Source: Thelephora terrestris
Lineage: Eukaryota; Basidiomycota; Agaricomycetes; Thelephorales; Thelephoraceae
Assembly (NCBI GenBank): GCA_015956445.1
Contig: WIUZ02000001.1
Location: 62,001 to 126,000, forward strand
DNA: 64,000 nucleotides
Direction: 5' to 3'
Shown here: positions 1 through 64,000 of the stretch, in pieces
How the letters are laid out: every line of letters starts with the position of its first letter
Position numbering within the stretch: the stretch's first letter is position 1
Notes under the pieces: generated by a model
Databases searched by the model: none
Told to the model about the DNA's origin: nothing
Seen by the model: the letters and a program-made list of their open reading frames with translations, nothing else
Position numbers and translations under genes: made by a program

Positions 1-299
1 AGAAATCATATATTGGGTTTTATTGTCATCATCGACATTTCCCCAGCCTTTGTGATCAACCGAACTTCGGATTGTATTCGATGAAGTCTGCTTGTAATTA
101 ACCTTACTTCTAACCACCGTACATCGCCCTTTAGATGCTCTGTGGCCCTGGACAACATACAAGTCTCTTACACAGTTTTAAGATTGTGTGTGCAGCACAC
201 AAGGCTCGCTGTAAGTCTGACTACATCCGCTTCAGAACCACACTATCATTTCGTTGCCGAGAGCTACAGGAATTGGAGGTGAGCATCTGAGTGAATGAT
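1..299. other. No gene seen
   Basis: Nothing in these 300 bases could be assigned to a gene or element. The inverted duplication begins at about position 300; this stretch has no counterpart beyond 58655, so it is single-copy sequence outside the left arm. Confidence 0.5.
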
Positions 300-1249
300 A
301 TCCACACGTATCGCCCGATTCCATTAGTTACATATCCTGGGATTTCTGACCTGGTCTTCTCGAATGACTGCGAATGAATCGCCTTTCGAATCGCTAATCC
401 ATTCTTCCATGACCTTCACGAACTTCAAACGGAAGGTCATTCGGCCAACGGCCCTCCTCCTCTGCTCTCATAAAGCACCCCAGTTCGTTCCGTAAATCGA
501 CCAGGAGCGCGCGCACAAGGGCAAGCTAAAAGTCCCCCAAGCTCATAGGTCTCGCGGGGCACTTTGATCACTCCGCACGTTTTTGGCCTTCACGTCCATT
601 CCTCGTCTATCAAGCTCCTCCCCTCGAGAGAACACGTCGTAATCAGCCTCAGTATCGCGCAGACGATACCACCCTTGAGGTTTGAAGGGAAGTGATGGTG
701 GAGCTCCGAGAGTCGAAGCGAACACAGGCCCGCAAGAGTTTGCCTGCGGGTTCTCTGAGCGCGATGAATCGAGAGGTCGGTGCAGAGCGCTCAAAACACC
801 CTTGAATTTTCGGGATGAGGAAGTCCGATGGGTCAGTCCCCTGGAGGTTTGTGAATGGGGAGAAACAACGAGAAGTGAACTTGCATGCTATTCGAAAGCG
901 ACTCCGATCCTCTGGGACGTATCTCCCGCAAACTCCCAAAGTTTAGTGAAGTCCCCCGGATACGCCCACAGGCTCAGTCAACTGGGATCATCTCGGGCGG
1001 AACTTGAGTGTCCAAGGTTCCGGCAGAGGCGTCAGTGGGGATCAACTAGCCTGGGGCCTTCGCATTTGATTCCTACCAGTTAGCCAGGCTACCAGCCTTC
1101 GGCTCGCAGCGGTAGACACCCGGGGTGTAATCGTTTGTCACTGGTGGTACCTCACCGAACGAGACAAGTCTCACCATCGCGTGTTGATAAGTGCCCGTGT
1201 TTGGTATTGTGGGTCCGTCACTTTTTTTTCTCTCCCCCCTGCCAACGCG
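300..1249. other. Upstream region of left NLR gene
   Basis: This is non-coding sequence in front of the left NACHT-WD40 gene, shared with the right arm. Bases 300-735 match 58208-58655 and bases 740-1249 match 51330-51840, both reversed. The site equivalent to the transposon insertion in the right arm lies at about 736-739, where this copy is unoccupied. A pyrimidine-rich stretch lies just upstream of the start codon at 1250. Short open frames here show no conserved motif and I do not support them as genes. Confidence 0.6.
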
Positions 1250-4200
1250 ATGAAGCACATATCGAAGGTGAAGCGCAAGATGTTCCCCAAAACTCCCAAG
1301 CAGCCTATCCCTTCGGAATCGCCTGCCGAGGCCAGCGCTTGGCCATCCAGCTTCCAACCCGAACAGAACTCGGGCCCTAAAGGTCGGTCGAACCTTTCCC
1401 GTCAGGATCTAGACTCAGATCTGTCCATGTTACTAGACGAAGAAGCCGGTATGGATTCAAAGATTGCGCTTCAGAGCAGGGCGGAAGAAGATCAAGAGCT
1501 TCCCGTGTCGGAAGCCGGGACACCTGGTATTGTGCTGGACGCACCTGAAGACGGGAAAGATCCCATAGGTGAGCTCTTCCGCTCCATGCGATTGGAATCC
1601 TTTCTCATTACTCTGCGCATTTTTCCTCTAGCAAAGAACCCCGGTGACACCAAAGGAGGGGAGATCGGCCCTGCAGAGTCATCGAGGGGTACGTGTCGAT
1701 GGCCTCGTGGCGTACGATGTGTTTTAACAAACTCCAGTTGCCAAGACTGCGCGCGAGGGGACATCATTTGAAGGCGCTACTGTCCACGGTGCTGCGGACG
1801 AGGACGTGCAAAAATTCAGTGCTCTCAAAGCTGTCTTGGATGTTGTCTCCGCCGATTGCGCCGATTGCGACGTTCGTTTTCAGCCTCCAGCTCAGGATTC
1901 TCTCGTTAAACCAACATCTTTGCAGGATGACGTCGCCGTCGGACAAAAGGCCAGAGGCCTCCTCCCACGTATCGTTGCATTGGAAGAAGGTTTCGACTCA
2001 CCTCCGCGTGATGTGGAGGAACTGAGGCGCCGGGATGAAGTGATACGGTATGTCACCATTCCTTCGTGAAGCACGACACTGAGCCCCCTCCAGCGAGTTG
2101 GGACGCCTTGGAGGGCAGCTGCGGTCTCTGGCCGAGAAACCTGGGCCGCGCATTGGGGAAATTTCGAAGGTACTCGAGGGCTTACGGGAGACGATCTTTG
2201 ATTACCAGGTTTGTCCATCGCCGGAGAACTCGTGCTGGTTTTGACATTGGGAACAGAAGGTGCAACAAGACGTCATCTCCAGTCAACGGCGGGGAGAGAT
2301 AGTGAGTATTTTTATTTCACACTCAAGCAAGTTTAATGACCTCTCGGCAGAGCCCAGGTCAGAACATATCCTGTTCTCATATTCTCAAGGATTGTTGTCT
2401 GATATAGACATCTGGCAGCCGAGGCGGCTATCCTCAACAATTTTCACAGTGCACAGAGAGCCGAGTATCGGCATGGCAACCGCAAAGGCTGTCTCAAGGG
2501 GACACGTGAGGCCATCCTGGATGGGATTGAACTCTGGGCAAACGACTCAGACCAATCTCCCGTCTACTGGTTGAACGGACTGGCCGGCACAGGGAAGACC
2601 ACGATTGCACAGACAATTTCCGAAAGAATGTTTGCCAGTGGCCAGCTTGGCGCCTCCTTCTTTTGCTCCCGGGACTTTGAAGACAGGAGTAATCTCGAGT
2701 TCATTTTCCCTACCTTGGCTATCCAACTTGCACGCAAATATCCCCAATTCCGATCCATCTTTGTCCCAATGGTCCAGCAGGATCCAGGAATCGCCCATGA
2801 GTCCTTGTACAACCAGATGGACAAGTTGATTGTGGGGCCCCTCAAGAAATCCAGTATCTCAACTGTCATTGTTGTTGATGCTTTGGATGAGTGCAAAGAT
2901 GAAGAGCCTGCCTCCGCAATCCTGTCTGTCCTTGGGAGATTTGTTTCAGAAATCCCAAAGGCCAAATTCTTCCTCACTGGTCGCCCAGAGCCAAGGATCA
3001 GGACTGGATTTCGCCTTCCCTTATTGGCAGAAGTCACAGATGTATTTTTCCTTCACAAAGTTGAACCAAGGCTCATCAACAGTGACATCCAGCAGTTCCT
3101 CAGGCACAGTTTTGTGGAAATTGCCAATGGTCAGTGTGGGCTAGATGGTTGGCCAACAGAGGAGGATGTGGATCACCTTTGCAAGCAGGCAGGAGGACTT
3201 TTTGTCTATGCTGTGGCAACAATCAGGTTCATTGGTCACAGGAACATTGGTCCCAGACGACAACTAGAACGACTTCTCCAGTCACCAGAGAGCACCAAAT
3301 ACCAGGGGAAGTCCAAGATAAACCCCAAAACCACATTGGATTCACTTTACATATCAATCCTTGAAGGGGGCTTTTGTGATGATGACCCAGAGTATGATTC
3401 CAGTATCCGCTCTGTCCTGGGGGCCATTGTGCTTGCTGCCAATCCTCTTTCACCTTCTTCCATCGCTACACTCCTTGGGTTCCATTCCTCAGATGTATCC
3501 CATCAATTGACATCAGTTCATTCTCTTATCCTCCAGGGAGACAATGATCACCCAGTCCAACCCTTCCACAAATCCTTTCCTGACTTCATCACTGACCCAA
3601 CTCGATGCACCAACCAGAGATTCTATGTCTTCCCTCCTCATCATCATCATGAACTTGTCAAAGGCTGCCTTGAGCTGATGAATCAAACACTGGAGAAGAA
3701 CATGTGTCAACTCCCAAATGCCATTACCAATTCTGAAGTGGGGGACTTGAAAGATAGGATCAAGAAATACATCACTCCTGCTCTGGAATATGCATGCAGG
3801 TCATGGTACAAACACCTTATCATCAATGAACACACTGTTTACCCAGCCACAATCAATTCTGCTATCGAACACTTCCTGAGGAACAAATTCTTGTTTTGGC
3901 TAGAAGTGCTAAGTGTCCTTGGAGCTGCAAGAGAAGCAGTTGATGCATTGAGAGCTGTCAAGAAGTGGTTTGAGGTATGTAAAATTTTAATTCCCAATAT
4001 TCCTAATACTTACCCATTGTGTCAGGCTTCTCCAACCCTTGACATTGTCAATGACTGCTTCCAATTTGTGACCACGTTCTTTGGGGTCATCAGTACATCT
4101 GCCCCACACATCTATCACTCAGCTGTTCCATTATCTCCCAGGACATCCATCATGTGGAAACTGTATGAACCATATGCCAACCCCCTAGTAAGGCTTGTGT

Positions 4201-5984
4201 ATGGAATCCCAACTTCGTGGGATTTGGATGCTACAACCTTCAAACATGCCAGTTACATCTGTGCTACAGCTTGGTCCCCATGCAGCAGGTTCATTGCAGT
4301 AGCTATCAAATCATCTGGTGGAATACAAATCCTAGATGCTGTAACTCTGGAACAGTTGCTTACTACAAGCCCCTTATCCCAACCACTTAGTTTTGGGCAC
4401 CTCCTATTCTCACCAAGTGGCCATTTGTTAACATATTGCATGCAAAAAGAGAGGAAAAGTTACATTGTTAGCTGGGACCTTCAAACAGGTGGCCTCATCT
4501 GTAATCTGGAGATCTACCCTGGGGAAAAATCTTATGAATCAATGACCTACTCTGGATGTGGGACAATGGTTGGGACTTTGTTCACAGATATAGATGCCTC
4601 TATCATCTGCATATGCAACATTCTCACCAGTAAAAATATAGCATCCTATCTATTCAAAGACGGTGCCACAGATATTTGGACCCATGGTGAATACCTTCGA
4701 TTTTCGACTTTGGGAGATCAAGGCATTACCATATGGGAAGCTGTATTCGATCTTGCAAATCCAGCAACAGCCGTTCAGTCCCTCTCTACCCCATCCAATA
4801 TTGACCCTTCTGCATTGGCTCTGTTTGACCATACCCTGCTCTACCTTGCCTTCTACTCTCATAATGGGCACCTTCAGGTGTGGGATATCCAGAACAATAA
4901 ACTCCTCTTAGAATCTGCAGCCAGGTTCTTATCATCATTTTCATCTGATGGTCACTTCTTTGCACATACCAACAACTCAGGGGTACAAATTTGGAAGCAG
5001 TTTCCTAGTGGTTATACACATCTCCAAACCCTTCCAGTCAAGGGCTCATATGGATCACATGGTTTACTACAATTCTCCCCCAATGGAAAATTCCTTCTTG
5101 TACAATGTTCATTGGATGCATTTCAGTTGTTTCCCACAGGAGTTTATGTAACCCCCCTCTCTGACCTCCCTGCTCAAAATCTCTACCAAGAGACTGAACC
5201 TTTTATTTTGGAATTTTCATCTGCACATACTCTGGCAGCAGCCATACGCATGAGGGGAAAAGTGGTCACAGTCATTGACCTCAGTTGTGGCCTCCCACAA
5301 CTGATCATTGATATGGACACAGAGGTCTATGCAACAAGGATCATTGAGAACACTGCTTTCATTTTTTCTAATGGAAAGGCCTCTGCTTGGAACATACCTA
5401 TCAGGGGTGGTGGTGGTGATCATAGGGCAGATGTCAGCGGAAGCATGTTCACAACAAGTCTCAAGGTCTCAGACAGACCTAAGTATACAAGATGGTGGGA
5501 TGATTCAAGTACAATTGCTGCATCAATCTCACCTGATGCCCACCACATTGCTGTTCTGGGAAATCATCGTCTGGATACCTATGACATGGCCACAGGGAAT
5601 CATCTCTATCACAATCAGTTGTGGAGCTCACCTCCAGTATGTTTTATCCCAGATGGTAATGAATCCTGGTACCTTTCCACTAGGGAACGGGTAGAAAGGA
5701 TGGCAATTGACAAAGATGGGAAACCCTGTCTCATTGAGGTGGATAAACAATCAACTGATGACTTGCCAGGAAGATACCCTTGGAAATCTACTCATGGCTA
5801 CAAAGTCACAGGTGATGGGTGGATACTCAGTCCCAGTGGAAAGCAGCTGTTATGGTTGCCCTATCATTGGCAGTTGGATGAGGAGACAAGGAAGTGGGAT
5901 GGATGTTATCTTGCATTGTTACATAATGGACTTCCAGAGCCTGTCATTCTTGACTTACAACCTGAGGAATTGCTTGTTGATTGA
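1250..5984 (+). CDS. NACHT-WD40 NLR-like protein, left copy
   Basis: This is a STAND/NLR-type signalling NTPase. The start chosen is the ATG at 1250, followed by a lysine-rich MKHISKVKRK start, a disordered acidic segment and a helical N-terminal region over several small exons (a donor after 1570 and acceptors near 1630 and 1739 preserve frame). The large exon from about 2571 encodes Walker A GLAGTGKTT, a Walker B-like VVDALDEC about 95 residues later, and an LTGRPEPRI sensor motif. The last ~550 residues form a degenerate WD40 propeller with repeated SPSG/SPDG and WD-type motifs. A 51-nt GT-AG intron (3975-4025) is in frame and free of stops, so retention would still give a full protein. 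NACHT-WD40 proteins in fungi act in non-self recognition and regulated cell death; that role here is inferred. It is convergent with the oxygenase at 6798. Confidence 0.88.
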
Positions 5985-6797
5985 TGTTTCACTCTTTCTT
6001 CTTGTACAACCCCTCCCTCTTTTAGTGTACAGTATGCTGTCCCTTCTTGGAGTTTAGCATTTGTAGGATAGTAGTTGTGTGCTCCTCAAAATCTTCACTG
6101 TGTACCCTATCAAAGCAGTGTGACAATAAGGTTTCAGTTTTTTCCCATAGTTGGTAAGTTTACACCACTCACAAGTCATCATGGAATTTTATCACTGAGG
6201 ATCAGAACTGAGGCGTTAAAGCACAGGATGTCATTCTGGGCTCAGTGATAACAGAACATCAGTTTTTGGGATATGTACTGGTGAGAAGAATGTGTGAAAG
6301 CTTGTTTTCCTCACCGGTTGTGGGTGAACATGAAAATTGAGTGCAGCAGCAGTGTACCACAGTCAATGGGCTGTGGGCACACAGAGGTTGCCTGTGTGCT
6401 GTAAGCGAGGTAGAATGTAATGTTCTCCACAAGCGGTTGGCCGCCGTGTTGGAGCCTCCACTGCCTGGATTTTCGTGGATTTTAGCCTTAGCTTGCAGTA
6501 CCATGTATCAATCTAAAGGTGGTACTATTGGTGAATGAATTAGCAAGAATTACCTCGCGAGACCACCTGATAGCCAAGGAATGGAATTATTTGCAATCTT
6601 CATCTCAGACATAGCACCAGGGACAGTACTACAGACACCTCGTGGAGATATCTTATATAAAGCAGATCAATTGTGGGTGCCTGCAATAAATCCATAAGCC
6701 AAACAGCTGAGTGACTGGCGTGAACGCATAGAACAGTGCGCGGCGAAAAAAGGGCTAAGGCCCGCCTACAAATACCAATAACTAAAAACCGGATGAA
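5985..6797. other. Convergent intergenic region, left arm
   Basis: This lies between the 3' ends of the NLR and the oxygenase. It is shared, with substitutions and small indels, with 45715-46561 in the right arm. It probably holds the 3' UTRs of both convergent genes. I see no further gene. Confidence 0.6.
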
Positions 6798-8209
6798 TCA
6801 CAGGTAAGTCTCCCGCAACCTCCGCACAATATACTCCTCCGTCGTCACCGGGTCGTACTTCTTGGGATTCCCAGGTCCGAAGCAATGAGGCAGACAAGAG
6901 ATCTCCGCGTTGAAATTCGGGTTACAGAAGAAAGCTATAGATTGACGCTTGGGAATGATGCCTTCCCCCTCGTTGATCGGCTTGAAGGGAGGGGCAACGA
7001 CACGGTGGAGAGTCGAACGGAAGAGGTCGTTGCTCCAGCGAGCGAGAAGATCGGCGGCATTGATGATAACAGTGCCAGGCTATCCGAGAATTATTGATTA
7101 ACGATAATAATGATAGAAGGTGGGAGAATGCGCTCACGATTGGGGGCGCTGGAGCGAATTCCTTCGTGGTGGGGTTTTGAACTTGAAGGCCGCCGACCTG
7201 GGGGAAGAAATTAGCGTTTGGCCAAAGATTTTAGCGAACCAATCGCTTACAGGGTCTTGGAAGAGCAGAGTTACAGTACCTGTGAATAGCGGTCAAAGAA
7301 ATTCGCTCTAGGGATGGGTAGGAAACCCACCGTAATCGGTATGGGCACCAGCACGAGCTTGACCGTCGTTGTGCAGCAAATCGGTCTTGATGGCCGGATA
7401 GTGCAACAGACGCAAGTTGTGATCCTGCGCATTGATTTTGTCCTGGAAAAAGTTCTCTTGTAAATCAAGTCCGAGAGCGACTGCTCGCATCACTCGGACA
7501 TGTAATTCGTGACACGTCTGTGAGGCAGGTTCTCAGCATCAGGGAACAGGGAAAGAACGAAGGGAACTTACCTGGAAGAATTCGAGCATAAACGCCCTGA
7601 ACCCGGGAACATCCGACTCATGGGGCCACATATTCTTCCATGTACTGCTCCAGTCACGACCAATTTCCATTGACTCCTTGTAGTCCGGGGCGGAGGCTCG
7701 GAGTCGTGCGATTTCTGTTTCGTCTTGCGAGTTAGTCACACGCTCCCGGCCCAGTTGCACGTATCCGCGATTGGAACGAGGATCCTCCCATGCAAGAGCT
7801 TGCTAGAAATGATACACCGCTTTGAGAAACCATCTACAACGGAAGATAATCGCATACCAACCTTCTTCTCGAACGGGAGTTGGAAAAACTCGTCGCTCTA
7901 AGCGTGATTCACTGAGCAATGAATTTCGTGATGAAGCGGGCCACGTACCCTTTTGAATGCCTCCTGCACGACCTTTTCGCTGATGCCGTGGTTCCCCAAG
8001 TAGACGAAACCGGTGCTTTTGAAGCCGTCGACAACCTGACGGGCAGTTTCGCGTCTCTGGGCGAATGATAAGGAGCCAAAGTTTGCAAAGTCGACAATGG
8101 GGATTCCGGAAGTGTCTACGTTGCCGGCGGACACGGTAGCCAGTGAGCGCGAGGCGACCGAGGGACGGGCAAATGCCCTGAAGGTGGTAATTCTCGCACA
8201 GGAGAACAT
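6798..8209 (-). CDS. 2-oxoglutarate/Fe(II) dioxygenase, left copy
   Basis: This is a non-haem Fe(II)/2OG oxygenase of the isopenicillin-N-synthase-like type. From the ATG at 8209, an Arg/Ser-rich leader (FRAFARPSVASRSLA) that could be a mitochondrial presequence precedes the DIOX_N-like segment IPIVDFANFGS. The iron-binding first half HTDYG appears near 7340, the distal histidine in STLHRVV near 7005, and the 2OG-binding RxS as PKRQS near 6950. Introns with GT-AG ends separate at least seven exons; for example, acceptor GCTTAG precedes SDEFFQLPF. Typical substrates of fungal members (secondary metabolites, gibberellin-like or amino acid derivatives) cannot be inferred. It is convergent with the NLR and was co-duplicated with it. 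No inactivating change was seen in this copy, so it is the better candidate for the working gene. Confidence 0.85.
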
Positions 8210-8302
8210 CGTACGAGAGAGAGTTATGGAAAGAGGGAGTCAAGCTGTTATCTTTCTGGGCGTTTGACGTCAAGCAGTTTTAGGCAAGTAAGCGCTGGAT
8301 CA

Positions 8303-8879
8303 ATCGACGATTTTCTCCGTTCCTGAATCCGAGTCGTTTAACGGGAATCCAACAACCCTATTCTCGCTGTTCCTTTTAACCATGCAAATATTCACACGCT
8401 GGATTGCTTTTTTCCCAAGCCATGGCTTTCGATTATATTACCATCAATGTACACTGATCATGTAACGGAGAGGGTGATTTTTACCACTGGATGCTCCAAA
8501 GCTTTAAGCTGCGTGGCAATCCTCGGATCATTCCAATTTCCCTCCCTACACATCTGCTGCCGTTCTTTATTCGCACTCCGGACCCATCAATATGGAACAT
8601 TCGATTCGTTCCGGCTGGTCTGGGGTAGCTGGGGATAGTGTGGGGTGAACGTGGGGTCTTGATTAGTAGCGAGCGATGTGCGGGGCAACTGAGACGACTT
8701 CACCTGTACGGTCTACGGTAGATGAGTGGATGGATGGATGCCGAATCCCGATGAACTGCACAGGGCTCACGGAGCGCTGATCTGGATGGCCGCCAGTTAT
8801 GTGTTCCTGGACTACTGCGCTCAAACTCCTCCATCCCCTTCCACCGCTTCAATAGATACGCCGCTCCCTCGAAAAATCG
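8303..8879. other. Intergenic, nothing recognised
   Basis: Single-copy sequence immediately inside the left arm. It probably contains the divergent promoters of the oxygenase (-) and the gene starting near 8880 (+). No gene or repeat was seen. Confidence 0.5.
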
Positions 8880-11485
8880 ATGGATGCCGTGGAAGAGCTC
8901 AAGGAAAAGACCAGGGATCTGCGAAAGGGCCTCCTAGCGACCACCGTCCTCGTCGACGCCTCAGTAGCCACCTGCAGTGAATGGCTCAGCGCCGTCATCG
9001 ATTACATGGGTCCACAACTGAACCTCATTTCCGGAAAGTTCTTAGACCATCAGGTACGGACCTCCCAGCCTCTACTTATCGATGTGCTCATGGGCTTTCA
9101 GCTTCGGCTCGCATTCGTCACGTATGGGTTATCATCCACGCGCCCGAGTCCTATCCTTTGCAAGAGGTACTTTAGCAGGATCGAGACTCTCAAGAGAGAT
9201 AGTTTAGAGATCCCGGAGCTCGTTGGATTAGGCCAAGTCAGTAACGAGGAATCAGAAAGGGATGGGATGGCGATGCTCGATGCTTTTGCTGCGGCGTTGG
9301 AGGTGCGCCAACCATACTATCTCCAACCACCCTCCAAACATCTCAACACCCGCTCTTCTTTGCAGATGTTTGATCTACTAGACACGACCCCGAACCCAAA
9401 CCAAACACACATTCTACGCAAGATCCTTCACGTCGCCGCATACCCACCAGATAACACACGTCACCCCGCTTGGAACGTCAAACCAGACTTGGATCACCTC
9501 TCGTGGAGCAACCTACCGCAAGAACTGCGGAAAGTTCGTACTCTGCGTACACGTGCTGCCCAGCGTCCGCTTACCTGATGCTGTCACAGCGGGATATTCA
9601 TTATTCGAGTATCCTCATTCGGCCCCTTCCCCAGCTAGAGAAGTTTCACGCCGCGGTATGTAACATAGAGCCTCCCTTGGTAAATGAGCTGAAACGACCT
9701 GCGAAAAGGTTTGCCCCCCTCACGAAACCTGTCCTCCGTGGTTTGAGGTCCGTCCTCATCACAAGTGTCTACTTTGGGTCCCATCTAATCGTACGTTTCA
9801 CCGCATACATCGGTTGCATCTTGCTGAAATCTTCCTCAGCGGCCGAGAACATCACGGCAATTCTAAATTCACCAACGCCGCCCGCGGACTTCTCCCCACA
9901 AGCGTACCAACGCCTCGTCGAGAAGTACCTAACCCTCAGCCACGAGAACGATCGGCTGGTCAGAGCGATCAGAGCCAGGGACAAAGTCGACCTCGAATAT
10001 CTCAGGAAAGTTCTCCAGACGGATTTCCCCCTCTACCTCCAATTGCAGGAGTACTTTAATCGCCTACGCGGTGAAAATTCGAAGTCGGTCGATCAAGCAC
10101 CGTTTGTTTTCGATGACCCTACCTCGGGTGGCAGCGGGAAGTTGTCGTGTCCGGTCGACGTGGATATGGAGAGAGGGACTGAAATGCAACTCACCTCGGA
10201 GTGCAATCCTAATGTGATGTCCGTGTTCTCTGGTACAGCAGCGAGCGTGTTCGCCGAGCGACCGCCCATAGTTTCCAATCAGGGACCTTTCGGAATTCAA
10301 TTTTCAGAATTTCCACCCCGCGTTATTTCCCAGATGCTATCCACCCACACAGACGGGGCTGCCTCCAGTTGTAGGTGACCACGTGTATTTCTCTGCGCAT
10401 ATACTCACATTCTTATCTGTAGCCTCGTGGCGGGGGACATTCCAGTGGGCCGGTTTTGAGCGTGCCAGCCGGGCGAAGAAATTCATGAGGATACCGATGG
10501 TAGGTTTGAGTGTCACGAACGGGAAAGATCTGTACGCCGAAACCGAGAAACTATGACGAGACCCACGCGTGTACCCTAACCACCTATGCACACAGACGCG
10601 CGCAGACGTGGCCACAAGACATGATCCTCCTCCCATCGGACATAAAACGCGTGAACAATGCTGCCTTGGAGGAGTGGATCAAACGATACGACCCCATGTG
10701 GTGTCAGTTTGTGCCTCACCACAGCGAAGGAGGGAATGACACGGTCATGAACGACCTCGTCCATCGACAACTCGTTCAGCGACTGATAGACCAGTGTCTC
10801 GTGAGTTGTCTTATCATACCTAAGCCCTCGTATCGATTCCTGATTTATTTGCCTATATCAGTACGCCGTCGCGTCATGGGACGTCCCAAACTCCCCAGGA
10901 CTCTGGAACACACTCCTCCTCTTACCCTGCAACACGTCCGGGCTAATCGGAGCCGTCTTCTCAAGCGTCGGAAAGCCCGAACTGCCGACCCCATCCGGAC
11001 CAAACTCGCTCGCGGGCCCAACCCAACTCTTCGAAGACCCGATTCAAAAAGTAGTTCTGATGACCGAACTCCGATCCTTCTGCCCGTTCCGCGAACCGAT
11101 ACAAGTGGTGGGAAGGGATCAGCACTGCCACGGTGACAGGCTCTCCTGCCATTTAGAACCGGGGTTCGACTCGATCAATTCCGGTTCGGAATCTGAGTCG
11201 GGATCGAATGAAGGGCGGAGTCGGACCGAGAGTCCGGGTTTTTGCAAGACTCCAGAGCAACAGCGAGGGTGGGATTACACGCAACCTTTTGCTCCGCAGC
11301 TTGTGGAACCCAGGACGTATCCGGAAGTTACTGGATCCCCACAACAGACTTTCGCGTTTGATTTCGATGTGGATAATGGGGTTTGGGTTTCCACTGATCC
11401 TTACCTCCAGCTCGGCAATCCTCTCCCTAAGGACCAACTGGACTGGTTTACGCAAGGTCTTGGTTTCCCCGAGCCACTTGCTTGA
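8880..11485 (+). CDS. Unrecognised multi-exon protein
   Basis: I do not recognise this protein. Coding-like exons run from the ATG at 8880 (MDAVEELKEKTRDLRKG) to a stop at 11485 (GFPEPLA end). Clear junctions include HQ|LRLAFVTYG (GT at 9054, AG at 9104) and ALE|MFDLLDTTP (acceptor near 9365). Later coding segments include a charged, probably helical stretch (VEKYLTLSHENDRLVRAIRARDKVD) at about 9919-9995, the exon MILLPSDIKRVNNAALEEW near 10621, and an acidic serine-rich tail. I could not close every reading-frame junction between 9540 and 10500, so the model is approximate and could represent two genes. The protein appears soluble, with no signal peptide or membrane segment seen. Confidence 0.5.
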
Positions 11486-11759
11486 GGTTGGCCGGATTCT
11501 CACCTATTTATTTATGATGCACAATTATTACCATTAACCACGCACTGTATCACGTACCTACGGTGTGCGACTGACAGCCTCACCGTTCATACACATGATT
11601 GATATCGAACAAAAACTACTGCGAGGAAGCGGGAGAAATTGGAAACTGTATATCATGCAAAAAATCGTAATGGGTTCGATGATGACAGTAATACCACCAC
11701 CCGATGCGATGCTACGTATCTGACCAAACGTGACCAGGGTATGTGACAACAACAAAAGA

Positions 11760-12888
11760 TCACAATCTCTTCAATGCCTTCTTCCTGGTGGCTCCCGCAG
11801 TATCCTTCGCAGTCCTCTTCACGGCCTTGGTAGCAGCGTTTGTGGCCACTTTCCCGGTGACATTTGCATCGGCAGTACCCAAAGGTGAAGGGTGGGACTC
11901 CTTCTGCTTGCTGCCGTCGCTCGTAAGAGAATCTTTACTCGAAGCACTGGGGAGGGTGTTAGACGGCGATGCCTTGAGAGGCTGGGAGGATGTTGTCGTC
12001 GATGTGGCATCCTTCGACGCGGTGGTGGTTGATGGGATGGTAAGAGTTGGAGTGGTGGTGGATTCTATAGACGGTTGTTGTTGGGGCGTGGCCTTTGTCG
12101 ATTTCGAGGGACCGGCAGACTCGGATTTCGATGGCGTATCGAATTCCGGTGGTCGGACCTGCGTGGGGTAAAAAGAAGGTATTGTCAACGGCGGCTTGCT
12201 GCCATGGTGCAACGGTGGACATACAGCAGGTGTGGCGTGGACGCTCGTTATCAGTCTGGCGCGAGAGCAATAACTATCGTAATTCTCCAACAAGAGCTTC
12301 CCAGCTTCCTCGTCCAAGGCGGACTCGGGATTCGGATAGATCAACAGGCACTTGACCGTCACGAGTATATGAGAGATCCCAAAGGATGATTGCCAATCCT
12401 TCTTCAAAGTGTTGACGCAAATCTCCCCGGCAGAAGAGACGTTTGGATGGAAGATCTTGGTGGCGAACCAGCCTAGGGTCAAAGCTCAGTCATGTTGTGC
12501 AAGAAGCCCACTGATCGGACAAACATTTAGGTGGGGCAGCAGGAAATTCGCTGGTAAAGCTGAATTTGACCTTGAAGTAACCCCCGGCGTATGGCGTACC
12601 CTCTGTATAAACCGGGCAGGAGAGAGAATGTGAAAAGTTGTCAGGAGCCTCCCCACGGCGACCTTCAAGGCGAATTACTACCCACCGGGTCCTTCAATAA
12701 TCCCAGTCACATCGAGCATATTGTCTTCATTCGTCACGACGCGTATTCCCTCCGGTGGATTCGTTCTGAGCTCATTGAGCTCCTTCATAAGCCGACGAAA
12801 AACAGCTGGCGTGACAGTCTGTTTTCAAGTCAACGAAGCGTTAGAACATCGCACGTGCGTAATCGGGTGTCTTGACGCGACCTACCAT
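11760..12888 (-). CDS. UBE2S: UBE2S-type ubiquitin-conjugating enzyme E2
   Basis: This is an E2 of the UBE2S/E2-EPF class, which in animals extends Lys11-linked ubiquitin chains with the anaphase-promoting complex. Reading from the ATG at 12886-12888, the exons are that codon alone, 12686-12818, 12525-12602, 12225-12472 and 11760-12158. This gives about 286 residues and joins in frame throughout. Diagnostic segments are [31 protein letters not shown] (catalytic Cys) and [17 protein letters not shown]. After the E2 fold comes a Pro/Ser/Thr-rich linker, then a basic tail ending KKALKRL, closely resembling the LRRL tail that docks human UBE2S on the APC/C. The 66-nt intron 12159-12224 is in frame; retention would add 22 residues. 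Chain specificity and the APC/C link are inferred from homology. Confidence 0.9.
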
Positions 12889-13148
12889 GAGAATGAGACA
12901 GAGTTGAGGGTGGAAAGTGGTTTGCGAGGTGGGACGCGTGGATTGAGCGTTGAGAACGCTTCGTGCGAATTTCAACCCTTGAGGCGATCCACGTGACCAG
13001 TCTGCTTGGTGCGCGTTGTTGCTCCCGTCTGTTTTAAAACCGCAATACTTAGCCCTTGTTCAAGGCAGTGCAGGCATTACACTTTCAAGCTTCAAGCTTT
13101 TCGTATACAGAGGACGAAACCTAAACGCGGCGCAATTTCTTCTGTGTC

Positions 13149-14195
13149 TCAAAGCCCCACCTCCTCCCGGGTGTTAAGCAACCTACCCTCCATACCGCCT
13201 TCGACCATCACAACCTGGCCAGTTACGTGGCTGGACACCGTGGGAGATGCCAAGACCAAAATCTGGTTTGCAATTTCCAACGGCGTAGCAACCTTCTTGA
13301 GCGGTGTCCTGGAGGCAGTCAGCCTCAGATATGCACGTTGACGGGTGGAGCACTCACGTCGCCAGCGCACGGTAAACTATCTCTGGGTCTGCCAACAACC
13401 CTGCAGCCATTGGGGTTTTGACCCATCCTGGGGCTACGCAATTCACGCGCCCTTTCGGTGCGATCTTGACGATTTCATTCTTCAGCGTCATCGTGAGGCC
13501 ATACATCATAACTTCAGTTCCGTCAGAACCCAACGGGATCACGGGGACTGAGCAGCTTACCGCTCTTGGTTGCACTATAATCTGCGTGCCCGGCTTCCCC
13601 ATATTTTCCAGCAGTGCTTCCAATGAGAACGACCGCAGCCTTATCTTTCAAACTCCTTCGATCCTCTCCCAAACTTTCCAATCCTCTGAGATACTCCCTT
13701 ATGACCAGGAACGTGGAGGTCAAGTTGGCGTTGACGGTCCTGTTCCACTGTTCCAAGCTCATCTGGCTCACTGGGACGTCTTCCGTCACATAGATGGCGT
13801 GATTCACGACAATCACTTGAGCGGGGCCGAACCCCCCTTCTGCCATCTTGCGAAAAAGCAGAAGGTTATCGCCTTCATCACCCAGGTCGGCTTGAAGTAT
13901 CTGGATCCTATCGGTTCCGAATTCACCAACAAGTCCGTCAAGAGACGAAGCGTTGGTGTTGTAGTGGGCGGTTACTTTTGCTCCGTGCACTACGAATTAA
14001 TTCTCATCTATTAGATACATGCCTAAACCTCAACCCCTCCGAGCGGAAAACAATACCAAGAAATTGCCGTGCAGTTTCGAGTCCGATTCCTCCACTCGCA
14101 CCTGCGGAGCTGTTCTGCGACCGACGTTCGACTCAGTTTACTTGGTAGGACATACCCGTAACGAGAACGTGGGTGCCTTTGAATCCGAGATCCAT
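13149..14195 (-). CDS. Short-chain dehydrogenase/reductase
   Basis: This is a classical SDR, an NAD(P)-dependent oxidoreductase resembling FabG-type 3-oxoacyl reductases. From the ATG at 14195 (MDLGFKGTHVLVTG), splicing across an intron yields the nucleotide-binding TGASGGIG. Next come NHAIYV (NNAG equivalent), the catalytic Ser in VVLIGSTAG, and YSATK with the active-site Tyr and Lys. C-terminal segments are NCVAPGWVKTPM, EIANQILVLASPTVSSHVTG and VMVEGGM. Introns lie near 14120-14146, 13990-14045, 13535-13585 and 13325-13352; all have GT-AG ends and keep frame. Length is about 270 residues, usual for the family. The substrate cannot be told. It sits head-to-tail behind UBE2S on the same strand with about 260 bases between them. 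Confidence 0.88.
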
Positions 14196-15671
14196 ATGTT
14201 ATCGATACGACACGGAAACGGGAGATGATGCGGATGAGTCGATCGGCGTCTCGATCATTGCAGACTCGATCTTAACGCAGCTCCCAAATGAAATTACGGG
14301 GTTTCGCCCAGGGCCTCGTGATAATAGCTACGCCCCGTCTCGTTGATCCGGAGAACTGGCTGAATGCGGCGGGTAGGGTGAATCTATCTCTGCCGTCGTA
14401 CCTCTGCCGCTCCGATAAACATTCGCCGCGACTGGATGAATGCCTAACAGTTCTGCTCGAAAGGAAACGGGAAAAACGCTGGAGCATTCCAGGTAGACCG
14501 TGATGAACCCCTAGGGCCACGATTTCATGTTTGACTCTTTAATATTGATCGAATCCACAGCGAGACCTTCCGTCGTCTGGAGTTGGCGTTACTGGACCCA
14601 TCCTTTCCCACAGTCCAGAGTGGTGAGTGCGGGCAGAAGATTTGAGTGGTACGACGGGGCGGGCGGGCGATAGAATGAGCCGCGGCCGCGGGATAAAAAG
14701 AGAGAGGTCGAATTCGAAGCTTGCTCTGGCTGTTGGACAGCACGTTGTGGGAACGCTGCAGATTGAAGTCAACGAAGGAGGCCGCGATGCACCTCGGAAG
14801 GACCATCTGAAGCAGGACCGGAGAAGTGGATGTGGAAGCGAGAGAGAGCAACGGCGACCAGGTTCGAGATTTGGGGTGCGTCAGAAGAAGAGGTGAAGGG
14901 TAGAGGGGTCACAAACGCGCGAAGCTACGATACGGGAGCGGCAGAGCGGCAAAAATCAGCCCATGGCCTGCTTGCTGCACGAAGGTACTGAAGACCTCGA
15001 CGAGATACTCTAACCCATGAGTAGTTCGTGGGAATTACTTTATCAGAACCGCAGTTAGCTGCCTGCAGGTGATTGGCGGACGTTTCAGAGTGTAAAGTTC
15101 ACAGAGTTATAATAACCCGAGCGTACGTGACAAAAGGCAAGTCGTAAGATTAACATACTGTGAAATCATCGAGAAGGGTGTGCAAAGCCTATTCACCCGA
15201 AAGAACATCATCTTACCAAAAGGGGGAAGGAAGGCTAGCGGTGCCATTAGGAATTGAGGAGGGCTATCAGGCGTGTGCTCATGTGTATACAAAAGCGAGG
15301 ATTGAGATTTGGGACGGAACGAGTAGAGGATGATTTTAGTAGCTTCGGTGTGGTAAAGATCGAGAGAGAGAGAGAGAGAGAAACAGTGTGCACATGAAAC
15401 AAGTTGCAAGAATAAAACACAGACGATCGCGGGGCTATAATAGTCACAGGATAGAGAGAGAGAGAGGAACGGAACACGATATACAAAACCGAGTAAGATC
15501 AACGGGGAAAATCGTCACGTCATGAGCGGTGATCGGAGATCAACTGGAAAACGAATGCGAGGCATACCGAAGCGGCTTGTGGAAATCTGGGGATGACGTA
15601 TATGTATCCAGTACACATACGCATAGAGAGGGAGGGGGGAAGTCTGAAAAGCCAAAAGCCGGAATGGGGTC
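14196..15671. other. Gene-poor stretch with GA microsatellites
   Basis: No supported gene. There are purine runs (GA repeats near 15363-15382 and 15451-15465) and open frames without recognisable motifs. A weak possibility is a minus-strand open frame at 14525-14851, but it has no domain and is not annotated. Confidence 0.5.
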
Positions 15672-18600
15672 TCAGTGCCGCTCGCTGTTGAGGTTTGCAC
15701 GCCTAAAGCAAAAGGCGAAAGTCAGAAAACATCGAAGACGGAAACCGGGAATTAAAAAAACAAAGGATGACCGGAATCCACTTACTCTCTCAGCGAATCG
15801 TACAAATACTTGTAGCTCTTCAAGTTCCCCTTCAACCTTCTGATATCCAGACTGTACGTGTCCTCCAAGCGATCCAACCTCGTCAGCTCGACAGAGAACC
15901 TAACCTCTCCACCTTGGTCTTGGCTCTGGTCGCCGTACAACGTGTTCGAGGGAGATTGGTCGTTCGTCGGATTTGTCAACGACGGGTTGGATTCGTTGTT
16001 ACCGGGGCTGCTACTCTCCGAGTCGAGGGGCTGGGAACCAGAGTTGGACACTTGCGAAGATTGGCGTCTCATCAGTAGACCTTTGAGCATTCCTCCAGAC
16101 GACGAAGGCACAGGCAGTCCACGCTTGTCAACCTAAACCCACGAGGGTGGATCAGCGCCCCGTCCTAAAAAAAAACATCGATCGCGAACACTCACCCCAC
16201 CACTCGCGGCGCTACCGATCATGGTGAAGGCCGCAAGCCCGTTTCCACCTTGTCCATCCTTGAGCGCGACACCCGTACTCCCGATCTTTCTTTTCTTCGG
16301 CCGAACACACCGATATTTATACTGACTTTCCTCCTGAACCTCCAATCCCATCTCCACGAGGACGTCCAAAACATGTCTCATCACCTCCGGAGGGTTGCCG
16401 CTGGTAATCGTCGTCTGGTCCATGGCGCCGTGATGCACCCTCAAGATGTTCTTCGCCGCTGGAGAGAGAATGAAACTCCTCTTGAGCGGGTTGGTGATGC
16501 TCTTGTCCGTAGCAACGGATGGGGTACGGTTGGGGTGCGCAGGTGCCGGAGGAACGGCCGAGCGGGGAGTCGACAACTCCGGGTTTACTGTGTGAGGATG
16601 CACAGTCATCGAGGGAGAGGTCACCCCGTTGATCGTGCTCGTCGACGCGTTGAGGGGAACTTCTCGTGAGGATGGTGTCGGAAGTGACTTTTCAGTTATC
16701 GGTTGTTCTTCCTCTGGTACCTTGCCCTTACTCTTCGTCCTAAACCACTCCATCACCTTCTTCGCCTTACTCGTGCTCGCCGCGTTGCCCACACCCGGTC
16801 TGGCCACCGCCGGGAACTTACTATCGCGATGCTGGTGAGGTGGTAAGACCGCCGTGTTCGGCGGTTCCTGGTTCACGAGCGAATCCGACGGCTCACGAGT
16901 TTTGTCAACAGCCGAATCCTTTTCTTTCGACGACGGTTCCCGTGAAGCTGCCCGGCCTGACTTCGTCCGCTGTTTGATGGTCCTCGAGAAAGGCTCGACC
17001 ATGACCGTCAACGTGTTCCTCCGACTTTTCTTCGACGACGTCGCACTGGCACTCGAGCTGTTGACCGGACTTAACAACTGGGGCGACCTCCCTCCTTCAT
17101 TTTGCCTGCCCATAGTCGAACTCTGCGATTGGTTCATCACCCTCCCCGACTGAGCGTTGAGCGTAGGCGTCACTTGCATCGTGGAGGGTCTCCGAGGCCT
17201 CGTCGAGCCGCTAGCGTCAGAGGGAACATCGCTCTCGGAAGCTTGCCTCGAACTCATCGTCGTCGGGCCGTTCATGGTCGACTTCGTCTTGCCGTTCGTC
17301 GAGTCCGCCGTGGACCGAGACCCCCCAAAGAGCTTCGCGAATCCGATCTTGTCCAACGACGTTCCAGTCCTGTGGGTCTTGGCCGATTGGCTTCCCGTCC
17401 CTTTGATACTCATGTGTAAATCGCTTACCCCATTTGTCTCCGGATGAGGGGATGTGGGAGAGAGCGGTGCGGTGACTTCGATCGTAGGCTGAGCGGCCTG
17501 TGAAGAAGAGGTATCGGGAGGGACGGTGTACCCTCTGGATGCTGCCCTAGGTCGTGGCGTGTTGTTCTGCGGGGTGGGAGGTAGAGCTTTGATCTTGGGG
17601 ATGTCGCTAGCGGTGGGAGTCGATGGAGATGAGGTAGTGTGGGAAGCAGGCTTCTTCGGCGTCGTGTCGTTCCTCGATTGGGAAACCCTCCTTGTCCCGT
17701 TCGTCCTCGACTCTGACGCCTTGACCGGGTAGATCGGCTGTTGCTTTTCTTGAGAAGGTTGGCGTTGGGACGACTGTGACTGAGAGAGTTGTTGAGACTC
17801 GGAGGCGGGACTATCATTATACTCCACCTGAATCGTGTGCCTGAAATCATCCTTCCTCCTCCTCTGAGTTTGATCTTGCGGCGGAGCACCCGCGTTCGAC
17901 ACTTTCCGGCCACCGTTGGCTGTGGTCGTGGTGGCCTTCGAACTCGAGGCGGGTGTAGCATCGGTCTTGGAAACGCTGTCCAACCTTCTTCTGGCGTTCT
18001 CGTCGACGAGTCCGTCACTGACAGGGGAGATCACAAAGTCAGCGTCAGGTTTATCCCGCGAAGGTGTCTGCGCGAAGGGATCCTCATCCACACCCAAGGG
18101 AGAAGCGGTAGGTAGGACGATCTGCGAAGTGGCTCCTCTACGCGAGGGCACCGTGGCGTTGACCTGCTGCTGCGAAGGGGGAGAAGGGTACACGGATTGA
18201 TCGGTTGAAGTCTCGTACAACGGTACTTGCTGTGGCTGGTGAGACCCACTGTAGTCCCGGTGTGATCTGCTGCGGGTGGTGGAAGATGGAAGGACTCCGA
18301 CCGAGTTGGCATACCCATCCGCTCGAGAGGATTGACTTCTGGCCATCCGTTGGTTGTCCGCAGCGGTAGCGGCGGCCTTCATCTGTTTCTGATAGGCTAA
18401 TCTCTTTTGCTGATGCTGCTCCATCGCTGCGTGCTCCAAGTCTCCAAGGGTGCGGTTGAAAAGCGCGGCGCTGGGTCGGAGCCAACGGTGATTCATCACA
18501 ATCTCAATGCCGGCTCGTTTTTTGGGATCTGGAACAAGCATGAGAGATAAAAGATCCCTGGCCTCGGCTGAGATATAGTCGGGGAACGAGAGGGGGGTGT

Positions 18601-19629
18601 TCACGATATATTTGTATAGGAGATTGATGTTGTCTCCGTCGGGATTAGCAGGGTCGTCGTCGAACGGAAGGTAGCCGGCAAGCATAGCGTACAGGATAAC
18701 GCCGCAACTCCAAATATCAACGGCCGACCCAACATACATCCCGTCGGAAATCACTAGTTCGGGGGCGGCGTAACACGGAGACCCACAGCTCGTCTGCATC
18801 AGTTCGTCCGCCTTGTGTTCGAACTGGTTGGCGAAACCAAAGTCGGTGATTATAACGTTCCGGTGTCGATCAAGGAGGAGGTTCTCGAGCTTCAGGTCCC
18901 GATGAACAATCTTCTTCTGGTGAATGTACCAGACGCCGGAGATGAGCTGACTGAAGAGTTTGCACGCATCCTTCTCCTTGAGGTATCGGTGGGCCAAAAT
19001 ATGGTCAAACAGTTCGCCACCCGACGCGTATTCGAGGATAATGCCGATGTACTTGTCGGTCTCGATAACGTCGTACAACCGAACGATATTAGGATGTTTC
19101 AGGGCCTAAAGGTGGAAGGCCGACACAGAAAAGCGACCGAGAAGAAGTCAGCGGGACCGAGCAAAGGGTGTCGTAAATGACAAAGTGGATGGCAACGCAC
19201 CCTGAGGACCTCGATTTCACGCTCGACCTTGGACATGCGAGCGGAAGTGTCGATGTTCCCTCTTCGAATCAACTTCACGGCGACTTCTTCGCCCCACTGC
19301 ATATGCAGGCCCAGCTTGACCTTTCCAAACTCACCCTCTCCCAACGTCTGGAGCAGCAAGTACGGACCGAACTTGGGAATGGTGCGACGAGGGTGGGCGG
19401 CAGCGTAGGCAACTGCCGCAGGATGGGAGTAGACGTCGCGATAGGCTGGCAGGTTCTCATCCGAGAGCTGGTGTGGTTGTTGCTGCGAAGATTGCACGGT
19501 GTGGGACGCCCGTTTTCGCGACGATTGAGGTTGTGAGGTTGATGATGCGGGTTGGACAGAGACCGGACGCGATGTTCCTCGGGAGGAGCCGCCGGGGGTT
19601 GGGACTTGTAGGCTGTAGTGGGAGTCCAT
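15672..19629 (-). CDS. KIN4: KIN4-type serine/threonine kinase with KA1 tail
   Basis: This is a CAMKL-family protein kinase closest in motif content to yeast Kin4 (spindle position checkpoint) and fission yeast Ppk1. Exon 1 is 19201-19629, followed by an intron at 19106-19200. The disordered N-terminus leads to the glycine loop [18 protein letters not shown] (catalytic Lys), [18 protein letters not shown] (DFG followed by Phe, as in Kin4) and [13 protein letters not shown] ~550-residue Ser/Thr/Pro/Gln-rich linker follows, then a KA1-like C-terminus split over three exons: [18 protein letters not shown], then [22 protein letters not shown], then a short last exon. A donor overlapping the apparent stop at 15782 joins (intron 15703-15785) to an exon ending at 15672, giving [16 protein letters not shown], which better fits KA1 ends. 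The protein is about 1,270 residues. A checkpoint role is inferred from homology only. Confidence 0.9.
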
Positions 19630-21093
19630 AGGTGGGAGTGCGGAGGAGGAAGAACCTGGGAAAGGGAAAGAAATGAAGGTGGGATAAACGACCGGTCGAC
19701 AACCGAAGGGGTGACAACGAGATTCGGGGAAAGCGCCAGCGAAGAAGGGAAGAAAAAGAGAAAGGAGATACGCACGGAAAGCAATGAAGCTCGCAGACGA
19801 CGCTCTCTACTATTTTGTGCTGAACAACAGCGAGGAGGGAAAGAGGGTCGTCGGACGGGAGGAGGAGGAAGAGGCGGTCGGCTGCGTCGAGCAAGAAAGG
19901 AACAACCTTCCAACTCCAACTGTTCTTCCTCACAACGTGGGCCCTTTTTGATCCACTAAAATCCGAAATAAATTCCAGAAAAAAACTAAACTAGAGGCGC
20001 GCCGTGGCTCGTTTCCCTGTCATTTTGTCTAAGCTCGTCGCTTGGTTCGGCGCTGGGGCCCGTCGTGGAGTTCCTGAGCCCGCTGTTACCCACTCAACCG
20101 CTGACAGACCTCTCGCTACGTTACATAACGCCTCTCGCTCAGCCCTTCGTATCCTTTACATCCTGGTTCCCCCAATTTGTAACCAAGCTCTCGTTCGGAA
20201 GATGCAGACTGGTAGCTAGTGGCTGCACGACCTCGAGGTACGGTGCTTGCCAGATCTAGGATCAGATATGATGGGATCAGCAAACGTCGAGCCTAGCAGT
20301 AGAGAGAAGCGAAACAGAACAAACTCTTCCGCCTCATAACCCCGCCGATGTTCCCTCTCCTCTCGAAACCGTCTTGGATCTTCCAGGGGGTAATCACGAC
20401 TGCGCAGATGCTCCGAACGCTCTTTGGCCGCCTGTCCGCGATTAGCATGAATCCCCCAGCGGTTTGATAGACAGAGACGCCAACCGCCAGGAACGACACC
20501 TTACCATATCCTGGACAAATTTCGCTGGAAATCTGACGCCTTTCTGGCGTGGAACGTGCTATCGTGACATCGCGGGGTCCATTCTTCATCAATGAGATGC
20601 GTAAACATCCGAGCTTCCAGGGGTTCTCTACACGATATATGCGTCTTCATTGGCTGCCACTCCACCCTGCCAGTCGTCTACCCCAAAAACGTGACGCGGA
20701 TCCGCCCTGAGTCATCTGAGCTACACGGAAACGTATTGCTCGGTGGATGCAGGCTATGCCAGGGGTCAAGATCTTGCATGTTGTCGGTTACCCGCAATGC
20801 TTCCATCATTTTGTTTCTAAAAGCCGGGGTCCGGCAAACAGATTCGGTCGGGATTTACGTTTCTGTCATCACTCTGCACATGTGTCTTCGATAGGATAAA
20901 ACTTCCGCCATGGTTCCGAACAACACATCCTCTTGTCCCACAAAGACGGAGCAAAAGGGCAAAAATAGGACCGAGCGCTTCTTGTCGTTCGGTATGAATG
21001 CCAGGCGTAAGTAACAGTAGGATTTGATCAATCGTACTTCATTAAAAACGCGGTCCGTGATATGAAATGATCGTGACCGTAAGCGTCGTTCCT
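19630..21093. other. Intergenic, nothing recognised
   Basis: This is the upstream region of the kinase gene, purine-rich near 19740-19960 (its 5' UTR/promoter side), followed by about 1 kb without a supported gene. Open frames at 20004-20259 and 20293-20592 have no recognisable motif or splice pattern. Confidence 0.5.
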
Positions 21094-23105
21094 TCACTTC
21101 CGTCGACTCGTGTTGTAATCGTCAACCTTGTACGGCAGAGCGTTCTTGACCACCTCAAAGTGTTCCCTGATGCTCGCACAACCGCCGCCTTTGATACACT
21201 GGGTGAGTTCTTGGCCAGCGTCCCGCCCTTCAAACCAAGCTCCGTGCAAGAAACCCTACGTCCCGGAGCGCGATACGATCAGCGACAGCGGAATAAGCGG
21301 GGATAGAAAACACTTACGAAATACTTCTGAGAGCAGTGTTCACCAGTGAACCAGAGCCTGTCACTGACCGTCGCCCTCAAATTGTCGTGGTGCTCCTGGA
21401 AGAAGCTCGCAGGCCAGTTGGAGTAACTTCCGCGAGCGAGTGGGTCATTGTACCACCTATGGAACAAAATGGAGGTTGGCTGTGGCATGTCGGTAATATT
21501 GGGATACATGGCGTGGAGGACATCCATCAATTCTACTTGGACTTCGGCGTCGGTCAGCGCTTCGATACGCTCAGACCAGTCACCCTGAGTGATTACGCGT
21601 AAGGAAGGCACAAAAAAACTAAGAGGAGAAAGACGCACAGTGACGGTGGCAAACAGTATGCCAGATCCGGGGAAGAAGTTCTCATGATCAAGACTCTGCC
21701 AAACGGGGTACCTGCCGCGAATGCGGTCTGCATAGATAGCAATCTGCGCCCTCCTTCAGTAACGCGGTCTCGGTCAATGACTCAGCGATCTCACCTCAGC
21801 ATCGAACCAGAACTTCTTTGGGAATTGCATGAATATCTTCGTATATGTAGCCTATATGCGCGTGTGGGAGACAAGTATGACGCGACGGGGGGAACTCCTC
21901 ACCATGGTCATGCTCTGAATGGCCTCTGTCTTCCAAGGCGGCAACTCTGGCTCCCAGGTCACATCTTCATGTTGAAGCACACCTAGGCTGAAAGAGACCA
22001 GAGCATAATCCGCTTCCAGTCTCGTTTCGTCAACAAGAGTGACAGTTACGCCCTCTCCAGAGTAGGAAATCGTTTTAACCACCGAGTTAAGCAACACCTG
22101 GTCTGGGTCAAGGAATGACTCGGCTTCATCCTGGATGAACGTCTTGAAACCGCGCGGGTCGATGGAAAGCTGGTTGTCTGCAGAGAAACCTCCAGAATCG
22201 ACATCGTAGGTGTAGTTGTTACCCTAAACAAGCGGTTAGCAAACCAGACAAAATAACGAGCGCCATCACGAGTGCCTGACCCAAGAGGATGCGATCCACG
22301 AAGATTGCTGCGATCGACCCGTCAGTCACACCCAAATCGGCCGGGACCAGCGACAAGCTTACCTCGGGAGTCTGAGCATACTCCCAATCAAAGTTATAGT
22401 ATTCTACAGCCATCTCGTGAGGGGTTCTCGGCTTCACATCGATTATCGAGTAACCAGTTCTGGCGGTGGTATCAACCAGGTTCAGGTCCACACGAGCTCC
22501 AGCGGCGATGGTGAGATTTGAATAAGCCTCCTCATATGCATCGAAGAGATCTGTATAATTGGCTGGCCCATCTTGATCAAACATGGCTAGGGAGCAGTCA
22601 GCTGCGTTTGATCACGTCACAGATGGACGCTGTAGCAATGACCCGCACCGATGTCGTCGTAGTATGAATTTTCTCGCGTCTGGATACCGTACTTTTGTAC
22701 GAGAGCCCAGATTGGATTTTCAGGTCCTTGACCTGGACCGCCACCAGTTCCTTGAACCCAATTCGCGCCAAGCTATGGAGAAAACGATCCGTCAGCACTC
22801 ACTGGTGGGATTACGCAGCCAGGATCCCCCGCACTGACCTCAACAGTTGCCTGCCTACCCGGCTCTCCAAACGTCTCACTGTGCAAACGCCCGCCGAGCT
22901 CACCGCGAGCCTCAATAATCTTGAAGTCTTTAACGCCCTGCTCCGCGAGGGTCTTTGCAGCGATAACACCAGCAACTCCGCCACCAAGGATGAGGACGGT
23001 CGCGTGCTTCTCCTGCTGACGTTTTGAGAGGGGCAAGGAAACGGCGAGAGTCACCACCACACATGAACACGAGACGAGGAGCGGAAGGAAACGCGAGGAG
23101 ATCAT
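21094..23105 (-). CDS. Secreted FAD-dependent amine (polyamine) oxidase
   Basis: This is a flavin amine oxidase, probably oxidising polyamines and releasing H2O2 and an aldehyde. From the ATG at 23105 there is a hydrophobic signal peptide (RFLPLLVSCSCVVVTLAVSLP), so it should enter the secretory pathway. The Rossmann dinucleotide motif GGGVAGVIAAKTL and the acidic ribose-binding FKIIEARGELGGRL follow. Later exons contain NWVQGTGGG, SIDPRGFKTFIQDEAESF, ADYALVSFSLGVLQ (second FAD segment) and the C-terminal FAD-binding RLWFTGEHCSQKY, then FLHGAWFEGRDAG. The reading frame ends at a TGA at 21094-21096. Several 50-70 nt introns interrupt it. Amine specificity is inferred from the family. The closest use in basidiomycetes would be extracellular polyamine or amine catabolism. 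Confidence 0.88.
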
Positions 23106-23949
23106 AGTTTCTCCCGGTCGAAGAGGAGCCTGGGGCGAAGGGAAGGGGCGGGGAACAGGTGAGCAAATTTCACAAAGAACCCCCGTCCCGCCAGAATCTG
23201 GGTTTTATAACAGTCAAAGGAAGGATGCCAAGACGAAAGTCAGGACCACTTAATTTTCTGGACCAAAATGCGTTTTTGGGAATCCATTTCCCCCCATCAC
23301 AAAGAAGCCGGCACGTCCTGTGTTCTGGGTGGATGCCACCAGTCCGTTTACCCTTCAAGGTTCTGAACCGGAGCAAGAACAGCAACGTGAACCAGTAGAC
23401 TGCCGAGAGATTTACCACAGCTTTTCGATCATGAGGAAATGAACCCTCTCATGGAAGGCCTGGGGGCGTGATTAGCAGGAATTTCACCACAGCAAATGGC
23501 TCAAGCGTCGAAGAAAGCTGAAGCAATACGACGAGCCCCGTAAACACAAGACCAAAGATGAAGCTGAAGATTAACAAATTTCACACGCTTTGATGACGAC
23601 GTGCAATCTTCCCAAGCCGGTACCAGCTGGGTGGGCACACCTATTCGCGGCACCAGTTTGACGAGAGGCGGAATGCCACAGGGTTGGGTTGTATCGCGGG
23701 TGCCGGTAGTTTGCAGCGTTCGGAGAAGACAATCGATGTTAAGCGAAGCTCGTCACAAATAGGGAATCTGTGAGGCAGAGAGTGGGTTCTCGGCGTCGAG
23801 ACGTTATTAATGCACGCGTTCTACGATGAGTATATACACGGAGTTTGCAAGAACGGTGGAATGGTCCTGAATACCGTTAATTAAAGGAACTTCGGGCACA
23901 AGCCAGCGACAGAGACGTACTCACCTGAGTGGGAGCACCGATCACCAAA
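23106..23949. other. Intergenic, nothing recognised
   Basis: This lies between the amine oxidase start and the next minus-strand gene. It should hold the oxidase promoter. A minus-strand open frame at 23170-23418 has no identifiable motif and is not called. Confidence 0.45.
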
Positions 23950-24367
23950 CTACGACCCAGTTCCCAAGCCGTCTACAAGCACGGAGGCATCTCCTGACCA
24001 GTAATACGTAGCCCTGTCGTACATCGTCTTGACGTGTGGAGGGAAGTATCGAACGAGACCCGTGCCAACGAACATGAACAGGATCACGGCCACGATCGCT
24101 GCGGAAAACCAAAAATCGTTCGAAACCCAACGAAAGTTATTAGTCTCGCGGGGCAGACTCACCGCACAGGATCTTCTCCCATGGTTCCAGCATAGTAAAC
24201 GCGAACGTGCACTCAAACCACATCCTGCACCTCCACACGAACGCCCCAAATGCTGACGTGGGGGGCCGGCATGGCAACGACAGGGAGGTCAGAATAGAGA
24301 TCGTCGATGGTGCCGCGTGGGGGTTTCCATCCCTTGAGCCAGAGGTTTTGTGACTAGACTTGCCCAT
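23950..24367 (-). CDS. Small subunit of serine palmitoyltransferase (ssSPT-like)
   Basis: This small membrane protein matches the ssSPT family, which binds the LCB1/LCB2 heterodimer in the ER and stimulates the first step of sphingolipid synthesis (serine plus palmitoyl-CoA). Two exons are joined over a 64-nt GT-AG intron (24099-24162). The signature MWFECTFAFTMLEPWEK precedes a transmembrane segment, AIVAVILFMFVGTGLV, and then RYFPPHVKTMY. Human ssSPTa has the same order, with MLEPWE immediately before its membrane helix. The N-terminal ~45 residues upstream of FVWRCRMWF are poorly conserved in character. The chosen ATG at 24367 is the first in frame, but a later start or an extra upstream intron is possible. 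Such small genes are easily missed in annotation. Confidence 0.78.
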
Positions 24368-24658
24368 TGGCCGGGTTGGGATCAGACTGTGGTGGGATGT
24401 GCAGAGAGAGCTTCGGCACTATTCCAAAGCAGGCGCTTCCTGCCGGGTGATGGACGGCTAGGGTGGGCGCACCGCCCCAGTCGGCAGATTTACTTCACAA
24501 CTAATTCATATTGATATCTTTGAGTGATATCAGTTCACAAAGTAGCTACTTGACCCTGAGATGAAACTGGAGCCCAATGAACCATTGTAGCAGAGACAAT
24601 ATTGAACTTTCGAGCGAAAAACAAAATTGAACTACATTTTGAAAGTTAGTCACTGCTA
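24368..24658. other. Intergenic before tRNA
   Basis: AT-rich sequence between the ssSPT-like gene and the tRNA. It probably serves as promoter for the minus-strand gene. Nothing else was seen. Confidence 0.4.
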
Positions 24659-24751
24659 GACACTTTGGCTGAGTGGTTAAAGCGATAGACTCGAATCAAC
24701 GTCGAAATCTATTCCTCTATGAGGGCGCAGGTTCAAATCCTGCAGGTGTCG
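24659..24751 (+). tRNA. tRNA-Ser(CGA) with 11-nt intron
   Basis: The acceptor stem GACACTT pairs with AGGTGTC, and a discriminator G lies at 24751. The D-arm region GGCTGAGTGGTTAAAGC contains the A box. The anticodon stem ATAGA/TCTAT encloses a seven-base loop CTCGAAA with anticodon CGA, once an 11-base intron directly 3' of position 37 (about 24693-24703) is removed. A long variable arm (TTCCTCTATGAGGGC region) is typical of serine tRNAs. The T arm GCAGGTTCAAATCCTGC supplies the B box. The transcript reads UCG codons. Confidence 0.93.
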
Positions 24752-24757
24752 TTTTTT
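24752..24757 (+). terminator. RNA polymerase III terminator
   Basis: Six T residues begin immediately after the tRNA discriminator base. This is the usual Pol III stop signal. Confidence 0.85.
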
Positions 24758-25573
24758 AACCCGACCTCTTCAATTCTCAGCATATCCATTTAATCCGACG
24801 CGAACTGTCTTTCAATTTTTTTACACCCAAATTCCGTGTGTGATCTCACAGTTGGTTCGCACGTTCGAACACCGATGGCGCGATCCAGTGGGGTCGCTGC
24901 AGACGTACACACTGATAGAAGCCAAGTTACCACCTATAGCTATAGAGTGCCAATCTCAGATTCACCCGTCCTCTGCCAGTCACCCACAATGTGCACGCGA
25001 ATATCATTCCGGGGAACGGTCGAGACCCCGCCCGCTAAGCTTCAAGCTCCAAGTCAGCAGGCGCTGCCCCCAGAGCGCAGGCCCTTGGTATTGGAGACGT
25101 CTACATACACACGCGTGGATGAACAAAACCTCGCTTGCTTGGATCAGTCTCTCACACACAAACTCCAGACTGATTATTATCGCAGCAGTAGATAAAGGCG
25201 AGATAGGCAAGAGAGAGAGAGAGAGAGAGAGAGAGAGCACAAAAACGCGACTCGAAGCTGACAAGCATAGGAGAAAAACAGAGAGCGAGGAAATGAGGGG
25301 ACCACCGACACTAAAACGGGGGGAGAACAAAAAAAACAAGAAAACGAAAGGGTATGAGGGGCAAGTATATATCCGAGCAAGTGCTTCCTTGTTCTTGTCC
25401 ATCGCGAGCGAGAGTTATACAATCGGGAATGCAAAGCTAGCAAGATGCGCACCCAAAGACTAGATTAAACTGTCTCTTGAACCTGAGTAGGCTCTCCGAG
25501 TTCGATGACTTACATCCTAACCCAAGAAAAATTTACACTTGCCAACGGAAGTCGGGTGTGATTTGGTGTCTGA
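24758..25573. other. Intergenic with GA microsatellite
   Basis: This lies between the tRNA and the 3' end of the Msb1-like gene. A perfect GA microsatellite of about 14 units sits near 25209-25238. Plus-strand open frames here are purine-biased and lack motifs, so they are not called. Confidence 0.55.
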
Positions 25574-28500
25574 TTACTGAGGTGCTGGCTCTGACGCAGG
25601 CTCTACAGGACACGAGATGAGGATACAGATGCGCAAAGAGAGAAGACTATTACGAACCTTCAAGGGCACTCTGGAAAACACGATTATCATCAGCCGTCTC
25701 GACGTCGAGTGGGAGTGGATCTTCGGCAGCAACTGGTCGGGGTTCTCCGTCCTCAGGTTGGATCGGCTCGGATCCAGTTGCCTGCTCTGAGATGGGGGTG
25801 AACGTTTCGCTCGAGGGAACCTCAGCTGTAGGAACGTCTTCTGTTGCCGTCGGCTCCTCGATCTTTTCGTCAGCGACGGCAGTTGGTTCAGGCTCCGGTG
25901 CGACCTCGAATTCATCGTCATCCACTTCAGCTGGACCACCTGAGACGATGGGAACCGGGTCCAAATCCACGCCAACATCACCAGCAGAGTCTTCGGTCTT
26001 GTCATCGAGATGTTCGATCACGGGTTCGGGTAGCGGGACATCAGACAATTCAGTGGCGGGCGCCTGCGGTTTTTCGATGTCAGGGGCATGATGAAGGCCG
26101 GCCTCTGTGCTATCCAAAGCTAGCTGGGGCCCAGGAGTTTCGCCGTGCGATACGACGGTTTCAGGAGCGGGTGGGAGGGCGTCGGTAAGTTGGGGAGGTT
26201 CTTCGACAGTGGGAGCAGGGACTTCGTATTCAGTGGTGGAAGTGATGGGAGGGGCAGGAGCAGGTTCCCTCACAACGTCTTGATGAGGAGTCGGGAGTTC
26301 ATCACCTTTCGTGGTAACGTCTCCGTTCGCCCCTTCCTTCGTGAAATCGTCTTCTACCTTGGCTTTATCACTACCCGCAGCGGTTGCGAGCACAGCACCC
26401 CCAACCACACCAGCGGCAACCGCAACAACTCCGCTCTCCACCTTCTTAGCAACTTCAGGCAGTGGTTCAGGTTCCTCCGAAAGCACTTCCTCACCCATCT
26501 CGCCGACTTTGGGCGACTTTCCGAGCCCAAATTTCCTCCTGCTGCTGATGCTGTCCTTCTTGCCAGATCCGCCGGTAGTCGGGTTGATATCCTCTGACGT
26601 CAGGTCGTCTTTGGAGCTACCGAAAATTGTGAATCGTTTCAGAGTGGCGGATAGCGAAGAACTCTTCTTCTCCCCAAACGATGGTCGAGGAGAGGAAGTC
26701 CTTTTCAGTGGAACTGATGGGACTCTTAGCCCGCCAGAGGTCGCCAGACCTTCATGATGGACAGCCGGAGAGAGAGGCGGCGTGAGTTTCCTGAACTTCT
26801 CTTCGATGATGATCCAGTTAACCGAACTGCTGGAAGCCACCTTCTCTCCATCTTCAGAGGAGGCGGGGATCGAACGAGGAGTCAAAGGATGCTTCAGCTC
26901 CCCAATGACAAATTTGGGCCAATCGTTTGAAATCGGATCCCCAACCGCATCTCGCCAGAAATCGACAAAGGCCTCGTCTAACTGAACGATCTCCGCAGAA
27001 ACCATATACAGTTTTGGGCACTCGGGTTCCTCTGGACCAGCTCTCGAGTCGGGAGCGGGGGGAGTCGGCTCGACCGGTGTGACGTTCCTGCTTTGTTTTC
27101 GTTTGCTGTGCTTCCTCTGGAGTGGCGGATCGGTGACCTCCACGTCCTTATCGAGCAACGTGGAAGCGAAATCCTGGGAGAAAGTGGTCTCCCCAAATCC
27201 AGCGCTAGAGAATTCCGCCCAGTTTTTGGGAGATTGAGGGGCGCTGGAAGGAAGCGTTGTCTTGAAAGCGGAAACACCGTTTCCGTCAGTTATAGGAGAT
27301 AGGGGGGCCTCCGTTATGGGGCTGAGAGTAGAGGCAGCACCGGAAGCACCAAGGAGAACCTGTTCCTTGGGATCGGTAGAAATGAGGGAAAAGAGGCTGA
27401 TGGTGTCATCAGATAATACAGCTGGCAACGGTTTAGTGTCGGGATCGGATGTCGTGGCCGTCTTGATTTGGTCCCAGAGGTAGGCGTGTCCTTTGTCGGA
27501 TTTGAACTCGGAATCTAGAGCATCAGTGAAGATGCGGACGGGCGAGCGTGACGACGGAAGCTTGTCGTTATCTGCGTAAACCGCCTCAATGCGCACAAAA
27601 AGCGCATCATAACGACGGGTGGAGAAACGGGGTCTCGTTAAGAGACCGTCCGCGGTTGGATCAGGGGACGTAGTGTACGGATACTGAGCCACGAGTTCTT
27701 GTAGTCGTCTCGGCAGGGGCCGCTTGGTGTCTTCGTCCCTTTCACACAAATCAGCAAACATGAATGGGAATACTAGCTGAAGTGACGCTACCTTAACCAA
27801 GACAAGAACAAATGCTCAAGCATCCGTCCAGAGACCTCCCATCTCGTATACAAGGAGTTCCAATCTTCAGTTCCCTCAGCTCGACGGGCACTCAAGAGCC
27901 AGAAACCAAAGTACTTGGCAAGTTTGCTGCCGGAATAACCATTGGCCTCTGCGTGTGCCGCGAGCGAAGAGATGATATCAAATGTGGGTAACAATATCAT
28001 GGTGTGTGTCGGTGAGATTGCGGGAATGAGTTTCGTGGTGAAGGCACGAGGATCGTAATCGGCTTTTCGTTCGGCTTCACGAAAGTTGTGGTACCAAGAC
28101 CATTCGTCAGAGGACGAAGGTCCGAACGAGGTGCCTGAGAGCTTGAGGTGTCTGAGAGCCCATCGGAACACAGCAGCGACGTCGTGAACGGAGCGCGCAT
28201 ATTCCAACTCGGAATTAAAGGCGGCTAAAGGGGAAGTAGAGGGAGCGAGCGTGGTTTCTGGGCTCTTTTGAGCCAGCGTAAGGATAAAGAGCGTGATAAG
28301 TTTGCGTTGAAGCTGTGGGGAAGCCGAATGCCAATGTGGACGCATAACTCCGAGTGTCTCGAGACCTAATTGACGTTAGTGTGCCGCAAAGATAGGGAAA
28401 AGGTTAATTTGACACTCACCACCACGTTCCGTGATGGCCTTTGAGCAAGCCTCAATCAACGATAACGTTTCTCCAGGAGTCAATCGACGCGTCAAAACTG

Positions 28501-28867
28501 AGTCATCCGTCTCGTCGGTTTGTGGATTGAACGAAGCAACGAAAGAATCGCCATTCTTGTCGATGGTACCGGGCAAACGAAGGGTGAGATGTGGCGCGTC
28601 GGTGGTGGGAGAGGAGGGCTGAAGCTTCGACTTTGACTTCAGCAAGCCAAACTGCCGACCCTTGTCCCCCTCTTTGACCCTGCCTTTGTCAGATGCGTGT
28701 AGGCCTTCTGGAAACTTGGGAGAGGACGGAGAAATGTTGGAAGGGATAGCTTCGAATTTGCCCTCGAGAAGTGAAGGATCCGAGCTGCGTCTGACGGAGC
28801 GAGGGGTGGCAAACTCCCTGTCGTCACTCTTCTTACGTCCAAAAACCTTTGACAAGAACGAGGGCAT
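25574..28867 (-). CDS. Msb1/Mug8-domain morphogenesis protein
   Basis: This resembles the fungal Msb1/Mug8 family, implicated in polarised growth and Rho/Cdc42-linked cell-wall signalling. The ATG at 28867 starts MPSFLSKVFGRKKSDDREF. The family region spans TPGETLSLIEACSKAITERG, joined by an intron at about 28369-28418 to LETLGVMRPHWHS, then KLITLFILTLAQ, LLPTFDIISSLAAHAEANG and SKLAKYFGFWLL. Another intron (about 27739-27791) joins LSWLR to DEDTKRPLPRRL. The second half is a long Pro/Glu/Ala/Thr-rich low-complexity tail. The final junction uses a GTTCGT donor after SALE near 25656 and an acceptor at about 25607, giving the end EEPASEPAPQ and a stop at 25574. Total is about 1,040 residues. 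Family assignment rests on motif memory, not alignment. Confidence 0.78.
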
Positions 28868-29232
28868 TGGTGCGTGTCCGGTGGTGATAGGCCTAAGGTA
28901 GAACGGCCCGAAATGGGAATTCGTCTGAGCACGTTTTCTCCGTCTGGGGTGATGCGTAGCGGGGGAGGATGAATATGGAACTTACAAGCCACGAGGCCGA
29001 AGAGATATATAAGTTAAAAGAGTATGAACGGCGTTTCCGTTCGGACTCTCCTGTCTTGGGACGTCGTGACTGAAGGGGGAGGAGGGAGGATAATCAAACG
29101 AGCGCTCGTTCTCGCCTCATTTCTCGTAAGTTATTTCTCACAAGTCAGATTTGTCACTCCTTCCACCGGCAAACGACAAACAAAGAATGGTCCCCGTGTC
29201 TAAATAAAATCCCAGTAGGCCTCATAGTGTAT
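28868..29232. other. Intergenic, nothing recognised
   Basis: Promoter side of the Msb1-like gene, plus the 3' flank of HEM4. No gene or repeat seen. Confidence 0.5.
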
Positions 29233-30204
29233 CTACACGAGCCGCAGCAGAGCTTCCCCCAGAGCCTCAGGGGAGGGTTTCTCTGCGACCGCGTCCACTT
29301 TCACTCCGCACTTCTCTTCAACGTGCATCACCGTCGTAGGACCGATAGCCGCCACCTTGCAAAACCGGCCTTCTTGCGTGACTTCCCCACCTACTGGAAA
29401 GAAGGTCAGGTGTTCTCGCAGGATCTGCAGTGCAAATTCCGCAGACGAGGGAGCAAAGTACGCAATACACCATTGTGCTGGATCTGCAGGGAAAATCATA
29501 GTCAATCCCCGTGTATCCCCTTCAAGCAAAGTCAAAATCCGGATTCACCGAGTGGTTGGTGGTGTTGAAAGAGCTCCTTGACCCCCCTCGAGAAACGCGA
29601 AGACCCTTGTGTCGCATAGACCTGGAGAGGTTCAAGCTCAACCCCTGCTGCTTGAACGAGCGTAGGCAAAGTGTCTCGGTTCTTATCCCCAGTCAGGTAG
29701 AGCAGCGGAAGCTTCGGTGCCCGCCTGTGTTGATCGTCAATGATCACCTTCGCCAATGCTTCTCCTGTACCTGATCCCTCTCCTATGATATTCTGAGGGG
29801 AAGGAGTGAAAGGTGATACCGGCATGCTTCTAAGGACATCTCCTGTCGTGCTGCCCACAACATAGAACGGGATGCCAGACCAATCTACCTTGTTCATATA
29901 AGGAACTCTTCGCCACATGACGATGTACATAGCACAACTCACCAGAACTGCCTGAACCATATCCTTGAGTAGAGGAAAGCTCTTCTCTAACGAGGTCCCA
30001 ACACTCAGCCGACCTTGAGCTTGTGAGAATCACGCCCCCATAGTCTGATCTTTCTCCTTTGACTATATTGCGTAGATCCTCAAGATTGGTGTGAACTGTT
30101 TCGAGGACAGGAACGGAGTACGGGCACAGTCCGACAGATTGCAAATGCTGCTGATAACGATCTGGTGCGTCCTCTGGGGGATTTCGGACCAACAGGACCT
30201 TCAT
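29233..30204 (-). CDS. HEM4: Uroporphyrinogen-III synthase
   Basis: This enzyme cyclises and inverts hydroxymethylbilane to uroporphyrinogen III, the fourth step of haem (and sirohaem) synthesis. The ATG at 30204 begins MKVLLVRNPPEDAPDRY. Typical features follow: VPVLETVHTNLEDL, then VILTSSRSAE (conserved T-S-x-x-A/S loop), FYVVGSTTGDVL, LPLLYLTGDKNRDTLP, and the C-terminal YFAPSSAEFALQIL and KVAAIGPTTVMHVEE. Two short introns are required. One joins GSGSS to VPYMNKVDWSG (donor GTGAGT, acceptor near 29911). The other joins HHQPL to DPAQWCIAYF (donor GTGAAT near 29550, acceptor near 29490). Length is about 275 residues, normal for the family. Confidence 0.92.
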
Positions 30205-30483
30205 GAGTGTAGTGGTGGTGTGTACAGCTAAGTCGTTAAGTAAGTGGGGTGCTGTCTGTACAATTACGCGCTATGATGGTACAACGGTCTATACATGATA
30301 CCTACCTATTCAACACGTAACATACAAAAGGGACTAATCAAAACACACCATAAATGGGGCAAGTAAAAAAAACGTCTTGGCGGAGATGGGGATGTGAAAT
30401 GAGATAATTTGGATCCAACCAAGCCAAGGTCTAGGAATCGTTGAAAGTGAGAAGCGAACAATACTAGTGACCGACTAGCGTGG
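30205..30483. other. Intergenic, nothing recognised
   Basis: Upstream of HEM4; probably its promoter. No gene seen. Confidence 0.4.
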
Positions 30484-31098
30484 TTAGACCATGGATCCAT
30501 GTATCAAAACGTCCCACGCGCTCTTCGACTGCAACGTCGCGATGACTTTTCGAGAGGGGGTCCTCTGTCCGGGAAGATCAGTCCCGTGTTCGCCGCCGCC
30601 AATCACCACCAAGGGAGGACGGGGAGAAACGGGTGATACATCGTGAACCAAATCATCATCCGGATGCGATATTGGGTGGTGCAAGGGTGAAGGGGAGTTG
30701 GAGGTGTGGTTGGCTTGGCCGGGTGAGGCGCTCGAGCGCGAGGGAGGAGGTGTAGCGGGCGAGTTATCAGGTGGGTGTACACCCTTGATATGATGATGAA
30801 TCGACCAGGGATGAGCCGGGCTGGCAGTCCCGGAAACAGATGATGAGGACGACACGCTGCACGGCCGTTTCTAGTCAATGACCCGGTCACCACATCGAGG
30901 ATCCGAGCCACTAAAAGTTAGTTGCAACCCCTCGGTAGCCGTGTGGGGAGCTTGACATACGGGGGACAGGATGCTTCCCAGGACCAGTCTCAGGTGTTGA
31001 TGCTGACTGTGGCTGTCGTCAGAATTGGGATTCTGCTTGGAGGGTGTGGGGTCAGCGCTTCGCTGGGCAACGCTCGACGATGACGGTGAATTGACCAT
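30484..31098 (-). CDS. Possible low-complexity hypothetical protein
   Basis: I do not recognise this. Two minus-strand coding-like segments (starting MVNSPSSSSVAQRS at 31098 and containing SSSSSVSGTASPAHPW near 30850) are rich in Ser, Pro and His. They could be joined through a GTATGT donor near 30960 and an acceptor near 30914. The second junction is unclear. The last segment ends SAWDVLIHGSMV at 30484. There is no domain, signal peptide or membrane segment. It may be a small regulatory or disordered protein, or not a gene at all. Confidence 0.35.
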
Positions 31099-32579
31099 GA
31101 CTGTCTTCTCTTTTCACGGCCCTACTCGTACTTATAGTCAATCGTCGGCGTTGACCCCCGTCGGAGGGGATCGTGGTTGGGGGAGAAGATGTGATTGTTG
31201 TATAACGCGTGTTTTCCGAGAACCCCACATAACCTTGACTCATTCCCACGCCGGAAGACGCCGGGATGGATGATCGCGGCATCGGCCACAAGCCCCCTTG
31301 GCTTCACATTCAGTGAGGTCTGCTCACCCAACTTGACATACATAAAGTAAGCTTCTGCGCAGAGATACAATGGCCACACATATTCAGAGCGTTGAGCTAC
31401 AGTCCATTGGTTCTAACCAGCCTCAACGTCTCAAGCGCATCGTGGATAACTACGTACAGTACGTCATGTCATTGGAACCCATCCCGTTTTTTTTTCACGT
31501 GGCTGTGATTTTTATCCACAAGACAAACAGCGCCCAGTATTCGGGAATTGGCGCTGCTGGCAGAATTGAGACTCAGTGAGCGTCCTGGGCCGTATCCGAT
31601 TCAAGGGAAGCCAATCAGCTATCTTTCTGAGAACTTAAGTGGCAGGAACATTTTGAATCCATTGCCCTGAGGGGCATCCGGCGTCGTGCTGGAGACAGTG
31701 TATATTTCCACCCATCCTAGCGCTTGCGATCACTGGGCGGAGGCAGACGGAGCTGCAAGGCCTGAGCCCTGAGATCTCGGTACCCCTGTTGCCTTTCCAT
31801 GGCCTGCTGAGTTCAGGGGACTAATGGCTTGGACTATCGCCCGGCGCTCAGAATAGAACAATCCAGTCCACGGTGAGTACTAGTTATGAGGTTAACAAGC
31901 GCTCGTCCTTCCTAAAGCCGTCCACTCATGCACTTGCGCGCAGCGAACACCAGCCCCAGACGACACAGCACGGGCACAACCGTAACATCATGAATGTGCG
32001 TTCAAGTCAGCATCTGGAATTTTGTCTAACACGTGTCTCTCCAACGGACCCGTTCACCCCCACTCGTCCGCACCATCGCAAAGTTTTTCCCCACACCTGA
32101 TCTCGGCTCCGAGATACCGTTGGATATGTAAAGTGCGTTCCACTATCGCTTGAGCAGCGATTACATAGCAGCTTATTGAACCGCAAAATTCTCCTTACGA
32201 AGCCTCGAAGCCAGTGCTTGATGGAGCAGGATACGAGATCGATCCCGGAGTTCTGCTAGTTTCAGTGCGAAATTCGATCTTATCGCGGAGTCAGCCTGTT
32301 CCTTTCTCCTGATCTTCCATTGATGACAATGGACATCGGGATTGGTGCACCACGCGGTTGGCCTTGTCGAGGTGAGCATCTATCAGACTTAATTGATGAG
32401 GACGAAACTAATCTCTCGTCCAGCCCGCAAAGATAACGGAACAAAGCGGACCTTCCTGCGGCCCTCCCTTTGGTATAATCTGCGTCTCGTTCTTCGGAGG
32501 ATACCTCATCCCCCCAGCCCCTGGGTGCCGCAGAATTGCTGATTTATAGATTCTTTTGGCCTGGTCACAATCTTGCCCA
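31099..32579. other. Gene-poor stretch
   Basis: No supported gene. It precedes the kinase relic; N-lobe remnants of that kinase may lie here but are too weak for me to recognise. Confidence 0.4.
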
Positions 32580-33005
32580 CGGAGACACCTCCCTTTTCGT
32601 CTACCCCTCCCATTGGTGGGATGGTTCGGCAGATAAACGCTTGAGCCCGCAACTCGTCAATCTCAACGGACGTGACGGGACTCCGGCGGAAACTGTACGC
32701 TCAGACTGCTACGGTTTCGGGATGGCCCGGTGGTATCGTTGTCCTAATCCACGAATGAGTTGCCGCTACTAAGGTTGTTCAAGTAGCCCGCCCGGAAACT
32801 CTATTTGACACACACGTCGCGACCTGCAAAAGCAGACTCTGGACGATTGTTCGGCAATGCTGGGAAGAGAAAATCGTCGACCGCCCTGCACTTTTTGAAG
32901 TTCAAAATCAGTTCTCCGTTATTGCAGGGATGTGGGGTACCTACCCGAGTCAATTGGGATCCACGGATGGATATGTGCGTGTTCCACAAAACGCTCGAGG
33001 TCTAC
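32580..33005 (+). pseudogene. Relic of TKL kinase C-lobe
   Basis: Fragments in this stretch align with the intact kinase at 34129-35861. LSPQLV matches MSPELL, and SDCYGFGM matches SDRYAFGM. LWTIVRQCW followed by RPALFEV matches LWAVVQRCW followed by RPALCEV. STDGYVRVP matches SSDDYVRVP. The pieces are in the right order, but a stop follows the RYRCP-like stretch near 32770 and the regions are in different frames. The glycine loop and the HGDLKG catalytic loop were not found. It is best read as the decayed C-terminal half of a tandem duplicate lying just upstream of the intact gene. Confidence 0.75.
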
Positions 33006-34048
33006 TAGAGAGTTGTGGTGAAGTTGGACCAGGAATGAGCCCCAGCTCGTTCGTGCAACAAATTTGCGCGACTACATCTAATAAGGTACAGGGCCGACGA
33101 GCGGCAGGGCCCGGGACGTCCACGTCCGACGGTTTTGTACAGCTCGTGCACGGTGACTGATGTCGATGATTCTCCGGACATGTGCTTAGATCAACTTTGG
33201 TATGTTTTATATGATGCACTGGCAGAGGATCCGTATTGACAATGAATACGAGGAGGTGACTGTGACTGATATGACTTGTGACAAACAAACAGTAAAATCC
33301 TGTCGTTGGCGGTGGCGCTTATAATTCTGTTCTCCATGACCCGGTGCTAACGTCCCGGGAAGACCCCGCAATTTCGTGCTCCACAAGGGCTCGGGAGAAT
33401 CCAACCCTACGAGTGGGTATGATTACCCCTCCTGCGACCATATCCGATTCCTCCTGGTGGGCCGGCACATTGTGATTTCCAGGTCGCTTTGTCGAGATGA
33501 CGTCGATCGGGTTCAACCGTATTAGCCCCACAAAACCTTAAACCTTACACTGGACGTGGGGCCCCAAGACTTGGATCGTGGCTGTGAAATCCACAATCGT
33601 CCACGGACTTCGGCTGTGTACACTGCCATTGGCCGCTTTGCCATCGGAACGTCGCCGATGATAACCCCTTCGGTATGTGGATCACGCACAGCTCGCCGAG
33701 GCTATGAGGGTCTCTGTGGTTCTCCCATTGGGAGTTGTCTGCTTGTCAGCCCTGTAATCGAACATCGATTCTATGATTCTCAGTGGAAAAAAAAGCTACC
33801 CACGGAATCCAGCTCCTGGCACGATGGCAACGCCCCAAGCAAAAACTGTTGGACGAGCCCGACTAGCGGGAGCCCCGGCGTTGTTCGGACCTGAAGAGGC
33901 CCAACCAACCTCGATTCGGCCCACGGAAAGGTCACACGTTTGTCCCAGGTTCTGATCCGACCTTGAGACTTGACGTACATGTACCCCAGCTACTGGCGGT
34001 ATCCATCCCTTTCACTCAATCCCCCAGGTTGCTCCTTGCGCGCCACAG
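33006..34048. other. Intergenic between kinase relic and kinase
   Basis: Nothing convincing. Open frames near 33556-33955 carry no recognisable motif. Confidence 0.4.
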
Positions 34049-34128
34049 GATGACAAGGCTTGTTCCCTTGTTCTTCAAAGGTGAGTGGTAGTGAGTGGTA
34101 GTGTTGGAGGTTTAATGAGAGGGTCGGA

Positions 34129-35861
34129 GTGACTTATCAGTCTCATGCAGCTCAAGCTCCCACCTCGGATGCTCCGCTATCACGACTCCTCAAGACTCGC
34201 TCCGCCGATAAACAATTTGTCGAGAGACTCCTAGACGTAGTCTTTTCAAAACAGTCCTTGATTGCCGCGAAACTGCTGTTGCCCTATGACGCTCAGAAGC
34301 TGATTAACAAAGTCGATAAGGTCTGGGAGATCTCTCCGCCCGTCCACAATCTTCTCATAAGTTTCTCCCAGGCTCTGGATCTCCCTGCCGTAGCCGAAAT
34401 CAGGAGGTTCCGGAGAAGATGCTTCAAGTACCTCTACCGGATTTCCGGCCATCATCGCCTGTTACCTTCGGCGTATAAACTGAAACCTGGGCCACGAAGG
34501 CGGGGAAAGCCAATAGGCAGTGGCGGATTCGCGGAAGTGTGGAAAGGAGTTTACAATGGGCAACAAGTTGCAATAAAAGTCTTGAAAGTCTACGAAACGG
34601 ATAACCTTCAGAAAATCGGGAAGGTAAGTTGTCGCTATTTGGAAACCAACAAACGTCAGCGAACTCACTGGAGCGCCTTTCCTAGCGATTCTGTAGGGAG
34701 GTGTTGATGTGGAATCGCCGACCACATCCGAACATACTCCCTCTTTTAGGAGTTTCAGACGAAGATTTTACCATGGTCTCCGAATGGATGGACAACGGGA
34801 ACATAAGGCAATTTGTCTTGACCCACCCGGACGTGAACCGTCCGTCGGTAGTGAGTGGGCCAACCCTCCAACGGTTTCTTTTGTGCTCATTTCCCCAGCT
34901 CCTTGGCGCCACAGATGGTTTGATATACTTGCACTCCCACAACTTAATCCATGGAGATTTGAAAGGGGTGCGTGGAGCTCACCGCTCCGATATTCTGGAG
35001 TTGAGGAAACCTTTCTCCGCAGGCGAATATACTCATAAAGAGCGACGGGACATCTTGCTTGGCCGACTTTGGCTTGTCCACCATTATGTCGACCGAGACA
35101 TTTACCTTTTCATCTCCTACTGCTACGGGGGGAACTTATCGATGGATGAGCCCGGAGCTTCTTAGGAGCGAAGGTAGCGAATTTCCGGGGAAAAGTGTGC
35201 ATTCTGACCGCTACGCTTTCGGAATGGTTATATATGAGGTGAGGCCATAATCGTCATCGTCTTACCACCATTCTCACATTTTCATTCACTCGGTCTTGAG
35301 GTGTTAACGGGAAATATTCCCTTCCATCGAGTTTGTAACCATTGTGCAGTCATCAAAAAAGTTGGAGAAGGCATTCGCCCGGAGATACCTGTGGACACGC
35401 CACCCGCTACTCACAGAAGTGGACTTTGGGCAGTTGTCCAACGATGCTGGGCACAGGAACCCGTTAAGCGTCCCGCTCTCTGTGAAGTTCGACGTCGGCT
35501 GTCCGTCGCTGCAGAAATGTGGGATGCCGACCTCCGTCAATGGGGAAGCAGTGATGATTATGTGAGGGTTCCCCACAGCACATCACCCTCGGAAGACTCC
35601 TCCGATGCGGGTGAGTTAATGAGATTTTTCATTCATGCGCACATATGTTCACATTCTGCCAGAGAGTGAATCTGATTTGGGAGCGAGCACATACTCGCTT
35701 TTGCAATCCAGCTGTGCGCTTCCATTTACAGCATCCGTTTTCTACTTTTGACACTCGCAAGCGTAGTAAGTCTGGAGGTTCCAATCCAACCCGTTGGCGA
35801 AGTGGAGTCCGAGGATGACTTAGAGCCACCGGATTATGTGTATGCCAATCCGAGGTCGTAG
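34129..35861 (+). CDS. TKL-like protein kinase
   Basis: This is a tyrosine-kinase-like Ser/Thr kinase of the type expanded in agaric fungi. The start is unresolved: coding sequence is clear from about 34138, and an ATG in a short upstream exon (near 34049) is likely, but I could not settle its phase. An N-terminal helical region (VERLLDVVFSKQSLIAAKLL) precedes the glycine loop IGSGGFAEVWKG and VAIKVLK (ATP-binding Lys). Introns then join to REVLMWNRRPHPNILPLLGV, YLHSHNLIHGDLKG joined to ANILIKSDGTSC, LADFGLS (DFG), GGTYRWMSPELL and SDRYAFGMVIYEV. The C-lobe ends CWAQEPVKRPALCEV. The tail is acidic and ends EDDLEPPDYVYANPRS. All catalytic residues are present. The target is unknown. Confidence 0.85.
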
Positions 35862-36157
35862 CGGTCGGGACGCAAATGGGCGTGATTTACCATTCAACAT
35901 CCATATCCGACTCCTCCAGGTGGATCTTTGCAAGGGAGACAGCGCACGGAGCTGGAATTTATTGCCTGGGAGCGGAGTGGAGTTTACGGGCATGTAGTTA
36001 TGATACCCTGTAGTCGAGCCCAAAATCCACTGCCTTTGGGACTGGTTTCATCATCATACTTTGTGATTCACGAACGGCATCCCCCCGAGCAAGGGGGTGA
36101 AACGCGATAGACCTATTTGAAGCGGCAAATGACAGATGAGATTGCAATGTCGAGCCC

Positions 36158-36564
36158 CTATATGGCCTCGGCCGCCGAAATATATAGAACTGAAGAGGAG
36201 CACTAGGTGTAAAGTCCAGGTGGAGACGGAGGAATTGGCGCACCGTTATTCCCTCGAATAAACGCGTCCCCATATCGGTTGATTACCCTGCCGTTAACGT
36301 GCTCCTCTGTCTGCTCCAAGGCTATGTTCATGTATCCGTCAAGGCAAGAGAGCACGCCTGGGTAGTAAACATAAACGTCTGGGTGATGGCGGAAGCGATG
36401 AGATGGGACGCGCCTCGATAATCGACACCCGATGTCAGACGTACGACCACACGTTTCCCGACAACGCCTTTCAAAAAGTCCGTTGGCGATCCCGAGTTCA
36501 AAGCCGGGGGTGGGGGAGCGGGGGCGTCATTGGCTGGAGGAGGAGGGGTGGAATCGTCGTCCAT
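36158..36564 (-). CDS. LSM6: LSM6, Sm-like RNA-binding subunit
   Basis: This is a subunit of the LSm1-7 (mRNA decay) and LSm2-8 (U6 snRNA) rings. From the ATG at 36564, a short Pro/Ala-rich leader precedes the Sm1 region SPTDFLKGVVGKRVVVRL with SGVDYRG. Splicing then gives VLSCLDGYMNIALEQTEEHV and the Sm2 segment DAFIRGNNVLYIS. The first intron (36358-36413, 56 nt) must begin GC rather than GT to keep this highly conserved frame. The second (donor GTGCGC after RGNN, acceptor CTTCAG) is canonical and leads to the short end VLYISAAEAI. About 99 residues. It is divergently transcribed from the membrane-protein gene at 36829 across about 265 bases, so the two may share a promoter region. Confidence 0.93.
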
Positions 36565-36828
36565 CTTGCCAGTGGAAGATGAGGAACGTGTTTGAAAGGA
36601 GATAACAAATTTTTGTTGCCAATAAGCGGAGGGTTTGAATTGATTGTTATCCGTAATCCTCGGATCAATACCAAGCAAGCGTTTTGGGTTTCACACACAT
36701 AGCCGAAGAACGCCGACCGCACCTTTTAAGGAGACGTCGATCGAAGCTTGCGGTACCACAACGCGCAACGCTTTACCTTCCGTTTCTTTGCTCCCGAAAG
36801 CCTCTGGTCCTCGCGCATTCCTCCCGGC

Positions 36829-39800
36829 ATGAAGACCGACGACCTGCCTAGAGAGGACGAAATTGTGGTCGAACCGAAGGATAAACCGGAGGGCGATGGT
36901 CTTGATGGTGCCGGTGCGAGTTCTTCAAGTAGCGACGCCACTCAGGAAAAGGAGGAGCGAAATCAGCCGGTGCCTGGAAAGAAATTCACTGTCCCACCAA
37001 GCCTTGCATGGATTCCTCAGAACTTGACCTGGTCAAAGTTGAAGACTGTTATCCGATGCTCTCTCGCGGCATGGGTGTCCGTTGTGCTGATGATTATTGG
37101 AGCAGTTTCTCGCTCGTTGGGCCAGGTGAGTACAGGAACACCTCTACCGCGCTTTAATGGAGGTTAATAGCTGTTGGTCAGGCCAATTTCCTCCTTATTC
37201 TCAGTGAGTACTATTCGATCGATTCTTCCCCGACCCGCTCCTGACGCCCGTTGTTGCACAGGCGCGTTTCTCTCCCCTCCGCAGGGACCATTCATCTCTG
37301 TGTTGGAACGGGAGCTTTATATGACCCTCTTCGTGACGATATCATGGGCGTGAGTGACCGAATTAGGTCTGGCAAAATCCTTTTACATAAGGGGCGGCAG
37401 TTGGGCGTGCCTTGGTATCAAGCTGGCCAGTTTAGCTCGTTCGGAAATCATTACAACCCCAGTACCGACGAAGATTTTTGCCGGGGGATATCTCGAGCCT
37501 GGGGTATACTGTTCTCATGTTGCGATCCGAGATAAATTCTGAATTTCGACCAGCCTTCTGCTATTATGGCGGTGTTCCTCTTCGTTGGAACAGCGGTACT
37601 GTTGTATATCAAAGCGTCTCGTCCCCCAGGACCGTTGCTCTTCGCGACGATTTTTGGGTGCATTTCACTCGGTACGAATGCGCTTTCGGTTATTCGAGGC
37701 CCGAACTAAAAGCTATCCACCATAGACATTGCGCTCACCACCGCAGTCCTTTTCCCGTTTCCGTACTATATGGTAAGTACCCTTTGTTACCGGGAGATAT
37801 TTGAGCCCTGATTTTCGAAGATCGGCGAAGCCATCGTGCTTCCTGTAGCCTTGCACTCCGGACTCGCTATATTCTTTGCTGCAACAGTGTTTCCTTCAAC
37901 CATCTCCTCGTTCTACATATCCAAATGCCATGGAGTCATCCTCCCTCTCCGCTCGGCACTCCAAGAACACCGGAGACTTCTCCACGCATCCACCGAATCG
38001 CCCGATTTCAGTCCTGCCAAGGCCAGTGGACTGGTCGCAGCCTCTGAGGCTGGGTTGGTCCCCGTCGCATCGGCACTCTACCTCCTGAAACGAGACGTTG
38101 TCTGGTGCCGGTTCAGCCCGAGTGACTTTGCAAAACTCCATGACTATGCCCGCCGATTGGTGGTCAGGGCTACTGGAATGTGTGCTTACTTCGGGGCAAT
38201 AGATCCCACGCGAGAACGTTTCCCAATAACCCCTGTTCCTGGAACAGGATCACCTCCCCACAGTCCCCAATCATCTAGACCCGTCTCAGCCCACCGAGAA
38301 GCCACCGAAACGGACTTCACCGAGACATCCCATGTTCCCTTAGAGGAGACGCCAACCGTGGATAGTTCCATCACCCCTGCCCCGAGTGAAACTATAACCG
38401 ATAGTCCGCTCCAACCGGGTTCCATTCGGAATGCTCGAAGGAGGAACGTTGGAAGCCGCTCCCTGCGCCTCTCCGAACCCAGGTCACCGTCGACACACCG
38501 TGAGCACATCCACCATCGGCCACATCACCGACACAAGCATGCAATGTCCCATGGACCATTGCTCCCCCTCGTCATGGGCAAACATCACCCAACTCAATCT
38601 CCCGTCGGTCTATATGAGTCAATCCGGTATGCGGATCTGGAAGAAAAGTTCTCTCATCCATCCGTGGCCTGTAATACGGAGAAATTCCACACTTTACTGA
38701 AGGAGTGTTGCGACGATATGTTGGGCATTGCCGACGAAGTGCTCGAAGCTGTGGATGGTTGGTTGAATACTGTCACGAATAAGTCCAGGCTCAAGTTCTG
38801 GACGAGCAAGACGGAGCGTCAGAAGACTGAAAGGGAGAAACTAGAAGGATATGTTCAGTTGAAAGAGAGGATGGATAGAACCTTGGAGGTTTTTGAAAAA
38901 GAGAAACGGTATGAGATCTGCTTCGTTTTATGCTACCATAAGGCGGGACTGACCGCCCTACAGCCTCCTTGTGGTTGACCCGTATCGGGCATTCCTCGAT
39001 CCCAGTACGGGGACCGGAGCAGCAAGTGATGCACCTTCTCACAGACATCTGTTTCATTGCTACGTGTACCAGTATCATTTGTGGCAGTTTGTGAGGGCCC
39101 TCTCAGACGTTGTACGTTGGCGCTTCTTTTGGTTCTTTGCACACGCCTGACTCGATTCCTCTAGCTTGGGGAAATAATTCAACTCGAGAACGAACGAGAA
39201 GACTACAAACTCTGGATGCCTACGCTGCCTTGGCGAAAGCTTCTTGCGAGAGAAGGTTTGGATACGAGCGCGAACGATGACGTTAACATTCGCGATGACG
39301 AAGATCCTGGTCCGTGGTTCCCTTTTGATAAACGCGAATGGTGCAATTGATGCTGTGGTTCCAGACGTGATCCAGGGGATGCAGAAGGAATGGAGAGAAG
39401 ATCTTGGCCATGCGAGGATGAGAGATCCCGACGCGTTGCCACCGAATAATGCGTTTGAGTGGATCATGAATGCTTTGTACCGAGGGTGTTCAGAAATGGT
39501 CCAGGGGAACTCATTGTTTGCGATAAAGGCTGGAGTGTTAACAAGTTGGTTTCGTCGTGCTATTGCCTACGGGTCAAGTTCTGACAACCTCTAGTCCTCC
39601 TCAGCATACCGACCTTCACGCCATCGTCGGCGGAATTTGCATGGAGTAGGCTTTTTCCACGCCCCACCCTGCGTCAACCGTCGATTGCTGATTGCTTCCA
39701 CAGATAATAAGCTCGTTTGGGGGGTGTAAGGTTCTTTTGTGATCGTTTGGTTCCCCAGCTGAAACTTGTGGTTGTCAGCATCATGGCGCAATTGACTCTC

Positions 39801-41440
39801 GTACGATTCCGGGTAGGTTTTCGTGTTCTAGTAGGATGGTTCTTGTTCCCTGAAGGGTGTGATTCTGTCTAGGGAGACACTACTGCGGGACTTGTCGCTC
39901 GTTTACTCGGAACAGTCTTTGGCGTTTTTGTGGGTGCCGCAATCTGGTTCGAATCTAATGTCCCGATCGGAGCTTCGGATCATTGATCAGCATTGCTCTA
40001 GGTATATTTCCACTGGCACCGGCAGGGGGAACGCGTACGGATTGGCTGTTGCGTGTGGTGTGCTGTTCCCCTTGATGATGTTCGGGAGGCTTTATTGGCC
40101 GGGCCCTCCAATGACGAACATCTTGTTCTGTGTCACCGCCATGCTAGTAAGCTCCTCCGATGGCAACAGTAAAGCGTGATGTTTATTCTCACTAGGTCAT
40201 TGGTTATTCTTGGTCCAACACACACCCTAATACCCTATCGACGTTTCCGCATTGGGGTGTTGATCTTGCCATTGTAAGTCTCTTCTATATTCGAGCAGCC
40301 GGGCAGGACGTTTGATACTTTACTTACAGAGGCGTTTGATCCTCGTGGCGGTTGGGGTCGCAGGAGCCTTGTAAGATTTTGTTTACTTCCTCGTCCCCTT
40401 CGTGTTTTCAGAAGTGATTGATTTTTCCTCAAAGCTTCTTCTCGTTCCTCCCACCGTCTACTACCTTGCGCAAGTATGAACGAACCTCACTCGCGACCGC
40501 TGCTGGGGAACTCGGAGAAATCTACTGTTCTATCGTTTCCTTTGCGAACACGGGCGAACACACAGACCATGATATACAAGACATCGCCCAAAGCCTTATT
40601 GCGATTCGAGCCAAGCTAAAGCGGTCGTTGGTATTGAGACAAAACATAGTATTCGAGGTGAGATACACCCTGGGTTGGGTTCAACAGGAGTTTCTAATGG
40701 CTCTATTAAAGTTCTCCTTGAGAGGAAGATGGCCTGCGGAGCGGTACCAGAAGATTTTGGACATCCAACTGTGCGTTAAACTCGGCCACTAAACGAAACA
40801 CCCTTTCCTCAACCCTCCATACCACAGGAAAATCGCTTACTACTTATCTTATCTCATGTCTGTTGTGGTTCAGTTCGAACCCGCGTGGTCTCGAGCGTTC
40901 TTGAGGCGATGTCGATTCTTGGATTCAGAATTCCAAGGGGAGGTACTTGCGGTCATCAGTGAGTACTGATCATTTGGGTTTTATAGCTCCCTCTCAAACG
41001 CGTTGCATTTCAACTAGGTCTGATCTCCACCGCGCTTCGAAGTGGTAGTCCGATACCGCAGATCACGCCTTGTCCATTGTTAGATCGATTCATGAGGCAC
41101 CATCTTGGGTTGAACGTCTCCCGAGTTGAAGACGAGGAAGAGTTTAACTTCCCGAAGACCGCGACTGCCGAATTATTGGAAGACGAACAGTACCTGTACG
41201 GTGTCTTTCGCCACCTCCGTTGTGCTCCTCTATGTCCTGATACTCTTTTCAAGGTACTTCTGTGTCGGAGTCTCCACGGCCTTCACCATCGTCAATAACT
41301 TGGACAAGCTGATGGTTGCTACCAAAGAGCTTGTGGGAGAGCAGTACCATATTCACGGGATCGGGATCGTTCAAAAAGGAGGGGATGAACCCCCTCCGAC
41401 GCCTGGGTCCATGTATCCCAACCCCTCGAAGGAGGTTTGA
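36829..41440 (+). CDS. FUSC/ER-transporter-like membrane protein
   Basis: This large multi-pass protein is of the fungal 'ER transporter 6TM N-terminal' / aromatic-acid-exporter (FUSC, Bre4-like) type. The ATG at 36829 starts MKTDDLPREDEIVVEP, an acidic disordered head. The first membrane block has LKTVIRCSLAAWVSVVLMIIGAV, then LFVTISWAWACLGIKLASL and AVFLFVGTAVLLYIKASRP, joined through several short introns. A soluble middle (about 37836-38920) holds HSGLAIFFAATVFPSTISSF, a Ser/Pro/His-rich linker and a charged helical stretch. The second block near 39780-40440 contains further membrane segments and GDTTAGLVARLLGT-like sequence. The C-terminal domain includes TAAGELGEIYCSIVSFANT and finishes VATKELVGEQYHIHGIG. 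Transport substrate is unknown. It ends 55 bases from the convergent ARMT1-like gene. Confidence 0.82.
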
Positions 41441-41495
41441 AAGCAGGTCTCGTGTTTCGCGTGTTGCATTTGTATGTATACGTATTCTCTGTAAT

Positions 41496-43820
41496 CTATA
41501 CTTCGTACGACATCTCGTCCATGTGGAGAGGCCTTGAAAAAGTCTTGGGCACGAATGATATCAACGCATACCTAACGAAGAGTGAGATAAGTTGGCGAAT
41601 TAGTGGAGGAGGGAATGGTGAGGATGGATGGAACGTACCGTCCATCATACCTCCACTTTCTATTATCCGCCTCGTCTAGCTCGTCCGCGACACCTTGATC
41701 GACCCCCACTACTACATCGGCCTTATTGGTTCGAAGGCTAAGGATTGGGAATGAGCCCGCGAGAGGGCCGATCGCCCTCTCGAAGGGAGTGGAAGCCGGC
41801 CATCGGATATCCCCGGTGAGCCTGTTTTATGGCCAAAAGTTTAGTAACCAAGAAGATGGCCTAATGCTGGGATGGAACTTACTTTCGGTAGCTGCAAGAA
41901 TATTGATGACAAGGAACAGGTCAGATCTCGCGTGGAAGGGGAAAAAGTTCTAATTCTACATACTTGAGATCACCCTATAAATTGAATTTTTGCGTGTCAT
42001 CTTTTTATCAAAGAAAAGACGTTTTTTATACCGTACCTTGAATATGACCAACGAACTATTCCTCAAGTCTTTCCATAGCTCCTGGTCCCTCTCCTGCATA
42101 TCCCAATACGGATACGGCGTAGTCCAAAACTCCGCTGACCTGCCCACCCCCCCTTTGCCACCCAAAGGGGTGTCAGTTGGTACAGACAAACGGAAGGTTC
42201 CATCAGTGATATAGTTTGACCATCTCGTTGCCATGGCCTTGAGATGTTCCTTTGCCTCTTCACTCGGAACTGAACCGAAGAACGATGGATCGAGGAGGGA
42301 CGAAAAGGTTGCGAGGAAATCTGGAGGCGTGACGTCGGAGACGAACCATGGGATCAACTTTGGACTGGTAAGAGTGGACGATGTGAATGATCCATAGTTT
42401 TATGGGTCACAGGTTTTTTGGCTTCAACTCACTGGAAGACCGCTTTTGAGAAGTATGGGGTGTACGTCACAAGAAAATCTGCGAGAACGAGGTCCGTGAA
42501 GAGCTGGAAGGTTTTGTCAAGTTACCGAAAGATGTACTATTTAGCTTTCGCGCAGGGCTTCAGCGTGATACGGACCTCAAATCCAGAGTTGTCCAAGACA
42601 ATATCAACCCTCGCGTCCTTCAAGGTTTGGACGTGGGACCAGACGGCTTCCTGATTTGATAACGGTTTAGGTGGAGCAGGGGGTTTGAAATAACAACCAA
42701 GGTACCGAACCTGATCATCGTGGAGAATGAATTGTTTGCGTGATTCTTGTGCCTCACGGCCAACGCTTTGTAACCTGCCAATGTCCTCCACGGTCATGTG
42801 GGTCAAGAGAGAGAGGTCTGTCGCGTTTCCCCTAGGATAGCATTGATTGATTGCCAAGAGCACTTGATTAGTTTGAGACATACCAAAGGCACATCTGAAT
42901 CATCTCCTTGAATAGAACGGATAACTTCGTGGGATCCGATATTAGATTTCCCTTCTCAACCTCAATTTCGTGCATAGTCGATGCGAGCTCTGCACGAGAT
43001 GTCAGCATGCCAACTCTTGTGTGATCGATGGAAAGTCGAACGGTAAACTCCGTTGCCGCTCTTTTGGAAAGTGTCTATCTTTTGGGAGACAAAGGGATCA
43101 TAGTTCTCTAGAGCTTTTGATTCGATAAAGTAGCTCCGAACCAAACGGTACCTGTAGAGTGGTCAGCGGTTTAACACTAAGATGACAGGGTGTGGCAGAC
43201 ATACAAGTAGCACCTAGGATCCAAGAGTTGAGCATCAAGGCCAAAACACGGCGTATCGAGGCCACTGACTCTGCAAACAACCAGGGGGCGGTAAACCAGG
43301 TGCCTTTCCCTTGTGCCTCTAGGGCGGCCAGCTCTTGATTGTAAAGTCCAATGGAGGGTTCGCCGTCATCAGCTAGAGGCCTACCCGAAACGCTTAGGAT
43401 TTAGCCTTGCATTGCAGAGGCGGTCAATAGCTGATGAATCGGACCGTACAGGAGCGGCTTTTCTCTGCCCATCTCGTATTTTAGCTTGCTGATCTTCTCG
43501 ATGATACCTTTGGCGGCCGCGATTCGTTCCTCTGCGACGATCGGAGAGAGCTCGTGCGGTTGAGTCGCTAAATCATGTCCCATGCGATAGAGATTGTCGA
43601 TGATTGAGGTGAGGATCACGGGCCATCGTCTAATGAGCGTGTCGTAGCTAGGATTTGTGTTCGGCATTAACCAAGAGGGCCATCGAACGGAATGTACTGT
43701 GGCTCACGAAAAGCTGAAGAAAGGCGAAAGTGAGCAGAAGAGTAATGGGAGATGAAATAGCTTCGTGCAGTACCTCTTTGTGTCCGTGGGGTCCCACGGA
43801 GGATATGGTGGATCGAACAT
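41496..43820 (-). CDS. ARMT1: DUF89 damage-control phosphatase (ARMT1/Hrt2-like)
   Basis: This metal-dependent DUF89 phosphatase is thought to hydrolyse reactive sugar phosphates such as fructose-1-phosphate; human ARMT1 was first described as a glutamate methyltransferase. The start chosen is the ATG at 43820 (MFDPPYPPWDPTDTK), since fungal relatives begin near this PPY/PxDP motif; an upstream in-frame ATG exists. Ordered motifs are LIRRWPVILTSIIDNLYR, GKGTWFTAPWLFAECYLYR, the metal-binding DIVLDNSGFE, DLVLADFLVT, KLIPWFVSDVTPPDF, SSLVIFKGDLNYRKLTGD, and KADVVVGVDQG near the end. Two exons are only 9 nt long (43205-43213 and 41883-41891); each restores conserved residues (ECYL and NYRK). The stop is at 41496 after a short last exon. 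About ten exons in all. Confidence 0.9.
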
Positions 43821-44210
43821 CTGAAAGGTGTGATGATCGACGAAATCAAAGTCGGGTGCAGACTCTGCCTTCTTAGCGCTCACCATCAAATGTTGGATGG
43901 CGAACTGTAACGACCTCATTTTCGCACTCGACTCTCCACAGATTGGGATTAGGAAGAGGGGTGAGCTCAGGGATATGATGCGGAGTGTCATGATAATGCA
44001 ACCTCCGAGTCTTCACAACTCTCAGCCACAGTTGTCCCACCGCCGGCCTTCCCAAGAAAAGAACGACAGCCCTATGTTTATTCAGTCAATTCAGGAAGCG
44101 GGACGATGGGAGTTTCCCAATCCCGAGGAACGACACCAAAGTAGCCTGTTCCTAGACTACCGATTTCCCATCCACCCCCACCACGAGCGACATCTCGAAA
44201 GTCAAAACTC
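43821..44210. other. Upstream region of ARMT1-like gene
   Basis: The promoter side of the phosphatase gene lies next to the inner edge of the right duplication arm at about 44211. No gene seen. Confidence 0.4.
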
Positions 44211-44299
44211 TCCAGCGCTTACTTGCCTAAAACTGCTTGACGTCAAACACCCAGAAAGATAACAGCTTGACTACCTCCTTCTATAACTCTCTCGTGACG

Positions 44300-45714
44300 A
44301 TGTTCTTCTGTGCGAGAGTTACCACCTTCAGGGCATTTGCCCGCCGTCTCTCGGTCGCCTCGCGCTCGCTGGCTACCATGTCCGCCGGCAACGTAGACAC
44401 TTCCGGAATCCCCATTGTCAGCTTTGCAAACTCTGGCTCCTTATTATTCGCCCAGAGACGCGAAACTGCCCGTCAGGTTGTCGACGGCTTCAAAAGCACC
44501 GGTTTCGTCTACTTGGGGAACCACGGCATCAGCGAAAAGGTCGTGCAGGAGGCATTCAAAAGGGTACGTGACCCGCTTCACCTCGAAATTCGTCGCTCGA
44601 TGAAATACACCTAGAGCGACGAGTTTTTCCAACTCCCGTTCGATAAGAAGGTTGGTATGCGATTCACTTCCATTGCAGGTGGTTTCTCAAAGGGGCGGAT
44701 TATTTCTAGCAAGCTCTTGCATGGGAGGATCCTCGTTTCAATCGCGGATACGTACAGCAGGGGCGGGAGCGCGTGGCCAACTCGCAAGACGAAAAGGAGA
44801 TCGCACGACTTCGAGCCTCCGTCCCGGACTACAAGGTGTCAATGGAAATTGGCCGTGACTGGAGCAGTACATGAAAGAATATGTGGCCCCATGAGTCGGA
44901 TGTTCCCGGGTTCAGAGCGTTTATGCTCGAATTCTTCCAGGTAAGTTCCCTTTGTTCTTTCCCTGTTCCCTGATGCTGAGAACCTGCCTCACAGACGTGT
45001 CACGAATCACACGTCCGAGTGATGCGAGCAGTCGCTCTCGGACTTGATTTACAAGAGAACTTTCTCCAGGACAAAATCAATGCGCAGGATCACAACTTGC
45101 GTCTGATGCACTATCCGGCCATCAAGTCCGATTTGCTACACAACGACGGTCAGGCTCGTGCAGGTGCTCATACCGATTACTGTGGGTTCCCTACCTATTG
45201 CTCGAGCGAATTTGTTTGACCGCAATTCACAGGGACTGTAACTCTGCTCTTCCAAGACCCTGCAAGGGACGGGTTCGTTCGGATCTTGGGCCAAACACTA
45301 ATCTCTTCCCCCAGGTCGGCGGTCTTCAAGTTCAAAACCCCACCACGAAGGAATTCGCTCCAGCGCCCCCAATCGTGAGCGCATTCTCCCACCTTCTATT
45401 ATTATTATCGTTAATCAATAATTCTCGGATAGCCTGGCACTGTTATCATCAATACCGCGGATCTTCTCGCTCGCTGGAGCAACGACCTCTTCCGTTCGAC
45501 TCTCCACCGTGTCGTTGCCCCTCCCTTCAAGCTGATCAACGAGGGGGAAGGCATCATTCCCAAGCGTCAATCTATAGCTTTCTTCTGTAACCCGAATTTC
45601 AACGCGGAGATTTCTTGTCTGCCTCATTGCTTCGGACCTGGGAATCCTATGAAGTACGACCCGGTGACGACGGAGGAGTATATTGTGCGGAGGTTGCGGG
45701 AGACTTACCTGTGA
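44300..45714 (+). pseudogene. 2OG/Fe(II) dioxygenase, right copy, probably broken
   Basis: This is the mirror copy of the gene at 6798-8209, with the same exon order and many identical stretches (GFVYLGNHGISEKVV, HNLRLMHYPAIK, IPKRQSIAFF). Three differences suggest decay. The codon for Trp in WSSTWKN of the left copy is TGA here (44872-44874). The residue after HTDY changes from Gly to Trp through the splice junction. The donor after LLFQDP reads GCAAGG where the left copy has GTAAGC. The N-terminus has one extra codon (FARRLS against FARPS). The last exon remains open to 45714. Stop read-through or exon skipping cannot be excluded, but loss of function is the simplest reading. Confidence 0.75.
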
Positions 45715-46561
45715 TTCATCCAGTTTTTAGTCATTTGTATTTGTAGGCGGGCCTTAGCCCTTTTTTTCGCCGCGCACTGTTTTATGCATTCACACCAGTT
45801 ACTCAGCTGTTTGGCTTATGGATTTATTGCAGGCATTTAGAATTGATCTGCTTTATATAAGATATCTCCACGAGATGTTTGTGGTACCGTCCCTGGTGCT
45901 ACGTCCGAGATGACAATGGCAAGGACCTCCATATATCTGCGATCGGGTGGTCTCGCGAGCTGATTCTCGCCGATTCATCCACCAATATTACCACGTTTAG
46001 ACTGATACATGGTACCGAAAGCTAAGGCTAAAATCTACGAAAATCCCGGCAGTGGAGGCTCTCACAACAACTTGTGGAGAACATTATTTTCTACCTCGTT
46101 TACAGCGCACAGGCAACCTCTGTGTGCCCACAGCCAATTGATTGTGGTACACTGCTGCTGCACTCAACTTTCACATTCACCCACAACTGACCTGAGGAAA
46201 AATGCAGTCCTTCCAGGTAAATGAGCTTCACACATCCTTCTCACTAGTACATATCTCAAAAACCAATGTTCTGTCATCGCTGAGCTCAGAATTACATCCA
46301 GTGATTTTACACCTCCGTTCTGATCCTCAGTGATAAAATTCACAATGACTCCTTGTGATCGGTGTAAACTTACCAACTATCAGAAAACAAGACTATAGCC
46401 TTACTGTCACACTGCTTTGATAGGGTAACATAGTGAAGATTTCAAGGAACACACAACTGCTATCCTACAAATGCTAAACTCCAAGAAGGGACAGCCTCCA
46501 GGAAACCAAAAAGGGGAGGGGTTGTGCAAGAAGGAAGAGTGAGGCATCAATCAACAAGCAA
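45715..46561. other. Convergent intergenic region, right arm
   Basis: Counterpart of 5985-6797, carrying the probable 3' UTRs of the oxygenase copy and the right NLR. It has several small indels relative to the left arm. No separate gene. Confidence 0.55.
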
Positions 46562-49500
46562 TTACTCTGGTTGTAAGTCAAGAATGACAGGCTCTGGAAG
46601 TCCACCATGTAACAATGCAAGATAACATCCATCCCACTTCCTTGACTCCTCATCCAACTGCCAATGATAGGGCAACCATAACAGATGCCTTCCATTGGGA
46701 CTGAGAATCCACCCATCACCTGTGACTTCATAGCCAAGAGTGGATTTCCAAGGGTACCTCCTTGGCAAGTTCCTAGTTAATTGTTCATCCTCCACCTCAG
46801 TGAGATAGTATTCCCCATCATTGCCAATTGCCATCCTTTCTATCCGATATCTAGTGGAAATGTACCAGGACTCATTCCCATCTGGGATGAACCATACTGG
46901 AGGCAATCTCCACAACCAATTGTAATGAAGATGATTCCCTGTGGCCATGTCATAGATTTCCAGATGATTTCTTCCCAGAACAGCAATGTACTGGGCATCA
47001 GGTGAGATTGATGCAGAAATTATATCTGGATCATCACACAACACTGGGGAATACACTGGAGAATCAGGTCTGTCTGTGACCTTAAGACTTGTTATGAACA
47101 TGCTGTTGCTGATGTCTGCCCTATGATCACCATTACCACCTCTGATAGGTATGTTCCAAGTAGAGATCTTTGCATTAGAAAAAATGAAAGCAGTGTTCTC
47201 AATGATCCTTGTTGCATAGACCTCTGTGTCCATATCAATGATCAGTTGTGGGAGGCCACAACTGAGGTCAATGACTGTGACCACTTTTCCCCTCATGCGT
47301 GTGGCCACTGCCAGAGTATGTGCAGAAGAAAATTCCAAGATAAAATCTTTAGTCTCTTGGTGGAGAGTTTGAGCAGGGAGGTCAGAGAGGGGGGTTTCAG
47401 AAACTTCTGTGGGGAATAACTGGAATGCATCCCATGAACATTGTACAAGAAGGAATTTTCCATTAGGGGAAAATTGTAGTGGTCCATGTGGTCCATATGG
47501 GTCCTTGACTGGAAGTGTTTGAAGATGTGTATAACCACTAGGAAACTGCTTCCAAATTCGTACTCCTGAGTTGGTGGTATGTGCAAAGAAGCACCCATCA
47601 GGGGAAAATGACAACAACCTCCCAGCTGCAGATTCTAAGAGGAGTTTAGCGTTCTGGGTGTCCCACACCTGAAGGTGCCCATTATCAGAGTGGAAGGCAA
47701 GGTGGAACAGGATATGGTTGAAAGAAGATGAGGCAGTGTTAGTGTCATGTGGGATAGAGAGGGACTGGACAGCGGTTGCTGGATTTGCGAAAGTAAACAC
47801 AGCTTCCCATATAGTAATGCCTTGATCTTCCAAGGTTGAAAATTGAAGGTATTCACCATGGGTCCAAATATTTGTGGCTCTCCCTTTGAATGGATAGGAT
47901 GCTATATTTGTACCAGTGAGAATGTTGCACGTGCAGATGACAGAGGCATCTAGATCCGTGAACAAAGTCCCAACCATTGTCCCACATTCAGAGTAGGTCA
48001 TTGATTCATAAGGTTTTGTCCCATAGTAGATCTCCAGATTACAGATAAGGCCACCTGTTTGAAGGTCCCAGCTAGCAATGTAACTTGTCTCCTCTTTTCG
48101 CATGCAATATGTTAACAAATGGCCACTTGGTGAGAATAGGAGGTGCCCAAACCTAAGTGGTTGGGATAAGGGGCTTGTAGTAAGCAACTGCTCCAGAGTT
48201 ACAGCATCTAGGATTTGTATTCCACCATATGATACATTGGCCACTGCAATGAACCTGCTGCATGGGGACCAAGCTGTAGCCCAGATCTTACTGGCATGTT
48301 TGAAGGTTGTAGCATTTGAATCCCATGAGGTTGAGATTCCATACACAAGCCTTACTAGGGGGTTGGCATATGGTTCATACAGCTTCCACATGATGGATGT
48401 CCTGGGAGATGATGGAACAGCTGAGTGATAGATGTGTGGGGCAGATGTACTGATGACCCCAAAGAACATGGTCACAAATTGGAAGCAGTCATTGACAATG
48501 TCAAGGGTTTGAAAAGCCTGACAGTCATTGACAGTGTCAAGGGTTGGAGAAGCCTGACACAATGTGTGAGTATGAGGAGTATTGGGAATTAGAATTTGAC
48601 ATACCTCAAACCACTTCTTGACAGCTCTCAATGCATCAACTGCTTCTCTTGCAGCTCCAAGGACACTTAGCACTTCAAGCCAAAACAAGAATTTGTTCCT
48701 CAGGAAGTGATCAATAGCAGCATTGATTGTGACTGGGTAAACATTGTGTTCTTTGGAAAGGTGTTTGTACCATGACCTGCATGCATATTCCAGAGCAGGA
48801 GTGATGTATTTCTTGATCCTATCTTTCAAGTCCCCCACTTCAGAATTGGTAAAGGCATCTGGGAGTTGACACATGTTCTTCTCCAGTGTTTGATTCATCA
48901 GCTCAAGGCAGCCTTTGACAAGTTCATGATGATGGTGAGGGGGGAAGACATAAAATCTCTGGTTGGTGCATCGAGTTGGATCAGTGATGAAGTCAGGAAA
49001 GGATTTGTGGAAGGGTCGGACTGGGTGATCATTGTCTCCCTGGAGGATAAGAGAATGAACTGATGTCAATTGATGAGATACATCTGAGGAATGAAAGCCT
49101 AGGAGTGTAGCAATGGAAGAAGGTGAAAGAGGATTGGCAGCGAGCACAATGGCCCCCAGGACAGAGCGGATACTGGAATCATACTCTGGGTCATCATCAC
49201 AAAAGCCCCCCTCAAGGATTGATATGTAAAGTGAATCCAATGTGGTTTTTGGGTTTATCTTGGACTTCCCTTGGTATTTGGTGCTCTCTGGTGACTGAAG
49301 GAGTCGTTCCAATTGCCGTCTGGGACCAATGTTCCCATGACCAATAAACCTGATTGTTGCCACAGCATAGACAAAGAGTCCTCCTGCCTGCTTGCAAAGG
49401 TGATCCACATCCTCCTCTGCTGGCCAACCATCTAGCCCACACTGACCATTGGCAATTTCCAGAAAACTGTGCCTGAGGAACTGCTGGATGTCACTGTTGA

Positions 49501-51329
49501 TGAGCCTTGGTTCAACTTTGTGAAGGACAAATATATCTGTGACTTCTGCCAATAAGGGAAGGCGAAATCCAGTCCTGATCCTTGGCTCTGGGCGACCAGT
49601 GAGGAAGAATTTGACCTTTGGGATTTCTAAAACAAATCTCCCAAGGACAGACAGGATTGCAGAGGCAGGCTCTTCATCTTTGCACTCATCCAAGGCATCA
49701 ACAACAATGACAATTGAGATACTGGATTTCTTGAGGGGCCCCACAATCAACTTGTCCATCTGGTTGGACAAAGACTCATGGGCAATTCCTGGATCCTGCT
49801 GGACCATTGGGACAAAGATGGATCGGAATTGGGGATATTTGCGTGCAAGTTGGATAGCTAAGGTGGGGAAAATGAACTCGAGATTACTCCTGTCTTCGAA
49901 GTCCCGGGAACAAAAGAAGGAGGCGCCAAGCTGGCCACTGGCAAACATTCTTTCGGAAATTGTCTGTGCGATTGTGGTCTTCCCCGTGCCGGCCAATCCG
50001 TTTAACCAGTAGACAGGAGATTGGTCAGAGTCGTTTGCCCAGAGTTCAATCCCATCCAGGATGGCTTCGCGTGTCCCCTTGAGACAGCCTTTGCGGCTGC
50101 CATGCCGATACTCGGCTCTCTGTGCACTTTGAAAATTGTTGAGGATAGCCGCCTCGGCTGCCAGATGTCTATGTCAGACACCAATCATTGAGAGTATGAG
50201 AACAGGATATATTCTGACCTGGGCTCTGCCGAGAGGTCATTCAACTTGCTTGAGTGTGAAATAAAAATACTCACTATCTCTCCCCGCCGTTGACTGGAGA
50301 TGACGTCTTGTTGCACCTTCTGTTCCCAATGTCAAAACCAGCACGAGTTCCCCGGCGATGGACAAACCTGGTAATCAAAGATCGTCTCGCGTAAGCCCTC
50401 GAGTACCTTCGAAATTTCCCCAGTGCACTGCTCAGGTTTCTCGGCCAGAGGCCGCAGCTGCCCTCCGAGGCGTCCCAACTCACTGGAGGGGGCTCAGTGT
50501 CGTACTTCACGAAGGAATGGTGACATACCGTATCACTTCATCCCGGCGCCTCAGTTCCTCCACATCACGAGGAGGTGAATCAAAGCCTTCTTCCAATGCA
50601 ACGATATGCGGGAGGAGGCCTCTGGCCTTTTGTCCGACGGCGACGTCATCCTGCAAAGATGTTGGTTAAACGAGAGAATCCTGAGCGGGAGGCTGAAAAC
50701 GAACTTCGCGATTGGCGCAATCGGCGGAGACAACCTCCAAGATAGCTTTGAGAGCACTGAATTTTTGCATGTCCTTGTTCGCGGCACCGCGGTTGACAGC
50801 GGCGCCCTCAAATGATGTCCCCTCGCGCGCAGTCTTGGCAACTGGAGTTTGTTAAAACACATCGTACGCCACGAGGCCATCGACACGTACCCCTCGATGA
50901 CTCTGCAGGGCCGATCTCCCCTCCTTCGGTGTCACCAGGGTTCTTTGCTAGAGAAAAAATGGTTATGGTGATGAGAAAAGATTTCAATCCCATGGAGCGG
51001 AAGAGCTCACCCATGGGATCTTTCCCGTCTTCAGGTGCGTCCAGCACAATACCCGACGTCCCGGTTTCCGACACGGGAAGCTCTTGATCTTCTTCCGCCC
51101 TGTTCTGAAGCGCAATCTTTGAATCCATACCGGCTTCTTCGTCTAGTAACATGGACAGATCTGAGTCTAGATCATGACGGGAAAGGTTCGACCGACCTTC
51201 AGGGCCCGAGTTCTGTTCGGGTTGAAAGCTGGATGGCCCAGCGCTGGCCCCGGCAGGCGATTCCGAAGGGATAGGCTGCTTGGGAGTTTTGGGGAACATC
51301 TTGCGCTTCACCTTCGATATGTGCTTCAT
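46562..51329 (-). CDS. NACHT-WD40 NLR-like protein, right copy
   Basis: Mirror paralogue of 1250-5984, with its ATG at 51329 (MKHISKVKRK) and the same upstream small exons. The main exon carries GLAGTGKTT and VVDALDEC with only a handful of changes from the left copy in about 400 residues. The WD40 half differs far more (for example IATAWSPCSRFIAVA flanks, SLSIPHDTNTASSSFNH, LLSFSPDGCFFAH). The protein stops five residues earlier (DLQPE). The in-frame 51-nt intron is at 48554-48604. Just downstream, a 36-nt tandem duplication adds a second acceptor-like CAG at 48518. A Plavaka-type transposon lies 511 bases upstream of the start, so regulation may differ from the left gene. No frame-breaking change was seen. 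Confidence 0.86.
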
Positions 51330-51840
51330 CGCGTTGGCAGGGGGGAGAGAAAAAAAAGTGACGGACCCACAATACCAAACACGGGCACTTATCAACACGC
51401 GATGGTGAGACTTGTCTCGTTCGGTGGCGTACCACCAGTGACAAACGATTACACCCCGGGTGTCTACCGCTGCGAGCCGAAGGCTGGTAGCCTGGCTAAC
51501 TGGTAGGAATCAAATGCGAAGGCCCCAGGCTAGTTGATCCCCACTGACGCCTCTGCCGGAACCTTGGACACTCAAGTTCCGCCCGAGATGATCCCAGTTG
51601 ACTGAGCCTGTGGGCGTATCCGGGCGACTTCACTAAACTCTGTGAGTTTGCGGGAGATACGTCCTGGATGATCGGAGTCGCTTTCGGATAGCGTGTAAGT
51701 TCACTTCTCGTTATTTCTCCCCATTCACAAACCTCCAGGGGACTGACACAGACTTGCTCATGCCAAAAATTCAGGGGTATTTTGAGCGCTCTGCAACGAC
51801 CCCTCTGTTTTCCGCGCTCAGAGAACCCGCAGGCAAGCTC

Positions 51841-51876
51841 ATCTGGAAAAACTTAAGCGACTAAGCGACACTAATG
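51841..51876 (+). repeat. Transposon terminal inverted repeat, left end
   Basis: Begins ATCTGGAAAAAC and contains GCGACTAAGCGA. It pairs with the reverse complement of 58172-58207. Confidence 0.88.
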
Positions 51877-52215
51877 AAGTTATTTGGGTCTATGTGGGGA
51901 TTACCCATCAGTATCACGGCGCCTGTTTTTCGCTAACCTCATTTGACAGTTTTCCGGCGTTGGCCGTGAGCGCTCGCTGAGTGTTTGTCGCCACCGCGTG
52001 AAACGACGTGCACGGCCTGCCCACGTATTTTTCGGGTCCAGGGCAGGTGATTTTCCTTTTAGTTGGGGCCCCAAGGCGTGCGCACATGGCCCCCATCTCT
52101 AGTTCATCCCTCACAATGTTTTCCATCGCCTCAACCAACCACGCGCCAACAACTTCTTCGACGCTTTGCAAGTCACGAAGGTTTGGTCGACTCCTGCCCT
52201 CCCCCAATGAACATG

Positions 52216-55200
52216 TTAGAGAGTAAAGTACATATGTCTATCTGCGAATGGGTTAAGATAAAATGAAGTGCACTTCTCGAGCACGTTCTCTGAAGACCAC
52301 CCGTCTGGTACTGCCGGGCCAAATTTCGGGAAGAGGTGTACACTTCGCCTAATTGTTGACACAGGGACAATGCTCGCTACCCGCTTACCATCTTCAAGAC
52401 TCCGGTTCAACTTGAACATTTGGTGATCACGATCGGACACCGTGAACTTGGTGAACCACTCAACATATGCAAGCGGCTCAGTTGCGATCCCATCCACATT
52501 GCCTGGTAGAGTGAAAACCACTCGAACCTGACCCACGCGATACCCTTTGGTGTATATTGAGGGTGGTGTAGCTCTTAGGATAGGTGGAACGTACCTTGCA
52601 AGCCAGCTTCCGCACCCGAGCCAATATTCGAGAGAACGGTGTCAAAGCGAGGTGGAATTCTCGTTCCCTTTTTCGTCCGCCGCTCGGGCTGGACATGAAT
52701 CGAGTCCAAGGTGACACGTTTGGCTAACGTTGTATCACCAGGGGCTGTAAACTTGAGTCTGTGGTAGACAGACACAGTTGTGAAGGGAAGGTTAGTGTGT
52801 AATATTTTACGTTCAAGCTGGCTCCTCGTAAGTGGTGGGCCGGAGTGTTGTACAAGGACGGTGTAACGCTTGAGTGCCTCCCGAAAGAACGTTGCGCCGT
52901 ACTTGCTGATGATGTCATTGAAGTTGACGGCCCGTACAGATGGTGATTTTGTCATGGTCAGGGTTCCATTGTAGGTCATATCGGTTGACCGGAGCATGAT
53001 CGTCGACTGAGGATTGCGACACCACTCGAGGTAACTTTCGTGCCGAAGAATTTTCTCCTTTCGCTGTAACCACACCGTCATCTGTGCGTATTCATCGCGG
53101 TGGTTTGTTGCCCGGTAAGCGTCCTTTGCTAAGTCGATATGAAGATGTTCTGTATACTCGGTATTGTAGTTATCCGTTGTCCCGAACGTTTTGATGGAGT
53201 GGACATAGTGGAGGAGGGAGTGTAGCTTTGGCAGGTTGAAATTATTCCGGATGCCAAGCTCAATAAAGATGTGCTTGTTCTCGTGGAATTTTTGAAGTGA
53301 TTCGTGCAAGAGTTGGAGGGTTTTGGAGGTATGGAGGGGATATTAGGAAAGGTAGAGGAAGTCAAGAAGTGAGCAGATAGCACGAATGAGGGGTATTGGG
53401 GAGGTGCCATTTGGGAGCTTTAAGTCAACGACAAGTCCAAGGAGAATGCGGCACATGTCAGCGTGCTCTTTCCCAGTCACCCGTGAAAGGGATGTGATCC
53501 CCTTGGAGAATGATCTTATGTTGTGATTGGGTGGGAGGGATTTGCACCGAGCGTCAAGTTCTTTCTCCCCAAAGGCGGTTGTAACCCACAACATAAGGTG
53601 CTTCATTACTCCTTGGTAGAGTTGGTGGAGAACGTCAGGGGTGATTCCCAGATAAATGTCTGAGTAGGGAAGGTCTTGCCAGAATGGGTGGACAATGGGC
53701 TTTATTCCGGCTTCAGAACAGGCAGCACTATACCCAGCGGGATCTGTCTCGAAGGTGTCCAGTGCCTCCAAGATTTCAGCGAGGTCTCGGTATTCATCGT
53801 CATCCTCCTTAAACTCCCCCAATTCTGGCCGCCTTGTAGGACATTTAGGACAGTCCCCAGTTTTGCACCCAGACGCAAGAACTTGCTCGGGATAATCCCC
53901 AACAAAACATGCGAAGATGGGGAAGGTGCGGCGGACAACACCATCACCGGTTGACATCTCAATCGGTCCAGTTTCAGCCAGCTGTTTCAGTGGTGCGAGA
54001 ATTCGGGACATGCAATGATGAAAGAGGTTGGCAACCATTCGGCGACGAGAGGCAGTGCTTGAGACATGGTGCAGAGGAGTTGTCGGGAGGTAGCCAAGCA
54101 GAACGTGGGTCCGCCGCGATGGTTTTCGGCGAAGCTCCTTTGGGATATTTCCAATCGTGAGATAAACCGGATAGGCCGACTTTGTGCCAAATGTAACGAC
54201 TCGGGTCTTATCAGAAGAGATGAGAAGTGGGATTATCGTCACCCCACCAAACTCATTCTCGAGTTCTACCTGTTCCATGAGGTTAACTGAGTTTTCTTCC
54301 ACCAAAATTACACGAGTTATACCTGACGTGTCCACCACCATTTTCCGGTGTGCATCTCAGAGTACATTCGAGTTTCCTTGTCTGGGCCAGTGAAGTGCCT
54401 TTCCGGCGCGTGTAATAAGAATTTTGCAAGTTCGGGATCTCCATAGAGGGCGCGAACACATTGGAGGATATCGCGGTGATAAAATTCGTAGGTCTGACCC
54501 GCGAGTGTGACCTCTTCTCGGACGAATTCCGGAAGTCCGCTTGGAAGCCTCCGATCGATGATGCGGTTGAGTTCGTTAGCACTTGAGTATGAGAGACCCA
54601 GTGCACTCGTAAGCTGTTCAGGAGATCAGTGTTAGGATCGCGGGAGTCGAAGACGCATGATAGATTAACGCACACCATCAATTCCTAAAAGCTCTGATAA
54701 AGCCGTAGAGCTTGGGCCTCGTAGTTTTGCCCAACGCGCGATCTCCCAATCAATGCGAGTTGAGAACGGCGCCCATTCACATGGGACGTCTTCTGCTTGA
54801 AGGTCCTGAGAATATCGCGTGTATGGAAGATGCTTGTTGTTTACCCCCACCGTTTCTCCAGCTCTTCCACCGAATTTGACGACAAAAGGTTTTCCCTCTG
54901 ATTCTTCGATCGGAGCATTCCGGTTGGCTAGTAGTTGCAATTAGCATAAATAATGTATTTTCGAAACCGAAATCACCTACCAGGTGGTGTTGCTGACTCT
55001 TGACGTGATTGGTGTGTGCCATTGTCATTTTCGGATGAATCCGTGTCGTCTTCGTCGTCGGACAAATCTGTGTCTGTGTCTGAGCCAACAATGATGGGAG
55101 GTGCCAGGCGTTCTGGGAGTGTCTCGAGCAATTCGTCGCAATTATTTGGCCCATCTGCATTGCGACCGTCAGCCATGACCGACTGACTGGGCGGCGGATT

Positions 55201-55539
55201 CAAATTTTGGTCCGTTGGATGGAGATCCTGGTTCTCACAACCGATGTCCATCATCTCGGCATCAGGATGCGTGGTTTCGGACGCGATGTCTGTCATCTCA
55301 ATGTCAAGGTATGTGGCTTCAGACATATTTGAGCGCCCGGGTACAGGAGGTGGAGGAGTGGCCGAACGTTTGGAGGTTAGGATGTTGTCATGAGGTGCTG
55401 TATTGGAGACCAGTAGAAATATGGAATTTCGAATATGCATGCAGCGGGGGTCACGAGAGAGTTTGAGGTGGTTTTTATAGCCACCTGGGCGGAAATATTG
55501 CCCACATCCATGGCATAGACGGTTTGCTTGTTGGTGCAT
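52216..55539 (-). CDS. Plavaka transposase
   Basis: Transposase of the surrounding element. From the ATG at 55539, a C2H2-like zinc finger opens the protein (CHGCGQYFRPGGYKNHLKLS). An acidic Asp/Ser/Glu-rich linker and several exons follow. Family motifs are YEFYHRDILQCVRALYGDPE, LLISSDKTRVV (candidate catalytic Asp), PVYLTIGNIPKELRRKPS, CKTGDCPKCPTRRPELG (Cys cluster), DIYLGITPDVLHQLYQGVMK, LHYVHSIKTFGTTDNYNTE and, at the C-terminus, YLNPFADRHMYFTL with a stop at 52216. Introns lie near 54940-54975, 54615-54665, 54290-54345, 53310-53345 and 52540-52590. I saw no clear inactivating change, but junctions were read by eye. This could be an autonomous copy. Confidence 0.87.
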
Positions 55540-55709
55540 TCTGGCGATGGTCGGGGGAAAGTGGTGGGAAAATATATCTGTGCTAGTCGAGAGAATCGTC
55601 TGAGAATAAATTTTTAGTCCCAGATTTTTTGGTCCCTGGCCCGTGTGAGTGAGTACCTTAAAACCGGCAGAAGCCACGTCTCCCACAAAACCCCCCTCTC
55701 CCCTCCCCC

Positions 55710-57859
55710 ATGCCACGAGAGCGGCAACCCGCCAAGCAACTTCCGCCAAACACAACCAAGTCCACCGCTTCCACCCGCAACATGAGAGCGTCAACCAAAG
55801 GGGTAGAACCCACTGGTGCAGAAGCCGGTAGCAGTAGCAGTACAACTGCGCATGTCCCTGTACTCACATAAATCTAGGGACTCAGAAGCGAAAGGCAAAG
55901 AACTCACAACCCGTGGACCAACCGGCAAAACGGCCGAATAGAAAGTCTTCGAAAGATAAAAACACGTGTCCTTTGGTCGATGCTCAAGAACCTGTGGAAC
56001 CTACACCAGGAAAAAACACTGAGACCGTGGGACAAGGTAGTAGGTTCGACACTCCTCCACATATGCTCACCTTACTGAATTGTGTTGTTGCAGTTGTAGC
56101 GACAACACGTGCGTCGAAGGTGGCCGGGAGGAAGGTGCCAGTTAGACCCCCTTTTTCCTCTGATTCAGAGGACGGGGAGGAAGAGCCACAGAATCAAACT
56201 ACTGATGGTTCGTGAGCCCTACTACAGCTTCCACATTAGAGTCACTCACAGTCCCTAGGTGATGCCACATCACCAGTACCCAGTGAGGATGAGATGGACA
56301 AGGTTCTAAGTGCAACGCAACTGACCAAAGAGGTACGTGTTGGAGTTCCAGTTGGTCACCAGAAAAATCAGTAATGCCGTGATGATCTTGAAGTATCCTG
56401 TCACGGTCCCGAATGTGAGTAATTATTGACATATTTATATTTTGTATCTCACCAGTGGCTAGGGCGGAAAACGGGTTGAACGTCTCATCAGAGAGGTACG
56501 TTGAAACACGACCACACTCAACCAATCACCAATTCTGACCGGCCTTTCAAATCAGATCCCAATCCCTGGCCCGTCGTTTCAACAACCCGACTACTCACTC
56601 GGCAAGAATATACCCGATCGCGGTGCAAAGTCAACTGTCCAGGACATCCATCCACCGGCCAATCACTTCCCTAACCCAACAGATCACAAACAATCCATTC
56701 CCAGTTGGCCAGCATTTACCGAGCTAGCTCAAGCTGAGGATGGGTCCTACAAACAGACCGGTCAAACCATCGAGATAAATAACTGCTTGAGCACGGCAGT
56801 CAAGCGGGCAAATGCTAACCTCGTTCTGAATGATTCATTTCCAGACACTGAAGACCAAGAGCAGTGGCTATCAGATGCCCTCAGGTTTGCGCTTTCTGCA
56901 GGGAACCAGAGCCACGTCATCAACATGGTCGGCGAACGAGCAAGAGTGGACATCAAATATTTCAATTGTCTATTGTCGATGGTAACCGAATCGAAGCTTC
57001 CGGTTCAACCCGTCCCGCGCTCTCACGCTAACAACGGTTGGCCGACAGATTCGAAATCGTTGGAGCGGCTACCGCCAATCCGCGTTGAACGTGGCGAGGG
57101 ATCTTGTCTGTCCAAAAGAAAAACCCTCCGAGAGGAAGTCAAAGGCAAAGGCAAAGAAGGACGCCCGGAAGTCCCTTTACAAGTTAACAGGTTCAGACGC
57201 TGAAAAGGCTGTAGCTGCAGCGAAGCTCTTGGACTGCGACGCCTTTCATTTTGCGAGGACAAACACGGTGAGTTGGTCCATTGATTCTGACGCCCGAGAT
57301 TCTCAGTCGCATCTCGGCTTGCGGATCACAGGATGAGCCTGATGCCAGGGCACCATATCAGCACCAAGCAATGCTCGTCATGCTTGGGTACTTCTTTAAA
57401 TGCGACAAGTCCCTCAAGGATCGTGTTCCGACCGGGGAGCATGGGCCAGAGGTCCCCATACCGATGGTGGCATTGGCAACAACATTGGTAAGTCTCGTGT
57501 TGACAACGACATTCAGGTCGCGGCTAAAGCAACGAAATTGGCAGCTCGAAGTCGCGCTTACAGAGGTTGCGGAAGGGGATCGGATGCGATTCTCCGAGGA
57601 AATGCAACAAGAGCGTTACTTTGGACACCTCAACTCGTTCGAGCAAGTTAAATTGTCGAAGAATGGCAACGCCAAGCTTGCGCGGTTGCTGTCCACCGTC
57701 TACGAGGGAACGATGTAGGTTACTTCTATCAAACCTCACGTTTGGATTACTGAAGTCCGTTCGCATAGGAAAGAATCATTGTCCAAGGGGTCAGGTGGTG
57801 CTGCCCCAAGCATTTCAACGAGACCCACCTACGTGAACGCGGATCTCCTGCCGGCTTGA
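55710..57859 (+). CDS. Transposon accessory protein, DUF6532-like
   Basis: The second gene of the element, divergent from the transposase over about 170 bases. The ATG at 55710 starts MPRERQPAKQLPPNT. The first third is basic and disordered (KRPNRKSSKDKNT, DSEDGEEEP). Later exons contain WLSDALRFALSAG, AKLLDCDAFHFARTNT, APYQHQAMLVMLGYFF and PMVALATTLVSLVLTT, the pattern I associate with DUF6532 proteins found beside basidiomycete transposons. The last intron (about 57716-57770) restores the frame to the end TYVNADLLPA at 57859. Function is unknown; a role in transposition or in silencing escape would be speculation. The domain assignment is from memory of the family and moderately sure. Confidence 0.65.
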
Positions 57860-58171
57860 CCCCTGTTGTGTCATCCTTCGGACAAAGTGCCTGTGGCAGT
57901 ATCTCATACAAATAATCCACTCCGAGACTTCGAATACCCCCCAAATATAATGATTTGCAAAGACAGCTCTATACCTAACAACGAGTGAACTATTTGCGCC
58001 TATGGCCGTCGAACAAGCCACTATTCTGAGTTTATCATGCTCCCGGTGACTCGCTATGCGATGGCTATGCAACGACTATCCCACCACGGCCGAACTACAG
58101 TGCCACTATTGAATAGTAGGACTGCTATTTGCAATTATTCACATAGATGCGGTTAGTACCCGATTAACATC

Positions 58172-58207
58172 ATATAGTCTCGCTTAGTCGCGAAGGTTTT
58201 TCCAGAT
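58172..58207 (-). repeat. Transposon terminal inverted repeat, right end
   Basis: The reverse complement begins ATCTGGAAAAAC and contains GCGACTAAGCGA. The GCTC target duplication follows at 58208-58211. Confidence 0.88.
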
Positions 58208-58655
58208 GCTCCTGCGGGCCTGTGTTCTCTTCGGCTAGAGTCTCGGAGCTCCACCATCACTCCCCTTCGGACCTCAAGGGTGGTATCGTCTGCATGATAC
58301 TGAGGTCGATTGCGACGTGTTCTCTCGAGGAGGGGGCTCAATGACATGGGATGGACGTGAAGGGTAAAAACGTGCGGAGTGATCAAAGTTCCCCGCGAGA
58401 CCTATGAGCTTGCGGGACTTTTGGCTTTCCTTTTGTGCGCGCGCTCCAGGTCGATTTACGGAACGAACTGGGCGCGTTATGAGAGCAGAGGAGGAGGGCA
58501 GTTGGCCGGACAATCTTTCGTTTGAAGTTCGTGAAGGTCATGGAAGAATGAATCAGCGGGTTGAAAGGCAATTCATTCGCAGTCACTTGAGGAGACCAGG
58601 TCAGACATCCCACGATATGCGACTAATGTAATTGGGCGATATCTGTGTCTCACTA
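58208..58655 (-). repeat. Outer remnant of right duplication arm
   Basis: Matches 300-738 in reverse. It is separated from the rest of the right arm by the transposon and includes the sequence 5' of the NLR promoter. Similarity fades past 58655. Confidence 0.85.
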
Positions 58656-61600
58656 GCACAGGAAATCCATCGTCGAGGAGCTACAAATGGCCGCGCCAGT
58701 TCCTGCCTATTTCCCCCGTTTAACTTCGGATTCAAGTTGATGATCCTACGTCCGAACTCTCCTTGAGAGCCATCCGTGGACCGGCTGTTCTCTCTTCCAA
58801 GGCCTTCAACACCTTGCAGACCTTCCCCCCATCTCATGCTCGGATCCCGACCGCCCGTACTGGTGCGAATCACTGGACGCTCTTTCCTCAAGAGCTTCAA
58901 TGCTCATTTTCAAGGACCAGATGCTTGTAAGCCCGCTCTACCATGAACCCACGCCAATCCTGAACGACATGACCCTGAATTCAGGAGAACCCCAAACGTG
59001 AGCAAGCGCCACAAGTTATTCGATATCGTGGTCAACGACTGTTCGGACGAGAAAAGCCTCATCTCTCCTTCGCGCATATCGACACGATAACCGGTGCTGT
59101 TCTCCAGGCTTCAGACCCTTGAGACGCTGTTCCGTGTCAACAATCTCATCCGCGTCGACTTGGTTCCCACTGCGACAATCCACAAGGCTGGATGTATACG
59201 GGGACCAACACGAACACCGCTGCTGTCAGAAAGGCATTCCTGTGCATTCGAAATTTCATCTTCGCAACTTCCAACGTCCCAAACCAAGGTGTCACTTTCT
59301 GACTTTCAAGGGGTCGGCCTCGCTTCCCGAACATTTCTGTGATTTGGAGAAGCTCCTGACCATTTTGATTCGACTTACGCCATTGCGGACGACTCGAAAC
59401 GGCGCCTTACCGAGGCTGTCGCTCCTGGGACCAGCGACAGCAAGTTGAAGAGTACCTACGGCGGGCGACAAGGCTACACTAATCCCCTTATTGTCCACTT
59501 ATCCTGTTCCCCGCTCCTTAGAGGACGCCCTCTCAACTCAAGCGGGTTAAATGTAGTTCCCAGTCTTGGAAGAAGGTCCGGGAGGTTTTTGGAAACTGTC
59601 GCGTGTTCCAGTCTAATCACTCTCGAATACAAGGCGCTTTTTACGTCTCTGGCGCCGCTCTGCCATTGCCGACTTTGTGGAGCTGGATATTACGTCTGTT
59701 ATAGGTGGGGTAACTCCTCCACTTTATTCAAAGGAGCTAACAAACAGCCAGCTCGCAGCGCACCTTCATAAGCACCCTGTATCCATGGCCCTCACGTGTT
59801 ATCCCAGCGGAATCAATCTGCGTCGTATACATCAGGAGCGTCGACCATCCTAGCACAAGGTTGACATCACGCACTTGCTCATCAAGAACCTCAGCCGTGC
59901 ATTATCGGAGAATTCCAGTTCGTGGAATACCGTCGAGCGCCGTTTCATTGACGGACCGCGCCACAAGAAACCACATCCGTGTAGCAGTTGCTGAGCTTGG
60001 TCGCTACTGGGATAAAGCTAACTGGAGTCGGTAGTATACATATTGTGCAGGTTGATCGTGATCACTGTATATCATCGCTGGCTCTGACACGCCTCTGACA
60101 ACGAGAAATTTTCATCGCGCACAAGGTGCCAATGTTGTATATGATACCGTCATTAATACATCAAACGTAAAAGGATGAAAGGAGGCACTTCCCAAGTCGT
60201 AAGCTCATGTGGTGGTTGTTTGTTTCGCATTCTGCAACACTTTCCTAACTTTGCCTGCGAGGGTATGCTTTCGGGAGGGTGTCGCGGCTGGCTGGGGTAG
60301 TGGGTCGCTGGTCGTTTCTGCCATTGTACGCGATTCTGGGGAGAGATTTGGCAGGGCAGGCTCAGGAACAGGCATGGAAATGTCCAGAGGTGTCGTTGTA
60401 GAACTCGAGGGGCTCGAATCCCTAGTTTCATCCGCCATCTTCTCGAGGTACTGGGGAGCATCAGGAAAACTGCACATTTGCTTTTTCTGCTTAAAAAAGC
60501 GAAAAAAGCGGGAATTAGCGGAAAAAGGCACCAAAAGCATAGATCGAAAAGCAGAGACCATTTTAAAAAGCATCACAGTCGGAACATGATGTGAAATGCT
60601 TTTCCTGCTTGGTCAAGCAGGCAAAAGCACAGAAAAGCACAGTTGATTGGTGACAGCAAAATGCCATGGTAGCGTGGAGGTTATTTTACAACTGGTACTT
60701 ATGGTGCACAAACTACAAGAAACTATCATTTGGCCTTGAAAATGCACCAGACAAACATGAAGATTAGACATTAAAATCTTGTTGTAGGACTGGGGCGTTG
60801 GTCTGGCTCTCTAGGACCCCTTGAAATGTACAACACGAGCCTTGCTCGATGAACCAGCACGGGGAGCAACGAATGGCTCTTCTTATCGTTGTTTGAGCTC
60901 CACAGTTGAACCAGGAAAACAGCGCCAACGAGCACCTCCAGCGAGTTGTTGCCAGTGGATCACGGCCTCTTTCTGATAGGGAGACTCGAAGGGGGAGGTC
61001 AGACTTGTAGTGGGAGAGTTGGAGACGGGTGCCTTCATCAACAAACGTGGCAGCCCCCTGTTTTACTGATTATTTCGCCTTATTTCACCTTGTTCTCGGT
61101 TATTTGTGATTAAATAATCTAGGTCAAAAATGACGAGATCCGGAGGGTTCTAAATGGCGGGGAGCTGTCATAAACAAGATCAAATAATCACAGTAGTCAA
61201 ATAAGCTGGTGCCTCTTTTCCTGATGTTGTTGCGTGATGCGTGACATGTGACATCAGAGGCGCGAGGTCCCGGCACTGGGTTGGCGCTTTTTCACCATGC
61301 TCTTTTCAAACTCCCTCCCAGCACACCCGGTGTCAGATCTCTTTGTATGCCTACAACAAGTCCGTTCAGCAATTCTTTGTGGTTCCACAGGATTAACGCA
61401 CAGTGGTGCTCACTGTCCAACTGTGAGTTTGTCCTCTGTGTCATTTTCCGCTCGTTGTTCACAAAACTCTAAAGCGGCTGTTGTCAGGAACATGGTATTT
61501 TTAAACTTTTTATAACACGCTCTTTCTTCAAACTCTTCTTACCACTTCTTATGTTTTGAATTCTTCACACTCCTTATCCTTCACTCCATCATTCAAAACA

Positions 61601-61803
61601 CACAAACGCGCGTACCATTCCCAGCGATTCGTAACAACATGGCTATATACGGTGTTATCCAAGTCCATCAAAAGTCAACTCTATCTACAGCAGGCCTCAT
61701 GGTCATCAACTGTCCATCCTGGAGATCGAAGGACCGGCCCCTCCTCACGAGGATCTCTCCGAACATGGCGTCACCATCTTCAGCGCTCAGCTGAACCTCT
61801 AGT
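58656..61803. other. Gene-poor region outside right arm
   Basis: No supported gene. Between about 58740 and 60010, coding-like Leu/Ser-rich stretches on the plus strand are interrupted by several stops and could be an old gene remnant that I cannot name. Between 60470 and 60650, AAAAGC-type motifs recur in both orientations, suggesting a small degraded repeat. A minus-strand open frame at 60205-60576 (Ser/Pro/Thr-rich) has no domain. Confidence 0.4.
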
Positions 61804-62320
61804 CACTGGGGGCAGGGGCACCTGGAATCAGTGATTACATCTTGATTACATGGTGAGTTCATGTGCACTTTTCAATGATTGTAATCGCCGACTCCAGGTT
61901 GATTACATTTCAAATGTTACCTTGACATGTAATTCAACTGTGCCCACCAACTCCATTTGAAATTTCCTCAACATGTTCCCAAGCAATGTTTCCTGAATGT
62001 GCCCAGTGGGCACATTGTGAAAACATCTCATGTTTTTGAGCGCATTTATATTTGAGCGCATTTATATTACATCTCAGACAATCGAAGGACATGTTGATTA
62101 CATTGCAGTATCATTTTTGCCGACAGGTAAAAAACATCCCAGAAACATTTGTAGAGAACATTTCAAATGTAATTGGTGGACATTGGCTGGATTGCATGTC
62201 AAGGTAACATTTGAAATGTAATCAACCTGGAGTCGGCGATTACAATCATTGAAAAGTGCACATGAACTCACCATGTAATCAAGATGTAATCACTGATTCC
62301 AGGTGCCCTTGCCCCCAGTG
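61804..62320. mobile_element. Nonautonomous CACTA-like element, 517 bp
   Basis: Bounded by CACTGGGGGCAGGGGCACC and its inverted partner ending CCCCCAGTG, with inverted repeats of at least 125 bases. Direct 3-base AGT copies flank it (61801-61803 and 62321-62323). It has no coding capacity. The CACTG...CAGTG ends and 3-base target duplication fit CACTA/EnSpm-like elements. A run of ATTTGAGCGCATTTATA is duplicated in the middle (about 62035-62066). Confidence 0.88.
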
Positions 62321-62623
62321 AGTTCAAGCCGATAGGAAGAGATACCTTCGAGCGGACCGATCAGCCTCCCAGATGTCACTGAACTGCGGAACACCTGATT
62401 CCACATCTCCATCACCGGGTGAGTGTTCGGCAGCGCTGTCGACGTAGTCGAAGAGCAACCCTCCGTCTCCCTCGTCAGACCCCTGGGTGGGATCCTGTCG
62501 TGCGAGTCGAAGCTGGTGGCGAAGCTGGATCTCCGACTTGACCTGTCGGTAGGAACGGTTGACCCGGTATCGGAAGGATTGTCCCTCATCTCGACCAGAC
62601 TGGTCACCATCCGACTCAACTCA
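62321..62623. other. Coding-like sequence between two inserted elements
   Basis: On the minus strand this stretch is open and coding-like (segments such as SRMVTSLVEMRDNPSD and HPVMEMWNQVF), but I do not recognise the protein. It lies between two CACTA-like insertions and probably belonged to the same locus as 63463-63883. Confidence 0.35.
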
Positions 62624-63459
62624 CTGGGGGCAAGGGGTCACTTACCCAGCAGATACATTGTGATTACATTGTGATTTTTTAGACAATGTGTCCAGCCTGT
62701 AGCCAGGAGGTACATGCTGAGTTCTTTTACAAAGTACCCATCAATGTGACCACAATGTGGCCAGTGGGTCCATCTTGATCACTTTTACAAAGTGCCCATC
62801 AATTCGATCACAATGTGCCCTGTGGGTCCATACAGGATACATTGTAAAAGTATTCATCAAAGTGGCCACTGGACACTTTGTGAAAGAAACCCCTGGTTTC
62901 TTTCACAATTTGGTTCACAATGTATCCTACTGGGTGCCTGAGCCACTCATTGAGTTCTTTCAAAAAGTACCCAGCAATGCGACCACAATGTCCCCAGGGG
63001 GTTCTTCTCAATGTTTTCACAATGAACTCTCAATGTGGTTAGATTTCACAACAAAATCTCAAAGAATCCATTGAGTATCTGGTTGAATACTCTGTGGACA
63101 CATTGCTGGATAATTTATGAAAGAACTCTCAATGAGTGGCTCAGGGGTATGCTGGACACATTGTAAGCAAAATTGTGAAAGAACCCAGGGGTTTCTTTCA
63201 CAAAGTGCCCAGTGGCCACTTTGATGGACACTTTTACAATGTATCCTGCATGGACCCACAGGGCACATTGTGATCGAATTGATGGGCACTTTGTAAAAGT
63301 GATCAAGATGGACCCACTGGCCACATTGTGGTCACATTGATAGTTACTTTGTAAAAGAACTCAGCATGTACCTCATGGCTACAGGCTGGACACATTGTCT
63401 AAAAAATTACAGTGTAATCACAATGTATCTGCTGGGTAAGTGACCCCTTGCCCCCAGTG
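62624..63459. mobile_element. Foldback CACTA-like element, 836 bp
   Basis: Begins CACTGGGGGCAAGGGGTCAC and ends with its inverted partner CCCCCAGTG. ACT is directly repeated on each side (62621-62623 and 63460-63462). The inverted repeats run about 390 bases each with few mismatches, so nearly the whole element is one large palindrome. Inside the arms, a roughly 60-base unit (CTTTTACAAAGTNCCCATCAA followed by CACAATGTGNCC) recurs. No protein is encoded. It shares only its terminal ~16 bases with the element at 61804. Confidence 0.9.
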
Positions 63460-63462
63460 ACT

Positions 63463-63883
63463 GGACGCGGATAAGGATTAGCCGAAGATGAGCAACACAG
63501 TGTCGAGAGCGTTTGCAACACTGCCCTGTTGTCACCGGACGTACCTCAATGGCCCTCGGAACATCTTCGGCCCGGTCAACCTCCATGACCTCATCCTCGA
63601 TCTTGACCAGCTGACTAATCGGCTGCAACGGACAGCGCCGACAGTTCTCCTTGTCGGACTTGGCCAAAGTCGAAGCTGGAGCTGGAGTCGGAACAGGAAC
63701 CGCATTCTCGATCGGAGGCATCGCGTAGGACGACGGGCTAGGCGATGGGAGTACCACCTCGTCGGCGTACTCCAACTCAAACGGAACATCGGCTGTCCCC
63801 TGTCCAACCAAAACGGGACCTTCCTTACAGTTACAGGTCTTCTCCTGCAAGGACTCGACCTGCGCCGTCAACACAGCCACCAC
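63463..63883 (-). CDS. Unrecognised partial protein fragment
   Basis: A minus-strand open segment starting near MVAVLTAQVESLQEK, probably a short coiled coil. It continues through a Cys-containing stretch (CNCKEGP), acidic and Pro-rich sequence (VLPSPSPSSYAMPP), and ends at the flank of the 836-base element. I do not recognise it. It could be part of a host gene or of an old mobile element. It runs towards the window edge upstream, so its start is unknown. Confidence 0.35.
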
Positions 63884-64000
63884 GTCTTCAAGCTGTTCCG
63901 TCTAGAAGAAGTCTCTCAGTCATTGCATAAACCTGCAAAGGCTGAAAGAACCTTTTCATCCCTCTGAGCCAAAGCACCCTTGATGTTGTTGTCCCTGACC

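What the first reader, a model, noticed from the sequence alone, without database searches (positions are those of the whole stretch)
2571..49996. NTPase halves nearly identical, WD40 halves strongly diverged between the two NLRs
Reading the two proteins side by side, the first ~400 residues of the NACHT exon differ at roughly a dozen positions. The WD40 half shows runs of clustered differences (for example around the SLST/SLSI and GVYVTPL/EVSETPL segments) at a visibly higher rate. Both remain open. This fits diversification of a recognition surface with a conserved or gene-converted engine, as known for fungal allorecognition NLRs such as the HET-D/E group.
Basis: partly seen in the sequence, partly recalled or inferred. 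Interest (0 to 1): 0.75.

Follow-up and report, generated by a model that had tools for sequence, protein, structure and literature searches.

The report
Duplicated fungal immune receptors, diverging sensors
Two copies of a fungal immune-receptor gene have kept the same energy-driven switch but changed much of the propeller-shaped sensor, and the pattern points to different selection on the two parts rather than to copying of the switch between genes; this is the usual logic of such receptors, seen here in a type without the shuffled, near-identical repeats of the textbook cases.

Summary
In detail: 12 of 400 residues differ at the start of the NTPase exon, 117 of 572 in the WD40 region. Both genes are open, eight-exon models of 1457 and 1468 aa in an inverted ~8-kb duplication that also copied a 2OG-oxygenase gene, decayed in arm B. 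Silent divergence is alike in NACHT and WD40 (dS 0.137, 0.170; p=0.25), omega is not (0.15, 0.98; p=8e-9). So NACHT is held by purifying selection and was not gene-converted as a whole. The WD40 shows no internal stop where 7.9 are expected. One top-face position, matching HET-E codon 7, differs in 8 of 12 blades (0 of 575 rotations); matches of codons 9, 25 and 27 are not enriched by themselves. A site-class test for positive selection gives p=7e-7, but p=0.015 when multi-nucleotide changes are allowed. It is not a HET-D/E member: no HET domain found, no internally conserved repeats. Relaxed constraint, or a tract donated by an unseen paralogue, is not excluded; three collection scans found no relatives.

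The parts
1250..5984 (+). NLR copy A: exons 1250-1568, 1632-1688, 1738-1871, 1926-2047, 2094-2208, 2257-2301, 2353-2357, 2408-5984; 1457 aa; possible further in-frame intron 3975-4025
   Evidence: splice sites kept in copy B; no transcript data
46562..51329 (-). NLR copy B: same eight exons, 1468 aa, stop 5 codons earlier than in A, 36-nt in-frame tandem duplication at 48486-48559
2408..3732 (+). NPHP3_N/NACHT NTPase region of A (P-loop GLAGTGKT, Walker B VIVVDALDE; motif names recalled); dS 0.137, dN 0.014
   Evidence: Pfam NPHP3_N 8.7e-29, NACHT 1.4e-07
48844..50168 (-). NTPase region of B
4246..5984 (+). WD40 sensor of A, about 12 degenerate blades by motif scan (two propellers inferred from the number); dS 0.170, dN 0.119
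46562..48297 (-). WD40 sensor of B
5191..5370 (+). conserved block inside the WD40: 4 of 60 codons with a replacement against 113 of 512 in the rest, p=0.004 (post hoc); overlaps 128 identical bp at 5246-5373
955..1328 (+). upstream region and start of exon 1, nearly identical in the two copies (noncoding 955-1249: 2 of 295 sites differ)
5985..6780 (.). 3' spacer, 112 of 787 aligned sites differ; noncoding yardstick beside the WD40
303..8299 (+). arm A of the inverted segmental duplication
44211..58647 (-). arm B of the duplication, interrupted by a transposon
6798..8209 (-). 2OG-Fe(II) oxygenase gene of arm A, 361 aa, open
   Evidence: Pfam DIOX_N 5.8e-25, 2OG-FeII_Oxy 1.8e-19
44300..45714 (+). 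2OG-oxygenase copy in arm B, decayed: in-frame stop, and a GC instead of GT donor in its fifth intron
   Evidence: donor; stop
51841..58208 (-). Plavaka DNA transposon in arm B only, terminal inverted repeats, about 0.5 kb upstream of the NLR B start; insertion after the duplication is inferred
   Evidence: Pfam Plavaka 1.1e-81 for ORF 53343-54341; ends and short target duplication

Best explanation
Two open paralogous fungal NLR genes (NPHP3_N/NACHT NTPase plus C-terminal WD40 propellers) arose by an inverted ~8-kb segmental duplication. Shown: since then silent sites diverged at about the same average rate in NTPase and sensor, the NTPase was held almost unchanged by purifying selection, and the sensor took amino-acid changes at or near the neutral rate overall while staying open. 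Inferred: the sensor average mixes a conserved propeller scaffold with a class of positively selected surface positions on the top face, chiefly the residue two before R1 at the start of strand a (the match of HET-E codon 7), so that A and B now bind different ligands but drive the same switch. Inferred from family knowledge: ligand binding by the propellers releases the NACHT switch, which oligomerises and activates the N-terminal region, ending in a defence or cell-death response.
For: dS 0.137 [0.092-0.187] vs 0.170 [0.126-0.215]; dN 0.014 vs 0.119. ML, kappa 4.7: omega 0.147 vs 0.98; equal t p=0.25, equal omega p=8e-9. Codon permutation: silent difference p=0.31, replacement difference 0 of 5000. 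WD40 open although 7.9 stops are expected from its mutation load; coding indels of the NLR 6 of 6 in frame (3 of them in the WD40) against 3 of 6 in the 3' spacer, while the neighbouring oxygenase duplicate decayed. M1a-M2a in the WD40: p=7e-7; p=0.0145 with multi-nucleotide changes allowed, about 30% of codons at omega about 4. Replacements clustered (0 of 2000). Offset -6 differs in 8 of 12 blades against 0.20 elsewhere (0 of 575 rotations); offsets -6 and -4 together 11 of 24 (4 of 575); these plus the b-c turn 30 of 102 (14 of 575). Offset -6 against neutral expectation: P=0.0006, 0.003, 0.020 at t=0.317, 0.414, 0.6. Strand a to strand b changes less: 0.11 vs 0.24 in the 10 strong-motif blades, 0.15 vs 0.23 in all 12.
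Against: Average WD40 omega is not above 1 (NG86 0.70 [0.51-0.98]; ML 0.98, p=0.89 against 1). Its replacement rate is a little below the spacer rate (p=0.028). Adjacent differences are in excess in the WD40 and in the noncoding spacer (0 of 1000 shuffles each), which inflates site-class tests; with that allowed p is 0.015, and 0.05 in the last third alone. Offset -4 (3 of 12; 262 of 575 rotations), +12/+14 (7 of 24; 113 of 575) and the b-c turn (157 of 575) are not enriched by themselves; offset -5, conserved in HET-E, is not conserved here (4 of 12; 6 of 13 with anchors from A alone, against 7 of 13 at -6). At t=0.6 the four positions together fit neutrality (18 of 48, P=0.33). Silent divergence is patchy. 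No third sequence; no usable structure.
Confidence: 0.66

Rival explanations
1. Relaxed constraint: after duplication the sensors drift near neutrality, limited only by the need to fold, and the NTPase stays conserved because any activity needs it. No diversifying selection.
For: Overall WD40 omega near 1; the N-terminal exons are also loose (NG86 0.51) and their syn:nonsyn ratio does not differ from that of the WD40 (p=0.35); the site-class evidence drops to p=0.015 with multi-nucleotide changes; with a high neutral rate (t=0.6) the four top-face positions are not in excess.
Against: No internal stop in the WD40 against 7.9 expected, in-frame indels, scaffold strands depleted of change and offset -6 above neutral expectation.
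Confidence: 0.27
2. Mosaic origin: part of the WD40 and spacer (4626-5151, perhaps to about 6650) in one copy was donated by a third, more distant paralogue, so its divergence is older than the rest. This can hold together with selection on the sensor.
For: Silent divergence is overdispersed (0 of 1000 simulations as uneven; 6 of 1000 for the large exon alone); 0.30 and 0.24 in bins 4626-4887 and 4890-5151 against 0.06-0.07 in the bins on either side. NACHT vs 4741-5190: equal t rejected, p=0.001. Adjacent differences in excess in WD40 and spacer, not in NACHT.
Against: Over the whole WD40 the silent rate does not differ from NACHT; the last third (5371-5984) has ordinary dS 0.142 and the highest dN, 0.158. 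It does not explain the blade-position signal.
Confidence: 0.22
3. Gene-converted engine: recent conversion between A and B erased differences in the NTPase half only.
For: Low amino-acid divergence; two short patches of low silent divergence, 2913-3168 and 3678-3957.
Against: NACHT dS equals that of WD40, spacer and oxygenase gene and exceeds that of the 5' flank plus introns (p=8e-5); the 2931-3168 patch carries 6 replacement differences.
Confidence: 0.04
4. Assembly artefact: the copies are two alleles of one locus placed twice.
For: Both copies lie in one window in inverted orientation.
Against: Matches end at 303/58647 and at 8299/44211, and about 36 kb of other sequence lies between; one oxygenase copy is decayed and a transposon sits in one arm.
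Confidence: 0.03

Closest known systems
HNWD allorecognition NLRs HET-D/HET-E/HET-R of Podospora anserina
   Same: NACHT NTPase followed by a WD40 sensor; changing sensor; the most changed offset here matches HET-E codon 7 on the propeller top face; perhaps two propellers (about 12 blades here; two 7-blade propellers modelled for HET-E in PMC12222747, passages)
   Different: No HET domain found, no near-identical repeats, no sign of repeat shuffling; matches of codons 9, 25 and 27 not enriched by themselves; allorecognition role unknown
NACHT-WD NLRs of agaricomycete fungi (1,589 NLR hits in 22 species, Dyrka et al. 2014, PMC4986451, passages)
   Same: Architecture; WD repeats without high internal conservation, as in most (21.6% of WD-repeats have it, same paper); N-terminus without a Pfam name, common in Basidiomycota (PMC9815663, passages)
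   Different: No difference known, but no direct comparison was made: none of the collections searched holds fungal genomes
Plant NLR paralogues with conserved NB-ARC and fast LRR (recalled)
   Same: Same division of selection between engine and sensor; recalled, not tested
   Different: LRR instead of WD40, NB-ARC instead of NACHT

Membership tests
Fungal NACHT-type NLR (STAND NTPase) | NACHT/NPHP3_N NTPase domain | tested here: met
   Copy A: NPHP3_N 8.7e-29 (101.3 bits, cut-off 24.8), NACHT 1.4e-07 (31.9 bits, cut-off 26.7); copy B from its TTG: NPHP3_N 5.7e-22, NACHT 21.9 bits, under its cut-off
Fungal NACHT-type NLR (STAND NTPase) | C-terminal superstructure-forming repeats | tested here: met
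   Several WD40 propeller models, E down to 1.6e-12, all under their curated cut-offs except ANAPC4_WD40 in B, which sits at it (22.9 bits); about 12 blades by motif scan
Fungal NACHT-type NLR (STAND NTPase) | N-terminal effector or signalling domain | tested here: inconclusive
   About 296 aa before NPHP3_N in copy A with no best Pfam stretch there at E<=0.5
HNWD (HET-D/E group) | N-terminal HET domain | tested here: not met
   No HET family among 12 matches for residues 1-788 of copy A
HNWD (HET-D/E group) | WD repeats over 80% identical to each other | tested here: not met
   No direct repeat of 18 nt or more in the WD40 DNA of A; blades of A 11% identical on average, 28% at most
HNWD (HET-D/E group) | Diversification at four codons per repeat (7, 9, 25, 27) | tested here: inconclusive
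   Match of 7: 8 of 12 blades; of 9: 3 of 12; of 25 and 27: 7 of 24; the mapping rests partly on a recalled repeat consensus
HNWD (HET-D/E group) | Role in heterokaryon incompatibility | not testable with these tools
   Needs genetics
Known bacterial anti-phage defence proteins | Match to a PADLOC model | tested here: not met
   No match at E<=0.001 for the large-exon proteins of A and B

The most novel reading that the evidence does not exclude
Fungal NLR sensors without internally conserved repeats diversify by segmental duplication and point substitution at the same top-face position (R1-2) that HET-E diversifies by repeat shuffling: the same binding ring reached by two mutational routes. 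(Lowered from 0.42 after re-reading, where the neighbouring offset -5 is nearly as changed as -6 with anchors from A alone.)
Probability: 0.38. Interest if true: 0.55.

Novelty: new member of a known kind. Interest (0 to 1): 0.4.

Why it matters
The best-described diversification of fungal NLR sensors is that of internally conserved repeat arrays, which are a minority (about 1/6 of repeat domains, PMC9815663, passages). This pair is an ordinary, degenerate-repeat sensor with yardsticks in the same duplication (introns, spacer, a decayed neighbour gene). It shows engine conservation by selection rather than by conversion, and it gives a testable list of candidate ligand-contact positions.

Tried and rejected
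Gene-converted NTPase: rejected for the exon as a whole. HET-D/E membership: rejected. Structure prediction of the WD40 (611 aa, mean pLDDT 33.8) and of its first half (331 aa, 37.9): not usable, no fold search made; some strands of the second model fall where the motif scan puts strands a, b and c in clear blades, which is weak support only. Relatives: none in viral contigs or in bacterial/archaeal genome contigs; no own genome held. Solved structures: none for the NTPase profile at E<=0.1; for the WD40 two hits, E=0.075 (a WD40 protein, ATG16L1) and 0.55. GENECONV was not run; silent-site overdispersion and longest identical runs were used instead. WD40 sub-regions a, b, c and the conserved block were drawn after seeing the divergence profile, so their p values are post hoc; several regions and offsets were tested without correction.

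The blade scan masks differing residues, which can push differences to unscored offsets. Anchors from A alone and B alone agree with the masked scan at 9 of 12 blades; those 9 give 6 of 9 at offset -6 (2 of 575 rotations), 8 of 18 at -6 and -4 (15 of 575), 14 of 36 at all four offsets (5 of 575). All A-alone anchors give 7 of 13 at -6 and 6 of 13 at -5; all B-alone anchors 7 of 12 and 5 of 12. Weak anchors 169 and 227 were dropped in a second count (7 of 10, 1 of 575). An anchor at residue 7, before the domain, was left out of the counts.

Papers: passages only of PMC4986451, PMC9815663, PMC2873952, PMC12222747, PMC1805685, PMC3419727; others in search listings only. The species is unknown, so the genes could not be looked up by name; the listings (20 of 1,094 shown; 10 of 14 shown) showed no study of such a pair.
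Full report
What is there. The window is fungal and basidiomycete-like (a Plavaka transposase; short GT-AG introns); the species is not known. The two NLRs are not isolated ORFs. They lie in an inverted segmental duplication: 736-8299 pairs with the reverse complement of 44211-51840 (91.4%), and 303-738 with 58647-58209 (86.4%); about 36 kb of other sequence lies between. Arm B carries a 6.4-kb Plavaka element with terminal inverted repeats and a short target duplication, absent from arm A. Each arm holds one NLR and, convergent to it, one 2OG-Fe(II) oxygenase gene, open in A (361 aa) and decayed in B (in-frame stop; GC donor). Each NLR has eight exons with splice sites kept in both copies, 1457 aa in A and 1468 in B. 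A further in-frame 51-nt intron at 3975-4025 is possible.

The observation. 400 codons from 2571: 12 amino-acid differences. WD40 region 4246-5984: 117 of 572. The contrast is real (p=2e-23 for replacement sites).

Conversion or selection. NG86: NACHT dS 0.137, dN 0.014, ratio 0.10; WD40 dS 0.170, dN 0.119, ratio 0.70 [0.51-0.98]; N-terminal exons 0.083, 0.042, 0.51; the linker 3733-4245 0.064, 0.044, 0.69. Codon ML with kappa 4.7: NACHT 0.147, WD40 0.98; equal neutral divergence not rejected (p=0.25), equal omega rejected (p=8e-9). Silent yardsticks in the same duplication: 5' flank 0.053, NLR introns 0.058, 3' spacer 0.160 (K2P), oxygenase dS 0.097 and introns 0.134. NACHT is as diverged at silent sites as the spacer, the WD40 and the oxygenase gene, so it was not homogenised as a unit. 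The tract that looks homogenised, or unusually constrained, runs from the upstream region into exon 1: 2 differences in 295 noncoding sites at 955-1249, P=1.8e-11 at the average silent rate of 0.105. Silent divergence is patchy over the arm (0 of 1000 simulations as uneven), with a high tract at 4626-5151; a donated tract there is a live rival.

Relaxed or selected sensor. Against mere decay: no internal stop in the WD40 where 7.9 are expected from its mutation load (B only loses the last five codons); NLR coding indels 6 of 6 multiples of three, 3 of them in the WD40, against 3 of 6 in the spacer; and an oxygenase neighbour that did decay. For positive selection: M1a-M2a p=7e-7, reduced to p=0.0145 when multi-nucleotide changes are modelled, and p=0.05 for the last third alone. 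Adjacent differences are in excess in the WD40 and in the spacer but not in NACHT or the oxygenase gene, so the stricter figure is the one to use. Replacements are clustered and spare a block at 5191-5370 (4 of 60 against 113 of 512 codons, p=0.004, post hoc).

Where the changes fall. In HET-E four codons per repeat are under strong positive selection, 7 and 9 in the d-a loop, 25 and 27 in the b-c turn, flanking conserved 8 and 26 (PMC1805685, passages). WD40 top-face hotspots in general are R1-2, R1 and D-1 (PMC3419727, passages). I placed blade anchors with all differing residues masked, giving 12 blades, and counted differences by offset from the F of the FSPDG-like motif. Offset -6, the match of codon 7 or R1-2, differs in 8 of 12 blades (rest of the domain 0.20; 0 of 575 rotations); with two weak anchors dropped 7 of 10 (1 of 575); with the nine anchors found by all three scans 6 of 9 (2 of 575). 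The matches of 9, 25 and 27 are not significant by themselves (3 of 12; 7 of 24). Offset -5 is not conserved as in HET-E (4 of 12). With anchors from A alone, -6 has 7 of 13 and -5 has 6 of 13, so the signal may be a loop rather than a single residue. In the first clear blade Y to K and C to W flank a conserved I. The mapping of codon numbers to offsets uses a recalled repeat consensus, and masking has a bias described under Tried and rejected.

How it most likely works. By family knowledge, ligand binding to the propellers opens the NACHT switch, which oligomerises and fires the N-terminal region. A conserved engine, a shared upstream sequence and an altered binding ring suggest two receptors with different ligands and the same output. 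Ligand, output and expression are untested.

Novelty. Selection on fungal NLR sensors is already published, best described for internally conserved repeats (PMC4986451, PMC9815663, PMC2873952, passages). This is a new member of a known kind; its interest is that the sensor is of the type without near-identical repeats.

Noticed in passing
51841-58208: Plavaka DNA transposon with terminal inverted repeats about 0.5 kb upstream of the start of NLR B, absent from arm A; it could have changed expression of B.
   Followed up: partly
1250-5984: Third-position GC falls along NLR A from 0.58-0.59 (exons 1-7 and start of the large exon) to 0.39 at the 3' end, while the oxygenase gene has 0.63 and a kinase ORF 0.65; 1-kb GC is 0.44-0.46 over 3001-7000 and 0.44-0.45 over 46001-49000.
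   Followed up: partly
61803-62321 and about 62624-63447: Two neighbouring palindromic, MITE-like elements with inverted repeats and similar ends, CACTGGGGGCA; bounds of the second read by eye, its right end not seen in full.
   Followed up: no
48486-48559: 36-bp tandem duplication in NLR B that seems to copy the acceptor side of the putative intron matching 3975-4025 of A.
   Followed up: partly
17583-17860 and 43951-44211: 71% similarity between part of a protein-kinase ORF and the sequence that starts at the inner breakpoint of arm B; possibly tied to how the duplication arose.
   Followed up: no
8300-44210: The stretch between the arms holds ORFs matching a ubiquitin-conjugating enzyme, protein kinases, an Msb1/Mug8-domain protein and a putative ER transporter, and a tRNA.
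   Followed up: no
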